Assembly (NCBI GenBank): GCA_024641005.1
Contig: JAHEDX010000020.1
Location: forward strand, 1 to 54,524
DNA from: Acidimicrobiaceae bacterium
GTDB taxonomy: Bacteria; Actinomycetota; Acidimicrobiia; Acidimicrobiales; Ilumatobacteraceae
Direction: 5' to 3'
DNA length: 54,524 nucleotides
The position numbers and the translations under genes were made by a program. Each line of letters opens with the position of its first letter. Position 1 is the stretch's first letter. Of the stretch, positions 1-54,524 are shown one piece after another. The notes under the pieces were generated by a model. It saw nothing but the letters and a program-made list of their open reading frames with translations. It was not told where the DNA came from and ran no database searches.

Positions 1-75
1 GCTCACGAGACGACAGCGACGTTGGCAATGGCGTACCGCGAGCCCGCTGTCGCCGCCGGGATCGCGATCGGGTGA
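1..75 (+). CDS. 3' end of an unidentified gene (partial)
   Basis: Frame 1 is open from the window edge to a TGA at 73-75 and reads AHETTATLAMAYREPAVAAG then IAIG. Only 24 residues are visible, so the family cannot be recognised. The composition looks like real coding sequence (GC-rich third positions) and the stop lies just before the pentamer repeat and the convergent gene at 108-1436. It could be spurious. Confidence 0.4.
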   Translation, partial: AHETTATLAMAYREPAVAAGIAIG

Positions 76-85
76 CCCCTCATCA

Positions 86-115
86 GGTCAGGTCAGGTCA
101 GGTCAGGTCAGGTCA
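86..115. repeat. (GGTCA)6 pentamer microsatellite over a stop codon
   Basis: Six perfect tandem copies of GGTCA, with a partial TCA before and a G after. On the minus strand the unit reads TGACC and supplies the TGA stop (108-110) of the DUF4010 gene. Because the stop falls within the first copies read by that gene, changes in copy number would not alter the protein. The repeat may instead affect the 3' UTR between two convergent genes. Confidence 0.9.
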
Positions 116-1436
116 GCATGGCGAGCGTCAACGACGTGGCCACCGCTGCGACCGCTGCCGGTAGCACCATCCGACGAAGTGTCGGCGTGCTGATGGTCCA
201 CACCAGCGCTCCCTTCACGAGGGTGTTCGATGCGGCGGCGAGCACGATCGCCGTCGATGCGGTCGAGTTCGACAGTTCGCCGTTGCCTCGACTCAGTTCT
301 GCCATCGACAGCGTGATCGCATCGACGTCGGCGACCCCGGACACGAGGGCGCCGGCATAGACGCCAGTTTCGCCCAGCCACATCGAGAGCGCTTTCGAAC
401 CGATCAGGACCACGCCGTACAGCAACCCGAACTGGATCGCCGGACCGAGACTGAAGGGGTTCGAGAACCGCTCTTCGCCGTGGCCGCCGTCACCCACGTC
501 CTTGCGCCGCAATGAGACGAACAGTGCCCACGTCGCCGTGCACAGGCCGCCGATGCCGATCGGCAGGACGACGTGACGGAGCAACCCGGGGTTCACGACT
601 CCGACCTCGACGAGGACTCGGCCGTACATGATCGCCCACGCGAGCAGGATCGCCGTCGCGAGCGCCCGCAGCAGCCCAGCGCTCGACTTGCTCCGCTCAC
701 TCATCGTGAGGGTGACCGCAGTCGACGAAACGAGCCCTCCCAGGATCCCGGTCAGCCCGATGCCGCGACGCGCTCCGATGATCTTGATGAGCACGTATCC
801 CAGGAACGACAAGCCCAGGATGAACACGACCATGAGTCCGATCTTGAATGGGCTGGCTGCGTCGAATGGCGCCTGCCCGATCGGGTCGCGTGGCAGCACC
901 GGCAACACCAGCACCACCAACACGGCGAACTGGACCGTCGCCTCGACGTCCTGCCGATCGAGATGAGCGACGAAGCTCCGGGTGTACGGCTTGGCGGCCA
1001 GCAGCGCTGTCGTCGCAACGGAGACGGCTGCGGCCAGGGTGAGTTCGCCGATCCCTGCCAGTGCCCCGGCGAGGAACGTGACGATCGCTGCCAACTCGGT
1101 GGTCACGCCGTGCGATCCGTCACCCGTATTGGCGATGCGCCCGATCGCGATCACTGCGCCGACCACGAGCAATGTGCCGGTGAACACCCCGACACTGTCG
1201 AACCGGTCGGCGAGGAGTGCGCCCAGTCCTCCGCTCAGGCCGATCAGTGCGAACGACCGTGCGCCGGCGAACAGGTCGGCGCCGACGCCCTGTTTGGCGA
1301 ACTGTCGCTGCAATCCGACGAGCAGACCGATGGCCAGCGCGACACCGAGGCGCCCGAGGACACGATCGTCCCCGAGCTCGTCGAGCACGTCGTCGGGTGG
1401 TGCAACAGCCACGAGGCCGGAGACGAAACCAACCAC
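108..1436 (-). CDS. MgtC/SapB and DUF4010 family integral membrane protein
   Basis: A 442-residue protein with about twelve hydrophobic segments. The N-terminal part (residues 30-150, with LGVALAIGLLVGLQRQ) matches the MgtC/SapB fold, and the C-terminal part (about 190-440, including GLTGILGGLVSSTAVTLTMS and SGVADVDAITLSMA) matches DUF4010. The biochemical role of this family is not settled; transport or Mg-related homeostasis is often guessed. The GTG start at 1434-1436 is supported by TACCGT (minus strand, 1443-1448) six bases upstream and no ribosome binding site. It is divergent from the glycosyltransferase at 1513 and ends inside a GGTCA repeat. Confidence 0.85.
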   Translation of the reverse strand: MVGFVSGLVAVAPPDDVLDELGDDRVLGRLGVALAIGLLVGLQRQFAKQGVGADLFAGARSFALIGLSGGLGALLADRFDSVGVFTGTLLVVGAVIAIGRIANTGDGSHGVTTELAAIVTFLAGALAGIGELTLAAAVSVATTALLAAKPYTRSFVAHLDRQDVEATVQFAVLVVLVLPVLPRDPIGQAPFDAASPFKIGLMVVFILGLSFLGYVLIKIIGARRGIGLTGILGGLVSSTAVTLTMSERSKSSAGLLRALATAILLAWAIMYGRVLVEVGVVNPGLLRHVVLPIGIGGLCTATWALFVSLRRKDVGDGGHGEERFSNPFSLGPAIQFGLLYGVVLIGSKALSMWLGETGVYAGALVSGVADVDAITLSMAELSRGNGELSNSTASTAIVLAAASNTLVKGALVWTISTPTLRRMVLPAAVAAVATSLTLAMLT

Positions 1437-1442
1437 GATTCG

Positions 1443-1448
1443 ACGGTA
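1443..1448 (-). promoter_or_regulatory. -10 hexamer TACCGT, leaderless start of DUF4010 gene
   Basis: TACCGT on the minus strand, then six bases (CGAATC), then the GTG start. No Shine-Dalgarno is present. It fits the window-wide leaderless pattern. Confidence 0.6.
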
Positions 1449-1500
1449 CCCCGATCGAGGTCTTCGAATCAGGGTCGTTCGTCCCGGCCTGTTCGGCGGG

Positions 1501-1506
1501 CATGAT
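1501..1506 (+). promoter_or_regulatory. -10 hexamer CATGAT, leaderless start of first GT4 gene
   Basis: CATGAT, six bases, then GTG at 1513. The same CATGAT plus six-base layout precedes the SDR gene at 6890. It decides the GTG start over longer upstream reading. Confidence 0.55.
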
Positions 1507-1512
1507 GGAGCG

Positions 1513-2589
1513 GTGCCGGAGCCGCTGCGTGTCGCCTACACCCTCGAGCAGTGTTGGCACGACGTTCCCGGCGGCACCTCGGCGGCCGCCCTGCGTGTCG
1601 CCTCCGAGCTCGACGCTCGACCCGACGTGGACATCGTCGGCGTGGCCGGCCGGCATCGTCGTGCCCCTGCCCCTCCCTATGAGCCGACCGTTCCCGTTCG
1701 GCAGCTCCCGATCGCACGGCCCCTGCTGTACGAGGCATGGAACCGTTGGGGCCTCCCGCGCGTCGAGCGTGCCACCGGTCCGGTGGATGTGTGCCACTCG
1801 ACGACGGCGATCCCCGCTGGAACGCGAGCGCCGCAGGTGGTCACGGTCCACGACGTGGCCTTCGTGCACGCGCCCGAACGCTTCAGCCGTCACGGGGTGC
1901 GCGTCATGAGTGCAGGGCTCGAGCGTTGTCGTGCTGCGGATCTGGTCATTTGTCCGAGTGCCGTGACAGCGGCCGATCTCGCCGAGCTGGGGTTCGATCC
2001 CAGCCGACTTCGGGTCGTGCCGTGGGGGGTCGACCAGATCGATGTCGACCTCGGCGATATCGAACGGGTGCGCGTTGCACATCGCCTACCGGACCGATTC
2101 GTGCTGTTCGTCGGAACCGTCGAACCCCGCAAGAACCTCGATCGATTGGCGGCTGCGGTCGGTCGGCTCGACGATCGGATTCCGTTGGTCGTCGCCGGTG
2201 CCACCGGTTGGGGTTCGGCTCCGTCGACCGTTGGGCTCGACTGCCGGTTTCTCGGATTCGTACCGCAGGCCGATCTGGCCCCGCTGTACTCCGCTGCGAC
2301 GGTGTTCGCCTACCCAAGCATCGAAGAGGGGTTCGGCCTGCCCGTGCTCGAAGCCATGTCGCACGGGGCAGCGGTGGTCACCAGCCGGGGAACTGCGACC
2401 GAGGAGGTCGCGGGTGGCGCAGCTGTACTGATCGACCCGAGCGACGTGGACTCGATCGCCGACGGACTGACGCTCGCTCTCGCCGACCCTGCCCCGTGGT
2501 CGACCCTGGCGAAGGCCCGCGCGGCGGGTTTCTCCTGGGTCGCTACTGCCGAGGCGACGCTCGCTGTCTATCGAGAGGTCGTCCGATGA
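1513..2589 (+). CDS. GT4-family glycosyltransferase
   Basis: A 358-residue GT-B glycosyltransferase. The C-terminal half carries the family 4 donor-binding features: LFVGTVEPRKNLDRL at about 195-209 and the E-x7-E type motif in SIEEGFGLPVLEAM near 275-288. The N-terminal half includes VVTVHDVAFVHAPERF, typical of the acceptor domain. It probably adds a sugar from an NDP-sugar to an envelope glycan at the cytoplasmic membrane face; donor and acceptor are unknown. GTG 1513 is chosen because MPEPLRVAYTLEQCW begins the fold and a CATGAT -10 lies six bases before it. The stop overlaps the next start (ATGA), so the three glycosyltransferases 1513-4927 form one operon. Confidence 0.9.
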   Translation: MPEPLRVAYTLEQCWHDVPGGTSAAALRVASELDARPDVDIVGVAGRHRRAPAPPYEPTVPVRQLPIARPLLYEAWNRWGLPRVERATGPVDVCHSTTAIPAGTRAPQVVTVHDVAFVHAPERFSRHGVRVMSAGLERCRAADLVICPSAVTAADLAELGFDPSRLRVVPWGVDQIDVDLGDIERVRVAHRLPDRFVLFVGTVEPRKNLDRLAAAVGRLDDRIPLVVAGATGWGSAPSTVGLDCRFLGFVPQADLAPLYSAATVFAYPSIEEGFGLPVLEAMSHGAAVVTSRGTATEEVAGGAAVLIDPSDVDSIADGLTLALADPAPWSTLAKARAAGFSWVATAEATLAVYREVVR

Positions 2590-3695
2590 CCGGTTCGCTC
2601 CAGGTCGCCGTCAACTTGACCTGGCTGGCGCCCGGGCGCGTCGGAGGCTCCGAGGAGTACCTGGTACGACAGTTGTCGGGCATCCCCGACGACCCGTCGA
2701 TCGAGCCGACCATCTACTGCCAGTCAGGATTGGTAGCGGCCCATCCGGCGCTCGCTGCCAGGTTCCGTTCGGTCGCCGTGCCCCTGCGTCGTGACCGTCG
2801 CTCGACTCGAATCCTCGCCGAGCACACCTGGCTCGCGGCGCAGACACGATCGGCCGACGTGGTGCACCACGGTGGTGGTACCGCCCCGTTGATCGGGCGC
2901 CGACCGGTGGTGTTGACGGTGCACGATCTGCAATACCTCAGCTATCCCGAGCACTTCGGTCGCGGTCGACATTCGTATCTCGATCGCATGATGCCGCGCT
3001 CGGTACGTCGCGCCGAGGTCGTGACCGTTCCGTCCGCGTATGTCAAGCGGACGGTGATCGATGCATTCGATGCCGATGCCCGCAAGGTCGTCGTCGTGCC
3101 GCATGGCGTACCAGAACTCGCCAAGCCCCCCGAGATCGAGGTCGAGGCCACCCTGGCTCGATACGGCGTCGGCCGACGCCCCTTCGTCGTGTACCCGGCG
3201 ATCACCCATCCGCACAAGGGGCACGCCGTGCTCATCGAGATGCTCGCTCACCTCGACTCCGAGATCGTCGTGGTGCTGGTCGGCGGTGAAGGCTCCGCCG
3301 AGGCCGCCGTCCGCCGCGCGATCGCAGCGAGCGGTCAGGAGGATCGCGTGGTGCGCACAGGGCGGGTGCCGGTCGCTGATCGCGATGCGTTGATTTCGGC
3401 CGCCGCGGCGATGGTCTTTCCCAGTGAGTACGAAGGGTTCGGCGCGCCCCTGGTCGAGGCGATGGTGCTCGACACACCGGTCGTGTGCAGCCGTGCCGAG
3501 GCGGTCGTCGAGGTCGTCGGCCCTGCTGCGGTCATTGTCGACGACGCCGGCCCACGAGCGTGGGCCGCCGGGGTGAGCGAGGCACTCGATCGGCGAGCAG
3601 AGTTGGTCGGGTTGGGGCGCGTGCGGCGCCGTGACTTCACCCCCGAGATCTCCGGTGCGGCGCTCGTCGCTGCCTACCGTCAGGCGTCGAGCTGA
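2586..3695 (+). CDS. GT4-family glycosyltransferase
   Basis: A 369-residue GT-B enzyme that starts at an ATG overlapping the previous stop. Features seen are the N-terminal glycine segment APGRVGGSEEYLVRQ (about 13-27), VVLTVHDLQYLSYPEHF (about 107-123), VVYPAITHPHKGH at the domain boundary, and the catalytic-region motif SEYEGFGAPLVEAM with conserved Glu residues near 280-293. It is paralogous to the preceding enzyme and is presumably a successive transferase in the same glycan assembly. The sugar specificity cannot be read from sequence. Confidence 0.9.
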   Translation: MTGSLQVAVNLTWLAPGRVGGSEEYLVRQLSGIPDDPSIEPTIYCQSGLVAAHPALAARFRSVAVPLRRDRRSTRILAEHTWLAAQTRSADVVHHGGGTAPLIGRRPVVLTVHDLQYLSYPEHFGRGRHSYLDRMMPRSVRRAEVVTVPSAYVKRTVIDAFDADARKVVVVPHGVPELAKPPEIEVEATLARYGVGRRPFVVYPAITHPHKGHAVLIEMLAHLDSEIVVVLVGGEGSAEAAVRRAIAASGQEDRVVRTGRVPVADRDALISAAAAMVFPSEYEGFGAPLVEAMVLDTPVVCSRAEAVVEVVGPAAVIVDDAGPRAWAAGVSEALDRRAELVGLGRVRRRDFTPEISGAALVAAYRQASS

Positions 3696-4927
3696 TGAAG
3701 ATCATCGTCCTGTGCCCCCATTTCGAACCCGACACCGCTCCTACGGGCACGGTGATGACCCGCATCGTCCGCGAGCTCGGCCAACTCGATCACGAACTCC
3801 ATGTCGTGAGCGCGCTGCCCTGGTACCGCGAGCACCGAATCGAACCCGGTTGGGCGGGTCGTTGGATGCAGACCGAGCAGACCGCCTGGGGAAGCGTGAC
3901 GCGTATCCATCCGTTCCCCGGAGACGACAAGAGCAATCTCGTCAGGAGGGCGGCGGGGTTCATCGGTTTCTCGATCCTTGCCGGGGTCGCAGGGATCCGC
4001 GCCGGTGGATGGTTCCGAAAGGCCGATGTCGTGCTCGCGATGTCGCCGCCGCTGACCCTCGGTGTGACGGGATGGACCGTCGGTCTGGCGCGGCGGGCCA
4101 GATTGGTGTTCAACATCCAGGATGTGTTTCCGGACGCTGCGGTGCGAACCGGAGCGATCAGCGATCGACGCGTGATCGCCGTCGCTCGTTGGCTCGAACG
4201 ATCGAGTTATCGGCATGCCCGCGCCGTGACCGTGCTGAGTGAAGACCTGCGTGCGAATGTCGCGGCGAAGATGCCACCGTCGCTGCGACACCGGGTGCAC
4301 GTCATCCCCAACTTCGTCGACACCGATGCCTTGCGCCCGGCCGACCGCATGACCGCATATCGCGACGAACTCGGCATCGGCGAAGGTCCGGTCGTGCTGT
4401 ACGCGGGAAATGTGGGGTTCTCCCAATCGCTCGACCTCGTGGTGCAGGCCGCCCGCGACTGTCCCGAGATCACCTTCGTCGTCAATGGTGACGGGGCTGC
4501 CCGGTCGTCGCTCGAGGCTGATGCCGCCGGGCTGGACAACGTGAGATTCGTCGGGTATCAGCCGATCCGACGCCTTGCCGAGGTGCTCGCCACCGGCGAC
4601 ATCCACGTCGTGCCCCTGCGGGCCGGACTTGGCGATGTCAGCGTTCCGTCGAAGACCTACTCGAGCCTGGCAGTCGCTCGGCCGGTCGTGGCCTCGATCG
4701 ACCCCGGCACCGAGATCCCCAGATTGCTGGCCGCGGCCGGCGCCGGGATCAGCGTGCCGCCGGGTGACGCCGCTGCCTTCACCGCCGCGATCCGGTCGCT
4801 CGTCGACGATCCCCAGCGGGCGGCCCGGCTCGGTCGGTCGGGACGTGATTGGGTGGTGTCGGAAGCGTCGCCGGCAGCGGTCGGGGCCGCGTACGACCAG
4901 CTCATTGCCGCAATTGTCGCCGAATGA
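3695..4927 (+). CDS. GT4-family glycosyltransferase, WbuB/WcaI-like
   Basis: A 410-residue protein opening with MKIIVLCPHFEPDTAPTG, the signature of WbuB/WcaI-type GT4 enzymes. It continues with a hydrophobic middle stretch, FNIQDVFPDAAV (about 145-156), VIPNFVDTD and VVLYAGNVGFSQSLDLVV at the Rossmann C-domain. WbuB-like enzymes transfer deoxy-amino or deoxy-hexoses to lipid-linked O-antigen or capsule precursors; that substrate class is inference here. The start shares one base with the previous stop (TGATG), so translation is coupled. The following gene has its own -10 element, so the operon probably ends here. Confidence 0.88.
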   Translation: MKIIVLCPHFEPDTAPTGTVMTRIVRELGQLDHELHVVSALPWYREHRIEPGWAGRWMQTEQTAWGSVTRIHPFPGDDKSNLVRRAAGFIGFSILAGVAGIRAGGWFRKADVVLAMSPPLTLGVTGWTVGLARRARLVFNIQDVFPDAAVRTGAISDRRVIAVARWLERSSYRHARAVTVLSEDLRANVAAKMPPSLRHRVHVIPNFVDTDALRPADRMTAYRDELGIGEGPVVLYAGNVGFSQSLDLVVQAARDCPEITFVVNGDGAARSSLEADAAGLDNVRFVGYQPIRRLAEVLATGDIHVVPLRAGLGDVSVPSKTYSSLAVARPVVASIDPGTEIPRLLAAAGAGISVPPGDAAAFTAAIRSLVDDPQRAARLGRSGRDWVVSEASPAAVGAAYDQLIAAIVAE

Positions 4928-4968
4928 GCCGCCATCGGGCGTGCCTGGGGATGCGGCGATCCCTCCGA

Positions 4969-4974
4969 TAGCCT
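4969..4974 (+). promoter_or_regulatory. -10 hexamer TAGCCT, leaderless start
   Basis: TAGCCT, seven bases, then GTG at 4982. There is no ribosome binding site in the gap. It separates the histidine-rich protein from the glycosyltransferase operon. Confidence 0.6.
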
Positions 4975-4981
4975 GCCCGAC

Positions 4982-5845
4982 GTGGCAAGTAGCTCCTCGT
5001 CGACCAAGAAGGCCGCCAAACTCGCTCAGAAGGGCAAGGGCCAGAAGATCCGCTTCCAGGGCGGCGCTGTCTTTCCGATCGCGGTCGCTGCCACATTGAT
5101 CCTGGGTTTGGCACTCATCGTCTACAGCCGCCAGTCGCTCCCGTCCGCCGACTCGTCGCCGCCGACGATCAACGACCACTGGCACGCCGCGTACGGGTTC
5201 TACCTGTGTGACAGTTGGTACCAGCTCGAGGGCAACCTCGAAGAACGCAACGCCCAGGGGCAGTTCACCAACACGAACTTCCTGCGTACTGGCATCCACA
5301 GTCACGACGACGGGGTCATCCACTGGCATCCGTACACGGCGGCTGCGGTCGGTCGCCGCGCCACGCTGGGGGTGTTCCTCGACTCCTACGACGTCGTGCT
5401 CACCGATGACTCGTTGACCTTCTCGTCGGATTCGGCGTTGGCAGCGAACCCAGACTTCCCGTCGACGAACTTCGACCCGTTGGCCGAGTACGTCGAGGGT
5501 GAGACCAAGTGCAACGGTGAAGACGCCGAGCTCTCGGTCATCGCCTGGGGTTCGTTCACCGACACCGACGGTGGCAAGCGGTACATCGCCAACATGGATC
5601 AGGTCCACGTCGACAATGACGGCATGGTGTTCGGGATCTACTACACCTCCAAGGGCACCGACCAGTCGATGCCGCCGTGGGCGCAGAACCTCCCGCAGCT
5701 CGGTGCCGTCGATACGACCCAGATTCGCCCCGAGGATCTGCTGCAGGGTGGCTCGGTGCCGGTCGGCACCACCGCCACCGGCGACACGACGCCCGATGCG
5801 ACGGTTCCCGACCAGACGGACGCACCGACGACCACCGGCGGCTGA
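4982..5845 (+). CDS. Membrane-anchored protein with conserved His cluster, unknown function
   Basis: A 287-residue protein: a Lys/Ser-rich cytoplasmic tail (1-25), one transmembrane helix (about 29-49), then an external domain. The external part holds a striking set of potential metal ligands: H66-x-H68 in NDHWHAAYG, C76, H106-x-H108 in GIHSHDDGVIHWHPY, and H114-x-H116. A Thr/Pro/Asp-rich tail ends the protein. I recall similar NHWHA/GIHTHGDGVIHIHP proteins in other actinobacteria, without an assigned function. Its stop overlaps the start of the nucleotidyltransferase gene (TGATG), so the two are co-translated and may act in the same pathway. The GTG start follows a leaderless -10. Confidence 0.85.
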   Translation: MASSSSSTKKAAKLAQKGKGQKIRFQGGAVFPIAVAATLILGLALIVYSRQSLPSADSSPPTINDHWHAAYGFYLCDSWYQLEGNLEERNAQGQFTNTNFLRTGIHSHDDGVIHWHPYTAAAVGRRATLGVFLDSYDVVLTDDSLTFSSDSALAANPDFPSTNFDPLAEYVEGETKCNGEDAELSVIAWGSFTDTDGGKRYIANMDQVHVDNDGMVFGIYYTSKGTDQSMPPWAQNLPQLGAVDTTQIRPEDLLQGGSVPVGTTATGDTTPDATVPDQTDAPTTTGG

Positions 5846-6840
5846 TGTTCGCCGTCGTCCTCGTGGGAGGATTCGGAACTCGGCTCCGGCCGCTGACCGA
5901 CCACATTCCCAAACCGATGTTGCCGGTCGTGCATCGACCGATGATCGTGCGGCTCGTCGAGGGGCTCGCGGCGGCTGGTGTCACCGACGTGGTGCTGGCG
6001 CTCGGTTTCAAACCCGAACCGTTCGCTGCTGCGTTCACCGGTGATCGACATGGCGACCTGCGAGTGCACTACGCGGTCGAGCCTCAACCGCTCGACACGG
6101 CCGGAGCGATCGCCTTTGCAGCCCGATCTGTCGGCATCGACGACACCTTCGTGGTCGTCAACGGCGACATCATGACCGATCTCGATGTGACCTTCCTGTT
6201 GCGCGAACACCGCCGGATCGGAGCTACCGCCACGATCCATCTCACGCCCGTCGAGGATCCCTCAGCGTTCGGTGTCGTAGAGCTGGGCGACGACGGTGTG
6301 GTGGAGCGGTTCGTCGAAAAGCCCCAACCGGGTGAGACCGAGTCCAATCTGATCAACGCAGGCACCTACGTGATGGAAGCATCGGTGCTCGATCTCATCC
6401 CGTTCGACGTTCCGATGTCGGTCGAGCGAGCGGTCTTCCCCGATCTCGTCGCCGACCGTCGACTGGCCGGAGTTTCCACGTCCGATTATTGGATCGACAC
6501 CGGTCGCCCCGATCAGTTTCTGCAGGCCAACCTCGACCTGGTTCGAGGCGTGAGGGGTGAGGCGTCGAGCGGTACCTCGTCGTCCGCCTCGGTGTCTCCC
6601 GATGCGACGGTCGTCGAGTCGGTCGTTTCCGAAGGGGCGGTCGTCGCCGCCGGGGCCACGATCACGGGATCGGTTCTGTTGCCCGGCGCGCGTGTCGATG
6701 CTGCTGCCGATGTTCGCGACTCGATCGTCGCCGGCCACGTCGGGGCGGGTTCGACGGTCGATCATTGCGTGGTCGGGGCCGATCATTCGGTGCCGGCCGG
6801 CTCCGTCGTGAGCGGTCAGCGGCTTCCTCCACCCGCCTGA
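5845..6840 (+). CDS. NDP-sugar pyrophosphorylase, mannose-1-phosphate guanylyltransferase-like
   Basis: A 331-residue nucleotidyltransferase. The N-terminal signature GGFGTRLRPLTDHIPKPM (about 8-25) binds the nucleotide and pyrophosphate, VVNGDIMTDL (about 110-119) holds the metal-binding Asp, and FVEKP with NAGTYVME follows. Residues about 245-325 form a left-handed beta-helix-like hexapeptide region (repeated V/A-G-A-x-V). GMPP-type enzymes make GDP-mannose from mannose-1-phosphate and GTP. The phosphomannomutase at 24567 and Gmd at 10067 support GDP-mannose as product, but other NDP-hexoses are possible. The start overlaps the previous stop by one base. Confidence 0.85.
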   Translation: MFAVVLVGGFGTRLRPLTDHIPKPMLPVVHRPMIVRLVEGLAAAGVTDVVLALGFKPEPFAAAFTGDRHGDLRVHYAVEPQPLDTAGAIAFAARSVGIDDTFVVVNGDIMTDLDVTFLLREHRRIGATATIHLTPVEDPSAFGVVELGDDGVVERFVEKPQPGETESNLINAGTYVMEASVLDLIPFDVPMSVERAVFPDLVADRRLAGVSTSDYWIDTGRPDQFLQANLDLVRGVRGEASSGTSSSASVSPDATVVESVVSEGAVVAAGATITGSVLLPGARVDAAADVRDSIVAGHVGAGSTVDHCVVGADHSVPAGSVVSGQRLPPPA

Positions 6841-6877
6841 CCTCGCCCGATGAACCTCATCGAGGGGTCGGCGCGGC

Positions 6878-6883
6878 CATGAT
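6878..6883 (+). promoter_or_regulatory. -10 hexamer CATGAT, leaderless start of SDR gene
   Basis: CATGAT, six bases (GGGGTC), then GTG at 6890. It supports GTG 6890 rather than the in-frame ATG at 6902. Confidence 0.55.
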
Positions 6884-6889
6884 GGGGTC

Positions 6890-7789
6890 GTGACGAACGC
6901 GATGGTGATCGGCGGGGCTGGGTTCATCGGTTCACATCTGGTCGATCGCCTGCTCGCCGACGGATGTTCCGTCGATGTGGTCGACAACCTGTCGACCGGA
7001 GGCCTCGCGAACCTGTCGGACGCCCGCTCGGTGGGTGGCACGATCAAGATCCATCACCTCGACGCTGCCAGTAGCGAGTGTGCATCGCTGATCGGGATGC
7101 GAACGCCCGAGGTGCTCTATCACCTCGCTGCGATTCCTCGTGGTGAGCCGACCGCTCGACAACTCGCCGACGCGTTCTGTACCACCATGGCGGTGCTCGA
7201 TGCGGCGCGGGTTCATCGGGTGCCGAAGGTGGTCGTCACGTTGCCGGCGACGTCGCTGTACGGGCGGCCGGCGAGCCGGGACCTGCCGCTCAAGGAGGCC
7301 CCGCTCGAACCGCGGGGTGTGCGTGGCGTGATCGCGCGGGCCACGGTCGACCTCCTCGTCGCCTACCGCGAGCTCGACGCCGTCGAGTTCACAGCGCTGG
7401 CCCTGTCGTCGGTCTACGGCCCGCGGCAGCGGGCAGATGGAGGTGTCGTTGCGGCATTCCAGGCCGCCGCGGCCGCACGCGCCGCGCCGGTGATCACCGG
7501 AGACGGGCGCCAGACCCGTGATTTCCTGTTCGTCGACGACGCGGTCGATGCGATCGTCCGTGCGGGCGAACGTGGCAGCGGGCTCGTCGTCAATGTCGGG
7601 ACCGGCGAACAGACCAGTTTGCGCGACCTGTGGAGTGCCATCGCCGGATCTTCGGGGCAAGAGCCGCAGTTCCGTCAGTCCGGACCCGACGAGATAGCGA
7701 GATTCGCAGTGTCGCCGATCCGCGCCCGCATCCACCTGTCGTGGTCATCGTGGACGACGCTGACCGACGGACTCACCCAGATGCGTTGA
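6890..7789 (+). CDS. Extended SDR (NAD-dependent epimerase/dehydratase-like) lacking YxxxK
   Basis: A 299-residue Rossmann protein with the extended-SDR nucleotide motif GGAGFIGSHL (about 8-17), VDNLSTGG, and a C-terminal substrate region with GDGRQTRDFLFVDDAVDA typical of UDP-glucose epimerase relatives. The usual catalytic Tyr-x3-Lys is replaced: the aligned positions read R145-GVI-A149 in VRGVIARATVDLL. The Ser/Thr position is kept in TLPATSLYG. The protein may therefore bind NAD(H) and a nucleotide sugar without normal epimerase chemistry, or act as a regulatory or scaffold subunit; this is inference. It ends three bases before the convergent fbiA stop with no terminator between. Confidence 0.8.
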   Translation: MTNAMVIGGAGFIGSHLVDRLLADGCSVDVVDNLSTGGLANLSDARSVGGTIKIHHLDAASSECASLIGMRTPEVLYHLAAIPRGEPTARQLADAFCTTMAVLDAARVHRVPKVVVTLPATSLYGRPASRDLPLKEAPLEPRGVRGVIARATVDLLVAYRELDAVEFTALALSSVYGPRQRADGGVVAAFQAAAAARAAPVITGDGRQTRDFLFVDDAVDAIVRAGERGSGLVVNVGTGEQTSLRDLWSAIAGSSGQEPQFRQSGPDEIARFAVSPIRARIHLSWSSWTTLTDGLTQMR

Positions 7790-7792
7790 TCG

Positions 7793-8755
7793 TCAGGGCG
7801 TGCGAACGGTCGCGATGCAGGCGACCGCAAGGGCGCGTGCCCGCTCCAGATCCGACATCACGGACGGTTCGACGATGCACCGCATCCCTGTCCTCTCGAC
7901 GCGATCCGCAAGGTGGGCGTCGACCGGGTCGACCACCAGTGCGGCGGCGATCGGGGCGTACAAGCGCGCAACGCCGACCACCGACGGCTCCATGCCCAGT
8001 TCGCTGAGCATTCGGTCGGCCGGGCCCTTCAGGGCTGCACCGCCGACGATCGGTGACACGGCGACGACGCTGTCGCGACGGTTGCCGAGGAACTCGTCGA
8101 CGTGCGGCAACGCTCGGATCGGGCCGATCGACACGAGAGGATTCGAAGGAGCGACCACGATCACGTCAGCCTCGGTGAGTCCGGCGAGTGCCTGTGGGGT
8201 CGGTAGAGCACCGTCTTGTTCGAACTGCACTTCGGCCACGGCGACATCGTGTCGGAGACGCACGAAATAGTCCTGGAACGACACCCGTTCGCCGTTCTCG
8301 GCGAGTGTGACCACGGTACGGAAGCGATCGTCGGTCATCGGGACGACGGTGAGTCCGAGGCCCCAAGCGTGGGTGATCTCGGCCGTGACATCGGTCAGCG
8401 TGGCACCTTCGGCCAGCCGTGCCGTTCGATAGAAATGTGTCGCCAGATCGCGGTCGCCGAGATTGAACCATGTCGGTGCTGCCGACGAACCGGGCGGACG
8501 AACCTGCGCGTAGCGCTGCAGCGCCTCCATGGCGTTCCACGTTTCACCGGCCAGGCCCCAGCCGCGTTCGGGGTCGATCGCCTCCGCCAGCGTGTAGGTG
8601 ATCGTGTCGAGATCGGGCGAGATCGCGAGGCCGTGCAGCGAGGTGTCGTCGCCGGTGTTCACGATCGCTGTGACCGTTTCGGCGGGCACAGCGGCCAGAA
8701 GCCCTCGCAGGAAGCGTGCTGCACCGACGCCGCCGCTCAGCACGCTGACATTCAT
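7793..8755 (-). CDS. fbiA: 2-phospho-L-lactate transferase (F420 biosynthesis)
   Basis: A 320-residue CofD/FbiA protein. It opens with VSVLSGGVGAARFLRGL (about 3-19), the phosphate-binding start of the family, and carries NTGDD near 33-37 and NLGDRDLATHFYRTA around 96-110, both diagnostic. CofD/FbiA joins a phospholactate-type unit to the deazaflavin Fo to form the F420-0 precursor. The partner ligase is encoded at 41803. Its ATG overlaps the stop of the upstream glycosyltransferase (ATGA), so it is translated with an unrelated envelope gene. In mycobacteria fbiA and fbiB are adjacent; here they are 33 kb apart. Confidence 0.93.
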   Translation of the reverse strand: MNVSVLSGGVGAARFLRGLLAAVPAETVTAIVNTGDDTSLHGLAISPDLDTITYTLAEAIDPERGWGLAGETWNAMEALQRYAQVRPPGSSAAPTWFNLGDRDLATHFYRTARLAEGATLTDVTAEITHAWGLGLTVVPMTDDRFRTVVTLAENGERVSFQDYFVRLRHDVAVAEVQFEQDGALPTPQALAGLTEADVIVVAPSNPLVSIGPIRALPHVDEFLGNRRDSVVAVSPIVGGAALKGPADRMLSELGMEPSVVGVARLYAPIAAALVVDPVDAHLADRVERTGMRCIVEPSVMSDLERARALAVACIATVRTP

Positions 8756-9864
8756 GGCCGCTCTTCCTGTGCTCGCCGGTACAGCTCGACGAGACCGGCC
8801 GCCGTGGCATCCCACGAGAATCGCCCGACGTTCCGGTAGCCCGCCTCGATGAGCCCGAGCCGTTCGACGCCCCCGGAGAGGACGCGGCGGATTCCGGCAG
8901 CGAACGCTTCTGGGTCGGGCTCGTCGACCAGCACCGCGGCGGATCCGGCGATCTCGGGTATGGCACCCGCCCGGCTCGCGACGACCGGGGTGCCGACCGA
9001 CTGGGATTCGAGGATCGGGAAACCGAATCCCTCGTCGAGGCTGGGATAGGCGAGTGCAGCGGCGTGTCGCAGCAGCCAGTGCTTCGTGTCGTCGTCGATC
9101 GGCCCGAGTCGGTGCACGCGCGCCCGGCTCGTCGGATCCAGCGATTCGATCGCAGCGGTGATCGCCGCTGTCTCGTTGCCGGGCGCCCCGGCCAGGACGA
9201 GGTGACAGTCGGGGTCGCCGGCCGCGAACAGCCCGAACGCCTGCACGAGCAGCGGCAGGGCTTTGCGACGCTCCTCGGTGGCGACCGCCACGACGAACGG
9301 CCGCCCGGCGAAGGCTGCGGCGAGAGGGGGTTGGCGTGGATCGCCGCCGGGTGCCCATGCCGGTGGAGGGCCGAGGTGGACGGTGACCACCCTGTCGGTC
9401 TCGAGCAGCGTCCGTGCGGCCTGGGAGGTGGCGTCGGAACTGGTGTGGATCCAGGCTCCGCGAGCGACGGCGCGACGCAGCACCGATCCCGCTCGCCGCA
9501 CTACGGGCGTGGCCAGGTCCGGGTGTGCGAGAAACCAGCAGTCGTACACCGAGATCACCGTCGCACGGCGCGACGGCGGTGCCACGTAGTTGGTGCCGTG
9601 CACGAGATCGACCTCACCCAGCCACCGGTCGGCATACGGATGATCGAATCTCGACCAGACATGTGAAGCGATCACGCCGGGCAGCGGCAACCGGCGGTGG
9701 CCGGCCTGGGGTCGCGAGCGAAAGCTCGTGAGGTAGGGGGCGAGGGCGATGTCATCGCGCCGCCCGAGGGCGTGCAGCATGCCGTCGACGGCCACGGCGA
9801 CACCGGTTCGATGGCCGTAGAGCGGGCCGGTGTCGACGGCGAGACGGAGGGGGGTGGTGGTCAT
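8752..9864 (-). CDS. GT4-family glycosyltransferase
   Basis: A 370-residue GT-B transferase. The N-terminus (TPLRLAVDTGPLYGHRTGVAV) is the acceptor-domain glycine loop; VISVYDCWFLAHPDL, VVAVATEERRKALPLLVQAF and SLDEGFGFPILESQ with conserved Glu residues are in the expected order. I chose ATG 9864 because it precedes the fold closely; a longer in-frame start at 9921 adds 19 unconserved residues. The gene is divergent from gmd and coupled to fbiA through an ATGA overlap. The substrate is unknown; polysaccharide assembly is inferred from neighbours. Confidence 0.88.
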   Translation of the reverse strand: MTTTPLRLAVDTGPLYGHRTGVAVAVDGMLHALGRRDDIALAPYLTSFRSRPQAGHRRLPLPGVIASHVWSRFDHPYADRWLGEVDLVHGTNYVAPPSRRATVISVYDCWFLAHPDLATPVVRRAGSVLRRAVARGAWIHTSSDATSQAARTLLETDRVVTVHLGPPPAWAPGGDPRQPPLAAAFAGRPFVVAVATEERRKALPLLVQAFGLFAAGDPDCHLVLAGAPGNETAAITAAIESLDPTSRARVHRLGPIDDDTKHWLLRHAAALAYPSLDEGFGFPILESQSVGTPVVASRAGAIPEIAGSAAVLVDEPDPEAFAAGIRRVLSGGVERLGLIEAGYRNVGRFSWDATAAGLVELYRRAQEERP

Positions 9865-10066
9865 TGTGGTTCCTATGGTCTGCAGTCGGCGCAGACCACG
9901 GTACTCGGTCGACGTTTTCATGGATCAGCAGACAGCGCAGCAGCCGACGGATCCGGTCGCTCGGTGGATGTATGCCCCCGATCGCTCGGCGGCATCCACG
10001 ATGGGCACGGGAACCAGGGTCGCCTCGTAGACTCGCCCCGTTCCACACAATGAGGAGATCTGCAAG
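9865..10066. promoter_or_regulatory. Divergent intergenic region with gmd -10 and SD
   Basis: The 202-base spacer lies between divergent glycosyltransferase and gmd genes. For gmd a -10-like TAGACT is at 10028-10033 and a Shine-Dalgarno GAGGAG lies at 10052-10057, so gmd has a true 5' leader unlike most neighbours. No clear -10 (T/C)ANNNT was seen within ten bases of the minus-strand start. No small gene is evident. Confidence 0.55.
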
Positions 10067-11059
10067 GTGCCACGCGCGTTCATCACGGGAATCACCGGCC
10101 AGGACGGTCAGCACTTGGCACAGTTCCTGCACGACAAGGGCTACGACGTCTACGGGATGGTCAAGGGTCAGAGCAATCCGCGCATCGCGGCGCTGGTCGA
10201 GGAGATGCCGTTCATCGAGACGATTCCGGGCGATCTCGCCGATCTGCCTTCGCTGGTCGCAGCACTCGAGGTGTCACAGCCCGACGAGGTGTACAACCTC
10301 GGTGCGATCAGCTTCGTCGCTCTCAGTTTCAATCAGGCCGAACTCACCGCCAACATCACCGGCCTGGGGGTGCTGCGCATGCTCGAAGCGATCCGCATGA
10401 TCGGCGGCAGCCAGAACAACCCGATCCGCTTCTACCAGGCTTCGTCGTCCGAGATGTTCGGCAAGGTACGCGAGACGCCTCAGAACGAGGCCACCCCGTT
10501 CCATCCACGCAGCCCGTACGGATGCGCCAAGGTGTTCGGGCACGACATCGTCGTCAACTATCGCGAGAGCTACGACCTGTTCGCCTGCTCGGGCATCCTG
10601 TTCAACCACGAGGGTCCTCGGCGCGGCATCGAGTTCGTCACCCGCAAGGTCACCAATGCAGTCGCCAGGATCAAGCTCGGCCTGCAACACGAGCTGGTGC
10701 TGGGCAATCTCGATTCGAAGCGTGACTGGGGATATGCGGGCGACTACGTCAAGGCGATGTGGATGATGCTGCAACAGGATCAACCCGACGACTTCGTGAT
10801 CGCTACGGGTGAGACTCATTCCATCGAGGATCTCGTCCAACGAGCGTTCGCCGAGGTGGGGATAGACAACTGGACTGACTACGTGCGCCAGGACCCGAAG
10901 TTCTTCCGGCCGGCAGAAGTCGACCTGCTCATCGGTGACGCCACGAAGGCTCGCACCGAGCTCGGTTGGCAGCCCGAGGTCGACTTCCCGGCGCTCGTGA
11001 GCATGATGGTGCAGAACGATCTCGAGATCGAGGCCAAGAAGGCCGGTATCGCGCTGTAG
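10067..11059 (+). CDS. gmd: GDP-mannose 4,6-dehydratase
   Basis: A 330-residue SDR that converts GDP-D-mannose to GDP-4-keto-6-deoxy-D-mannose, the branch point to GDP-fucose and GDP-rhamnose. Seen are the Gmd-type NADP motif [15 protein letters not shown] (about 8-22), the YNLGA box, [11 protein letters not shown] with the catalytic Ser/Thr and Glu region, and the intact catalytic Y151-GCA-K155 in [21 protein letters not shown] and [13 protein letters not shown] are also conserved. The length is near the family norm. The GTG start has a good SD (GAGGAG). No second-step reductase or epimerase is obvious nearby; the SDR at 6890 lacks catalytic residues. Confidence 0.93.
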
Positions 11060-11115
11060 CTACGCCGGCGCGCTTCGCACCGCGTCGACCCGCCGGCCAG
11101 AGTCAGGCGATTCGC

Positions 11116-12447
11116 TCAACCCTCGAACGGCATCTCGGTGAGGGCGTCCATCACCGAACCGGGCGTGGGCTCGACGCCGTTGCGCAGCTTGTAGCGCAGT
11201 GCCGCTGCGAAGCAGCAGAGTGCGGCGGCGCTCGAGATCACGAGTCCGATCTCGATGCGTCGGAACAGCTGGTCACTCGAGAGCCAGGTGCCGAGCACGA
11301 AGGCGATGACGCCGACGCCCCAACCGAGCGCGACGAGTGCGTGACCGCGGAGTGCGATCACGGCCTGGGCGGTCGCCAGCCCCGCCATGTAGATCGCGCT
11401 CGACATGGCGAGCATCGCCAGTGTCCGTCCGCCCAACTCGGCGTCGTACACCTTCTCGATCACGATCGGTCCCAGCAGGAACGCGCCGGTCGTGCCGATC
11501 ACCCCGACCGCAACGACGAGCTGCATGAGTCGGCGCAGGCCCAGGCGGAACTCGTCGAGTTCGCCGCGTGCGGCGAGGCGGGACAGCCGGGGGAGCAGAG
11601 CTGCCTGGACCGCCTGGAACATGAACAAGGGAATACGGGCGAGCAACACCCCGTACCCAAACCGCACGATTGCTTCTTTCTCGGCGGGGGTGTCGCCGGA
11701 GAGCAGGTTGGCGGCGACGGGCCCCGCATTCAGCAAGGCCGCGGCGAACAGTGTGCCGATCAACAGCCAGCCGAGGTTCTGGGTTACCTCACTCCACGCC
11801 GCATCCGGGCCCGGTTCGGTGGTGAGCTGCCCGCGGTACCCGACCGCTACCACGGCGACCAGCGGGGACAGCGCCACGGCGAAGCCGTACGGGCCCGGCG
11901 AGTTGATACCGATCGTGGCGAGCACGATGCATGCCGCGATACGGATCACGCCGTCCGAACCCATGACGACGGCATAGGCGCGGAATCGGCCGGTGCCGGC
12001 GCAGATGCCTCGGGCGAGGTGGGCGGGGGCGTACGCCACGAATGCCGTCGCCAGCGCCGCGAGCATCCACCAATCGCCGTCGAAGTAGTTGGACGTGATC
12101 AGCGGGCTCGCCAGCAGGATCACGATCAGCACGGTCGACGTGATGACCCCGCCCAGCACGACCACGCGCCGTACCACGGGAAGACCACCCTGGCCGTTCG
12201 CTTTTCTGTGGGACAGCGCTCGGCCGAGTTCTTGCTCGAGCGGGAGGAAGAAGCCGGGTGCCAGCGAGAACGTGGCGAACCACATCGCGACGATCGGGGC
12301 GAACTCCTCCTTGCCACCGAGGGCGAGCGTGCCGACCCGGAAAAAGGCATAGGTGGCGGTTCCGGCCACGAGCAGCGCAAGGCCGACGGGCAGGGTGCCC
12401 TCTGGAAGTGGAACACGCCGGAGCGCTGGGTTGGCAGGCGAGGACAC
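11116..12447 (-). CDS. Polysaccharide flippase-like membrane protein (MOP superfamily)
   Basis: A 443-residue protein with about twelve to fourteen hydrophobic helices arranged like Wzx/MATE-type lipid-linked sugar flippases. Features include a glycine-rich first helix (VGLALLVAGTATYAFFRVG), a conserved-looking charged start to the second (FSLAPGFFLPLEQELGRAL) and a central FRAYAVVMGSDGVIRIAA. Such proteins move undecaprenyl- or decaprenyl-linked glycans across the membrane. The neighbouring glycosyltransferases support the call, but a drug/metabolite MATE role cannot be excluded. The GTG start at 12447 follows TAGCCT (12458-12463, minus) by ten bases. Confidence 0.75.
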   Translation of the reverse strand: MSSPANPALRRVPLPEGTLPVGLALLVAGTATYAFFRVGTLALGGKEEFAPIVAMWFATFSLAPGFFLPLEQELGRALSHRKANGQGGLPVVRRVVVLGGVITSTVLIVILLASPLITSNYFDGDWWMLAALATAFVAYAPAHLARGICAGTGRFRAYAVVMGSDGVIRIAACIVLATIGINSPGPYGFAVALSPLVAVVAVGYRGQLTTEPGPDAAWSEVTQNLGWLLIGTLFAAALLNAGPVAANLLSGDTPAEKEAIVRFGYGVLLARIPLFMFQAVQAALLPRLSRLAARGELDEFRLGLRRLMQLVVAVGVIGTTGAFLLGPIVIEKVYDAELGGRTLAMLAMSSAIYMAGLATAQAVIALRGHALVALGWGVGVIAFVLGTWLSSDQLFRRIEIGLVISSAAALCCFAAALRYKLRNGVEPTPGSVMDALTEMPFEG

Positions 12448-12580
12448 GAGAGTGTCGAGGCTACCCGTCGACCCAGCGCTCGCGCAGGACGGGCGGTGGA
12501 ATGGGCTTCGTCATCCGGCAGCGATCGCAGCGGCGCACAGGTTCCGCGCGCCCGCGTACCGGGTGGATGACGTCAGATCG

Positions 12581-12904
12581 TCAGGCAGCGGCCTCGACGA
12601 GCTTGCGGACCTGGGCGGTGACCTGATCGGTCAGTTCGCGGCGACGCTCGTCGGCCTTCTTTGCCGTGACGACCACGGCGCCGACGCCGACGTAGGCGGC
12701 GTCGCGGGCGAACCCAGCGATTCGGGTGACCTCGATGGGCAATTCGAGCTTGGCGAAATCAAAGCTCGGCAGTTGTGCGGCTTCGAACTTCGACATGTCG
12801 AACTTGGGGAGGTCGATGTTGCGGACGTCGAGGCGGGTGAGGTCCAGTTTGGTCGGGTCCAGCTGCTTGAGGTCGAAATTCTTCAGGTCGTTCAGGTTGA
12901 ACAC
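12581..12904 (-). CDS. Small protein with eight N-terminal pentads ending in Asp, unknown function
   Basis: A 107-residue protein. Residues 2-41 are eight consecutive five-residue units with a hydrophobic residue before an acidic one (FNLND, LKNFD, LKQLD, PTKLD, LTRLD, VRNID, LPKFD, MSKFE). A hydrophobic Gly/Ala stretch follows (about 62-80, GFARDAAYVGVGAVVV), then a charged C-terminal helix (ADERRRELTDQVTAQVRKLVEA). The pattern recalls pentapeptide repeats or phasin/HbhA-like surface-binding proteins, but I do not recognise a family. The GTG start has GGAG seven bases upstream. Its upstream region carries overlapping palindromes that may be an operator. Confidence 0.8.
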   Translation of the reverse strand: MFNLNDLKNFDLKQLDPTKLDLTRLDVRNIDLPKFDMSKFEAAQLPSFDFAKLELPIEVTRIAGFARDAAYVGVGAVVVTAKKADERRRELTDQVTAQVRKLVEAAA

Positions 12905-12946
12905 GGGTTGCTCCGTTCTGTGGTGCCGGCGACGCCGGGCTCGGTG

Positions 12947-12986
12947 TTTGCAAGTGTGTCGGTAAATGCTAGCAATTGCAAGCACT
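12947..12986. promoter_or_regulatory. Candidate operator: overlapping palindromes upstream of the pentad protein
   Basis: TGCTAGCA (12967-12974) and GCAATTGC (12972-12979) are perfect overlapping 8-bp palindromes. TTGCAAG occurs again at 12976-12982 and 12948-12954, giving two TTGCAAG half-sites 28 bases apart. This AT-rich patch stands out from the GC-rich surroundings and lies 44-80 bases upstream of the minus-strand start. It looks like a repressor site; the regulator is unknown. Confidence 0.45.
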
Positions 12987-13108
12987 CGTGGCAGGACGGT
13001 TGTCACACCCGTCCTGGAGTTGCCGACCCGGCGGTATCGCGTCCCAGCCGATCGGTGACGTCGACGGATGATTCGGCCGAGCGCCGCCCGGAGTCGCGGC
13101 AGGGGCAC

Positions 13109-13114
13109 TAGCCT
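13109..13114 (+). promoter_or_regulatory. -10 hexamer TAGCCT, probable leaderless start of GT2 gene
   Basis: TAGCCT, nine bases, then GTG at 13124. No ribosome binding site is seen. Confidence 0.5.
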
Positions 13115-13123
13115 CGGTGCATC

Positions 13124-16100
13124 GTGGAGACCGACCCCCAACTCGTACCGTCGGTCGTGTCCGTGATGGTCGTGCACGAGCCGGGCGACTGGTTCGACGA
13201 GACGCTCGACAGCCTCGCTGCACAGGACTACGCGAACCTCCGGTCGCTGTTCCTCGTTGCCGGCCGTGACGATGACGACATCGCCGATGTCACGGCACGC
13301 ATCCGCGCATTCGTGCCGGCGGCGTTCGTGCGGCCGCTCAGCGGCAATGTCGGGTTCGGTCCCTCGGTGAACGAGGTGCTTCGCCTCGTCGAGGGCGACA
13401 ACGGGCTGTTCCTGCTGTGCCATGACGACATCGCGCTCGCCCCCGATGCCGTGCGGGTGATGGTCGAAGAGCTGTTCCGCTCGAACGCCGGCATCGTCGG
13501 GCCCAAACTCGTGGATTGGGACCAACCGCGCCTGCTGCAACATGTCGGACTCGGCCTCGACCGCTTCGGCGAGGTCGATCCCGTCGTCGACCCCGGCGAG
13601 TTCGACCAGGAACAGCACGACGCAGTCCGCGACGTCTTTGTCCTGCCGTCAGCGTGTCTGCTCGTGAGGGCCGACCTGTTCCGTGCTCTCGGTGGATTCG
13701 ATCCGGCCATCTCGTTCCACGGTGAGGACGTCGATCTGTGTTGGCGAGCCCACCTCACCGGGGCTCGTGTCGTCGTGGCGCCAGATGCTGCAGCGCGGCA
13801 TCGCGAGCGGCTTGCCGATCGACGCCCCGATCTCAATCACCGAATGCTCCGCAGCCGTCATCGGATGCGATCGCTGGCCACGCTCACCGGCGGATCGCGC
13901 CTGCTGGGGCGCTCGATCCAACTGGTGCTTCTCACGATGGTCGAACTCGTGATCGGGCTCTTCACCGGCCGGTTCGGCGAGGCGTTGGCATCTCTGCGCG
14001 CGCTCGGTGGTCTGATTCCTCGCACTGGGTCGATCATCTCCCGACGCCGGGCGATCCGCGGCCAGCGTGTCGTGCACGAACGAGAGGTGCTCGGGCTCCA
14101 GGATCGTGGCAGTTCGCGATTGACCTCGTATCTGCGCGGCAAGGAGACGACGACGTTCGTCGGGGCCGACAGCACCGTCAAACGTTGGCGCGAGGCATCG
14201 TTCGGACCTGTTCTCGCATGGTTCATCGTGGTGCTCGCGATCCTGATCGGCAGCCGACGATTCATCCAGGACTCGGTGCCCAGCGTCGGAGAGTTCTTGC
14301 CGTTCCCGTCGAGTCCTGCCGATCTGTGGGGGGAGTACCGCGGGAGTTTCGACGGCCGCTCGTTCGGATCGACCGCTGCGTTGCCGACCGGATTCGCATT
14401 GCTCGCCGTGGGCAGCGTGATGACCTTGTTCCGGATGAGCCTCCTGCTCACCGTCTCGATCGTCGGTCTCTATCTGTTGGGGGCCCTCGGAGCCTGGCGG
14501 CTGTGCACGGTCTTCCCCGTCAACCGTGCCCGCATCGCCGGGATGGTGATCTATGTCGGTACACCACTCGTCCCCGGCCTGCTGAGCCACGGAGAGTGGT
14601 CGGCACTCGCCTGGTTCGCAGCGTTGCCGTGGATGCTGTACCTCCTCCGTCGTGCTGCAGGCATCGAGACCGCTGATCCCGCCGCGGCGCAACTCGATCT
14701 CACCGACGGAATCGCGCAGGTTCCCCTCCGCCTGAGGCTCCGAGCACTCTCGTTCCTGATCCTCGTTCTCGCCGTCACCACCGCGTTCGTGCCCGCGGTC
14801 ATCGTGTTGTGGGCGGTCGCAGGCCTGCTCGTCGCGGCCGCGACGTTGCTCGCCGCCGGCTCGTTGCGGGTCGCCGCGTGGCTCGCAGGTTGCACCGTGG
14901 TGTCCGTCGTGTTCGCTGCGGTGTTGAACCTCCCCTGGTCGCTCGACTGGTCGTGGGCCGACATGATGGGCGTCGGTCACGCAGGTTCGACCGGACGTTC
15001 CCTCCACGAGATCGCGTCACTGTCTCCGACCGGCGATCGCTTCGCCGTGCTCGCCGTGGCGTTGTACCTGCCGTGGTTGGCGGCCGTGGCGATCACCCGT
15101 GCCTGGCGACTGACCTGGAGCATTCGGGCGACCGCGCTCGTCGTGGTGTTCGGTGCGCTGCTGATCCTGTCCGAACGCGGCGCCGCCGGGATCGCCCTAC
15201 CGCGCCCCTCGCTGCTGGCGGTGCCGATCGCACTGGGACTCGCGCTGGGTGGCGCCTCGATCGCCGGGGGATTCGGGTCTGATGTACTGGGTCGCGGATT
15301 CGGCTGGCGCCAGCCCCTCGGCCTGCTCGCCAACGCTGCCATCGTGGTGGGACTCGTTCCGGCGGTGCTCGCGATCGGGGACGGCTCGTGGCACACCCCG
15401 CACACGCCGATGCCCAGGCTTCTGGCGGCTCAACTCCCCGTCGAGCCCGAGGCGGGGGATTACCGCGTCCTGTACGTCGGTGATCCTCGGGTGCTCCCGG
15501 TGCCGGCACGTGAGTTCGCCGACGGCATTGCCTATGCCGTCGCCGACGCCGGGACCCTCGAGTTCACCGACCGGTTCTGGGTGCCACACAGCCGCGCTGA
15601 CGACGAGGTCGCGAACGCGTTGCAGCTCGTTGCCGACGGGGCGACCCTGCGCGCAGGTCGGATTCTCGCCCCGCTGGGCATCAGATATGTCGTGGTCCCG
15701 AAGACCGACGGGGCCGTCTCGACCGTCGACGATCCGTTGCCCTTGGCTGATGGGCTCTTGGCCGCATTCGAGAATCAACTCGATATCGGTTCGATCTACG
15801 GCCCACCTTCCTTGGAGATCTACGTCAACCAGGCGTGGTTCCCGGTGGGGGCGCAGCTGACCGGCGAAGCGGCGGAGGTCTCCCGGCTGGCTGGTGAGCA
15901 GACGATCGCACGGTCCGACCTCAGTGGGGCCGTGCCGTCGATGGTCGGCGCCGACAAGGGTGAGCCGACGGCGGCCAATGAGGTCGCCCCTGGTGTGGTC
16001 CATCTGGCGATCCCCCGCGACGACCGATTGCGCCTGTCGGTCGACGGCGTCGAACTGGCACCCCGTACGGGCTTCGGTCTCACCACCGCGTTCGATATCG

Positions 16101-16558
16101 ATCAGCCGGGCACGGGCATGCTGTCCTACCAGCGAGATCGCAGCCGCGGGTGGTGGTTGGCGTCGCAGATGACGCTGTGGATCGCACTCCTCGTCGTTGC
16201 TGCCGGCGCCCGGTCACCGTTCGGGCGCCGCCGGCTCACGTCCACCCATGACGAGACGCTGATCGATCTGAATGACGCCGGGCCGCTGCCGGGCGGCGTG
16301 ATCGGCGAGGCGCTGGTTTCGCCGGTGACCGAACGCGATGGGGCCGAGGAGTGGCTGCCCGACGATGGCCCGGCAGGATTCTCCTCGCCAGAACCCGACC
16401 TACGCGTCGGCGACGAGATGGTGCCGCCGAGCGAACGCGGCATCGACCCTGTCGGGCTGGCGTCACTCGTCGCAAGTGTCGATGTCCCCGAGATCGACGA
16501 GCCGGCAGTGGACGCTGACGGAATCGATGATGATCCCGAGTGGGAAGGTGAGTCGTGA
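13124..16558 (+). CDS. Giant GT2 glycosyltransferase fused to multi-pass membrane domain
   Basis: A 1144-residue protein. Residues about 10-250 are a GT2 GT-A domain: VSVMVVHEPGDWFDETLDSL, FLLCHDDIALAPDAV with the metal-binding DD, SACLLVRADLFRALGGFD and FHGEDVDLCWRAH. From about 360 to 720 there are some twelve hydrophobic helices, then a soluble region (about 760-990), a final helix (about 1010) and an acidic cytoplasmic tail. The layout resembles large actinobacterial GT2 proteins thought to build envelope polysaccharides, with GT-A catalysis coupled to membrane transfer. The stop overlaps the DUF5719 start, so the two form one unit. The substrate is unknown. Confidence 0.88.
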   Translation: METDPQLVPSVVSVMVVHEPGDWFDETLDSLAAQDYANLRSLFLVAGRDDDDIADVTARIRAFVPAAFVRPLSGNVGFGPSVNEVLRLVEGDNGLFLLCHDDIALAPDAVRVMVEELFRSNAGIVGPKLVDWDQPRLLQHVGLGLDRFGEVDPVVDPGEFDQEQHDAVRDVFVLPSACLLVRADLFRALGGFDPAISFHGEDVDLCWRAHLTGARVVVAPDAAARHRERLADRRPDLNHRMLRSRHRMRSLATLTGGSRLLGRSIQLVLLTMVELVIGLFTGRFGEALASLRALGGLIPRTGSIISRRRAIRGQRVVHEREVLGLQDRGSSRLTSYLRGKETTTFVGADSTVKRWREASFGPVLAWFIVVLAILIGSRRFIQDSVPSVGEFLPFPSSPADLWGEYRGSFDGRSFGSTAALPTGFALLAVGSVMTLFRMSLLLTVSIVGLYLLGALGAWRLCTVFPVNRARIAGMVIYVGTPLVPGLLSHGEWSALAWFAALPWMLYLLRRAAGIETADPAAAQLDLTDGIAQVPLRLRLRALSFLILVLAVTTAFVPAVIVLWAVAGLLVAAATLLAAGSLRVAAWLAGCTVVSVVFAAVLNLPWSLDWSWADMMGVGHAGSTGRSLHEIASLSPTGDRFAVLAVALYLPWLAAVAITRAWRLTWSIRATALVVVFGALLILSERGAAGIALPRPSLLAVPIALGLALGGASIAGGFGSDVLGRGFGWRQPLGLLANAAIVVGLVPAVLAIGDGSWHTPHTPMPRLLAAQLPVEPEAGDYRVLYVGDPRVLPVPAREFADGIAYAVADAGTLEFTDRFWVPHSRADDEVANALQLVADGATLRAGRILAPLGIRYVVVPKTDGAVSTVDDPLPLADGLLAAFENQLDIGSIYGPPSLEIYVNQAWFPVGAQLTGEAAEVSRLAGEQTIARSDLSGAVPSMVGADKGEPTAANEVAPGVVHLAIPRDDRLRLSVDGVELAPRTGFGLTTAFDIDQPGTGMLSYQRDRSRGWWLASQMTLWIALLVVAAGARSPFGRRRLTSTHDETLIDLNDAGPLPGGVIGEALVSPVTERDGAEEWLPDDGPAGFSSPEPDLRVGDEMVPPSERGIDPVGLASLVASVDVPEIDEPAVDADGIDDDPEWEGES

Positions 16559-17991
16559 GGCGTCGGCTCCCCGCATTGGCACTCTTGGTCGTCTCGCTGG
16601 CGGCGCTCGTCTTCGCGGTCCGAAATCCGATCGAGCCGGTGGCGCCGACATTCAGCGTGTCGGCGAGCGGTTGGATGCCCCAGGCTCCGCCGCCCACGGG
16701 CCTGACCGAGACCTGGTTCTGCCCTGGGGTCCCGGCCACGGGTGTCGACGGGGTCGAGGGTGCGATCGTGATCGCCGATCGGCTCGGGGAACAACTCGTC
16801 GGCACCATCCTGGTGATCAACGATCAGCAACAGACCCAGCGGCTCGAACTCACGGTGGACGCCTGGTCCTCGGCGACGGTGGATCTCGATGCCACGCTCC
16901 CCAGCACGATGGTCGGTGCAGTGATCGAGATCGAGGGTGGCGGTGCGGTCGTCGAACAGCAAGCCTTCCATCCCTCCGGCAACAGTGTTGCCCCATGCTC
17001 GAACACCACCTCCGATACGTGGTACCTGGCCGACGGGTTCACCGTCGACGGCAGCCTCGACCAGATCGTGCTCACGAATCCGTACGAGCAGACCGTCGTC
17101 GTCAACCTCGAGTTCGCCACCCGCGACGGATCGCGTCGGCCGACGTCCTACCGGGGGCTCACCGTGCCGGCCAAGAGCATCCGGGTCGTCGATCTCGGAG
17201 CGCCTGGCGCCGGGGCCCAGAGCGAACCGATCCTGGCCGTCACCGTCGAGGCATCCAGAGGCAGGATCGTCGTGGGACGGTCACAACGGTTCCTCGGCGG
17301 AGGACGGTTGGGAACCCAGGTCACCTTGGCGTCGCCGGCGCTGCGAGACCAGTGGTGGTTCGTCGACGGGGACAAGGGCCCCGGTGTCAGCGAACGGTTC
17401 TCGATCTACAACCCGACGGCCGATCAGGTCGAAGTCGACGTGATCTTCCTCGGCATCACCACGCCGATCACGGTCGAACCGATCGTGGTGCCCTCGCGCG
17501 AGGTCGTCACCTTCGACCCTGGCCCCCTGTCGGACCTTCCCGAGGGTCGGCACGCCACCGTCCTCGCCACTTCGACCGCCGAGTCATCGATCGTGGTCGA
17601 ACGAGCGGTCACCCGCACCGTCGGCGACGACGTCGCCACCGCCGTGATCGCCGGAGCGACACCGCGACAGGATCTCTACGTCGCGACGACCTGGTATCTC
17701 GCGGCGGCCCCGACCGAGCCCGCCTCCGAAGCATTGATCGTGTACAACGCCGACAACGCGGCGGGTGTCGTATCGGTGCTGGCGGTCGGCACCTCCGGCC
17801 CGGTGCCGGTCGCCGGCCTCGTGGATGTTCCACTCGCACCGGCCTCGTTCGTCGTGATCGATCTCACCGATCCGATCCTTCTCGGCCGTCAGTTGGTCGT
17901 CGAATCGTCGAACCGGGTGTTCGTCGAGCGGTCGTACCCGACGGGTCGCGGCGACACGCGATCATCTGCCTGGGCGGTGCCGGCCGGCTGA
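16555..17991 (+). CDS. DUF5719 family secreted/anchored protein
   Basis: A 478-residue protein with an N-terminal hydrophobic signal or anchor (about 5-22, LPALALLVVSLAALVFAV) and an all-beta exterior built from repeated WYLADG/WFVDGD plus LTNPYEQ/IYNPTADQ/VYNADNA segments. This is the DUF5719 pattern, commonly encoded directly after large GT2 membrane proteins in actinobacteria. It probably acts outside the membrane with that glycosyltransferase; the function is unproven. The GTG start overlaps the upstream stop by three bases. Confidence 0.85.
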   Translation: MRRRLPALALLVVSLAALVFAVRNPIEPVAPTFSVSASGWMPQAPPPTGLTETWFCPGVPATGVDGVEGAIVIADRLGEQLVGTILVINDQQQTQRLELTVDAWSSATVDLDATLPSTMVGAVIEIEGGGAVVEQQAFHPSGNSVAPCSNTTSDTWYLADGFTVDGSLDQIVLTNPYEQTVVVNLEFATRDGSRRPTSYRGLTVPAKSIRVVDLGAPGAGAQSEPILAVTVEASRGRIVVGRSQRFLGGGRLGTQVTLASPALRDQWWFVDGDKGPGVSERFSIYNPTADQVEVDVIFLGITTPITVEPIVVPSREVVTFDPGPLSDLPEGRHATVLATSTAESSIVVERAVTRTVGDDVATAVIAGATPRQDLYVATTWYLAAAPTEPASEALIVYNADNAAGVVSVLAVGTSGPVPVAGLVDVPLAPASFVVIDLTDPILLGRQLVVESSNRVFVERSYPTGRGDTRSSAWAVPAG

Positions 17992-18014
17992 CCTGCTGGT
18001 AGAAATCAGGCGAG

Positions 18015-18470
18015 ATGGAACGCCTACTGCTCGCTCTCGCCATCGTCGCGCTGGCCGCCGTCGCGTCGACCGCCGTGCGTCGCAGGCGTCGAGCGGATCC
18101 GCCGACGCAGACGCGGGGTGAACTGCCCTCACAGCTCGATCGCAGTGACTTCGACGGTGAAGGCTGGCTGGTCGCGGTGTTCACCTCCGAATCCTGTTCG
18201 ACCTGTGCCGATGTCGTCCGCAAGGCCGAGGTGATGCGCAGCGCCGACGTGGCGGTCGAGACGGCGACCTTCCAGGGTCGCCGAGACCTCCACGAGCGCT
18301 ATGGGATCGATGCCGTTCCGTGCCTCGTGGTCGCCGACGCCGAAGGCGTCGTGCATGCCGGATTCCTCGGTCCCGTCACGGCCACCGACCTGTGGGCCGC
18401 TGTCGCCAATGCCAGGAACCCCGGTTCGATCGATCGCTCTGGCGGCTGCGACCGCCACGAGCACCCCTGA
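18015..18470 (+). CDS. Membrane-anchored thioredoxin-like protein
   Basis: A 151-residue protein: a hydrophobic helix (1-20), a basic RRRRR patch, then a thioredoxin fold. The redox motif is C61-ST-C64 in FTSESCSTCADV, and the cis-proline loop is AVPCLVVAD near 107. An extra Cys next to the cis-Pro and a Cys-His-rich tail (GGCDRHEHP) are unusual. The arginine patch after the helix suggests the domain may stay cytoplasmic (positive-inside), so substrate exposure is uncertain. It follows DUF5719 by 23 bases and may share its transcript. Confidence 0.83.
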   Translation: MERLLLALAIVALAAVASTAVRRRRRADPPTQTRGELPSQLDRSDFDGEGWLVAVFTSESCSTCADVVRKAEVMRSADVAVETATFQGRRDLHERYGIDAVPCLVVADAEGVVHAGFLGPVTATDLWAAVANARNPGSIDRSGGCDRHEHP

Positions 18471-18480
18471 GCGTTCTCTT

Positions 18481-18519
18481 CTCGTGTGGGGCCAGGCGAA
18501 CCACTCGGCCCCACACGAG
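18481..18519. terminator. Bidirectional terminator between convergent genes
   Basis: CTCGTGTGGGGCC (18481-18493) and GGCCCCACACGAG (18507-18519) form a perfect 13-bp stem with a 13-base loop. It sits between the convergent thioredoxin and ftsH stops (18470 and 18526). There is no strong U-tract on the plus side, as is common in actinobacterial terminators. Confidence 0.8.
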
Positions 18520-18525
18520 CGAGGA

Positions 18526-20496
18526 TCAGTCGGGGATTCCGAGGACGTTGGCCTCGAAGTGCTCGGTGACGCCCGCCTCGTCGAGGCCATTCTGGATCAG
18601 CTTGGCCACTGCGGGGCCGTCGATCGTCTCGTGTTCGAGCAACGCCTCGGCGATCAACTCGAGGCCCCTGCGGTACTTGACCAGCAGTTCGTGCGCACGA
18701 GCTTCCTGCCCGTGGAGGATCTTGCCGATCTCCTCGTCGAGCAATCTCGCCGTGTCGTCGCTGTACTCGCGTCCTTGTGACATGAGGTCTTCACCCAGAA
18801 AGACCTGCTGCTGGCTGTGCCAGGCCATGGGGCCGACGGCATCGCTCATGCCCCATTCACGCACCATGCGACGGGCGATACCCGTGGCCTGCTCGAGGTC
18901 GTTGGCGGCCCCCGAGTTGAGGTGGCCGAACACCAATTTCTCGGCAACCCGTCCACCCATCGCCTTGCAGATCGTGTCCTCGAAGTACTCCCTCGAGTAG
19001 GTGTGGCGCTCTTGAGGCAGGCTCCAGGTGACTCCGAGCGCCATGCCGCGCGGCAGGATCGTGACCTTGTGGAGTGGGTCGCCATGGGGGAGCACCACCG
19101 ACAGGAGGGCATGACCTCCCTCGTGGTAGGCGGTCGCCTTCTTCTCTTCGGCATTCATGATCAGCGACTCGCGCTGAGCGCCCAGGACGACACGGTCGCG
19201 TGCGTTCTCGAAGTCGATCCGTTCGATCTGTTTCGAGCCGCGTCGTACGGCGATCAACGCCGCCTCGTTCACGAGATTGGCGAGATCGGCGCCGGCCATA
19301 CCAGGGGTGGCGCGAGCCATCGTGTCGAGGTCGACGTCGGGGCCCATCCGCTTGTCGCGGCTGTGCACGACGAGGATCGCCTTGCGCTCGTCGTACTCGG
19401 GCAGCGGCACGACGATGGTGCGGTCGAACCGCCCGGGTCGCAGCAGCGCGGGGTCGAGGATGTCGGGGCGGTTGGTCGCCGCCATGATCACGATGCCCTC
19501 GCTCGTCTCGAACCCGTCCATCTCGGAGAGCATCTGGTTGAGCGTCTGCTCGCGCTCGTCGTGACCGCCACCGAGACCTGCTCCCCGTTTGCGGCCGATC
19601 GAGTCGATCTCGTCGATGAAGATGATCGCCTTGCCCATGCGGCGCGCCTGCTGGAACAGGTCGCGTACACGGCTGGCTCCGACACCGACGAACATCTCCA
19701 TGAAATCGGATCCGGTGACCGACAGGAACCCGACGCCGGCCTCACCGGCGACCGCTCGGGCGAACAGCGTCTTGCCGGTACCGGGAGGCCCGACGAGCAG
19801 GATGCCCTTGGGCACGCGGGCGCCGATCTCGCGGAAGCGCTCGGGCATACGCAGGAAGTCGACCACCTCGTTGATCTCTTGCTTGACGCCGTCGTAGCCG
19901 GCGATGTCAGCGAAGGTCGTCGAAGGCTGGTCGGTGGAGTAGGCCTTGGCCCTGCTGCGACCGATCGACATCACATTGCCCATCTGGCCTTGTGCGCGAC
20001 GTTGCAGCCACACGAAGAAGCCGATGATCAACAGAACGGGGAGCAACAGCCCCACCATGCTGAGCAGCCAGTTGTTGCTCGGCGAGGTGAAGTCGATCGA
20101 GACGCCCTTGGCCCTGATCGCCTCGACATCGTCGCTGACCAGGCCGGAGTCGCCACCGCCAGTCGTCTGGAACTTGGTGCCGTCGTTGAACTCGCCCGTG
20201 ATCTTCAGCGAGCCGTTTTCGATCTCGACCGTCGACACCTCCCCCGAGTTGACTCGGCTCATGAAGTCGGTATACGTGATCTCGTCGCCCTGGCTGCCTG
20301 ACAGCAGTGGTTGCACGAGAAAGATCGACAAGAAGATCCCGATGGCCACCCACGGCATCCATCGACGCATCCACGTCGGTGTGGGGCGACCTTCGCCATC
20401 GGTCGGTGTGGGGCGACGGTCCTTGCCGGGAGGGGGGCCGGCCGGCCGGCCGCGCCCCGGGGGCGGGGGTGGCGGCGGAGGAGGCAGGTTGTCCAT
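18526..20496 (-). CDS. ftsH: ATP-dependent zinc metalloprotease FtsH
   Basis: A 656-residue membrane AAA+ protease. A Pro/Gly-rich N-terminus (ten Pro within the first 15 residues) precedes the first transmembrane helix ([20 protein letters not shown], about 47-66). After an extracytoplasmic segment comes a second helix (about 120-143), then Walker A GPPGTGKT (about 235), Walker [10 protein letters not shown], the SRH region, and the M41 zinc site HEGGH (about 458-462). It degrades unassembled membrane and regulatory proteins. The ATG follows TAGCAT by six bases, indicating a leaderless mRNA. It is divergent from the DUF3499 gene. Confidence 0.96.
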
Positions 20497-20502
20497 GCAA
20501 CC

Positions 20503-20508
20503 ATGCTA
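20503..20508 (-). promoter_or_regulatory. ftsH: -10 hexamer TAGCAT, leaderless start of ftsH
   Basis: TAGCAT on the minus strand, six bases (GGTTGC), then ATG at 20496. There is no SD. Confidence 0.6.
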
Positions 20509-20619
20509 CGGGACCCTGTCGCCGATGCCAGCGCACAGCGATCCCCAGTTCGTGCAGGGCAGGCCGACCACACCGTGGTCGGCGCGGCCGGGGTCCACCA
20601 CGTACCCCGTGACCCGATC

Positions 20620-20625
20620 TACGGT
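20620..20625 (+). promoter_or_regulatory. -10 hexamer TACGGT, leaderless start of DUF3499 gene
   Basis: TACGGT, seven bases, then GTG at 20633. It favours GTG 20633 over the adjacent ATG 20636. Confidence 0.55.
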
Positions 20626-20632
20626 ATCCGAC

Positions 20633-20854
20633 GTGATGAGGCAGTGCTCGCGGTCCGGCTGTAGCGAATCGGCAGCGGTGACGCTGACGTATCAGTACTC
20701 CCATGCCCAGGTCTGGCTCGATGTGCTCGCACCCGAACGCGATCCGCACGCCTACGACATGTGCGTTCGGCACGCCGGTCGGCTCACGGCGCCCAAGGGC
20801 TGGCAGGTGCGCGATCGACGGCAGCCGGCGCAGCCCACGCTGATCGCTGTCTGA
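20633..20854 (+). CDS. DUF3499 family small zinc-ribbon-like protein
   Basis: A 73-residue protein (72 if ATG 20636 is used). It matches the actinobacterial DUF3499 layout: an N-terminal C-SRSG-C, then AVTLTYQYSHAQVWL, DPHAYDMCVRHAGRLTAPKGW and a short tail. The two Cys near the start and the C-x2-H later could bind one zinc. The function is unknown; the family is usually encoded close to phosphomannomutase, as here. It is followed 20 bases later by the CPBP protease gene with its own -10. Confidence 0.85.
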   Translation: MMRQCSRSGCSESAAVTLTYQYSHAQVWLDVLAPERDPHAYDMCVRHAGRLTAPKGWQVRDRRQPAQPTLIAV

Positions 20855-20859
20855 CCCGC

Positions 20860-20865
20860 TACCCT
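20860..20865 (+). promoter_or_regulatory. -10 hexamer TACCCT, leaderless start of CPBP gene
   Basis: TACCCT, eight bases, then GTG at 20874, immediately after the DUF3499 stop. Confidence 0.5.
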
Positions 20866-20873
20866 GCGCGCCC

Positions 20874-21617
20874 GTGATCTCCGACGAAGGGGTGGGCGGC
20901 CCGACGAAACGTTCGACCGGTCAGGCGGTGATCCCGTTCGTTCCTGCAGCAGGTACCTGGGCGATCGGTTGGGTGGTCGGCTCTCTCGTCGCTGCTCCAC
21001 TGCTGATCACCCTGCTCGGTGCGGGACTGAACGACGACCTCACCATTCCTCAGCTCCTGGTGGTGGCGCTGGGCACCTGGGCGGTGTTCCTCGTCTCGCT
21101 GGTGATCGTCAGCAGAAAATTCGGGACCGGAGATCTGCTCGCCGATCTCGGGGTGAGCTTTCGACCAATCGACCTCATCGGACTCCCGGTCGGGGTGGTG
21201 ACGCAGCTGGCTCTGGTCCCGCTGGTCTACGTCCCGCTGCGGAGCTTGTGGCCTGACACGTTCTCGTCGGAAGAGCTCGAACGACGTGCTCAGGACCTCG
21301 CCGACAAGGCGACGGGGTTCTCGACGATCTTGCTCGTTCTGATCGTCGTCGTCGGCGCACCGATCGTCGAGGAGCTCGTCTACCGGGGCCTGCTGCAACG
21401 TTCGATGGCGACCGTCGTCGGCGCTGGGCCGGCGTTGGCGTTCACGGCGCTGTGGTTCTCGCTCGTCCATCTCAGCCCGGTCGAGTACCCGGGATTGTTC
21501 GTCGCCGGCCTGGTCTTCGGCGCCGGCGTACTGCTCACCAACCGGGTCGGCCCGTCGATCATGGCCCATGCCGCGTTCAACGCCACCGGAATCATCATCG
21601 TGCTCTCGCACCGATGA
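20874..21617 (+). CDS. CPBP (CAAX/Abi-like) intramembrane metalloprotease
   Basis: A 247-residue multi-pass protein with about six to seven helices. Family motif 1 is EELVYRGLLQRS (E166-E167 with Arg four residues later), motif 2 is the His in ALWFSLVHLSP, and motif 3 is AHAAFNATG near the C-terminus. These residues form the glutamate/histidine active site of CAAX-type proteases. Bacterial members process or regulate membrane proteins or give bacteriocin self-immunity; no peptide gene is nearby, so a housekeeping role is likely. The GTG start is supported by the leaderless -10. Confidence 0.88.
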   Translation: MISDEGVGGPTKRSTGQAVIPFVPAAGTWAIGWVVGSLVAAPLLITLLGAGLNDDLTIPQLLVVALGTWAVFLVSLVIVSRKFGTGDLLADLGVSFRPIDLIGLPVGVVTQLALVPLVYVPLRSLWPDTFSSEELERRAQDLADKATGFSTILLVLIVVVGAPIVEELVYRGLLQRSMATVVGAGPALAFTALWFSLVHLSPVEYPGLFVAGLVFGAGVLLTNRVGPSIMAHAAFNATGIIIVLSHR

Positions 21618-21677
21618 CCGGCGACCATGTGGTGACGAAAGCACGTGTCGACGAACTGACAAGATGATGAGCACTTC

Positions 21678-24551
21678 ATGACCGACTCCATCGACGATCC
21701 CAGCGACGCCCCCGACGACGAACGGGGCACCGGAACCGACCCGACCGCGTCGGTCGACGGTTCTGACGCCGCTCAGGCGGCGGGCCACGAGGCCGACGCG
21801 CACCCCGACGACTTCGAATCCTGGTTCGACAGCGCCTTCCCGGAGGTCGAGGAGGCACTCGCCTCGGATCGCTCGGGCGCATCCGGTCCCGGCGAGGCCG
21901 TGCCTGCCGCAACCAATGGCGAACCCTCGTCGATCATGCGATTCGGGCAGCGCCTGGTGCGACGACCGACCGAGTGGGTCAACCGGCCGTGGACGACTCA
22001 GCGCCTCGTCAGGTACATCGTCACGGTGGTCTCGCTGGCCGTCACGACCGGCGTGATGCTCAATGTCGTCCATCTCAGCCCGTTCCCGGGTCGTGATCTG
22101 GTGTTCGACGACACCACACCGACGGGTGGTGACTTCGGGGCCCACGTCTGGGGCCCGGCGTTCCTGCGTGACCATCTGCTCGGCTCGTTCCGGCTGAACG
22201 GTTGGACGATGGATTGGTACGCAGGCATGCCGGCCTATCGCTTCTACATGGTGTTGCCGGCGCTCGGCATCCTGCTGGTCGACCTGGTGTTGCCGTACGG
22301 GGTCGCCATGAAGCTGGTGGCGGTGCTCGGCATCGTCACGTTGCCGGCGTCGTGTTGGGCGTTCGGTCGGTTGGCGAAGTTCCGTTATCCACTGCCCGAG
22401 TTGTTCGCGTTCGCCGGGCTGGCGTTCGTCCTCGACGAGAGCTTCAGCATCTACGGTGGCAATCTCAAATCCACGATGGCCGGCGAGTTCTCGTTCTCGA
22501 TCGCGTTGTCGCTCGGCGTGCTGGCGCTCGGTGTGCTCGCGGCAGGACTGCGCACCGGCAAGTACCGGGTGTGGGCATCGGTGTTGATCGCGGCGGCCTG
22601 CGTCTCCCACGGCATCGTGCTGATCTTCGTCGCGACGGCGGCGCTCGTGTTCTGCCTCATCTGGATCGATCGCACCCGGATCATCTACTCGGTCACGGTC
22701 GGCCTCACGAGCGTGCTGTTGATCATGTGGTGGGCCGGTCCGTTCCTGCTCAACCACGCCTACATGACCGACATGAAGTACGGCGCCCGCGAGGACTGGT
22801 GGGCGATGTTCTTCCCACTGACCGCGCCGCTCGACATGGTGATCACCACGCTCGCGGTGATCGGGTTCGTCATGAGCATCGTCCGCCGTCATCTGAACGG
22901 CGCGGCGCTCGGCGTGATCGGTCTGATCTTCGTGGCCGGGGTCTACCTGTCGCGCGACAGCCTGCCGGTGATCGGGTTGCTCTGGAATCCCCGCCTGTTG
23001 CCGTTCGTCTATCTGATCCGCTACCTGTTGATGATGGTGGGTGCGGTCGAGGTGCTCAGCCTCTTGTGGAACGCCGCCCGCGATCGCCGAGCACTGGCAG
23101 AACCGTCGGTGTGGGCGAGCACCGCGATCGCCGGGGTATCGGCGACCGGCGTGCTGATCGTGCTCGGATTCATGTTCCAGACCTTGCCGTTCGACGGGTA
23201 TCAGCAGGTCGATGGCGGCACCCAGGTCTACTCGTGGGGCCCGTTCAAGGCCACCAGCACCAACGCCGACGCACAGGGCGATGGTTGGGCTCGCTACAAC
23301 TTCAAGGGCTACGAGGGTCGCGATCAGTACTACACGGAGTACTACGGCGTGGTCAACGCGATGGCCAGGATCGGGGACGATCAATCGCTGGGATGCGGCC
23401 GCGCGCTGTGGGAGAACAACGGCGACAACGGCAACTACGGCACGACGATGGCGCTGATGCTGCTGCCGTTCTGGACCGACGGATGCATCGGTTCGATGGA
23501 GGGACTGTTCTTCGAGGCCAGCGGCACGACGCCGTATCATTTCTTGAGCGCGGCGGCGATGTCGAAGCAGTCGTCGAACCCGGTACGCGAGCTGCGCTAT
23601 GTCGACAACGACGCGAGCATCGGGGTGCGTCATCTGCAGGATCTCGGTGTCCGATACGTGATGCTGAGGACCCCCGAGGCGAAGGCCGAGTCCGCCGCCC
23701 AGCCCGAGCTGTCGTACATCACGTCATCAGGTCCGTGGGACATCTATCTGGTCCAGAACTCCGATGTCGTGGTGCCCCTGACGACACAACCGGTCGTCGT
23801 GCGTCATCGCTCCGGTGACGGACGCGAACGAAATCTCGAACTCGGCACCAGCTGGTTCCAGAATCCGGGCGAATGGGTCGCGATGCCCGCAGATGACGGC
23901 CCCGACAATTGGCAGCGGGTGTCCGTCCAGGTCGATCTGTCGCGGCGGGAGGGGCAGCCCGGCGAGCCGGGTCGACGAGTCGACATCGTCACCCCGGTCG
24001 AGGCGATCGAGCCGGTCGCTCTGGCGCCCGTCGTCGTCTCGAACGTCGACATCCAGCAGGAATCGTTCTCGTTCGACGTCGATCAGGTCAACGTGCCGGT
24101 GTTGGTGCGGGTCAGCTACTTCCCCAACTGGAACGCGACCGGCGCGGATGGTCCGTACCGGATCGGTCCCAACATGATGGTCGTGGTTCCCACTGCGAAC
24201 CACGTCGAACTCGACTACGGCCGCACGAATGTCGACTGGATCACCATCCTGCTGACGCTCGCCGGGATCGCGCTGTGCGTGTTCTGGCGGTACCGAGGCG
24301 ACGTGAAGCATCTCGCCGAGGTCCCGGTGTCGTTCGCCCGTGGCTCCGCGTCGGACGACGACATCGACGTTCCGGTTCCGCCCAGGACCACCGGCTCAGT
24401 GCTGTTCGACGATCCGCTCGACGATCCCGGCTTCGACGCGGTGACGGCGCCGAGCGACCGGCAGCCAATGGCCACGGACGGCGAGGAATCTCCCCCGCGT
24501 CCCGATCCGTCCGGTGGTGATTGGTCGGAACCCCCCGCCCCTCCGGGGTAG
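21678..24551 (+). CDS. Large GT-C-like integral membrane protein
   Basis: A 957-residue protein. An acidic Asp/Ala-rich cytoplasmic N-terminus (1-95) leads to a first helix (about 113-130) and an external loop with GGDFGAHVWGPAFLRDHLLG and DWYAGMPAYRFYMVLP, followed by roughly ten helices to about residue 510. A large soluble domain (about 515-840), a last helix near 855 and an acidic tail complete it. The first-loop acidic motif and layout fit GT-C polyprenyl-sugar transferases and PTPS-related membrane proteins. It may extend an envelope glycan, perhaps mannan since manB follows. The specific family and substrate are uncertain. The stop TAG is 15 bases before manB. Confidence 0.75.
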   Translation: MTDSIDDPSDAPDDERGTGTDPTASVDGSDAAQAAGHEADAHPDDFESWFDSAFPEVEEALASDRSGASGPGEAVPAATNGEPSSIMRFGQRLVRRPTEWVNRPWTTQRLVRYIVTVVSLAVTTGVMLNVVHLSPFPGRDLVFDDTTPTGGDFGAHVWGPAFLRDHLLGSFRLNGWTMDWYAGMPAYRFYMVLPALGILLVDLVLPYGVAMKLVAVLGIVTLPASCWAFGRLAKFRYPLPELFAFAGLAFVLDESFSIYGGNLKSTMAGEFSFSIALSLGVLALGVLAAGLRTGKYRVWASVLIAAACVSHGIVLIFVATAALVFCLIWIDRTRIIYSVTVGLTSVLLIMWWAGPFLLNHAYMTDMKYGAREDWWAMFFPLTAPLDMVITTLAVIGFVMSIVRRHLNGAALGVIGLIFVAGVYLSRDSLPVIGLLWNPRLLPFVYLIRYLLMMVGAVEVLSLLWNAARDRRALAEPSVWASTAIAGVSATGVLIVLGFMFQTLPFDGYQQVDGGTQVYSWGPFKATSTNADAQGDGWARYNFKGYEGRDQYYTEYYGVVNAMARIGDDQSLGCGRALWENNGDNGNYGTTMALMLLPFWTDGCIGSMEGLFFEASGTTPYHFLSAAAMSKQSSNPVRELRYVDNDASIGVRHLQDLGVRYVMLRTPEAKAESAAQPELSYITSSGPWDIYLVQNSDVVVPLTTQPVVVRHRSGDGRERNLELGTSWFQNPGEWVAMPADDGPDNWQRVSVQVDLSRREGQPGEPGRRVDIVTPVEAIEPVALAPVVVSNVDIQQESFSFDVDQVNVPVLVRVSYFPNWNATGADGPYRIGPNMMVVVPTANHVELDYGRTNVDWITILLTLAGIALCVFWRYRGDVKHLAEVPVSFARGSASDDDIDVPVPPRTTGSVLFDDPLDDPGFDAVTAPSDRQPMATDGEESPPRPDPSGGDWSEPPAPPG

Positions 24552-24566
24552 GTTGGCTTACCTCTT

Positions 24567-25922
24567 ATGTCTGTACTGGATGAGATCGTCAAGGCCTACG
24601 ACATCCGAGGCACGGTGCCCGACCAGCTGAATGGTGAGGTCGCCCACGCTCTCGGTGTCGCATACGCCCACTTCATCGGCGGGGATCGCGTGCTCGTCGC
24701 CCGGGACATGCGTCGATCCGGTGAGCAACTCGTTGCCGAGTTCGCCAGGGGTGCCATGCAGCAGGGCCTCGATGTCATCGACCTCGGCATGGCCTCGACC
24801 GACATGCTGTACTACGCGGCCGGATCGCTCGATGCCCCGGGTGCCATGTTCACCGCGTCCCACAACCCGGCTCAATACAACGGTGTCAAGTTCTGTCTCG
24901 CCGAAGCGCGCCCGGTCGGCATCGACAGTGGGCTCGCCGCGATTCGCACGACCGCCTCCGAAGTTCTCGAGGGCCGAGGCCCTCGTTCCGTCGTGACGGC
25001 CGGCTCGATGAGTTCGTTCGACGTGTTGCCGGCCTTCGTCGAGCACGTGTTGTCGTTCGTCGACATCGAGGCGATCCGGCCGATGCGAATCGTCGCCGAC
25101 ACCGCCAACGGCATGGGCGGGCTCGTCGTCCCGGCGGTGTTCGAACGCCTGCCGATGATCGAGCTCGAGGTCATGTACGGCGAGCTCGACGGCACATTCC
25201 CCAATCATCCTGCCGATCCGCTGCAGCCCGCGAATCAGCGAGATCTCCGGGCCCGCGTCGCGAGCGGCCAATTCGACGTCGGGCTGGCGTTCGACGGGGA
25301 TGCCGACCGAGTGTTCGTGGTCGACGAGCAGGGGATCGGGATGAGCGGCTCGACGACGACAGCGATGCTCGCGGCCGCCGTGTTGCGCAGCCATCCCGGC
25401 GCGACGATCCTGCACAACTTGATCTGCTCCCGCTCGGTTCCCGAGACGATCATCGAGCACGGGGGCATTCCCGTGCGCACCAAGGTCGGGCATTCGTTCA
25501 TCAAGCAGGAGATGGCGGCGACCGGTGCCGTGTTCGGTGGCGAGCATTCCGCCCACTACTACTTCGCCAGGAACTATCGCGCCGACAGCGGTCTGATCGC
25601 ATCGATGCTCGTCATCGACGAACTCAGTCGGACGGGCCAGGGCCTGTCGGTACTGCGCAAGCCGTTCGAGCGTTATGCCGCGAGCGGCGAGATCAACACG
25701 CAAGTCGACGATCCGGCGGCCATCATCGAGCACGTGAGCGAAGCGTTCGCGACGCGAACGCAGGATCGTCTCGACGGCCTCAGCGTCGATTGCAGCACGT
25801 GGTGGTTCAATCTTCGTCCGTCCAACACCGAGCCGCTGCTGCGGCTCAACCTCGAAGCAAGCGACCGTGACGAGTGTGACAGCCGTGTCGCCGAGATCCT
25901 GGCGCTCGTCACCAGCGCTTGA
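24567..25922 (+). CDS. manB: Phosphomannomutase/phosphoglucomutase
   Basis: A 451-residue alpha-D-phosphohexomutase. The phosphoserine loop is TASHNPAQYNGVKF (S98), the metal loop is FDGDADRVFVV (about 242-252), the sugar-binding loop is GGEHSAHYYF and the phosphate-binding loop is RPSNTEPLLRLN near the C-terminus. It interconverts mannose-6-phosphate and mannose-1-phosphate and feeds GDP-mannose synthesis. It begins 15 bases after the membrane protein and may be co-transcribed; TAGGTT at 24549-24554 could also be an internal -10. The location before Trm112 and sahH matches other actinobacteria. Confidence 0.94.
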   Translation: MSVLDEIVKAYDIRGTVPDQLNGEVAHALGVAYAHFIGGDRVLVARDMRRSGEQLVAEFARGAMQQGLDVIDLGMASTDMLYYAAGSLDAPGAMFTASHNPAQYNGVKFCLAEARPVGIDSGLAAIRTTASEVLEGRGPRSVVTAGSMSSFDVLPAFVEHVLSFVDIEAIRPMRIVADTANGMGGLVVPAVFERLPMIELEVMYGELDGTFPNHPADPLQPANQRDLRARVASGQFDVGLAFDGDADRVFVVDEQGIGMSGSTTTAMLAAAVLRSHPGATILHNLICSRSVPETIIEHGGIPVRTKVGHSFIKQEMAATGAVFGGEHSAHYYFARNYRADSGLIASMLVIDELSRTGQGLSVLRKPFERYAASGEINTQVDDPAAIIEHVSEAFATRTQDRLDGLSVDCSTWWFNLRPSNTEPLLRLNLEASDRDECDSRVAEILALVTSA

Positions 25923-25987
25923 CCCGTCAGAACAGCCACCACCATGATCTGCCGACACGAATCGGCCAACACCCGTGAAGGAACGCC

Positions 25988-26224
25988 ATGAGCCTCGATG
26001 CCGCCCTGCTCTCCATTCTTGCCTGCCCGCAGGACAAGGGCCCGCTCTACTACCTCGAGTCGGAAGAGGTGCTGTTCAACCCGCGCCTGCGTCGGACCTA
26101 CGAGGTTCGCGATGGCATTCCGGTAATGCTCGTCGAAGAGGCGACCGAACTCGACGACCCCGAGTTCCAGCGACTTTCAGCGCTCGTCTCCGATCGTGCG
26201 ATCGCGCCGACGTTCGAAGTCTGA
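25988..26224 (+). CDS. Trm112-like protein (UPF0434 type)
   Basis: A 78-residue protein with the family opening LLSILACPQDKGPLYYLE and the ending YEVRDGIPVMLVEEA. Trm112-like bacterial proteins are small, often encoded next to phosphomannomutase in actinobacteria, and are suspected to partner methyltransferases; the role is unproven. Only one of the usual Cys residues is kept, so zinc binding is unlikely. There is an SD GAAGGA seven bases before the ATG. Confidence 0.85.
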   Translation: MSLDAALLSILACPQDKGPLYYLESEEVLFNPRLRRTYEVRDGIPVMLVEEATELDDPEFQRLSALVSDRAIAPTFEV

Positions 26225-26256
26225 CGCCGCGCTTACCGTTCAGATGACGAACGCGT

Positions 26257-26262
26257 TACGAT
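26257..26262 (+). promoter_or_regulatory. -10 hexamer TACGAT, leaderless start of secreted repeat protein
   Basis: TACGAT, eight bases, then GTG at 26271. It favours this GTG over the in-frame ATG at 26244, which would place the -10 inside the coding region. Confidence 0.55.
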
Positions 26263-26270
26263 CTACCTCC

Positions 26271-27728
26271 GTGAGCCGCACAGCCCGACATACCTTCTCC
26301 CGCGCCGCTCTGACGATTGCGGTGGTTGCGGCCGCTGTGGTGGCCGCCGTGGTGGTCTCGCCCGGCAGCGACCGGTCCGTGCAGGCCGTCGGCGACCCGC
26401 TGGGTGCCGGCGGCGAATTCCATTCGGTCGAACCGCAGCGCATCTTCGACTCGCGGGTTCCCGCGATCGATGTCGCCCCGCTCGGGCGCAAGCCGACCAA
26501 CAGTCTGTCGGCCGGCAAGCCGTTCGACGTTCCGGTCGTCGGTCGAGGTGGCCTGCCGCAGTTCGTCGATGCCGACAAGGACGGGTTCGACGACAACGTG
26601 CTCGCGGTCGTCGTCAACATCACCGTGATCGCCCCGACCCAGCTCGGCTACCTGCGCGCGTTCCCGTCGGGCGCCGACGAGGGCACCACCAGCGTGGTCA
26701 ACTTCCTCGCCAATTCCACGGTTCCCAACACCGCGATCATCCGACCCGGCAAGGACGGCAAGATGGCCATTCGGCTTGTGAGTCCGCAGGCAGCGGGCCG
26801 TGCCGATGTGGCGGTCGACATCTCAGGGTGGTTCTCGACGAGCCAGTACACCGATCGAGGGTCGCGGCTGGTGCCCATCGCCCCGATCCGCGCCTACGAC
26901 TCCGAGCTGCCGGCGTTCGGAGCCAAGACGCTCGGGGCCCGCTCGCAGACCAAGGTTCCGATCTGGGGTGCAGCGGATGCGTCGAAGCCGTCGGTTCCGG
27001 TGATCCCGAACGATCCGAACATCAAGGGTGTGGTCGTCAACGTCACCGGCGTCAACACGTTCCCCAACAGTCGCCAGACCTACATTTCCGCCTTGCCCGA
27101 GCGCGTCCCGAGCGGTGCCAAGCCGTCGACGAGTACTGTCAACTTGCAGGTCGGTCAGGTGAGGGCGAACCTCGCGATCGTGCCGGTCGGTCCGGATGGG
27201 TCGATCAACCTCTTCAACCTCGACGGGCAGATACGCCTCGTCGTCGACGTGATGGGGTATCTCCTCGACGGCGCAGACGTCGCGACCCGGTCAGGTCGGG
27301 TCGTTCCACTGGTCGCCCCGTTCCGCGCGTTCGACACCCGAGAGAAGGAATTCCTGGCACAGCCGCTCGGTCCGAGCCGCGCCGAGGACTGGAGCTTCAA
27401 GAGCTTCGTGCAAGATGTCAACATCAATGGCGATCCCGTCGGCTCACAGATGGGTCTGCTCGGCAACCTGACGGCGACCAATCTTCAGCGCCAGTACGCC
27501 TGGGCTCCGGTTGCTTCGTTCATGACGGCGTATCCGACGCCCGTCTCCGGCTCCGGCACACCACCGAAGATCTCGAACGTCAACATCGTCGAGGGGGACA
27601 CGGTGCCCAACCTCGCCTTGTTGAGGTATGGCGGCGATGCCCAGGACCCGTTCCAACTGCGCATCTACAACCGCGCCGGCTACGTCGACTACCTGCTCGA
27701 CGTGTACGCGGTCGTGCTCGCCGACTGA
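26271..27728 (+). CDS. Secreted protein with three tandem ~140-residue beta repeats
   Basis: A 485-residue exported protein. The signal peptide is SRTARHTFSRAALTIAVVAA plus a further hydrophobic run, with likely cleavage after SVQA near residue 39. Three repeats follow, each opening with an R-x-(F/Y)-D-(S/T) motif (PQRIFDSRVP, PIRAYDSELP, PFRAFDTREK), a central N-x-T (VVNITV, VVNVTG, LGNLTA), a V-P/R-N-x-A(I/L) strand, and ending D-(I/V)-x-G(W/Y) or LDVYAV. This repeat is abundant in secreted proteins of Acidimicrobiia and relatives; the function is unknown, possibly surface adhesion or cell-wall layer. The third repeat is divergent and lacks G-Y. Confidence 0.8.
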   Translation: MSRTARHTFSRAALTIAVVAAAVVAAVVVSPGSDRSVQAVGDPLGAGGEFHSVEPQRIFDSRVPAIDVAPLGRKPTNSLSAGKPFDVPVVGRGGLPQFVDADKDGFDDNVLAVVVNITVIAPTQLGYLRAFPSGADEGTTSVVNFLANSTVPNTAIIRPGKDGKMAIRLVSPQAAGRADVAVDISGWFSTSQYTDRGSRLVPIAPIRAYDSELPAFGAKTLGARSQTKVPIWGAADASKPSVPVIPNDPNIKGVVVNVTGVNTFPNSRQTYISALPERVPSGAKPSTSTVNLQVGQVRANLAIVPVGPDGSINLFNLDGQIRLVVDVMGYLLDGADVATRSGRVVPLVAPFRAFDTREKEFLAQPLGPSRAEDWSFKSFVQDVNINGDPVGSQMGLLGNLTATNLQRQYAWAPVASFMTAYPTPVSGSGTPPKISNVNIVEGDTVPNLALLRYGGDAQDPFQLRIYNRAGYVDYLLDVYAVVLAD

Positions 27729-27804
27729 CGGCTCCGACCTACACCTCTACCTGCTCGACGTGTACGCGGTCGTGCTCGCCGACTGACGGCTCCGGCCTAC
27801 ACCG
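27689..27804 (+). repeat. 58-bp tandem duplication spanning a stop codon
   Basis: Copy 1 (27689-27746) covers the last codons, the TGA stop and 18 downstream bases of the repeat-protein gene. Copy 2 (27747-27804) repeats it with two differences (A to G near the end, and the last base). The second copy lies wholly after the stop, so the protein is unchanged. The near identity indicates a recent slippage or recombination event. Confidence 0.92.
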
Positions 27805-27917
27805 CCCAATCGACGGGCCGTCGCGGTATCCTCAACTCTCGCGCGAGCTGACTCGATCGGCGCCAGCAGGCCCCGGCTCGCTCCATCCGTCACCGATTCC
27901 GGAGGAGACCGAATCTC

Positions 27918-29387
27918 ATGGCTTCCACATTCGCCGCGCACACAGACTTTCGAGTTGCAGATCTGTCATTGGCCCCGTTCGGCCGCAAGGAGATGATCCT
28001 TGCCGAGCACGAGATGCCCGGCCTGATGGAGATCCGCAAGGAGTACGCCGCCAGCAAGCCGCTCGCCGGCGCCCGCATCTCGGGCTCGCTCCACATGACC
28101 ATCCAGACCGCCGTGTTGATCGAGACGCTGACTGCGCTCGGTGCCGAAGTGCGGTGGGCGAGCTGCAACATCTTCTCGACCCAGGACCACGCAGCGGCCG
28201 CCGTTGCGGTAGGCCCGGAAGGCACCCCTGAGGATCCGCAGGGCGTTCCGGTCTTCGCCTGGAAGGGCGAGACGCTCGAGGAGTACTGGTGGTGTACCGA
28301 GCAGATGATGACGTGGCCGGCGGCCGCCGATGGCACGGTCTACGACGGTCCCAACATGATTCTCGACGACGGTGGCGATGCCACGATGTTGTTGCACAAG
28401 GGCGTCGAGTTCGAGCGCGCCGGAGCGGTGCCCGACCCGACCGAGGCACCCAACGCAGAACTGGCGATCGTGCTCGGCCTGCTGCAGCGGTCACTCAAGA
28501 ACGACCCGCAGAAGTGGACGCGCATGGCGTCGCACATTCGGGGGGTCACCGAGGAGACCACGACCGGCGTCAAGCGGCTCTACAAGATGTTCGCTGACGG
28601 CGAGCTACTTTTTCCTGCGATCAATGTCAACGACTCGGTCACGAAGTCGAAGTTCGACAACCTGTACGGCTGCCGTCATTCGCTCGTCGACTCGATCTCT
28701 CGTGCGACCGACGTGATGATCGGCGGCAAGGTTGCCGTCGTGCTCGGTTACGGCGACGTCGGCAAGGGGTGTGTCCAATCGCTCCAGGGTCAGGGTGCGC
28801 GGGTGATCGTGACCGAGATCGACCCGATCAACGCACTCCAGGCGGCCATGGAGGGCATCCAGGTGCTGACCCTCGACGATCTGGTCGAGACCGCCGACAT
28901 CTTCGTGACCGCGACCGGCAACGCGAGCCTCATCACCGTCGACGACATGGCGAAGATGAAGCACAACGCGATCGTGTGCAACATCGGTCACTTCGACAAC
29001 GAGATCGACATGGACGGGCTCGCTCGTTCGGGCGCGACTCGCGACGAGCTCAAGCCGGGTACCGACGTCTGGAGGTTCCCCGACGGTCATCAGATCATCG
29101 TGCTCGCCGAAGGCCGACTGGTGAACCTCGGCTGCGCGACCGGTCACCCGAGTTTCGTGATGAGCTGCTCGTTCTCGAACCAGGTGATCGCCCAGATCGA
29201 GTTGTTCAATCGCACCGACGACTATCCCTTGGGTGTGTACGTGCTTCCGAAGCACCTCGACGAGAAGGTCGCCAGGTTCCACCTGGATGCACTCGGTGTC
29301 AAGCTCACCAAGCTGACCGACGAACAGGCCGCGTATCTCGATCTCGACCCGGCCGGACCGTACAAGGCCGAGAACTACCGCTACTGA
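27918..29387 (+). CDS. ahcY: Adenosylhomocysteinase (S-adenosyl-L-homocysteine hydrolase)
   Basis: A 489-residue NAD-dependent hydrolase that splits SAH into adenosine and homocysteine, closing the methylation cycle. Conserved parts are [20 protein letters not shown] near the N-terminus, [13 protein letters not shown], the NAD Rossmann motif [12 protein letters not shown] (about 273-284), [18 protein letters not shown] and the C-terminal [14 protein letters not shown] ending in Tyr. The length fits the insertion-bearing SahH type found in actinobacteria. A strong SD (GGAGGA) precedes the ATG, so this is a leadered transcript. No SAH riboswitch could be recognised in the 113 bases between the duplication and the start. 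Confidence 0.97.
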
Positions 29388-29479
29388 CGCCCCGGCGACG
29401 GGCGGGGACGCCCCTGGATCTGCGCCCGATGTTCCGGACCGAGGCATCGATGTCACACCCCTCGCGTAGAACTGGACAC

Positions 29480-30151
29480 ATGATCTTCCAGTCTCGTTGT
29501 GCCGGGTGTGAACGTGTCGGGCCGGTGCTGTGCCGAACCTGCAGGTTCGCGCTCGCCGCTCCACCGGCGATGCCGCGTGGTGGTGAGGTGATCGCAGCGG
29601 TTCCCTTCGCCGGTCGCCCCCGCGATGTGCTGCTCGGATTCAAGTACGGCAATCGGCGGCAGCTCGCCCATCACTTTGCCGGGCTGCTGGTCAACCGGTT
29701 GCTGGCCTCCGGTGTCCGTCCCGGCGAGATCGATGTGGTCACCTGGGCTCCCACCAGTCGTCAGCATCGCCATCGTCGCGGTTTCGACCAGGCCGAGCTC
29801 GTGGCACGACGCGTCGCTGCCCAGATGGGTGTTCCATGTCGTCGGTTGCTCGAGCGTGAAGGCGGGGTCGCTCAGACGGGCCTCGACCGGGCGACCCGGC
29901 TCCACGGGCCGGTGTTCCGGGCCAGCCCGGCCTCCTCGGGCCAGCGAGTGCTCGTGATCGACGATGTCGTCACCACGGGGTCCACGCTGCGCTCCGCCGA
30001 GGCGGCGCTCCGCCGAGGCGGCGCTTGTTCGGTGCGGCGCGCGGCGGTGGCGACCACCCCGGCGCTCGTCACCAGCGCTCGTCATCGCCCGACGCGTCGG
30101 CCGCGGCCGGCGGCGGTCCGAACACTGGTGCAGGGTCCATGGGCGGCGTGA
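29480..30151 (+). CDS. comF: ComF family phosphoribosyltransferase-like protein
   Basis: A 223-residue protein. A four-Cys zinc ribbon (SRCAGCERV then LCRTCRFAL, residues about 5-30) is followed by a PRT domain with KYGNRRQLAHHFAGLL, RHRRGFDQAELVARRVA and the PRPP loop VLVIDDVVTTGSTL (about 157-170). ComF proteins relate to DNA uptake and replication-fork rescue; the role outside competence is not established. I chose ATG 29480 because the zinc ribbon begins at once; ATG 29450 would add ten residues. The final 30 residues are Arg/Pro-rich and unconserved. In mycobacteria and Streptomyces comF follows lpqB; here it follows ahcY. Confidence 0.88.
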   Translation: MIFQSRCAGCERVGPVLCRTCRFALAAPPAMPRGGEVIAAVPFAGRPRDVLLGFKYGNRRQLAHHFAGLLVNRLLASGVRPGEIDVVTWAPTSRQHRHRRGFDQAELVARRVAAQMGVPCRRLLEREGGVAQTGLDRATRLHGPVFRASPASSGQRVLVIDDVVTTGSTLRSAEAALRRGGACSVRRAAVATTPALVTSARHRPTRRPRPAAVRTLVQGPWAA

Positions 30152-30174
30152 CGCGCCGTTGAGGCCACAGGTCG

Positions 30175-30226
30175 CCTGGATTCGGTCGGTCTGCGGCCGG
30201 GCACTCCCCAGCCGTCCGCATCCAGG
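30175..30226. terminator. Strong hairpin between comF and secA
   Basis: CCTGGAT-T-CGG-T-CGG (30175-30189) pairs with CCG-T-CCG-C-ATCCAGG (30212-30226) through 13 bp and two single mismatches, with a 22-base loop. It lies after comF and just before the secA -10 (TAGGCT 30240-30245). It may end the comF transcript or shape a secA leader if read-through occurs. Confidence 0.55.
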
Positions 30227-30239
30227 TCGCGCACCCCGG

Positions 30240-30245
30240 TAGGCT
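30240..30245 (+). promoter_or_regulatory. secA: -10 hexamer TAGGCT before secA
   Basis: TAGGCT, ten bases, then ATG at 30256. GGGAAG within that gap could also serve as a weak SD for read-through mRNA. Confidence 0.45.
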
Positions 30246-30255
30246 GGGAAGCCGC

Positions 30256-33057
<2,802 letters not shown>

Positions 33058-33070
33058 ACAGGACCCCGCG

Positions 33071-34171
33071 ATGCGTGATTTCACCGACGACCTGCGCGAA
33101 CAGCGCCGACGCCTCGACGAGGCAGCCGAGTATCTGAAGATCGCAGAAGGTCGAGATCGCCTGATCGAGCTCGAATCCGAGATGCAGCGACCCGACCTGT
33201 GGGACGACGCCGAACTCGCCAAGCGGGTCAACACCGAGTACTCCAACGTCAAAGACGACGTCGACATCTTCGACCATCTGTCGAGCCGGCTGGGCGACGC
33301 CGAAGTCCTGCACGAGATGGCCCGCGAGGAAGACGACGAGAGCCAAGAGGCAGACATCGAGGCCGAGATCGGTTCGGTCACTTCCGAACTCGATCAGCTC
33401 GAGCTGCGCAGTCTGTTCACGGGCGAACACGACGATTCGCCGTGCATCGTGCAGATCAATGCCAAAGATGGTGGTGTCGACGCCCAGGACTTCGCCGAGA
33501 TGCTGCTGCGGATGTACGCCAGGTGGGCCGAGAAGCGCGGATTTGGCATCACCTTGAACTACTCGTCAGAGGGTGTCGAAGCGGGTATCAACTCGGCCGA
33601 GTTCACCTTGACCGGTCGCTACGCCTATGGCCTGATGACGAGCGAGCGTGGAACCCACCGGCTGGTGAGGATCAGCCCGTTCGACAACCAGGGGCGCCGT
33701 CAGACCAGCTTCGCGGCCGTTCAGGTCTGGCCGGAGATGGAGGCCCCGAACGTCGAGGTGAACGAAGCCGAGATCCGGATGGAGGTGTTCCGCGCATCCG
33801 GTGCCGGCGGGCAGCACATCAACAAGACGTCCTCCGCTGTCCGCCTCATCCACGAACCCACCGGCCTGGTCGCCAGCTCGCAGGAAGAACGCAGCCAGCT
33901 GCAGAACCGCGAGAAGGCGATGAACCGCCTCAAGTCGCTGATCGCCGCGAAGATCGAAGAAGAACATCAACTCGAGCTCGACGCGATCGCCGGCAAACAA
34001 GCCCAGGTCGGGTGGGGTAGCCAGATCCGCTCGTACGTCATGCAGCCGTACCAGATGGTGAAGGACCTGCGGACAGAGATCGAAACCAGCGCTGTCGACG
34101 CAGTGTTCGACGGCGATCTCGACCAGTTCATGGAGGGCTTTCTGCGCTGGAAGCGCAACGAAGCCGACTGA
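33071..34171 (+). CDS. prfB: Peptide chain release factor 2
   Basis: A 366-residue class I release factor that ends translation at UGA and UAA. The anticodon-like SPF tripeptide is present in VRISPFDNQGRRQ (about 202-204) and the catalytic GGQ in SGAGGQHINKTSSAVR (about 246-248). The reading frame is continuous from ATG 33071, so the programmed +1 frameshift known in E. coli prfB is not used. The order secA-prfB-ftsE-ftsX is close to that of Streptomyces and other actinobacteria. Confidence 0.96.
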   Translation: MRDFTDDLREQRRRLDEAAEYLKIAEGRDRLIELESEMQRPDLWDDAELAKRVNTEYSNVKDDVDIFDHLSSRLGDAEVLHEMAREEDDESQEADIEAEIGSVTSELDQLELRSLFTGEHDDSPCIVQINAKDGGVDAQDFAEMLLRMYARWAEKRGFGITLNYSSEGVEAGINSAEFTLTGRYAYGLMTSERGTHRLVRISPFDNQGRRQTSFAAVQVWPEMEAPNVEVNEAEIRMEVFRASGAGGQHINKTSSAVRLIHEPTGLVASSQEERSQLQNREKAMNRLKSLIAAKIEEEHQLELDAIAGKQAQVGWGSQIRSYVMQPYQMVKDLRTEIETSAVDAVFDGDLDQFMEGFLRWKRNEAD

Positions 34172-34250
34172 GTAACCGATCCCTTCGCCGACCCTGACGC
34201 ACTCTCGTCGGGCGGTGACGGTACGCTCTTGGCGCCCCTCGGGCATCCGT

Positions 34251-34928
34251 ATGATTCGCCTCGAAAACGTCACCAAGAGCTACTCGACCGAGGTCGTCGC
34301 GCTGCGAGATGCCAGCTTCGACATCGCCAAGGGCGAGTTCGTCTTCCTCGTCGGGCCCTCCGGTTCCGGCAAGAGCACGATGTTGCGCCTGCTCAATCGG
34401 GAGGAGCGCCCCGAGCGGGGCGCCGTGTGGGTGGCGGGCCGAAACATCATCGACATGCCACCCAGCCGCGTGCCCCACCTGCGACGCAACATCGGCAACA
34501 TCTTCCAGGACTACAAGCTCCTGTCGAACAAGACCGTGTTCGAGAACGTCGCGTTCGCCCAGGAAGTCATCGGCAAACCCAAGCACGTCATCCGCCAGCA
34601 GGTTCCCGCCGTGCTCGACCTCGTCGGCCTGGCCGGCAAGGAAGACCGGTTCCCCCACCAGTTGTCGGGTGGAGAGCAGCAGCGCGTCTCGGTCGCGCGA
34701 GCGTTCGTCAACCGGCCGTTGATCCTGATCGCCGACGAGCCGACCGGCAACCTCGACCCGACCACGGGCGAAGGCATCATGCGTCTGCTCGATCGCATCA
34801 ACAAGACGGGCACCACGGTGGTGATGGCCACGCACGACCAACGCATCGTCAACACGATGCGCAAGCGCGTGATCCAGCTCGACCGAGGCGTGATCGTTCG
34901 CGACCAGGCGCGAGGGGTGTACGAATAA
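34251..34928 (+). CDS. ftsE: Cell division ATP-binding protein FtsE
   Basis: A 225-residue ABC ATPase: Walker A GPSGSGKST (about 36-44), signature LSGGEQQRVSVARA (about 137-150), Walker B LILIADEPTGNLD and the H-loop ATHDQ. FtsE with FtsX activates cell-wall hydrolases during division. ATG 34251 starts at the conserved MIRLENVTKSY; an earlier in-frame ATG at 34215 adds twelve unconserved residues. TACGCT at 34222-34227 may be a -10. The stop TAA overlaps the ftsX start by one base. Confidence 0.94.
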   Translation: MIRLENVTKSYSTEVVALRDASFDIAKGEFVFLVGPSGSGKSTMLRLLNREERPERGAVWVAGRNIIDMPPSRVPHLRRNIGNIFQDYKLLSNKTVFENVAFAQEVIGKPKHVIRQQVPAVLDLVGLAGKEDRFPHQLSGGEQQRVSVARAFVNRPLILIADEPTGNLDPTTGEGIMRLLDRINKTGTTVVMATHDQRIVNTMRKRVIQLDRGVIVRDQARGVYE

Positions 34929-35836
34929 TGTTCTCCCGCCTGACCTACACCTTGCGTGAGACGTTCGCCGGGTTCAAGCGCAACGTCACGTTGACGGCCG
35001 CCGCGATCATCACCTCGGCCGTGTCGCTGCTGATCTTCGGGCTCACGCTGTTGATTCAGCACGGCTTCGACAACCTGCTGCAACGCTGGGAGGGCGGCGT
35101 CGAGATGATCGTGTTCGTCAGCGCCGGCACTCAGCAAGACGGCCTCGATTTCATCGCCAGCACGCTCCAGGACCAGGTCAACACCGGCACCGTGGCTTCG
35201 TTCGAGTACTGCGACGTCGCATGCTCGCTCGCCGATGCCGATCGTGTGCTCGCCGGCGACCCCACCACACGCCAGCTGCTCGACGAGACCAACATCCCGA
35301 CCTTGTTCAAGATCGTGCCGGCCGAGTCGACCGAGGTCGAGTTCCTGCGTGGGCTCAAGGAGAGCTACCAGCAACTCCCCAGCGTCAACTCGGTCACCCT
35401 GGCCGAAGAACAGCTCGATCTGATCGGCAAGCTGCAGGGCTTCGTCAGTACCTACACCACCGGTCTGTGGATCGCGCTGATGTTCGCATCGGGCTTGCTG
35501 ATCTGGAACACGATCAGAACCGCGATGTTCGCCCGCCGACGCGAGATCGAGGTCATGAAGCTGGTCGGCGCCACCGACTGGTTCATCCGCGTCCCGTTCA
35601 TGCTCGAAGGGTTGATCCAGGGCTTGCTCGGCGGTGTTGCTGCGGTCGGATCGATGTTGTTCATCAACTGGCGATGGACGCAGGGTGTCCAGGACTTCCC
35701 CGATTCGTCGGGTATGACCGCACTGGTCGTGATCGACGGCTACCAATGGACGGTGGCGATCATCATCTTGGCCTTCGGTGCGCTGGTCGGCATGATCGGC
35801 TCGGGCATCGCCGCATCCCGCTTCCTCGACGTCTGA
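34928..35836 (+). CDS. ftsX: Cell division protein FtsX
   Basis: A 302-residue FtsX with the expected layout: a cytoplasmic start (FSRLTYTLRETFAGFKRNVT), helix 1 (about 23-45), an extracellular domain (about 46-170) with two Cys in EYCDVACSLADA, and three C-terminal helices (about 175-195, 224-246, 273-295). The sequence RRREIEVMKLVGATDWFIRVPF before the later helices is conserved. Translation is coupled to ftsE by a TAATG overlap. smpB, often downstream of ftsX, is not present here. Confidence 0.94.
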   Translation: MFSRLTYTLRETFAGFKRNVTLTAAAIITSAVSLLIFGLTLLIQHGFDNLLQRWEGGVEMIVFVSAGTQQDGLDFIASTLQDQVNTGTVASFEYCDVACSLADADRVLAGDPTTRQLLDETNIPTLFKIVPAESTEVEFLRGLKESYQQLPSVNSVTLAEEQLDLIGKLQGFVSTYTTGLWIALMFASGLLIWNTIRTAMFARRREIEVMKLVGATDWFIRVPFMLEGLIQGLLGGVAAVGSMLFINWRWTQGVQDFPDSSGMTALVVIDGYQWTVAIIILAFGALVGMIGSGIAASRFLDV

Positions 35837-35840
35837 GTCG

Positions 35841-35960
35841 GGCCGGCTGATTCCGGCCAGATCGCCCGCTGGCTGCGTTCCATCTCGCCGCTCGTTGCCC
35901 ACAGGCAACTCGGGCTCGCTGCGCCTTGCCAGCAGACGATCTGACTCGAAATCAGATGGA
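35841..35960. other. Structured intergenic element with nested inverted repeats
   Basis: Between ftsX and the hydratase gene (a 221-base gap). GGCCGG/CCGGCC (35841-35858) is a 6-bp stem with a 6-base loop. A larger structure follows: CAGATCG (35858-35864) with CGATCTG (35937-35943), GCTGGC (35868-35873) with GCCAGC (35928-35933), and an apical GTTGCC/GGCAAC hairpin (35894-35909). ATCTGA/TCAGAT (35939-35957) lies at the edge. It may be the ftsX terminator, a dispersed repeat or a small RNA. The rest of the gap shows only the hydratase -10. Confidence 0.6.
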
Positions 35961-36045
35961 CCCGCTCTTGTGTTGACTCGTGGTTCGTTCGTTGACGGCT
36001 GAGGTCTGCGCTCGCAGCGACTCGCTCTCGTGTGCGGTTGCTCGG

Positions 36046-36051
36046 TACGGT
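36046..36051 (+). promoter_or_regulatory. -10 hexamer TACGGT, leaderless start of hydratase gene
   Basis: TACGGT, six bases (CGGATC), then GTG at 36058. It decides this start over an upstream GTG. Confidence 0.6.
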
Positions 36052-36057
36052 CGGATC

Positions 36058-36924
36058 GTGACCACCGACTTCTCCCAGATCAAGTACGACGTATCCGATC
36101 ACATCGCGACGATCACGTTGTCTCGTCCCGACAAGCTCAACGCGTTCACGGGCACGATGATGAACGAGATGATCGCCGCCTTCGACCTCTCCGATGCCGA
36201 CGACGACGTCCGCGCAGTGATCGTGACCGGTGACGGCCGTGCATTTTGCGCAGGTGCAGACCTGTCGTCGGGCGGCGCCACGTTTGCCCGAGGCGGCAGC
36301 GACGTGCAGACCGACGCCGGCGTGCCGCGCGACGGAGGCGGGATGCTGACGTTGAGGATCTTCGAGTCGAAGAAGCCCGTGATCGGGGCGATCAACGGGG
36401 CGGCGGTCGGTGTGGGTGTCACGATGACGCTGCCGATGGACATCCGCGTCGCCAGCACCGCCGCCCGCTTCGGATTCGTGTTCGCCCGGCGCGGCATCGT
36501 CCCCGAGGCCGCGTCGAGCTGGTTCCTGCCCCGTGTCGTCGGCATCAGCCAGGCGCTCGAGTGGAGCTTCTCGGGTCGGGTGTTCGACGTGAACGAGGCT
36601 CATGCAGGTGGCCTCGTCCGCAGCGTGCACCAACCCGACCAGCTGCTGCCCGCCGCCAGGGCGATCGCGAGTGATATCGCACACCACACGGCGCCGGTGT
36701 CCGTGGCACTGACCAGGCAGATGATGTGGCGGATGCTCGGGGCCGATCATCCGATGCAGGCCCACCGGGCCGACAGTCGGGCGATCCTCGATCGCGGTCG
36801 CAGCGCCGATACGCATGAGGGCGTGACCAGTTTTCTCGAGAAGCGGCAGGCCGTCTACACCGATCGCGTCAGCGACGGGTTTCCCGATGTGTTCCCCGGC
36901 TGGGACGACCCGCAGTTCGCGTGA
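36058..36924 (+). CDS. Enoyl-CoA hydratase/isomerase family protein
   Basis: A 288-residue crotonase-fold protein. Typical parts are DHIATITLSRPDKLNAFTG (about 13-31), the first oxyanion-hole segment AFCAGADLSSGG (about 61-72), IGAINGAAVGVGVTMTLP with the second oxyanion-hole Gly, and FARRGIVPEAASSWFLPRVVG with the Glu position of hydratases (about 145-150). It likely hydrates or isomerises an enoyl-CoA in fatty-acid or lipid breakdown; the chain specificity is unknown. It stands alone, with no other beta-oxidation gene near. Confidence 0.88.
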   Translation: MTTDFSQIKYDVSDHIATITLSRPDKLNAFTGTMMNEMIAAFDLSDADDDVRAVIVTGDGRAFCAGADLSSGGATFARGGSDVQTDAGVPRDGGGMLTLRIFESKKPVIGAINGAAVGVGVTMTLPMDIRVASTAARFGFVFARRGIVPEAASSWFLPRVVGISQALEWSFSGRVFDVNEAHAGGLVRSVHQPDQLLPAARAIASDIAHHTAPVSVALTRQMMWRMLGADHPMQAHRADSRAILDRGRSADTHEGVTSFLEKRQAVYTDRVSDGFPDVFPGWDDPQFA

Positions 36925-37072
36925 ACCTGTGGCGGGTCCGGGGTCGACCGCCGCTCGGTGTGGCAAACGGCACACGAGCCTCAGGAATGTCTCAAGATCT
37001 TCGCTGTTGCATCCGATACAAGGATCGACAAGGTAGCCGGACGGAAACACGGCTCACCGAACGGAGAGAACC

Positions 37073-37267
37073 ATGACCACATTGTTGAACGAACAGATCG
37101 AAACCGGTGACGTGATCGAAGTGATCCGCGGCGCCGACGTCGTCAGCGCTCTGGTGCTCCTGGCTGCCGACGAGGCCGTGATCCTCGACGCGTGCGACGG
37201 TTCCACCCCATTCGTCCTCAAGCGTGACGAACTGACCGAATACCGCAAGTTCGTTCCTTCGGCCTGA
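37073..37267 (+). CDS. Small conserved-looking protein, unknown function
   Basis: A 64-residue acidic protein with alternating hydrophobic residues suggesting a small beta barrel (DVIEVIRGADVVSALVLLA, then EAVILDACDGSTPFVLKRDE). I do not recognise a family. A clear SD (GGAGAG) lies seven bases before the ATG and codon use matches the neighbours, so it is very likely real. The 148-base region upstream contains no other gene. It may be an SH3-like or Sm-like adaptor, but this is speculation. Confidence 0.75.
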   Translation: MTTLLNEQIETGDVIEVIRGADVVSALVLLAADEAVILDACDGSTPFVLKRDELTEYRKFVPSA

Positions 37268-37299
37268 TCCGCCATCTGAACACACCCGAGTTCTCCCCC

Positions 37300-37305
37300 T
37301 AAGCT
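37300..37305 (+). promoter_or_regulatory. -10 hexamer TAAGCT, leaderless start of haemoglobin gene
   Basis: TAAGCT, seven bases, then GTG at 37313. The gap has no SD. Confidence 0.6.
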
Positions 37306-37312
37306 GGGCGCC

Positions 37313-37753
37313 GTGACTTCCGAGTCAACGGCGCCCAGCTTGTTTTTCCGAGCCGGCGGGCAACCATTCTTCGACCAACTCGTCGGCGTGTTCTACGAGG
37401 GCATCTCGACCGACGACCTGCTCGCGCCCCTGTATCCCGACTTTCCCGACTTCGAGCCGGCGAAGCATCGGCTGAGCCTGTTTCTCGCGCAGTACTGGGG
37501 TGGGCCCACCACGTACATGGAAGAACGCGGGCATCCCCGGCTACGGATGCGACACTTCCCGTTTCATGTCGGCCCGCTCGAACGCGACCGATGGTTGCTC
37601 CACATGGCCACGGCCGTCGAGCGGGTGTGCGCCGGGCGGGCAGACGGAGCCGAACTCGCCGACGAGCTGATGGGCTATTTCGTGCCCGCGGCCGAACACC
37701 TCCGCAACGACACCGGCCTGCCGATCACGTCGGCCGGATACGGAAAGAGCTGA
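37313..37753 (+). CDS. glbO: Group II truncated haemoglobin (TrHbO type)
   Basis: A 146-residue 2-over-2 globin. The proximal haem ligand is H81 in LRMRHFPF, distal Tyr at B10 in VFYEG (F27-Y28), and Trp at G8 in RDRWLLHM (W94), the residues that define group II. YWGGPTTYMEERGHPRLRM is the conserved E-F region. These proteins bind O2 and NO and help with oxidative or nitrosative stress or respiration. The next gene, an ABC ATPase, starts three bases after the stop, so both are probably on one transcript. Confidence 0.92.
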   Translation: MTSESTAPSLFFRAGGQPFFDQLVGVFYEGISTDDLLAPLYPDFPDFEPAKHRLSLFLAQYWGGPTTYMEERGHPRLRMRHFPFHVGPLERDRWLLHMATAVERVCAGRADGAELADELMGYFVPAAEHLRNDTGLPITSAGYGKS

Positions 37754-37755
37754 CC

Positions 37756-38664
37756 GTGGCGGTCGTCGAGGTTCGCGATCTGCGCAAGCGCTACGGAGAC
37801 ATCGATGCCGTCGCCGGGGTGTCCTTCGAGATCGCGGCGGGTGAGGTGTACGGACTGCTCGGCCAGAACGGTGCCGGCAAGTCGACCACCGTGGAGATCC
37901 TCGAAGGACACCGTCGTGCGACTGCGGGCTCGGTTTCGGTACTCGGCAACGATCCGGCCCAGAGCGGGCGCGAATTTCGCGACCGGATCGGCATCGTGCT
38001 GCAATCGTCGGGGGTCGAGCAGCAGCTCACCATCCGCGAGGCACTGCGCTTCTACGGCTCGTGCTACCGCGATCCTCGTCCGATCGACGACGTCGTCGAG
38101 ATGGTCGGGCTGACCGAGAAGATCGACGCCCGTATCGGCACGCTCTCGGGCGGCCAGCGTCGAAGGATCGACCTTGCGCTCGGCATCATCGGGCGCCCTG
38201 AGCTGTTGTTCCTCGACGAGCCGACCACCGGATTCGACCCGGTCGCTCGCCGCGAGTCGTGGAAACTCGTTCAGCGCTTGTGTGAAGGAGGCACCACGGT
38301 ATTGCTCACGACGCACTACCTCGACGAGGCCGAACACCTGGCCGATCGGGTCGGGGTGCTCGCCGGTGGACGTCTGATCGCCGAAGGAACACCAGATGAG
38401 TTGATGGCGGCCGCTCCCGATGCCACCATCTCGTTCGAGTTGCCGGCCGCCACGTCGAGCGATGAGTTGCGCATCCCTTCGACAGCATCGATCGAGGCCG
38501 GCGTGGTTCGCATCGAGACCGAGTTCCCAACCGCGGTGTTGGCGGAGATCACGGCCGCGGCCGTCGAGCGGGGGGTCGAGTTGGTCGGGCTCAGCGTTCG
38601 GCGGCCTTCGCTGGAAGACGTCTTCCTGCAGCTCGGCAACGACAGCGGCGAGGCGCCCGGATGA
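37756..38664 (+). CDS. ABC-2 exporter ATP-binding protein (DrrA-like)
   Basis: A 302-residue ATPase: Walker A GQNGAGKST (about 36-44), signature LSGGQRRRIDLALG (about 131-144), Walker B LLFLDEPTTGFD and the C-terminal extension of DrrA-type subunits ending LEDVFLQLGND. It energises export through the permease encoded next. The substrate (drug, polyketide or lipid) is unknown. GTG 37756 is three bases after the haemoglobin stop. Confidence 0.9.
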   Translation: MAVVEVRDLRKRYGDIDAVAGVSFEIAAGEVYGLLGQNGAGKSTTVEILEGHRRATAGSVSVLGNDPAQSGREFRDRIGIVLQSSGVEQQLTIREALRFYGSCYRDPRPIDDVVEMVGLTEKIDARIGTLSGGQRRRIDLALGIIGRPELLFLDEPTTGFDPVARRESWKLVQRLCEGGTTVLLTTHYLDEAEHLADRVGVLAGGRLIAEGTPDELMAAAPDATISFELPAATSSDELRIPSTASIEAGVVRIETEFPTAVLAEITAAAVERGVELVGLSVRRPSLEDVFLQLGNDSGEAPG

Positions 38665-39497
38665 ACTGGCCCTCGACACTCAAACTGGTCGGCGAACAGA
38701 CGAGATACCAAGTGCTCACGTTCATGCGCAGCCCGGTCGGCCTGTTCTTCACGATCGGTCTCCCGCTGTTCATGCTCGTGTTGTTCAACGCCCTCTTCGG
38801 GGATGGCACGGTCGATACTCCGGCGGGTTCGTGGTCGGTGCAGCAGTTCTACACCGGTGGGCTCGCTGCGTTCACCGCAGTGTCGGCCACCTACACCAAT
38901 CTGGTCAACATGGTGCCGATCCGGCGCGACGACGGCATCTTGAAGCGCTGGCGTTCGACGCCGATCCCTCCGTCGGTGTACCTCACGGGTTGGATTCTCG
39001 GTGCACTGTCGATTGCACTGCTCGGTGTCGTTCTCCAACTGACGCTCGGCGTGGTCGCCTACGACCTCACGATCGATGTTGCGAAGGTGCCTGCCATGGT
39101 CGTCACGTTCGTGATCGGGGTCGCCGCGTTCGCTGCGCTCGGCCTGGCAGTGGCCGGCCTCGTGCCAAATGCCGACTCGGCACCAGCTGTCGCCAACGCC
39201 ACGATCCTGCCGCTGGCATTCGTGTCCGACATCTTCATCCCGCTCGAGAATCCGCCGCGCTGGCTCGATCTGATCGGCGACATCTTCCCCTTGAAGCCGT
39301 TCGTGAACTCGTTCCAGAACACGCTCAATCCACTGGTCGACGCGCCCGGGTTCACCTGGGACAAGATGGCCGTGGTCATCGCCTGGGGCATCGTGGGCGT
39401 CGCGGTGGCGCGTTCGTCGTTCAGCTGGGAACCGTCGACCAGCGGCTCGCGGCGCGACCGGCGTCGTCGCAGTCGCACGACGTCGGCCGCGATATAG
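38661..39497 (+). CDS. ABC-2 type exporter permease
   Basis: A 278-residue six-helix permease with SPVGLFFTIGLPLFMLVLFNALFG as helix 1 and a helix pair before the conserved DIFIPLENPPRWLDLIGDIFPLKPF segment of DrrB-type subunits. The start overlaps the ATPase stop (ATGA), so the pair forms one exporter. The last 25 residues are very Arg/Ser-rich and cytoplasmic. It converges on the methyltransferase gene with 29 bases between. Confidence 0.88.
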   Translation: MNWPSTLKLVGEQTRYQVLTFMRSPVGLFFTIGLPLFMLVLFNALFGDGTVDTPAGSWSVQQFYTGGLAAFTAVSATYTNLVNMVPIRRDDGILKRWRSTPIPPSVYLTGWILGALSIALLGVVLQLTLGVVAYDLTIDVAKVPAMVVTFVIGVAAFAALGLAVAGLVPNADSAPAVANATILPLAFVSDIFIPLENPPRWLDLIGDIFPLKPFVNSFQNTLNPLVDAPGFTWDKMAVVIAWGIVGVAVARSSFSWEPSTSGSRRDRRRRSRTTSAAI

Positions 39498-39526
39498 GCC
39501 CACCGCTCACTGGGTGATGCTCTGGC

Positions 39527-40396
39527 TCAGGCCAGCGCGAAGCAGGCGATCGCCGCGGCCGCAGCAGCGTTGAGAGAGTCGACGCCGGCCGCCATCGGTA
39601 TGCGTACCGGTCGGGCGATCGCGAGCACCTCGTCACTGAGGCCGGCGCGCTCGGATCCGATCACGATCGCTCGGCGGCCCGCCGGGTCCAACCGGCCGAT
39701 GTCGGCGGCGAGCGGATCCGGGGTGAGCGCGAACACGTCCCGGTCGGTCATCGCCCGCAGTTCGTCGACGAGGTTGCCGGTGCGGGCATGGGGAACCGAG
39801 AAGGCAGTGCCCATCGCGACGCGCAGTGCACGACGCGACAGCGGATCGGCACTGGTGTGGTCGAGCAGGACGCCGTCCCAGCCGAGGGCAGCTGCGTTGC
39901 GGATGATCGAGCCGATGTTCGCGGGGTTGTCGACACCCTCGATGACGACCAGGCGCGCGCTCCGCTGAGCGAGTTCGGAAGCGGTCGGTCGGGGTGGCCG
40001 ATGGAAGAGGGCGATCACCGAGTGCAGGACGCCGAGCCCGGCGACGAGTCGCCGCACCTGGTCGCCACCGACGAACACCTCGCCGCCGCTGCGGACGAAC
40101 CGGTCGGCGACGCCAGGTATCCGCGAACCGTCGACGAGTGCTCGGAACGGTCGACAGCCGGCGTCGAGTGCCCGCTGGACGACGAGATCGCCCTCGGCGA
40201 GGAACAGACCGGCTCCGGCGTCGTCGCGCTTGCTGCGACGATTGGCCAGGCCGCGCTCGTTGAGCCGGAAGGTGGCGAGTCGTTCGTCGTCGAGTTCCTC
40301 GATCGTGACGAACGGGCCGGCACCGGCCCCACGACGCGAGTCAGTAGAAATAGGGGAAGCCTGACCAGTCGGGAGTGCGCTTCTCGAGGAAGGCAT
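39527..40396 (-). CDS. TrmH/SpoU family RNA 2'-O-methyltransferase
   Basis: A 289-residue SPOUT methyltransferase. The three motifs are NPANIGSIIRNAAALGWDGV, IVIGSERAGLSDEVL and IPMAAGVDSLNAAAAAAI. The N-terminal half fits the substrate-binding region of rRNA SpoU enzymes. It probably methylates a ribose in rRNA or tRNA with SAM. The start is uncertain: ATG 40396 lies inside the end of menB, and no ATG, GTG or TTG is available after it before the conserved region; ATT at 40349-40351 is possible. It is translated with menB through this overlap. Confidence 0.85.
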   Translation of the reverse strand: MPSSRSALPTGQASPISTDSRRGAGAGPFVTIEELDDERLATFRLNERGLANRRSKRDDAGAGLFLAEGDLVVQRALDAGCRPFRALVDGSRIPGVADRFVRSGGEVFVGGDQVRRLVAGLGVLHSVIALFHRPPRPTASELAQRSARLVVIEGVDNPANIGSIIRNAAALGWDGVLLDHTSADPLSRRALRVAMGTAFSVPHARTGNLVDELRAMTDRDVFALTPDPLAADIGRLDPAGRRAIVIGSERAGLSDEVLAIARPVRIPMAAGVDSLNAAAAAAIACFALA

Positions 40397-41249
40397 CCCG
40401 GCCTTCGGCTGCTTCCTCGCTGGCGTAGGCGAGTCGTGTCGCCTCGCCGGCAAAGATCTGCTGGCCCACCAGACCGTCGTCGATCAGATTGAAGGCGTAC
40501 TTGAGCATGCGTTGGGCTGTCGGGCTCTTGGCACAGATCTCGGCGGCCCATTCGAGTGCGGTCGCTTCGAGGTCGGCGTGAGGCACGACGGCATTGACGC
40601 CGCCCATCTCGTGCATCTGTTGAGCTGTGTATTCGCGACCGAGGAAGAAGATCTCACGGGCGAACTTCTGGCCGACGAAACGGGCAAGGTAGGCGGATCC
40701 GAATCCGCCGTCGAAGCTCGCCACGTCGGCATCGGTTTGCTTGAACCGGGCGTGCTCCTCGCTGGCGATCGTGAGGTCGCACACGACATGCAGGCTGTGA
40801 CCGCCCCCTGCAGCCCAGCCCGGCACGACGCAGATGACGACCTTGGGCATGAACCGGATCAAGCGCTGACACTCGAGGATGTGGAGGCGACCGGCCCGGC
40901 CGGCCTCGATTGTGTCGGCGGTTTCGCCGTCGGCGTACTTGTACCCGTCCTTGCCGCGGATGCGCTGGTCACCGCCCGAACAGAAGGCCCAGCCACCATC
41001 GCGCGGCGATGGACCGTTGCCGGTGAGCAGGACGCAGCCGATGTCGCTCGACATGCGAGCGTGGTCGAGCGCGGTGTAGAGCTCGTCGACCGTGTTGGGA
41101 CGAAAGGCGTTGCGGATCTCGGGACGGTTGAAGGCGATTCGCACGGCGCCGACATCGTTGGCACGGTGATAGGTGATGTCGGTGAAGGCGAAACCGGCGA
41201 CCTCCGTCCATGCCGACGGGTCGAAGATCTCCGAGACGGACGTGCTCAT
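40341..41249 (-). CDS. menB: 1,4-dihydroxy-2-naphthoyl-CoA synthase
   Basis: A 302-residue crotonase-fold cyclase of menaquinone synthesis. MenB features include ITYHRANDVGAVRIAFNRPE, FCSGGDQRIRGKDGYKY (about 93-109), VPGWAAGGGHSLHVVCDLT, DVASFDGGFGSAYLARFVG with the conserved Asp/Gly region, and the C-terminal EKRTPDWSGFPYFY. It closes the second ring of the naphthoquinone. No other men genes are in the window. The ATG follows CAACAT (41256-41261, minus) by six bases with no SD. Confidence 0.94.
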   Translation of the reverse strand: MSTSVSEIFDPSAWTEVAGFAFTDITYHRANDVGAVRIAFNRPEIRNAFRPNTVDELYTALDHARMSSDIGCVLLTGNGPSPRDGGWAFCSGGDQRIRGKDGYKYADGETADTIEAGRAGRLHILECQRLIRFMPKVVICVVPGWAAGGGHSLHVVCDLTIASEEHARFKQTDADVASFDGGFGSAYLARFVGQKFAREIFFLGREYTAQQMHEMGGVNAVVPHADLEATALEWAAEICAKSPTAQRMLKYAFNLIDDGLVGQQIFAGEATRLAYASEEAAEGRDAFLEKRTPDWSGFPYFY

Positions 41250-41275
41250 GGCCCTATGTTGGCCGCGCCGCGAGG

Positions 41276-41746
41276 TCACATCGCAATTCGACACGAGGTC
41301 GCACCGCGCAGGCGCGACCGCAGCGCCCAACTCATCAGCACGACCGACAGCACGGCGAGCATCGGCTGTGCAGGAGCGAACCAGTCGAGCGCGCCGGTCG
41401 AACCCAGTGCGATGACGGCGACCTTGTTGCAGGTGGGGCAGCCGACTGCGAAGAACGAGAGCAACCCACCGAGACCGCCCGCCTTTCCCGGTGTGCCGAG
41501 CTCGTCGTCGGGTAACTCGATCGTGCTCTGGACGTCGTCGATGCGAACATACGTGGCAGCCAACAAGCCGCCCAGTACGGCGCTGACGACGAGACTCGGG
41601 TACGACCACCAGGTGACCTCGACCGGCCGTCCGAACACCGGGTTCGGGATGACATCGGTCGGGAGTCCGATCACGAGCGCGACCACGACCGAGGCGCCCA
41701 GGGCGAAGATCCATCGGCGCGCCGGCCAGTTGGCGAGTTCGTGCAC
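41276..41746 (-). CDS. Four-helix membrane protein with CPTCNK motif, unknown function
   Basis: A 156-residue protein with about four hydrophobic helices. After the second or third comes GLGGLLSFFAVGCPTCNKVAVIALG, with a Cys-x2-Cys (about C113 and C116) close to the membrane, then a helix of VLSVVLMSWAL and an Arg-rich end. C-P-T-C within a membrane protein suggests thiol or metal chemistry, for example vitamin K cycle-like or copper-linked proteins, but I cannot assign a family. The GTG start follows TACCAT (41754-41759, minus) by seven bases. Confidence 0.7.
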   Translation of the reverse strand: MHELANWPARRWIFALGASVVVALVIGLPTDVIPNPVFGRPVEVTWWSYPSLVVSAVLGGLLAATYVRIDDVQSTIELPDDELGTPGKAGGLGGLLSFFAVGCPTCNKVAVIALGSTGALDWFAPAQPMLAVLSVVLMSWALRSRLRGATSCRIAM

Positions 41747-41753
41747 GGTGATG

Positions 41754-41759
41754 ATGGTA
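41754..41759 (-). promoter_or_regulatory. -10 hexamer TACCAT, leaderless start of CPTC membrane protein
   Basis: TACCAT (minus), seven bases (CATCACC), then GTG at 41746. It selects a start 23 residues downstream of the longest reading. Confidence 0.55.
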
Positions 41760-41790
41760 GCGACAGTCGCCGTGACGACGCGGTCGGCGC

Positions 41791-41796
41791 TACGGT
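41791..41796 (+). promoter_or_regulatory. -10 hexamer TACGGT, leaderless start of fbiB
   Basis: TACGGT, six bases (TCGCCC), then GTG at 41803. Confidence 0.6.
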
Positions 41797-41802
41797 TCGC
41801 CC

Positions 41803-42543
41803 GTGCCCGCTGCACTGACGATCATTCCTGTCGACGGTCTGCCCGAGATCGAGTCGGGTCACGACATCGCCGCACTGGTCGCCGATCGGATCGAACTGTT
41901 CGACGGCGACATCGTGGTCATCACCTCGAAGATCGTGTCGAAGGCCGAAGGATGTGCGATCGAACTCGCGACGGTCGAGCCGTCGGGGTTCGCCACCGAG
42001 TGGGCCGAACGGTGGGAGAAGGATCCACGAGTGGTCGAAGTGGTGTTGCGCCAGTCGCAGCGGATCGTCCGCCAGATCGGGCCGGTCCTGATCACCGAGA
42101 CGCATCATGGGTTCGTGTGCGCGAACTCAGGGGTCGACCAGTCGTCGAGTGGGGCCCACGAACGGATCCTGGTCTTGCCGTCCGACCCGGATGCGTCGGC
42201 GCGACGATCCCGCGCCCGGTTCGCTGAACTCGGCGTCGATGTCGGGGTCGTCGTCACCGACACGTTCGGGCGGCCGTGGCGTGAGGGCCAGACCGACATC
42301 GCGATCGGTGTCGCGGGTATCAATCCGCTGCTGAGCTATATCGGTCAACAGGACCCCCACGGGCACGAGTTCCGGGTGCAGGAGATCTGCGTTGCCGACG
42401 AGCTGGCGGCGGCCTCAGAGCTGGTGAAGGGCAACACCTCTCGTGTCCCGGTAGCGGTCATCCGCGGCTACGAGTGGGAGGCCGATGAGTCCGCGTCGAT
42501 GGCGCCGGTGATTCGCGACTCGAGTCGCGACCTGTTCCGCTGA
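41803..42543 (+). CDS. cofE: Coenzyme F420-0:L-glutamate ligase (CofE type)
   Basis: A 246-residue ligase that adds glutamates to F420-0. The family is recognised by VDGLPEIESGHDIAALV, VVITSKIVSKAEG (about 36-48), THHGFVCANSGVDQSS (about 100-115), VVVTDTFGRPWREGQTDIAIG (Asp and Arg rich) and ICVADELAAASELV. Mycobacterial FbiB is longer, with a C-terminal nitroreductase-like domain; that part is absent here, so the final dehydro-F420 reduction must be supplied elsewhere. GTG start with leaderless -10. It is divergent from the CPTC membrane protein and separated from fbiA. Confidence 0.93.
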   Translation: MPAALTIIPVDGLPEIESGHDIAALVADRIELFDGDIVVITSKIVSKAEGCAIELATVEPSGFATEWAERWEKDPRVVEVVLRQSQRIVRQIGPVLITETHHGFVCANSGVDQSSSGAHERILVLPSDPDASARRSRARFAELGVDVGVVVTDTFGRPWREGQTDIAIGVAGINPLLSYIGQQDPHGHEFRVQEICVADELAAASELVKGNTSRVPVAVIRGYEWEADESASMAPVIRDSSRDLFR

Positions 42544-42558
42544 CGCGCGGCCCGTGCA

Positions 42559-42593
42559 GAGTTACGAAACGTGCCTGGCACGTTTCGTAACTC
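42559..42593. repeat. Perfect 17-bp inverted repeat with one-base centre
   Basis: GAGTTACGAAACGTGCC (42559-42575), T, then GGCACGTTTCGTAACTC (42577-42593). All 17 bp match. It lies 15 bases after the cofE stop and 42 before the hydrolase start. A hairpin this tight with no T-tract is unusual for a terminator; it could be a palindromic dispersed unit, a cruciform or a dimeric-protein site. Confidence 0.9.
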
Positions 42594-42622
42594 GTGCTGC
42601 GACCGGATCCTCGGGTGATGAG

Positions 42623-42628
42623 TACGGT
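42623..42628 (+). promoter_or_regulatory. -10 hexamer TACGGT, leaderless start of hydrolase
   Basis: TACGGT, six bases (TCGGGA), then ATG at 42635. It shows that the in-frame reading upstream through the palindrome is not translated. Confidence 0.6.
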
Positions 42629-42634
42629 TCGGGA

Positions 42635-43435
42635 ATGGGTTCTGGCCACGGCATGCACGCACATCCCGCCGACGACGTCTCGATCGACTACTTCGCGGCA
42701 GGGGAGGGGCGTTCACTGGTCTTGGTGCACGGCATCACCGAGAGTCGTCGCACCTGGGATCCCTTGCTGGCGCCGTTGATCGCGTCGGGATACCGGGTGG
42801 TCGCGATCGATCTTCGCGGACACGGCGCATCGTCAAAGGTCGCGCCGTACGACCTGGCCACCATGGCCGGTGACCTCGGCGCCGTCCTGGCACAGGAGGG
42901 GCTCGATGACGCCCTGTTGGTGGGCCACTCGCTCGGTGGTGCGGTCGTGTCGGCCTACGCGGCCGGCGGTCCGTGCAGAGGAGTGATCAATGTTGACCAA
43001 CCACTCGCACTGAGCGGTTTCAAAGACGTTCTCGGTCAGCTCGAGCCGATGCTGAAGGGTGGCTCCGACGAGTTCCAGGGCGCGATCTCCGCGATCTTCG
43101 ACCAGATGGCCGGTCCGCTCGAGGGTTCCGAGCGCTGGCGGGTCGATCACATCCGAGATGCCGACCAAGGGGTGGTGCTGGGTGTGTGGGATGCGATCTT
43201 CGCGTCGTCGGTGGCCGAGCTCGACGCCATGATCGATGCAGTGGCGGGGGCGATCACGGTTCCGTATCTCTCGTTGCACGGCATCGATCCCGGCCAGGGC
43301 TATACAGATTGGCTGCGTGCACGTGTCGACACCTCGATCGTCGAAGTGTGGCCCAACCTGGGCCACTACCCGCACCTGATCGACCAGCACCGTTTCGTCG
43401 AGCGCGTGACTGCGTTCGACGAGTCGATCGGTTGA
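42635..43435 (+). CDS. Alpha/beta hydrolase
   Basis: A 266-residue alpha/beta-fold hydrolase. The oxyanion region HGITESRRTWDPLL (about 35-48), DLRGHGAS, the nucleophile elbow VGHSLGGAVV (Ser near 99), an acidic residue in LHGIDPGQ and the final His in NLGHYPHLI are in order. The substrate is unknown; the sequence resembles esterases and haloperoxidase relatives. ATG 42635 is chosen by the leaderless -10; ATG 42653 is the alternative. It converges on the NERD-like gene with 31 bases between. Confidence 0.88.
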   Translation: MGSGHGMHAHPADDVSIDYFAAGEGRSLVLVHGITESRRTWDPLLAPLIASGYRVVAIDLRGHGASSKVAPYDLATMAGDLGAVLAQEGLDDALLVGHSLGGAVVSAYAAGGPCRGVINVDQPLALSGFKDVLGQLEPMLKGGSDEFQGAISAIFDQMAGPLEGSERWRVDHIRDADQGVVLGVWDAIFASSVAELDAMIDAVAGAITVPYLSLHGIDPGQGYTDWLRARVDTSIVEVWPNLGHYPHLIDQHRFVERVTAFDESIG

Positions 43436-43466
43436 CGGGCACCACTCGCGTTGGCGACAGGCGTGC

Positions 43467-44045
43467 TCAGGCGAGGGGATCTGGGCGGCCGATCGCCGTG
43501 AGCACGGTCTGCCAGGCGAGGTCGACCTGCGCCGGCGAAAGCTCACGGTCGGCGAGTGCCTCGATCCACCCGGTCAGCGACCGGCCGTCGACGGCGGTGA
43601 GGCCCGGCATCAGGTCGCTCGAACCGCTCGTGCCGGCACCCCAGTACACGCGGACCAGCCGATCGCTCGACATCGCGCAGCGGCCCAGTGCGTCGTCGAG
43701 GCTGCCCCGTACGATCGCCGCTGCCGCGACAGCGTGTGGATCGAGCTCGCCGGTCGGAGCGGTGGGGAGGGCATCCATCGAGGTCTGGAACGCGAATACC
43801 CCGGCCGGTCCCACCACCACGTGCTCGATGCCGCCGAGCTTGTCGTGAGCGATCTCGTACACGACACGCCATGGGGGCGTTGCCAGGTCGCGGAGTGCGT
43901 TGCTGGTGAGCCTGGCGGCGGGCGCCGCGATGACGTCGTCGCCCGAACTCGCGTCGGCGTTCTTGAGGTTCTTCTTGGCCCAGGCGAGCGCTACGGGCAC
44001 TCCGATGGCGATCACGAGCAGGGGTATATAGATTCCAGGGCCCAT
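43467..44045 (-). CDS. Membrane-anchored NERD-like protein, probably inactive
   Basis: A 192-residue protein: an N-terminal helix (about 5-22), then a segment WRVVYEIAHDKLGGIEHVVV followed by GPAGVFAFQTS that resembles the nuclease-related NERD core (IDHIVVGPxGVFVIEVK). The catalytic E-x-K is replaced by Q-T-S and the Asp by Glu, so nuclease activity is doubtful. The rest looks like an alpha/beta domain of unknown role. CAAAAT (44055-44060, minus) lies nine bases before the ATG. The family call is tentative. Confidence 0.6.
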   Translation of the reverse strand: MGPGIYIPLLVIAIGVPVALAWAKKNLKNADASSGDDVIAAPAARLTSNALRDLATPPWRVVYEIAHDKLGGIEHVVVGPAGVFAFQTSMDALPTAPTGELDPHAVAAAAIVRGSLDDALGRCAMSSDRLVRVYWGAGTSGSSDLMPGLTAVDGRSLTGWIEALADRELSPAQVDLAWQTVLTAIGRPDPLA

Positions 44046-44089
44046 CGCTCAGCGATTTTGGCACGTCGAGCGGGACGATTCGGTGATTC

Positions 44090-44491
44090 TCAGGCTTCGA
44101 CGACCTGGATCAGGGTCTGCATGTGGTGCTCGGTCAGGTGGTTGTCGACGAGGCAATTGAGCTGATAGATCCCCGGTTCGTCGAGATCGACGGTGATCGT
44201 GAGCACATCGCCGGGTGCGACCGCGCTCGCCGTTTCGATCGCCAGCCCGTCCGGTCCGACGATCTGCAGATCGTGGTTGAGCGTGCCGGCGTTCTCGGCC
44301 TCGAACGTCACGCGATCCCCGGTCATGAACGTCGGCACCTCGCCGACAGCGATGTAGCGGTACTGGTCCTCGTGATCTTCCATTCGCAACTCGACGGTGT
44401 AGCTGCGAGCCGGGTCGTCACCGTCGCTGCCGCAACCGGTGACGCCGAACACAGCGAGAGCGAGCACGAGACCGAGTCGGCGGGTTTGCAT
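44090..44491 (-). CDS. Cupredoxin-like lipoprotein
   Basis: A 133-residue lipoprotein: a signal peptide with lipobox GVTGC (C20), then one beta-barrel domain. Candidate copper ligands are H73 (LNHDLQ), C113 (LNCLVDNH), H118 and M124, close to type 1 copper-site spacing but with a longer C-to-H gap than plastocyanin. It may pass electrons outside the cell or store copper. The ATG follows TATCTT by six bases. It lies beyond the phn genes but has its own promoter. Confidence 0.82.
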   Translation of the reverse strand: MQTRRLGLVLALAVFGVTGCGSDGDDPARSYTVELRMEDHEDQYRYIAVGEVPTFMTGDRVTFEAENAGTLNHDLQIVGPDGLAIETASAVAPGDVLTITVDLDEPGIYQLNCLVDNHLTEHHMQTLIQVVEA

Positions 44492-44497
44492 GCCGAC

Positions 44498-44503
44498 AAG
44501 ATA
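44498..44503 (-). promoter_or_regulatory. -10 hexamer TATCTT, leaderless start of cupredoxin
   Basis: TATCTT (minus), six bases (GTCGGC), then ATG at 44491. It is the closest to the canonical -10 in the set. Confidence 0.65.
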
Positions 44504-44560
44504 GTTCCTGATGGCACTGGAGTTCCCGGACGGTCCGTATAGGCCGGGTCACCGTTCACT

Positions 44561-44591
44561 CTGGTCGAGAGCTGGTCGAGAGCTGGTCGAC
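44561..44591. repeat. 11-bp tandem repeat downstream of phnE
   Basis: CTGGTCGAGAG twice (44561-44571, 44572-44582) followed by a partial third CTGGTCGA. It lies just after the stop of the second phn permease gene, between it and the cupredoxin promoter. Confidence 0.85.
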
Positions 44592-44596
44592 ACCGA

Positions 44597-45532
44597 TCAG
44601 TCGTTGGGCTTGTTCGGCCTCATGATCGAATCGCCGAGCAGCAGGCCTGCGAGTGCCTCGGTGCTGGCGTTGTGATCATCATCGTCGATCTTGCGTCCGC
44701 TGCCGGCGATGATGCGTCGGCGTGCGAACCCTGAGATCGTGTCGATGATCAAGACCATTGCGATCACCATCAGCAAGACCGCTCCGACTTGCGGGAAGTT
44801 GCGGAAGTTGAGCTGCGAGACGAGTTCGCCGCCGATTCCGCCGGCGCCGATCAGGCCCAGAACAGCCGACGCGCGAACATTGATCTCGAAGCGGAACAGC
44901 CAGTAGCCGATCACGGTGGGCAGGACCTGGGGGACCATGCCCCAGCGCATCTTCTCGATGAACGTTCCCCCCGCTGCCGAGATCGCCTCGAGCGGACCCT
45001 CGTCGGAGGTTTCGATGACCTCGGTCGAGAGCTTGCCGAGCGTGCCGACCGAGTGCAGCCCGATGGCCAGTGCCCCGGCCCATGGTCCGAGCCCGGTGAC
45101 GGTGAGCAACAGCATCGCGACGATCAGTTCGGGGACGGCCCGAATCGCGTTGAACAGCAGGCGGATCGGGACTCTGAGGGCTGCCGGGGCCACGTTGCTC
45201 GCCCCGAAGAACGAGAGTGGGAACGAGATGATGGCCCCGATCATCGTGCCGATCCATGCCACGTACAACGATTCGAAGATCTTGCCGACGGCACCGCGGT
45301 CGACCACCGTCTTGAAATCCGGGGGCCACATCTGTTTGACGATGTTCCAGCCCTTGCCGGGAGCGTCGAGGACGTCCTGGAACGATGCATCGAGCCCGGT
45401 CCACGACCACATCGCCGCAATGATGATCGCAGCGGTGATCCCGATCCTCCAGTTGCGGGCAGCCATCGGCCGTTCGGGGCGCCCGGTCGGCGGGTCCGAT
45501 TGCTCGGGGACGATCACGTCGGCGGCGGTCAT
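44597..45532 (-). CDS. phnE: Phosphonate/phosphite-type ABC permease, second copy
   Basis: A 311-residue PhnE-like permease. After a cytoplasmic start and a helix (about 30-47) comes the EAA loop region (EVIETSDEGPLEAISAAGGT then GMVPQVLPTVIGYWLFRFEINVR), with further helices to about residue 280. It ends in a 45-residue charged tail. ABC components PhnD-PhnC-PhnE-PhnE are typical for phosphonate or phosphite import. The start overlaps the first permease stop (ATGA). Confidence 0.9.
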   Translation of the reverse strand: MTAADVIVPEQSDPPTGRPERPMAARNWRIGITAAIIIAAMWSWTGLDASFQDVLDAPGKGWNIVKQMWPPDFKTVVDRGAVGKIFESLYVAWIGTMIGAIISFPLSFFGASNVAPAALRVPIRLLFNAIRAVPELIVAMLLLTVTGLGPWAGALAIGLHSVGTLGKLSTEVIETSDEGPLEAISAAGGTFIEKMRWGMVPQVLPTVIGYWLFRFEINVRASAVLGLIGAGGIGGELVSQLNFRNFPQVGAVLLMVIAMVLIIDTISGFARRRIIAGSGRKIDDDDHNASTEALAGLLLGDSIMRPNKPND

Positions 45533-46332
45533 ACCAACCGCTTCCGGATCGCCACGCTGATCTGCTCGATGATGATCACGATCGCGAACATGATGATCAG
45601 GATCCCGAGCAAGCGGTCGAAGTTGAATGTCGAACGCTGGGTCTCGACGACACGCCCGATCCCACCGGCGCCCACGAGGCCGAGCACGAGTGATGCCCGA
45701 ATGTTGAGCTCGAACACGTACAACGCGTAGGCGACGTAGGCGGGGAACACGTCGGGGAGGACGGCCGTACGCACCGCTGGTGTGTGGCGCCCGCCCGCGG
45801 CGCGCGCCGCTTCGAGCGGCAAGGGATCGGCGGCGTCGACCGTCTCGCTGAAGAGTTTGACCATCACGGCCAGGGAGAAGATCGTGAGCGCCCAGGAGCC
45901 GGCGAAGGCCCCGATTCCGATCGCCGTGACGAGCAGCTTGCCCCACAACAGGTCGGGAATCGCGCGAACGATGTTCATGACGAATCGCGATACCCAGAAC
46001 ACCGGGGTGCTCGGCGTGGTCAGCTTCGACATCGCGAAACCGATCGGAAGCGCCAACGAACAACCGATGACCGTCGAGATGATGGCGATCTGGAAGGTTT
46101 CGATCAACGGGTCGAAGACGTTGTGGCGGTTGAACACCCAATCCCACGGAACGGGCCAGAAACGGTCCCAGAGCGGATTGGTCCACATGTCGATGAACGA
46201 ACCCCAGCGAAACCCGATCTGGCGGGCGGCAAACAGTGTGAATGCGGCGAGCGCGATGACCAGCACATAGCTGCGGATCTGGGGGCGTGGCTTGCGCGGC
46301 CGTACGGTGACGGCCGCAGCTGTGTCGCTCAT
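45529..46332 (-). CDS. phnE: Phosphonate/phosphite-type ABC permease, first copy
   Basis: A 267-residue permease paralogous to the next gene: an N-terminal helix (SYVLVIALAAFTLFAARQIG), a periplasmic loop, then the core with RAIPDLLWGKLLVTAIG and the EAA segment DPLPLEAARAAGGRHTPAVRT. VLPDVFPAYVAYALYVFELNIRASLVLG matches PhnE. Together the two form the channel. It lies 88 bases after phnC. Confidence 0.9.
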   Translation of the reverse strand: MSDTAAAVTVRPRKPRPQIRSYVLVIALAAFTLFAARQIGFRWGSFIDMWTNPLWDRFWPVPWDWVFNRHNVFDPLIETFQIAIISTVIGCSLALPIGFAMSKLTTPSTPVFWVSRFVMNIVRAIPDLLWGKLLVTAIGIGAFAGSWALTIFSLAVMVKLFSETVDAADPLPLEAARAAGGRHTPAVRTAVLPDVFPAYVAYALYVFELNIRASLVLGLVGAGGIGRVVETQRSTFNFDRLLGILIIMFAIVIIIEQISVAIRKRLV

Positions 46333-46420
46333 GTGCCGGCCCTCGTCGTGATGCGAGCAATCGAGCGCCAGCGATCGAGCGGCCACCTGCGGCCTGCAGG
46401 GCCGGGGAACGCTGCAGATG

Positions 46421-47197
46421 TCATGCGTCGGCAGACTCAGGGAGCAAGTCGTCGGGAGTGATCGCCCGGCCGTAGATCTCGCGGAACGTGTCGTCATCGA
46501 CCTCTGAGATGTCGCCGTCGAACACGAGCTCACCGCCACGCAGCCCGATCAGGCGCCTGCCGTAGTGGCGGGCGAGGTCGAGGAAGTGGAGGTTGATCAG
46601 CGTGGTGATGCCGAGCTCGCGGTTGATCCGTTGCAGGTCGCCCATCACCTGGTGGGTGGTGACCGGGTCGAGCGCCGCGACCGGCTCGTCGGCGAGCATG
46701 ATGCGCGGCTCTTGGGCGAGAGCCCTGGCGATGCCGACGCGTTGCTGCTGCCCACCGGACAGGTTGGATGCTCGCACGTAGGCCTTGTCGACGATCCCGA
46801 CCCGCTCCATCGCCTGGAAGGCGTGTTCGCGGTCTTCGGCGGTCCACACACCGAGTGTCGATCGCCAGGCCGGGACTTTCGCCAGGCGGCCCATCAGCAC
46901 GTTGTTCATGACCGTGGTGCGGTTGACGAGGTTGAAGGTCTGGAAGATCATGCCGACGTGCGAGCGGACCTCGCGCATCGTCTTGGTGCTGGCGCCGACG
47001 ACTTCGGTGCCGTCGACCGTGATCGATCCGGAGGTGGCCACGACCAGCCCGTTGAGGGCTCTCAGCAAGGTCGACTTGCCGGCGCCCGAGAGCCCCACGA
47101 CCACGACGAACTCGCCGTCGTCGATCGTGAGGCTGACGTTCTTGAGGGCCTGCACCCCGCCCCGATACGTCACCGAGACGTCGTCGAACACGATCAT
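46421..47197 (-). CDS. phnC: Phosphonate/phosphite-type ABC ATP-binding protein
   Basis: A 258-residue PhnC: Walker A GLSGAGKSTLLRALNGL (about 36-52), Q-loop region GMIFQTFNLVNRTTVMNNVLMGRL (Phn-type), signature LSGGQQQRVGIARAL, Walker B IMLADEPVAALD and the H-loop NLHFLD. It powers import of phosphonate, phosphite or a related oxyanion ester. The ATG sits inside a 16-bp palindrome (47196-47211). Confidence 0.93.
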   Translation of the reverse strand: MIVFDDVSVTYRGGVQALKNVSLTIDDGEFVVVVGLSGAGKSTLLRALNGLVVATSGSITVDGTEVVGASTKTMREVRSHVGMIFQTFNLVNRTTVMNNVLMGRLAKVPAWRSTLGVWTAEDREHAFQAMERVGIVDKAYVRASNLSGGQQQRVGIARALAQEPRIMLADEPVAALDPVTTHQVMGDLQRINRELGITTLINLHFLDLARHYGRRLIGLRGGELVFDGDISEVDDDTFREIYGRAITPDDLLPESADA

Positions 47198-47211
47198 CGG
47201 ATCGATCCGAT
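47196..47211. promoter_or_regulatory. Perfect 16-bp palindrome over the phnC start
   Basis: ATCGGATCGATCCGAT is self-complementary and overlaps the phnC start codon (minus ATG 47195-47197). A second palindrome, TGACGTCA, is at 47220-47227. These could be operator or translational-control sites, or chance in GATC-rich DNA. Confidence 0.4.
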
Positions 47212-47274
47212 CACCGACGTGACGTCATGGCGATGTGGCTCGGGACGGGGTGCTGCTCTCATCGAAGGATCGAC

Positions 47275-48456
47275 TCAGTCGATCGGCTCGGTGATGCCGA
47301 GCGTGTTGGCGGCGTTGCGGACGATGTCGAAATCGCTCTCGACGGCCCGGCTGATGTCGGTCCAGCCGTAGATCTCGTCGAAGATCGCCTGGCCTTCGTC
47401 GGTGGCGAGGTAGGCGGCGATCGAGTCGTAGATCGCGTCCTTGAGGTCCTGTGGCAGGTCGGAGCTCACCGCCACGACGTCGTTGGGGATCTCATCGGTG
47501 ATCGAGAACACGATCACCTTCTCGCCGACGTCGGGGTTCTCGCCACGGATCGTTCGACGAGCGTCGTCGAACGACAGACCGATCTCGGCATCACCGTTGT
47601 ACACGGCTGTTACGGCGGCATCGTGGCCTCCGGTGAACACCCCGTTCACGTCGGTGGTCGGATCGATGCCGAGCTCGGTGAGCGACAACGCCGGGAACAG
47701 GTAACCCGACGTCGACGTCTCGGTCGTGAAGGCCACGGTCTTGCCGGCCACCTTGGAGATGTCGCCGATGCACGAGTAGCCGGCGCTGATCGGGTCGCCG
47801 CCGTCGGTCGTCTCGCCGAGCGCCTTGCCGTCGTCCCCGAAGAACACGCCGACTTGGAGCGCAACGGCGTCGAGCGCCGGTACCTGGACGATCTCGCCGT
47901 CATGGTTCTCGAGCGCCGTCGCCTCGACGGGCGGCTCGTTGCAGATGCTGGCGTCATTGGTGAGCCACTGGCCGTGGTAGGTGGCCGAGCCGAAACGGAC
48001 CGACTGGATCAGGGCTTCGATGTTGCCGAAGTTGTCCTTGCCGAGCACATAGCCGAACGGGCCGAACGCGCCGAGTTGTGCCTGGCCGGAGCCCATCGCA
48101 GTCACGAGGCCCGTGTAATCGGTGGTGACGACACCTTCGACCTCGATACCGAGGCCGTCTTGGAGTACCTGGATGAAGGGCTGGATGTCGTCCTGGAGCG
48201 TCTCCTGCTCCTGCGACGGTACGAATCCGAAGACGATCTTCTCGGGCCAGTCGGGGTGCATGTTCTCGTCACCCATCGTGGTCTCCGGTGCCACGTCGGC
48301 TGCCGTGGTCTCGGGCGCCGTGTCGGCAGCGGTGGTCTCGGGAGTCGTCTCCGGCATGGTGTCGGGTACTGGCTCGCTGGTGTCGTCATCGCCGCCGCAT
48401 GCAGCGGTGACGAGGGTGAGCGCCAAGAGCGCTCCTGCGAAACGTCGTGATCGCAT
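47275..48456 (-). CDS. phnD: Phosphonate/phosphite-type ABC substrate-binding lipoprotein
   Basis: A 393-residue lipoprotein (signal peptide with LVTAAC, lipidated C20). A Thr/Glu/Pro linker of repeated PETT/AADT units (about 25-60) leads to a PhnD-fold domain: KIVFGFVPSQEQETLQDDIQ, TTDYTGLVTAMGSGQAQLGAFGPF, AFTTETSTSGYLFPALSL. This binds phosphonates, phosphite or related oxyanions outside the cell. A strong SD (GGAGG) stands just before the ATG, consistent with high expression. It heads the phnD-phnC-phnE-phnE operon. No C-P lyase or phosphonatase gene is in the window, so the use after uptake is unknown. Confidence 0.93.
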   Translation of the reverse strand: MRSRRFAGALLALTLVTAACGGDDDTSEPVPDTMPETTPETTAADTAPETTAADVAPETTMGDENMHPDWPEKIVFGFVPSQEQETLQDDIQPFIQVLQDGLGIEVEGVVTTDYTGLVTAMGSGQAQLGAFGPFGYVLGKDNFGNIEALIQSVRFGSATYHGQWLTNDASICNEPPVEATALENHDGEIVQVPALDAVALQVGVFFGDDGKALGETTDGGDPISAGYSCIGDISKVAGKTVAFTTETSTSGYLFPALSLTELGIDPTTDVNGVFTGGHDAAVTAVYNGDAEIGLSFDDARRTIRGENPDVGEKVIVFSITDEIPNDVVAVSSDLPQDLKDAIYDSIAAYLATDEGQAIFDEIYGWTDISRAVESDFDIVRNAANTLGITEPID

Positions 48457-48548
48457 CGATCCTCCATCAGGGTTGTTCACGAGCATTGAGCTGCCCGTGA
48501 TGGGATGTGCACGCGTGCCCCACCGGATGACAGGGCTCGCTTTCGACC

Positions 48549-49133
48549 CTACCCTGCCGTCGCGGACGCTCGAAATCCCTCGACCTCGCGTTCGAACTCG
48601 ACCCAGTCGTTGACGTCGACTGCGCCTGGATGCGAAGTGCTCCAGGGGCGGACGTATCTGCACACGAGCGACGAGGGTCTGGCGTTGAGCAGCGCCTCGA
48701 TGTTGTGGTCGGCATCGTCGAGGTACACGTCGCAGTCGACCTCCGACTTGTCGTCGACGATGTGCACCTCCGTGGTCGGGACCCGGTGCTCTGCCAGCCA
48801 CTCGAAGGTGTCGTGCACTGCGAAGCGTGGCTTCGTGGTGACGATCACGACGTGATCGCGCCTGCTCAGACGATCGAGTGCCTCGATCGCGCCGTGGTAG
48901 GGCTGCAGCACGCGGAAGATCGAGGCGCCGCCACCTGCGGTGCGGGCCCACGACCAGAACTCGCTCATGTCGGTGAAGTGGGTGAGCAGCGTGGGGGCGT
49001 CCCAGATGTCGACGTGTTCGGGCAGCAGATCCGAACCGAACTGTGTGTTGTACCGATCGATCCAGCCGGCGTTGAAGTCGGCGACCACGCCGTCGAGGTC
49101 GATGCCGAGCCGGAGCCGCAAGCGTTGCGTCAT
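48549..49133 (-). CDS. HAD-family 5'(3')-nucleotidase-like protein
   Basis: A 194-residue HAD protein similar to the NT5C deoxyribonucleotidase group. Motif I is LGIDLDGVVADF (about 8-19), the middle holds VVIVTTKPRFAVHDTFEWL, and motif IV-type acidic residues are in CDVYLDDADHNIEALL. It probably removes phosphate from nucleotides or small phosphoesters. It is divergent from a paralogue at 49159, with 25 bases between starts. The ATG follows CAGAGT (minus) by six bases. It lies upstream of phnD on the same strand but 92 bases away. Confidence 0.85.
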   Translation of the reverse strand: MTQRLRLRLGIDLDGVVADFNAGWIDRYNTQFGSDLLPEHVDIWDAPTLLTHFTDMSEFWSWARTAGGGASIFRVLQPYHGAIEALDRLSRRDHVVIVTTKPRFAVHDTFEWLAEHRVPTTEVHIVDDKSEVDCDVYLDDADHNIEALLNARPSSLVCRYVRPWSTSHPGAVDVNDWVEFEREVEGFRASATAG

Positions 49134-49139
49134 GCGACA

Positions 49140-49152
49140 ACTCTGGCAGGCT
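49140..49152. promoter_or_regulatory. Back-to-back leaderless -10 hexamers between HAD genes
   Basis: Minus-strand CAGAGT (49140-49145) is six bases from ATG 49133; plus-strand CAGGCT (49147-49152) is six bases from GTG 49159. The two -10 sites are separated by one base, so each -35 region lies inside the other gene. Confidence 0.5.
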
Positions 49153-49158
49153 GGGCAC

Positions 49159-49815
49159 GTGGCGACGACCTCGAACGCGTTCATTCTCGGTGTCGACCTC
49201 GACGGTGTGGTCGCGAACCACACGTGGAGGTTCCGCGAGATCATGGCCGAACTGCGAGGCGTCGATCCCGAGACGATGCCGATCGAGAGGTCGTGGGACT
49301 TCCACGAATGGGGCTTCGGGCCCGACGAATACTCGCACTACCACCGCATCGCCGTGATGGAGCACGACATGTTCCGCACGATGCCCGTGATCGACGGAGC
49401 TGCGGACGCGCTGTGGCGCTTGTCCGATGCCGGAATCTGGATCCGCATCATCACGCATCGTCTGTACGTGCACTGGGGGCACGAGAAGGCGGTGGCCGAC
49501 ACCGCGGCATGGTTGGACGCGAACCGGATCCCGTACCGCGATCTGTGCTTCCTCGGGGCCAAGCCACAGGTCGAGGCCGATGCCTACCTCGACGATGCTC
49601 CGCACAACATCGAGCAACTGCGAGCGGCCGGCAACGTGGTGATCGCCTTCGAACAGCCCTACAACCGGCAGATCGTCGATGGCCCACGGGCCAGATCGTG
49701 GGGCGAGGTCGAGGAAATGGTCATCGAGTTGGCGGCGGGTCAACTCGGCCAACTACAGGCGCAGCTCCCCGGAATCGATGCGGGCGCCGACCGCATCGAC
49801 CAGCATCACCGGTGA
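49159..49815 (+). CDS. HAD-family 5'(3')-nucleotidase-like protein, divergent paralogue
   Basis: A 218-residue HAD protein paralogous to the divergent gene. Motif I is LGVDLDGVVANH (about 9-20), with Asn in place of the second-block Asp of the paralogue. WIRIITHRLYVHWGHEKAVADTAAWL is the middle motif and EADAYLDDAPHNIEQLR the acidic motif. A phosphatase role on nucleotides or phosphoesters is inferred from the family. GTG 49159 is preferred over ATG 49132 because of the -10 layout. Confidence 0.83.
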   Translation: MATTSNAFILGVDLDGVVANHTWRFREIMAELRGVDPETMPIERSWDFHEWGFGPDEYSHYHRIAVMEHDMFRTMPVIDGAADALWRLSDAGIWIRIITHRLYVHWGHEKAVADTAAWLDANRIPYRDLCFLGAKPQVEADAYLDDAPHNIEQLRAAGNVVIAFEQPYNRQIVDGPRARSWGEVEEMVIELAAGQLGQLQAQLPGIDAGADRIDQHHR

Positions 49816-49884
49816 CTCGAACGGATCGCTCGCAGTTCGTTCGTGGAACGCTCATTCCGGCAATACTCGACGCAGTCGACGATG

Positions 49885-49913
49885 TTGACCGGCAACAGTC
49901 CTGTAGATAGGGT
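49885..49913 (+). promoter_or_regulatory. Sigma-70-type promoter of the oligopeptide transporter operon
   Basis: TTGACC (49885-49890), a 17-base spacer, then TAGGGT (49908-49913). It is the best -35/-10 pair seen in the window. A 5' leader and SD (GGGGGA at 49957-49962) precede the SBP ATG at 49967. Confidence 0.65.
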
Positions 49914-49966
49914 CGGGCCCGCTGGGGGTCAGTACCTCCGCTCAACCACATCTGTAGGGGGAATAC

Positions 49967-51715
49967 ATGAATCGTTCGCAGCTCCGCCGTTTGAAGCGCG
50001 AAGTCGGTCCACTCGAGAACGAATTGATCGACGCGTACGCCGCCGGTGGTGTATCTCGTCGTAACTTCCTCGTTCGCGGTTCGGTGCTGGGTTTGAGCGT
50101 CGCCACGATGGGCAGCTTGATCAGTGCCTGCGGTGGAGACGACGACACCGCGAGCCCCGACGGGACGTCGGCTCCCGATGCGACGTCGGCTCCCGATGCG
50201 ACGTCGGCTCCCGATGCGACCGATGCACCGGCCCCGCCCGCCGGCGAGATCCAGCAGGGTGGAACGCTACGGATCGCTTCTCAGCGCCCCGGCAGCCCGC
50301 TCGATCCTGTGGCGATGGACAACATCGGTAGCTACACCCCGGTCGTTCAATCGTTCGAATACCTGTGCGGCAAGGGTGAGGGCGCTGCGCTCGCCCCGAT
50401 GTTGGCCGAGTCGTGGAGCCCGAACGACGACGGCAGCGTCTGGACGTTCAAGCTGCGCGCCGGAGTCAAGTGGCACAAGGGCGGCGATTTCACGTCCGCC
50501 GACGTGGTAGCGGCGTTGGGCCGTCTCGCCGGGGCCAACCTGTCGGCGTCCATCACCCCCGACTCGGTGAAGGCGATTGACGATCTGACCGTCGAGGTGA
50601 ATCTCATCAACGCGGACGGCCAGTTCCCGTATCTGGTCTCGCCGTACAACCCGCAGGCCTCGATGACACCCGCCGACTACGAGTTGGGCACGCTGTTCGA
50701 CCAGCGGCCCGACGGCACCGGTGCTTTCATCCTCGACACCTACGACATAGCGACCGGCGCCACGTACAAGCCGAACAAGGACTGGTGGGGTGGCGTTCCG
50801 TACCTCGATGGGCTCGAGATCCTGTTCTCCGACGACAACGCGACCCAGATCAACGGCCTGCTCGGTGACCAGGCCGATGCGGTCATCCAGTTCGCGGTCA
50901 GCGACGCCGATGCCCTCTTCAACAACGACCAGGTGACGGTCGAGTCGATCCGAGGCGCCGGCCACCGCCAGATCTGGTTCAACGTCCGCGAGGGTACGTT
51001 CAGCGGCGAGAACGGCGCCAAGATCCGTGAGGCTGTCGCTCTCGGCATCGATCGTCAGGCGTTGATCGACCAAGTGTTGCAGGGTCGCGGCGACATCGGC
51101 AACGATCATCCGATCGCGCCGGTCTACGAGTTCTGGGACTCGTCGCAGCCCCAGATCGAGCGCGACGTCGAGCGGGCCAAGGCGCTGCTCGACGAGGCCG
51201 GAGTTCCCGGTCTTGCGATCACGATGCACGCTCCCGACCTCCAGGAGATCCCGCTGCTTGCCGAGTTCGTGCAATCGCAGCTGAAGGACATCGGCATGGA
51301 CATCACGCTCAATGTCGAGAGCACCGCCACGTTCTACGACCGTTGGTGCAAGGTCTACGACTCGACCACGCCACCGGCCGGCTGTGACGGCGGCGAGGAG
51401 TTCGGCATCGTCGACTACGGCAACCGAGGGACGCCCGACCGCTACCTCGTTGCGGCCTACGCGACGGGTGAGTGGAACTCGGCGCACTACCTCTCCGAGG
51501 AGTTCAATGCGGCGGTGAAGGCCTACCAGGCGACGGTTGACCTCCCGAGCCGCAAGGAGGCGATCAAGCCCGTCCAGCAGATCGCTCACGACGACCGGCC
51601 GTACGTCATCCCGTACTTCTACAACACGCTCACGGCGTACAAGAAGAACGTGCAGGGCATCATCAGCACCGGCCTCGGTCACTACTACTGCGGCAAGGCC
51701 GGCTTTACGGCGTGA
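49967..51715 (+). CDS. Peptide/nickel-type ABC substrate-binding lipoprotein (family 5, Tat)
   Basis: A 582-residue SBP_bac_5 protein. The signal has a twin-arginine SRRNFL (residues 30-35) and lipobox LISAC (C55), so it is probably exported folded by Tat and lipidated. A linker with three SAPDAT repeats follows, then the ligand domain: GGTLRIASQRPGSPLDP, ESWSPNDDGSVWTFKLRAGVKWH, KPNKDWWGG, IREAVALGIDRQALIDQVLQG. It binds peptides or similar solutes. It heads the operon SBP-permease-permease-ATPase. A stable hairpin follows its stop. Confidence 0.92.
   Translation: MNRSQLRRLKREVGPLENELIDAYAAGGVSRRNFLVRGSVLGLSVATMGSLISACGGDDDTASPDGTSAPDATSAPDATSAPDATDAPAPPAGEIQQGGTLRIASQRPGSPLDPVAMDNIGSYTPVVQSFEYLCGKGEGAALAPMLAESWSPNDDGSVWTFKLRAGVKWHKGGDFTSADVVAALGRLAGANLSASITPDSVKAIDDLTVEVNLINADGQFPYLVSPYNPQASMTPADYELGTLFDQRPDGTGAFILDTYDIATGATYKPNKDWWGGVPYLDGLEILFSDDNATQINGLLGDQADAVIQFAVSDADALFNNDQVTVESIRGAGHRQIWFNVREGTFSGENGAKIREAVALGIDRQALIDQVLQGRGDIGNDHPIAPVYEFWDSSQPQIERDVERAKALLDEAGVPGLAITMHAPDLQEIPLLAEFVQSQLKDIGMDITLNVESTATFYDRWCKVYDSTTPPAGCDGGEEFGIVDYGNRGTPDRYLVAAYATGEWNSAHYLSEEFNAAVKAYQATVDLPSRKEAIKPVQQIAHDDRPYVIPYFYNTLTAYKKNVQGIISTGLGHYYCGKAGFTA
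50164..50217 (+). repeat. 18-bp tandem repeat in SBP linker
   Basis: GACGTCGGCTCCCGATGC occurs three times in a row, encoding TSAPDA-type units in the linker after the lipidated Cys. The in-frame unit length allows copy-number change without frameshift. Confidence 0.88.
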
Positions 51716-51739
51716 CCCGCCTGACGGACGATCCGAGTC

Positions 51740-51776
51740 CGGCGGCGGTGGGCCCTGGGGGTGCTCACCGCTGCCG
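51740..51776 (+). terminator. Hairpin after SBP gene (attenuator or mRNA stabiliser)
   Basis: CGGCGGCGGTG (51740-51750) pairs with CACCGCTGCCG (51766-51776) in 11 bp including one G-U, with a 15-base loop. It sits in the 136-base gap before the permease gene. A direct repeat CGTGATCTGATC x2 is at 51787-51810. It likely lets the SBP be made in excess over the permeases. Confidence 0.6.
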
Positions 51777-51851
51777 CTCGATCGGCCGTGATCTGATCCG
51801 TGATCTGATCGGTTGCACACGGGTGTGCCGACTCGAAGTGGGGGTGTCGAG

Positions 51852-52805
51852 GTGCGTCGATTCATACTGAAACGTCTGGGTGCGATCGTCATCAACCTGT
51901 GGTTGTTGGCGACGATCGTGTTCGTCGTGGTCAACGTGCTCGGTGGCGACATCGGTCGCAAGGTGCTCGGCCCGACCGCCAAGGCTGAAGATGTCGCTGC
52001 GTACAACGCATTGATCGGTACCGACAAGCCGATGATCCAGCAGTACTTCACATCGATCAAGAACATCTTCACCCTCAACTTCGGGAACTCATACCAATCG
52101 CAGAGTCCGGTCATCGACCTGGTGCTTCCGGCCCTCGGCCGATCCGCCAAGCTGGCGATCCTGGCGTTCATCATCACGATTCCGATCTCGATCGCGGCCG
52201 GCATTTTCGCCGCCCGTCGTCAGGACAAACTGGCTGACCGGGTTGTCGTCAACGTCGGGCTCGGATCATCGTCGATCCCCGAGTTCGTCACCGCCGCGGT
52301 GCTCCTGGCGTTGTTCGCCGTGCACTTCAAGGTCGGCAAGGTCTATGCCAACCCACCCGCCGGTACCAGCATCTTCGGGCAACTCGAGTACCTGCTGTTA
52401 CCGGCGATGGCGATGGTGATCTCGTATTTCGGCTACATAGCCAGAATGACGCGTGCAGGCGTGATCACCGCCCTGCACGCTGACTACACCCGAACGGCGA
52501 CGATGAAGGGGCTCCCGCCAGGGCAGGTGATGCGCAAACACATCCTGCGTAACGCGCTGGCGCCGACGATCACGGTGATCAGCGTCCAGATCGGCTATCT
52601 GTTCGGCGGGATCGTCGGGGTCGAGAAGGTCTTCAACTACGCGGGGCTCGGCACGACGATGCTGAATGCTGTCGGCAAGCAGGACATCCCCGTCCTGCAG
52701 GCCTCGGTGCTGATCGTCGGCATCATCTACATGGCGTCGACGCTGCTCGCCGATCTCCTGATCGCATATCTCAATCCACGAGTACGACTGGACGCTGGAT
52801 CATGA
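51852..52805 (+). CDS. Peptide-type ABC permease (DppB/OppB family)
   Basis: A 317-residue six-helix permease. The start MRRFILKRLGAIVINLWLL (with V at GTG) is typical of DppB. Helices lie at about 10-30, 94-116, 130-155, 178-198, 240-262 and 283-305; the coupling segment is ADYTRTATMKGLPPGQVMRKHILRNAL. GTG 51852 is chosen because the conserved start is there; GGTGTCGAG before it is a weak SD. It forms the channel with the next protein. Confidence 0.9.
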   Translation: MRRFILKRLGAIVINLWLLATIVFVVVNVLGGDIGRKVLGPTAKAEDVAAYNALIGTDKPMIQQYFTSIKNIFTLNFGNSYQSQSPVIDLVLPALGRSAKLAILAFIITIPISIAAGIFAARRQDKLADRVVVNVGLGSSSIPEFVTAAVLLALFAVHFKVGKVYANPPAGTSIFGQLEYLLLPAMAMVISYFGYIARMTRAGVITALHADYTRTATMKGLPPGQVMRKHILRNALAPTITVISVQIGYLFGGIVGVEKVFNYAGLGTTMLNAVGKQDIPVLQASVLIVGIIYMASTLLADLLIAYLNPRVRLDAGS

Positions 52806-53719
52806 GTGAGATGAAACCGACCCCGGACGACTCCGTCGAGGACATCGACGCGTTCATCGAGGCCGCGGCGGCCAACCTCCACGACCGCAAGGAGGCGCGT
52901 CGCGAGAGTTGGCGGCTGCTCAGGCGCCGCCCGTCGTTCATCATCGGCGTGGTGATCATGGGGTTCTGGGTGGTCTGTGCCCTCGTTCCTGATCTGATCG
53001 CGCCGTTCGACCCATTGGACTACCGCACCGACATCAACGCCTCACCGTCCTGGCCGAATATCTTCGGCACCGATCGCGGCGGCCGCGACGTGTTTTCGCG
53101 AGTGATTGCCGGCGCCCGCGACATTCTCAAGTTGGCTCCGCCGGCGGCACTGCTCGGTGTGGTCTTCGGTGTCATCCTCGGGTTGTTCATGGGCTTTCTG
53201 CGCGGTTGGTTCGACACGGTCGCCAGCCGTGTCGTCGAGTCATTCCTCTCGCTTCCCGTCGTGCTACTCGGCCTGTTGGCGGTCACCACGCTGGGGAAGT
53301 CCAACTTGGTCGTGATGGGGACCGTCGCTGTGCTCTTCACGCCGGTGGTGGCTCGCACGGTCCGCTCGGCGGTGTTGGCAGAAGCCGATCTCGACTATGT
53401 CGAATCCGCCAAGTTGCGCGGCGAATCGACGCCGTTCATCATGTTCCGCGAGATCCTTCCCAACGTGTCGAGCCCGATCATCGTCGAGCTCACCGTCCGC
53501 ATCGGCTACGCGGTGTTCACGATCGCAACCCTGTCATTCCTCGGTGCCGGTCCGCCGCCGCCCTCACCTGACTGGGGCTCCCAGGTCAGCGACAACTACA
53601 ACGCGATCGTGTCGGGCTACTGGTGGTCGACCTTCTTCCCAGCGATGGCGATCGCCAGCTTGGTGATCGCAGCCAATCTCATCGCCGACTCGGTGCAGTC
53701 AGTGTTGGAGGGATCATGA
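52802..53719 (+). CDS. Peptide-type ABC permease (DppC/OppC family)
   Basis: A 305-residue permease. A longer acidic N-terminal tail (1-33) precedes helix 1 (SFIIGVVIMGFWVVCALV), and DRGGRDVFSRVIAGARDILK marks the DppC family. The EAA segment is DYVESAKLRGESTPFIMFREILPN. The start overlaps the previous stop (ATGA). Confidence 0.9.
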   Translation: MSEMKPTPDDSVEDIDAFIEAAAANLHDRKEARRESWRLLRRRPSFIIGVVIMGFWVVCALVPDLIAPFDPLDYRTDINASPSWPNIFGTDRGGRDVFSRVIAGARDILKLAPPAALLGVVFGVILGLFMGFLRGWFDTVASRVVESFLSLPVVLLGLLAVTTLGKSNLVVMGTVAVLFTPVVARTVRSAVLAEADLDYVESAKLRGESTPFIMFREILPNVSSPIIVELTVRIGYAVFTIATLSFLGAGPPPPSPDWGSQVSDNYNAIVSGYWWSTFFPAMAIASLVIAANLIADSVQSVLEGS

Positions 53720-54524
53720 GCGGTGACACTTCTGCGGGCCTGCCTCCCGCTCTGTCTGTCGAGGACCTGCAGCTTGCGTACAAGGTTCGCGGCGTACCGC
53801 GAGCGGTCCTGCGCGGCGTCAGCTTCGAGGTCCGGCCCGGCGAGGCGTACGGACTGGTCGGCGAGTCGGGCTGCGGCAAGTCGACGACGGCGTATGCGGC
53901 GATGAGGTACATGCCGAGCAATGCGGTGATCGAGGGTGGCCGAGTGCTGGCCAGCGGTCAAGACGTGACCCACATGTCGAACGAGGAGCTCCGTGAGTTC
54001 CGGGCGACGCAGGCCTCGATGGTGTACCAGGACCCAGTCCTGTCGATGAACCCCACGCTCAAGATCGGCAAGCAGGTCGCCGAGTGCTTCCGGATCCTGG
54101 GCCAGTCGAAAGACGAGGCGGCCACCAGCGCTCGGGAGGCCCTCCGACGGGTCAGGATCGCCGACCCGGAACGCGTGCTCGACCGATACCCTCACCAGCT
54201 TTCGGGCGGCATGCTGCAGCGCGTCGTCATCGCCATGGCGCTCGCTGGCGACCCCAAGCTTCTCGTGCTCGACGAGCCCACGACCGGCCTCGATGCCACC
54301 GTCGAAGCCGAAGTGCTCGACCTCGTGCGCGATCTGCGGTCCGAGACCAATGCAGCGATCCTGCTGATCGCGCACAACCTGGGTGTGATCCGCACGATGT
54401 GCGATCGGGTCGGCGTCATGTACGCCGGACGCGTCGTCGAGGAGGGCACCGTCGACGAGGTGTTCGACAACCCGAGCCATCCATACACAGTGGGACTGCT
54501 GAACTCGATCCCTCGTCACGGCGT
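53716..54524 (+). CDS. Peptide-type ABC ATP-binding protein (DppD), cut by window end
   Basis: At least 269 residues, running off the window. Walker A GESGCGKSTTAYAAM is near 52-66, the Q-loop is MVYQDPVLSMNPTL, the signature LSGGMLQRVVIAMAL, Walker B LLVLDEPTTGLD, and HPYTVGLLNSIP begins the oligopeptide C-terminal extension. It starts at an ATGA overlap with the permease. A DppF-type partner ATPase is expected beyond the window. Confidence 0.92.
   Translation, partial: MSGDTSAGLPPALSVEDLQLAYKVRGVPRAVLRGVSFEVRPGEAYGLVGESGCGKSTTAYAAMRYMPSNAVIEGGRVLASGQDVTHMSNEELREFRATQASMVYQDPVLSMNPTLKIGKQVAECFRILGQSKDEAATSAREALRRVRIADPERVLDRYPHQLSGGMLQRVVIAMALAGDPKLLVLDEPTTGLDATVEAEVLDLVRDLRSETNAAILLIAHNLGVIRTMCDRVGVMYAGRVVEEGTVDEVFDNPSHPYTVGLLNSIPRHG

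Follow-up and report, generated by a model that had tools for sequence, protein, structure and literature searches.

Sequence evidence for probable leaderless mRNAs from -10-only promoters in an Acidimicrobiaceae genome and its class

The window, the whole 54,524-nucleotide stretch of DNA analyzed here (contig JAHEDX010000020.1), from an Ilumatobacter-like member of the Acidimicrobiaceae, contains genes whose start codons are closely preceded by a (T/C)ANNNT hexamer. A sequence-only reading had cited 13 such sites as leaderless starts, and all 13 hold up: the hexamer lies 6 to 8 nt ahead of an ATG or GTG (gap of 6 at eight sites, 7 at four, and 8 at one), and five Shine-Dalgarno (SD) 5-mers, sought 3 to 11 nt upstream, were found at 0/13. 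On the minus strand, TACCGT (1443 to 1448) lies 6 nt before GTG 1436 of an MgtC/DUF4010 gene and is divergent with CATGAT (1501 to 1506, plus strand), 6 nt before GTG 1513 of a glycosyltransferase gene. Likewise, TACCAT (41754 to 41759, minus), 7 nt before GTG 41746 of a gene for a 156-aa protein, is divergent with TACGGT (41791 to 41796, plus), 6 nt before GTG 41803 of cofE. The ftsH gene has TAGCAT (20503 to 20508, minus) 6 nt before ATG 20496, and TACGGT (20620 to 20625, plus) lies 7 nt before GTG 20633 of a gene for a 73-aa DUF3499 protein (PF12005, Pfam). The remaining cited plus-strand hexamers are TAGCCT (4969 to 4974), 7 nt before GTG 4982 of a hypothetical gene (model P(L) 1.00); CATGAT (6878 to 6883), 6 nt before GTG 6890 of an epimerase gene (P(L) 0.30); TACGAT (26257 to 26262), 8 nt before GTG 26271; TACGGT (36046 to 36051), 6 nt before GTG 36058 of an enoyl-CoA hydratase gene (P(L) 0.97); TAAGCT (37300 to 37305), 7 nt before GTG 37313 of a truncated globin gene; and TACGGT (42623 to 42628), 6 nt before ATG 42635 of an alpha/beta hydrolase gene. 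On the minus strand, TATCTT (44498 to 44503) lies 6 nt before ATG 44491 (P(L) 0.98).

Hexamers absent from that list precede several further genes: TAGCCT (12458 to 12463, minus), 10 nt before GTG 12447 of a MurJ-like gene (P(L) 0.77); TAGCCT (13109 to 13114, plus), 9 nt before GTG 13124 of the gene for a 1,144-aa GT2 protein (P(L) 0.92); TACCCT (20860 to 20865, plus), 8 nt before GTG 20874 of a CAAX protease gene (P(L) 0.99); and TAGGCT (30240 to 30245, plus), 10 nt before ATG 30256 of secA. CAGGCT (49147 to 49152, plus) lies 6 nt before a candidate re-set GTG at 49159 to 49161 of an NT5C nucleotidase gene, whose Pfam domain starts 24 nt past that GTG; this arrangement accounts for the end, at 49161, of the range originally given for the signal. 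SD leaders had been reported for four genes and are present in all of them: an SD-like GGAGAT (10054 to 10059, plus) before GTG 10067 of gmd, the SD GGAGGAGA (27901 to 27908, plus) before ATG 27918 of ahcY, the SD GGAGG (48461 to 48465, minus) before ATG 48456 of a phnD-like gene, and an SD-like GGGGGA (49957 to 49962, plus) before ATG 49967 of the oligopeptide SBP gene. TACGGT and CATGAT had been said to recur, which is true of their positions before starts; neither is overrepresented in the window as such (7 observed versus 8.4 expected and 32 versus 25.5, respectively, on both strands).

A terminator-like inverted repeat includes the globin hexamer within its left arm. A simple scan of positions 36001 to 45000 returned no -35/-10 promoters of the sigma-70 type and two terminator-like sites, neither of them this hairpin, which has a 13-base loop, longer than the scan allows. 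A megablast search of 5.1 kb against plasmids gave no match, and a search of the genome for 16S found none.

Enrichment was measured from blind starts, which a gene caller had set without regard to upstream sequence. In the window, YANNNT at a gap of 6 to 10 nt preceded 10/30 unit-first starts and 0/11 operon-internal starts, with 1/30 and 0/30 unit-first starts in controls shifted to gaps of 16 to 20 and 26 to 30; the DUF3499 gene was overlooked by the blind caller and so is outside the 30. When starts could be rechosen, TANNNT was found at 14/30 unit-first starts versus 2/30 and 3/30 in the shifted controls (internal, 0/11), and YANNNT at 19/30 versus 8/30 and 6/30 (internal, 2/11). A lone CANNNT site found by rechoosing is therefore weak, since YANNNT is then frequent at irrelevant distances. 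As had been proposed, the hexamer re-sets several starts: the blind caller placed those of the ftsH, 26271, globin, 41746, 42635, and NT5C genes elsewhere. Relatives back the re-set starts of the ftsH, globin, 41746, and 42635 genes and, in part, that of the 26271 gene, for which the hexamer is present in 8/13 relatives (from the best 80 of 575 ftsH loci) and the new N terminus is basic and then hydrophobic.

The same pattern extends to samples of the organism's own genome (G000, window included) and of a congener (G001). TANNNT at a gap of 6 to 10 nt preceded 26/142 and 50/233 blind unit-first starts, respectively, and 2/52 and 3/64 internal starts. A motif fitted from a TANNNT seed became T(.67)/C(.23) A N N N T(.91), the gap being 6 to 8 nt in most cases; its share was 0.36 in G000 and 0.46 in G001 (internal genes, 0.08 and 0.06), and five column-permuted matrices each gave 0.015 to 0.095. 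Free fitting overfits small samples: in 80-kb samples it returned shares of 0.16 (G189) and 0.23 (G167) where a fixed model gives 0, and it was abandoned because the class so found is spurious. We surveyed 17 Actinomycetota with the fixed model, namely, nine Acidimicrobiia (G000 and G001 included) and eight others, together with Escherichia coli. Unit-first genes divided into 0.35 leaderless, 0.36 SD, and 0.29 neither in G000 and into 0.41, 0.29, and 0.30 in G001. The leaderless share of such genes was 0.23 to 0.58 across the nine Acidimicrobiia, 0 to 0.29 in the eight other Actinomycetota, and 0.00 both in the E. coli sample and when the hexamer was moved 10 nt further up. Over all genes it is estimated at 0.26 for G000, 0.32 for G001, and 0.15 to 0.38 over the nine. 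The hexamer is nearly confined to unit-first genes, as its proposed tie to transcription unit starts predicted, with internal shares of 0.05 (G000) and 0.03 (G001); internal genes also score in some small samples, namely, G210 (0.38 of 12), G014 (0.18 of 10), G009 (0.12 of 19), and G089 (0.11 of 42). A plasmid of Deinococcus deserti, the intended positive control, gave a share of only 0.06, with SD-like leaders at many annotated starts, and proved a poor control.

Among the starts classed as leaderless, ATG or GTG was used by 43/43 in G000 and 87/88 in G001, TTG being permitted at a penalty, and an SD 4-mer preceded 1/43 and 14/88. No -35 consensus was found in these 43 and 88 promoters. The view that such starts are the default for ordinary genes gains only partial support and goes too far: this class about equals or somewhat exceeds the SD class and, at 0.35 and 0.41, is no majority.

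We compared 23 window genes with 80 ftsH loci, the best of 575 matches; six genes had no match, and those at 5845 and 6890 had no usable locus. Loci with no match, a late match, an open frame, or no ATG/GTG candidate were dropped, and the counts are not independent events, since near relatives are included. Among the usable loci of these best 80, the hexamer was present in 75/75 for ftsH (gap of 6 in 56), 76/76 for the DUF3499 gene, 56/58 for the GT2 gene (gap of 9 in 48), 47/59 for PGM, and 26/26 for secA (gap of 10 in 23), versus 5/75, 0/76, 6/58, 1/59, and 3/26 at control gaps of 15 to 20. In the same 80 loci, the SD-led ahcY gave only 1/50 (control, 2/50). Permuted motifs were sometimes high in these loci (TNNNAT, 70/75 for ftsH and 20/26 for secA; TNANNT, 20/76 for the DUF3499 gene), in the TNNNAT cases because hexamers such as TAGCAT also fit that pattern. 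Lower counts from the best 80 of 575 were obtained for the MurJ-like gene (TANNNT in 30/45, gaps of 7 to 10), the CAAX protease gene (24/66), the SD-led gmd (17/43, with one permuted control reaching 12/43), and a gene for a 957-aa protein (0/4 usable loci); the enoyl-CoA hydratase gene had no match there. Glycosyltransferase queries 1513 and 8752 gave identical counts in 9 loci (6/9), probably from the same genes, and were excluded. In wider searches, confined to the best 30 among all matching genomes, the hexamer was found class-wide in 28/30 for the DUF3499 gene and 24/28 for secA, TANNNT was found order-wide in 12/28 for globin (shift control, 3/28) and only 2/28 for cofE, and ahcY gave 0/27 phylum-wide.

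Nearer comparisons used genus loci, two of which (L126 and L369) are one and the same G001 place. Own locus included, CATGAT stood at a gap of 6 in 3/3 loci for the 1513 gene (P(L) 0.26) and was present in 4/7 for the 6890 epimerase gene (three at a gap of 6, one at 9); to the model alone, both of these CATGAT sites are ambiguous. TACGGT preceded cofE in 5/5 usable loci, own included and the G001 place counted twice, and TANNNT at a gap of 6 or 7 preceded the 41746 gene in 3/3 usable loci out of 7, these being its own and the one G001 place twice. For the 42635 gene, TANNNT was found in 6/6 loci, own included, at gaps of 6 and 8. Of two congener loci for the 1436 gene, one had TACCGT before a GTG that lies 39 nt away from where the start was expected, and the other had none.

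Across relatives the gap is gene specific: 6 for ftsH, 6 or 7 for the DUF3499 gene, 8 or 9 for PGM, 9 for GT2, and 10 for secA. In these five genes, the spacer between hexamer and start has drifted in sequence like its surroundings (identity, 0.34 to 0.42 versus 0.32 to 0.39 in the 25 nt above the hexamer) and its length has been held. By contrast, the stretch separating the hexamers of the divergent ftsH and DUF3499 genes varied between 32 and 215 nt and took 44 different lengths in 74 loci. These data indicate that the putative leaderless signal of the core genes ftsH and secA is old and held by selection.

Blind enrichment, the fixed model, and orthologues thus all support a leaderless promoter grammar as read from sequence. 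We consider it very probable that these genes are transcribed from -10-only promoters, of a known kind, into mRNAs with no leader or almost none, in a class strongly committed to them; in roughly one transcription unit in three, the promoter appears to lie close enough to the start codon that the mRNA would begin on it or a few bases away. The hexamers would serve as the -10 elements of promoters of the housekeeping type that lack a recognizable -35 box, lying so near the coding frame that RNA polymerase would start on, or a few bases from, the A or G of ATG or GTG, yielding an mRNA with neither leader nor SD. The start codon would then double as the transcription initiator, a -1 pyrimidine followed by RTG, and ribosomes would take these mRNAs via the 5'-terminal RTG, as in mycobacteria. 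We infer both the transcription start at RTG and the leaderless translation. In 14 genomes (G122, G167, and G189 of the 17 omitted), a pyrimidine occupied -1 before 114/163 of the blind TANNNT starts, compared with 331/624 of the remaining starts (P = 1.3e-4), as expected if the R of RTG is the transcription start; weak differences occurred at -5 (P = 0.017) and -6 (P = 0.032), and composition at -2 to -4 did not differ. C at -1 was significant in G000 alone (P = 0.0007) and not in G001 alone (P = 0.08).

A translational signal, whether an AT-rich, low-structure element or a non-SD ribosome site, would fit the place of the hexamer in the SD position and the missing SD 5-mers at the cited starts; however, such a signal should also precede operon-internal genes, where the shares are 0.05 and 0.03 (0/11 in the window), and the A at position 2 and T at position 6 correspond to the invariant bases of a -10 box, so that this account is hardly credible. 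Recurrent hexamers among the 43 G000 promoters (TAGCCT in 9 and TACGGT in 4) might suggest the regulon of one transcription factor or alternative sigma factor instead of a general promoter, but the gene functions are unrelated, the signal marks 0.23 to 0.58 of unit-first starts in nine genomes, and no second conserved box was seen; we regard a regulon as very unlikely. Chance hexamers combined with freedom in start choice could explain some lone CANNNT sites, given the 8/30 and 6/30 free-choice YANNNT matches at irrelevant distances, but the blind-start and orthologue tests refute chance as a general account, leaving it next to no probability.

A fairly unlikely reading is that the -10 boxes are real and that, at least at gaps of 9 and 10, transcription begins 2 to 5 nt before the start codon, giving a short fixed leader. 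The constancy of the secA gap (10 in 23/26) and the GT2 gap (9 in 48/56) in the best 80 of 575 ftsH loci is consistent with this, as are the GT2 spacers, with a purine at hexamer +7 in 0.88 (40 distinct) preceded by C in 0.55, and 16 gap-9 promoters from 14 genomes (purine at +7, 0.81). Gaps of 6 and 7, the commonest, leave little room for a leader, however, and the secA spacers are all but free of purines at +7, +8, and -1 (0.00, 0.06, and 0.00; 16 distinct), which points to the A of ATG, or a G sometimes at -2, as the start. With leaderless initiation retained as the general reading, secA and GT2 might still have a fixed leader of 2 to 4 nt in place of zero. A tentative and rather doubtful extension is that polymerase start-site choice and start codon position are coselected gene by gene: some long-gap genes, secA among them, would clear purines from the usual start distance and so keep initiation on the RTG, and others, such as GT2, would retain a leader of about 3 nt that sets the translation rate.

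A discriminator rule drawn from ftsH versus secA, with G after the hexamer at short gaps and C at long ones, failed in 213 promoters from the 14 genomes (G at +1 in 31/76 at gaps of ≤6 versus 28/69 at gaps of ≥8, P = 1.0). The third hexamer base did vary with gap (C:G, 41:18 at ≤6 and 8:17 at ≥9; P = 0.003), in a post hoc result from about 10 looks. An inverted repeat over the start was rejected as a general device (1/43 and 1/88 leaderless starts, 0/87 and 3/104 others, 0.2 to 0.6 in shuffles; starts of intermediate probability omitted).

Zheng et al. (2011, PMC3160421) described TA-led genes in Actinobacteria and Deinococcus-Thermus, similarly with TANNNT about 12 bp upstream, a middle that is degenerate in high-GC genomes, and SD-led genes alongside. 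Their actinobacterial average of 19.2% (2.3 to 29.8) is only loosely comparable with our all-gene share of 0.15 to 0.38, because the methods differ; the word Acidimicrobi is absent from the main text of that paper. Mycobacterial leaderless promoters likewise have a TANNNT -10, no -35, and C or T at -1 (Cortes et al. 2013, PMC3898074; Shell et al. 2015, PMC4633059). As reported there, C or T is common at -1 and +2 around a purine start, a 5'-end RTG is necessary and sufficient, leaderless transcripts make up 26% of the genes that have a primary start, and about 73% (71/97) are common to two species; that evidence comprises 5' ends, ribosome profiling, and reporters, whereas ours is sequence. 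In Deinococcus-Thermus, a -10 motif lies 6 to 7 bp before about one-third of ORFs (Life Sci Alliance 2025, PMC12340547), with a similar spacing requirement, reannotated starts, and RBS-led genes alongside; that work is experimental and in another phylum, and a -35 region enhances expression there, whereas none was seen here. Our analysis would extend the actinobacterial leaderless habit to a large class known chiefly from metagenomes, in whose genomes start calling should take the promoter into account. The gene-specific distances would constitute a natural experiment on how start-site choice by the polymerase and start choice by the ribosome are linked.

Mycobacterial ribosomal-protein and energy genes avoid leaderless starts (PMC3898074, PMC4633059), a tendency probed here through codon adaptation alone. 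The suggestion that SD leaders are reserved for highly made proteins found no support from this measure, and secA and ftsH are hexamer led. Median adaptation in G000 was 0.606 for leaderless and SD genes alike (P = 0.75); in G001, there was a modest difference (0.576 versus 0.633, P = 0.007). In both samples, adaptation was lowest for genes with neither signal.

Gene starts were called with a custom caller that used only codon usage and start-codon type, and genes with a divergent neighbor or a gap of at least 40 nt were treated as the first of a transcription unit. With these blind starts, in 278 kb of the window's own genome (G000) and 400 kb of a complete congener genome (G001), TANNNT peaked 6 to 10 nt before the start codon of unit-first genes, occurring there at 26/142 unit-first versus 2/52 operon-internal starts in G000 and at 50/233 versus 3/64 in G001. 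Within the window alone, YANNNT preceded 10 of 30 unit-first starts, compared with 1/30 and 0/30 at shifted distances, and 0/11 internal starts. All 13 sites cited in the sequence-only reading as having a (T/C)ANNNT hexamer shortly before ATG or GTG matched their description, and a Shine-Dalgarno (SD) 5-mer was present at 0/13.

A three-class model (leaderless, SD, or neither), which allowed start re-choice and was seeded with TANNNT, converged on T/C-A-N-N-N-T with gaps to the start codon of mostly 6 to 8 nt, the same pattern as had been proposed. The fitted leaderless share was 0.36 (G000) and 0.46 (G001) at unit-first starts and 0.08 and 0.06 at internal starts; five column-permuted matrices gave 0.015 to 0.095. 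With a fixed matrix, the shares were 0.35 (5-95% bootstrap, 0.27-0.43) and 0.41 (0.35-0.48), with 0.05 and 0.03 for internal genes, 0.00 when the hexamer was required 10 nt further upstream, and 0.00 in an E. coli sample.

The window was taken as DNA of an Ilumatobacter-like member of Acidimicrobiia. Its 54,524 bases make up one entire contig of a 4.14-Mb draft genome (175 contigs, 65.7% G+C); the top FtsH match among named genomes was "uncultured Ilumatobacter sp." (89% identity), and the titles of the remaining 79 of the best 80 of 575 matching ftsH loci were mostly Ilumatobacteraceae, Acidimicrobiaceae, or Actinomycetota. The gene set is ordinary (glycosyltransferases, gmd, ftsH, a DUF3499 gene, phosphomannomutase, ahcY, secA, a release factor, the F420 genes cofD and cofE, a globin, and ABC transporters).

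In these 80 loci, with per-gene drops, we scored TANNNT ending 5 to 10 nt before the candidate start, with the same motif at 15 to 20 nt as the distance control. The hexamer preceded ftsH (ATG 20496, minus strand) in 75/75 loci (control, 5/75), the DUF3499 gene (GTG 20633) in 76/76 (0/76), the GT2 gene (GTG 13124) in 56/58 (6/58), secA (ATG 30256) in 26/26 (3/26), PGM in 47/59 (1/59), the MurJ-like gene in 30/45 (3/45), Trm112 in 27/54 (1/54), the gene at 26271 in 8/13 (0/13), the CAAX protease in 24/66 (4/66), and ahcY in 1/50 (2/50); it preceded the ComF-like gene in 0/29 relatives. For gmd (GTG 10067), which is SD led in the window, TANNNT was found in 17/43 relatives (control, 0/43), and leader type may thus change within one orthologue family. 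Permuted motifs at 5 to 10 nt were mostly low, with exceptions: TNNNAT was high for ftsH (70/75) and secA (20/26) because hexamers like TAGCAT fit both patterns, TNANNT reached 20/76 for DUF3499, and TTNNNA reached 12/43 for gmd. In class-wide sets, TANNNT preceded DUF3499 in 28/30 and secA in 24/28; order-wide, it preceded the globin gene in 12/28. For cofE it was present in genus loci yet in just 2/28 order-wide; the globin, cofE, and ComF-like counts speak against conservation.

The ftsH and DUF3499 genes are divergent (20496-20633), with two hexamers back to back, a pair kept in 74 loci; further divergent pairs lie at 1436/1513 and 41746/41803. The ftsH spacer was 6 nt in 56 of 75 loci, 7 nt in 17, and 9 nt in 2, whereas the stretch between the two hexamers took 44 different lengths across 74 loci, the shortest being 32 nt and the longest 215 nt. 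Therefore, indels are common nearby but seldom kept between hexamer and start codon. Mean identity was 0.40 among distinct ftsH spacers and 0.36 in the 25 nt above the hexamer. Downstream of the leaderless ATG, the FtsH N terminus (20455-20496, minus strand) carries a proline run from about codon 5, which recurs in several relatives. A second, more distant DUF3499-like frame lies in the own genome (contig 113, 13754-13957), and all ten family genomes examined had two DUF3499 matches each.

The hexamer has the two invariant bases of a -10 box, A (position 2) and T (position 6), and a -35 consensus was not apparent in 43 and 88 promoters. Among blind starts of 14 genomes, a pyrimidine stood at -1 in 114/163 hexamer starts versus 331/624 other starts (P = 1.3e-4); positions -2 to -4 did not differ, and -5 and -6 differed weakly. 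Purine shares at -1 in relatives were 0.11 (gap 6) and 0.07 (gap 7) for ftsH, 0.11 and 0.18 for DUF3499, 0.13 and 0.00 for Trm112, 0.03 for GT2, 0.00 for secA, and 0.00 for PGM at gap 8; the exceptions were PGM at gap 9, a smaller set (0.55), and the MurJ-like gene at gap 8 (0.50). According to the available text of PMC3898074, preferred start sites in Mycobacterium tuberculosis are purines with a pyrimidine just before them and T at +2. Since RTG (ATG or GTG) supplies both R and T, the start codon most likely also acts as transcription initiator: polymerase would initiate on the R, and translation would proceed from the 5' RTG by analogy with mycobacteria (PMC4633059, in extract). The leaderless reading stands as far as sequence can tell.

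The kind is already known. In the portions available, the same pattern is described by Zheng et al. 2011 (PMC3160421), who place TANNNT some 12 bp upstream and count 19.2% of actinobacterial genes, as well as for M. tuberculosis (PMC3898074), at 26% of the genes that have a primary start, and for D. radiodurans (PMC12340547). The StartLink+ paper, in extract, cites predicted leaderless transcription of up to 40% of transcripts in 21.6% of bacterial species (PMC9581028). "Leaderless" together with "Ilumatobacter" returned nothing in the open-licence literature; in the accessible parts, PMC10783764 names the class Acidimicrobiia only in an anti-SD table, and PMC11061730, matched by "leaderless" and "Acidimicrobi," concerns sterol degradation.

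The fixed matrix gave shares of 0.35, 0.41, 0.37, 0.58, 0.39, 0.23, 0.43, 0.29, and 0.43 in nine Acidimicrobiia samples (own included) and 0.18, 0.29, 0.21, 0.29, 0.00, 0.16, 0.00, and 0.29 in eight other Actinomycetota, with wide intervals outside G000 and G001, where samples were 80 kb with 34 to 55 unit-first genes each; the AT-rich sample G122 (34% G+C) is less reliable. A shifted-hexamer control gave at most 0.03 in each of 19 samples. Internal genes also scored in some 80-kb samples (G210, 0.38, n = 12; G014, 0.18, n = 10). A D. deserti plasmid, the intended positive control, gave 0.06 and has SD-like leaders before many annotated starts. Leaderless genes had been proposed as the default; they make up a third to two fifths here and a majority in one of the nine Acidimicrobiia samples.

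By a small reference set (9 and 10 genes, mostly ribosomal-protein loci), leaderless and SD genes had the same median codon adaptation in G000 (0.606, P = 0.75), and in G001 the medians were 0.576 and 0.633, respectively (P = 0.007); genes with neither signal had the lowest medians (0.579 and 0.549). Given the equal G000 medians and the leaderless signal at secA and ftsH, the suggestion that SD leaders are kept for highly made proteins is not supported, although in G001 they may lean towards them.

Hexamer-to-start gaps were kept per gene in the ftsH loci (ftsH, 6; DUF3499, 6-7; PGM, 8-9; GT2, 9; secA, 10), with those of the MurJ-like gene spread over 7 to 10. Among 16 distinct secA spacers, a purine stood at +7 in 0 and at +8 in 0.06, so that the first purine near the usual distance would be the A of ATG, or a -2 purine in about half; the GT2 spacers instead mostly have a purine at that first position (+7; 0.88 of 40), which could be the sign of a 3-nt leader. 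Start-site choice by the polymerase and start-codon position might then be co-selected gene by gene, through purine clearing at secA and a leader of about 3 nt at GT2. We consider this rather unlikely; drawn from few genes and related sequences, it is a lead only. Ten gap-10 promoters from 14 genomes did not look like secA (purine shares of 0.40 at +7, 0.30 at +8, and 0.60 at -1), which argues against a general rule and made the co-selection reading slightly less likely. A discriminator rule failed to explain the gene-specific distances. Across 213 promoters of the 14 genomes, the third hexamer base was mostly C at short gaps and mostly G at long ones (C:G, 41:18 versus 8:17; P = 0.003, post hoc).

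CATGAT, which stands ahead of the start codon at 1501 and at 6878, recurs there in relatives of both genes, which are unrelated to each other (3/3 and 4/7 loci, counting the window's own); it is followed by GG in 3/3 and 3/7 and is perhaps a -10 variant. At 37301-37347, an inverted repeat with perfectly matched 14-bp arms precedes a T run (fold, -38.3 kcal/mol; z, -4.4). Its left arm covers the bulk of the hexamer, then the spacer and the beginning of the globin GTG (37313). A transcript begun at this GTG would be without most of the left arm, and the hairpin could therefore halt read-through while sparing the leaderless mRNA. In G001 the stem is identical and the loop different. Of 131 starts classed as leaderless and 191 others, this was the sole one with a repeat arm of >9 bp.
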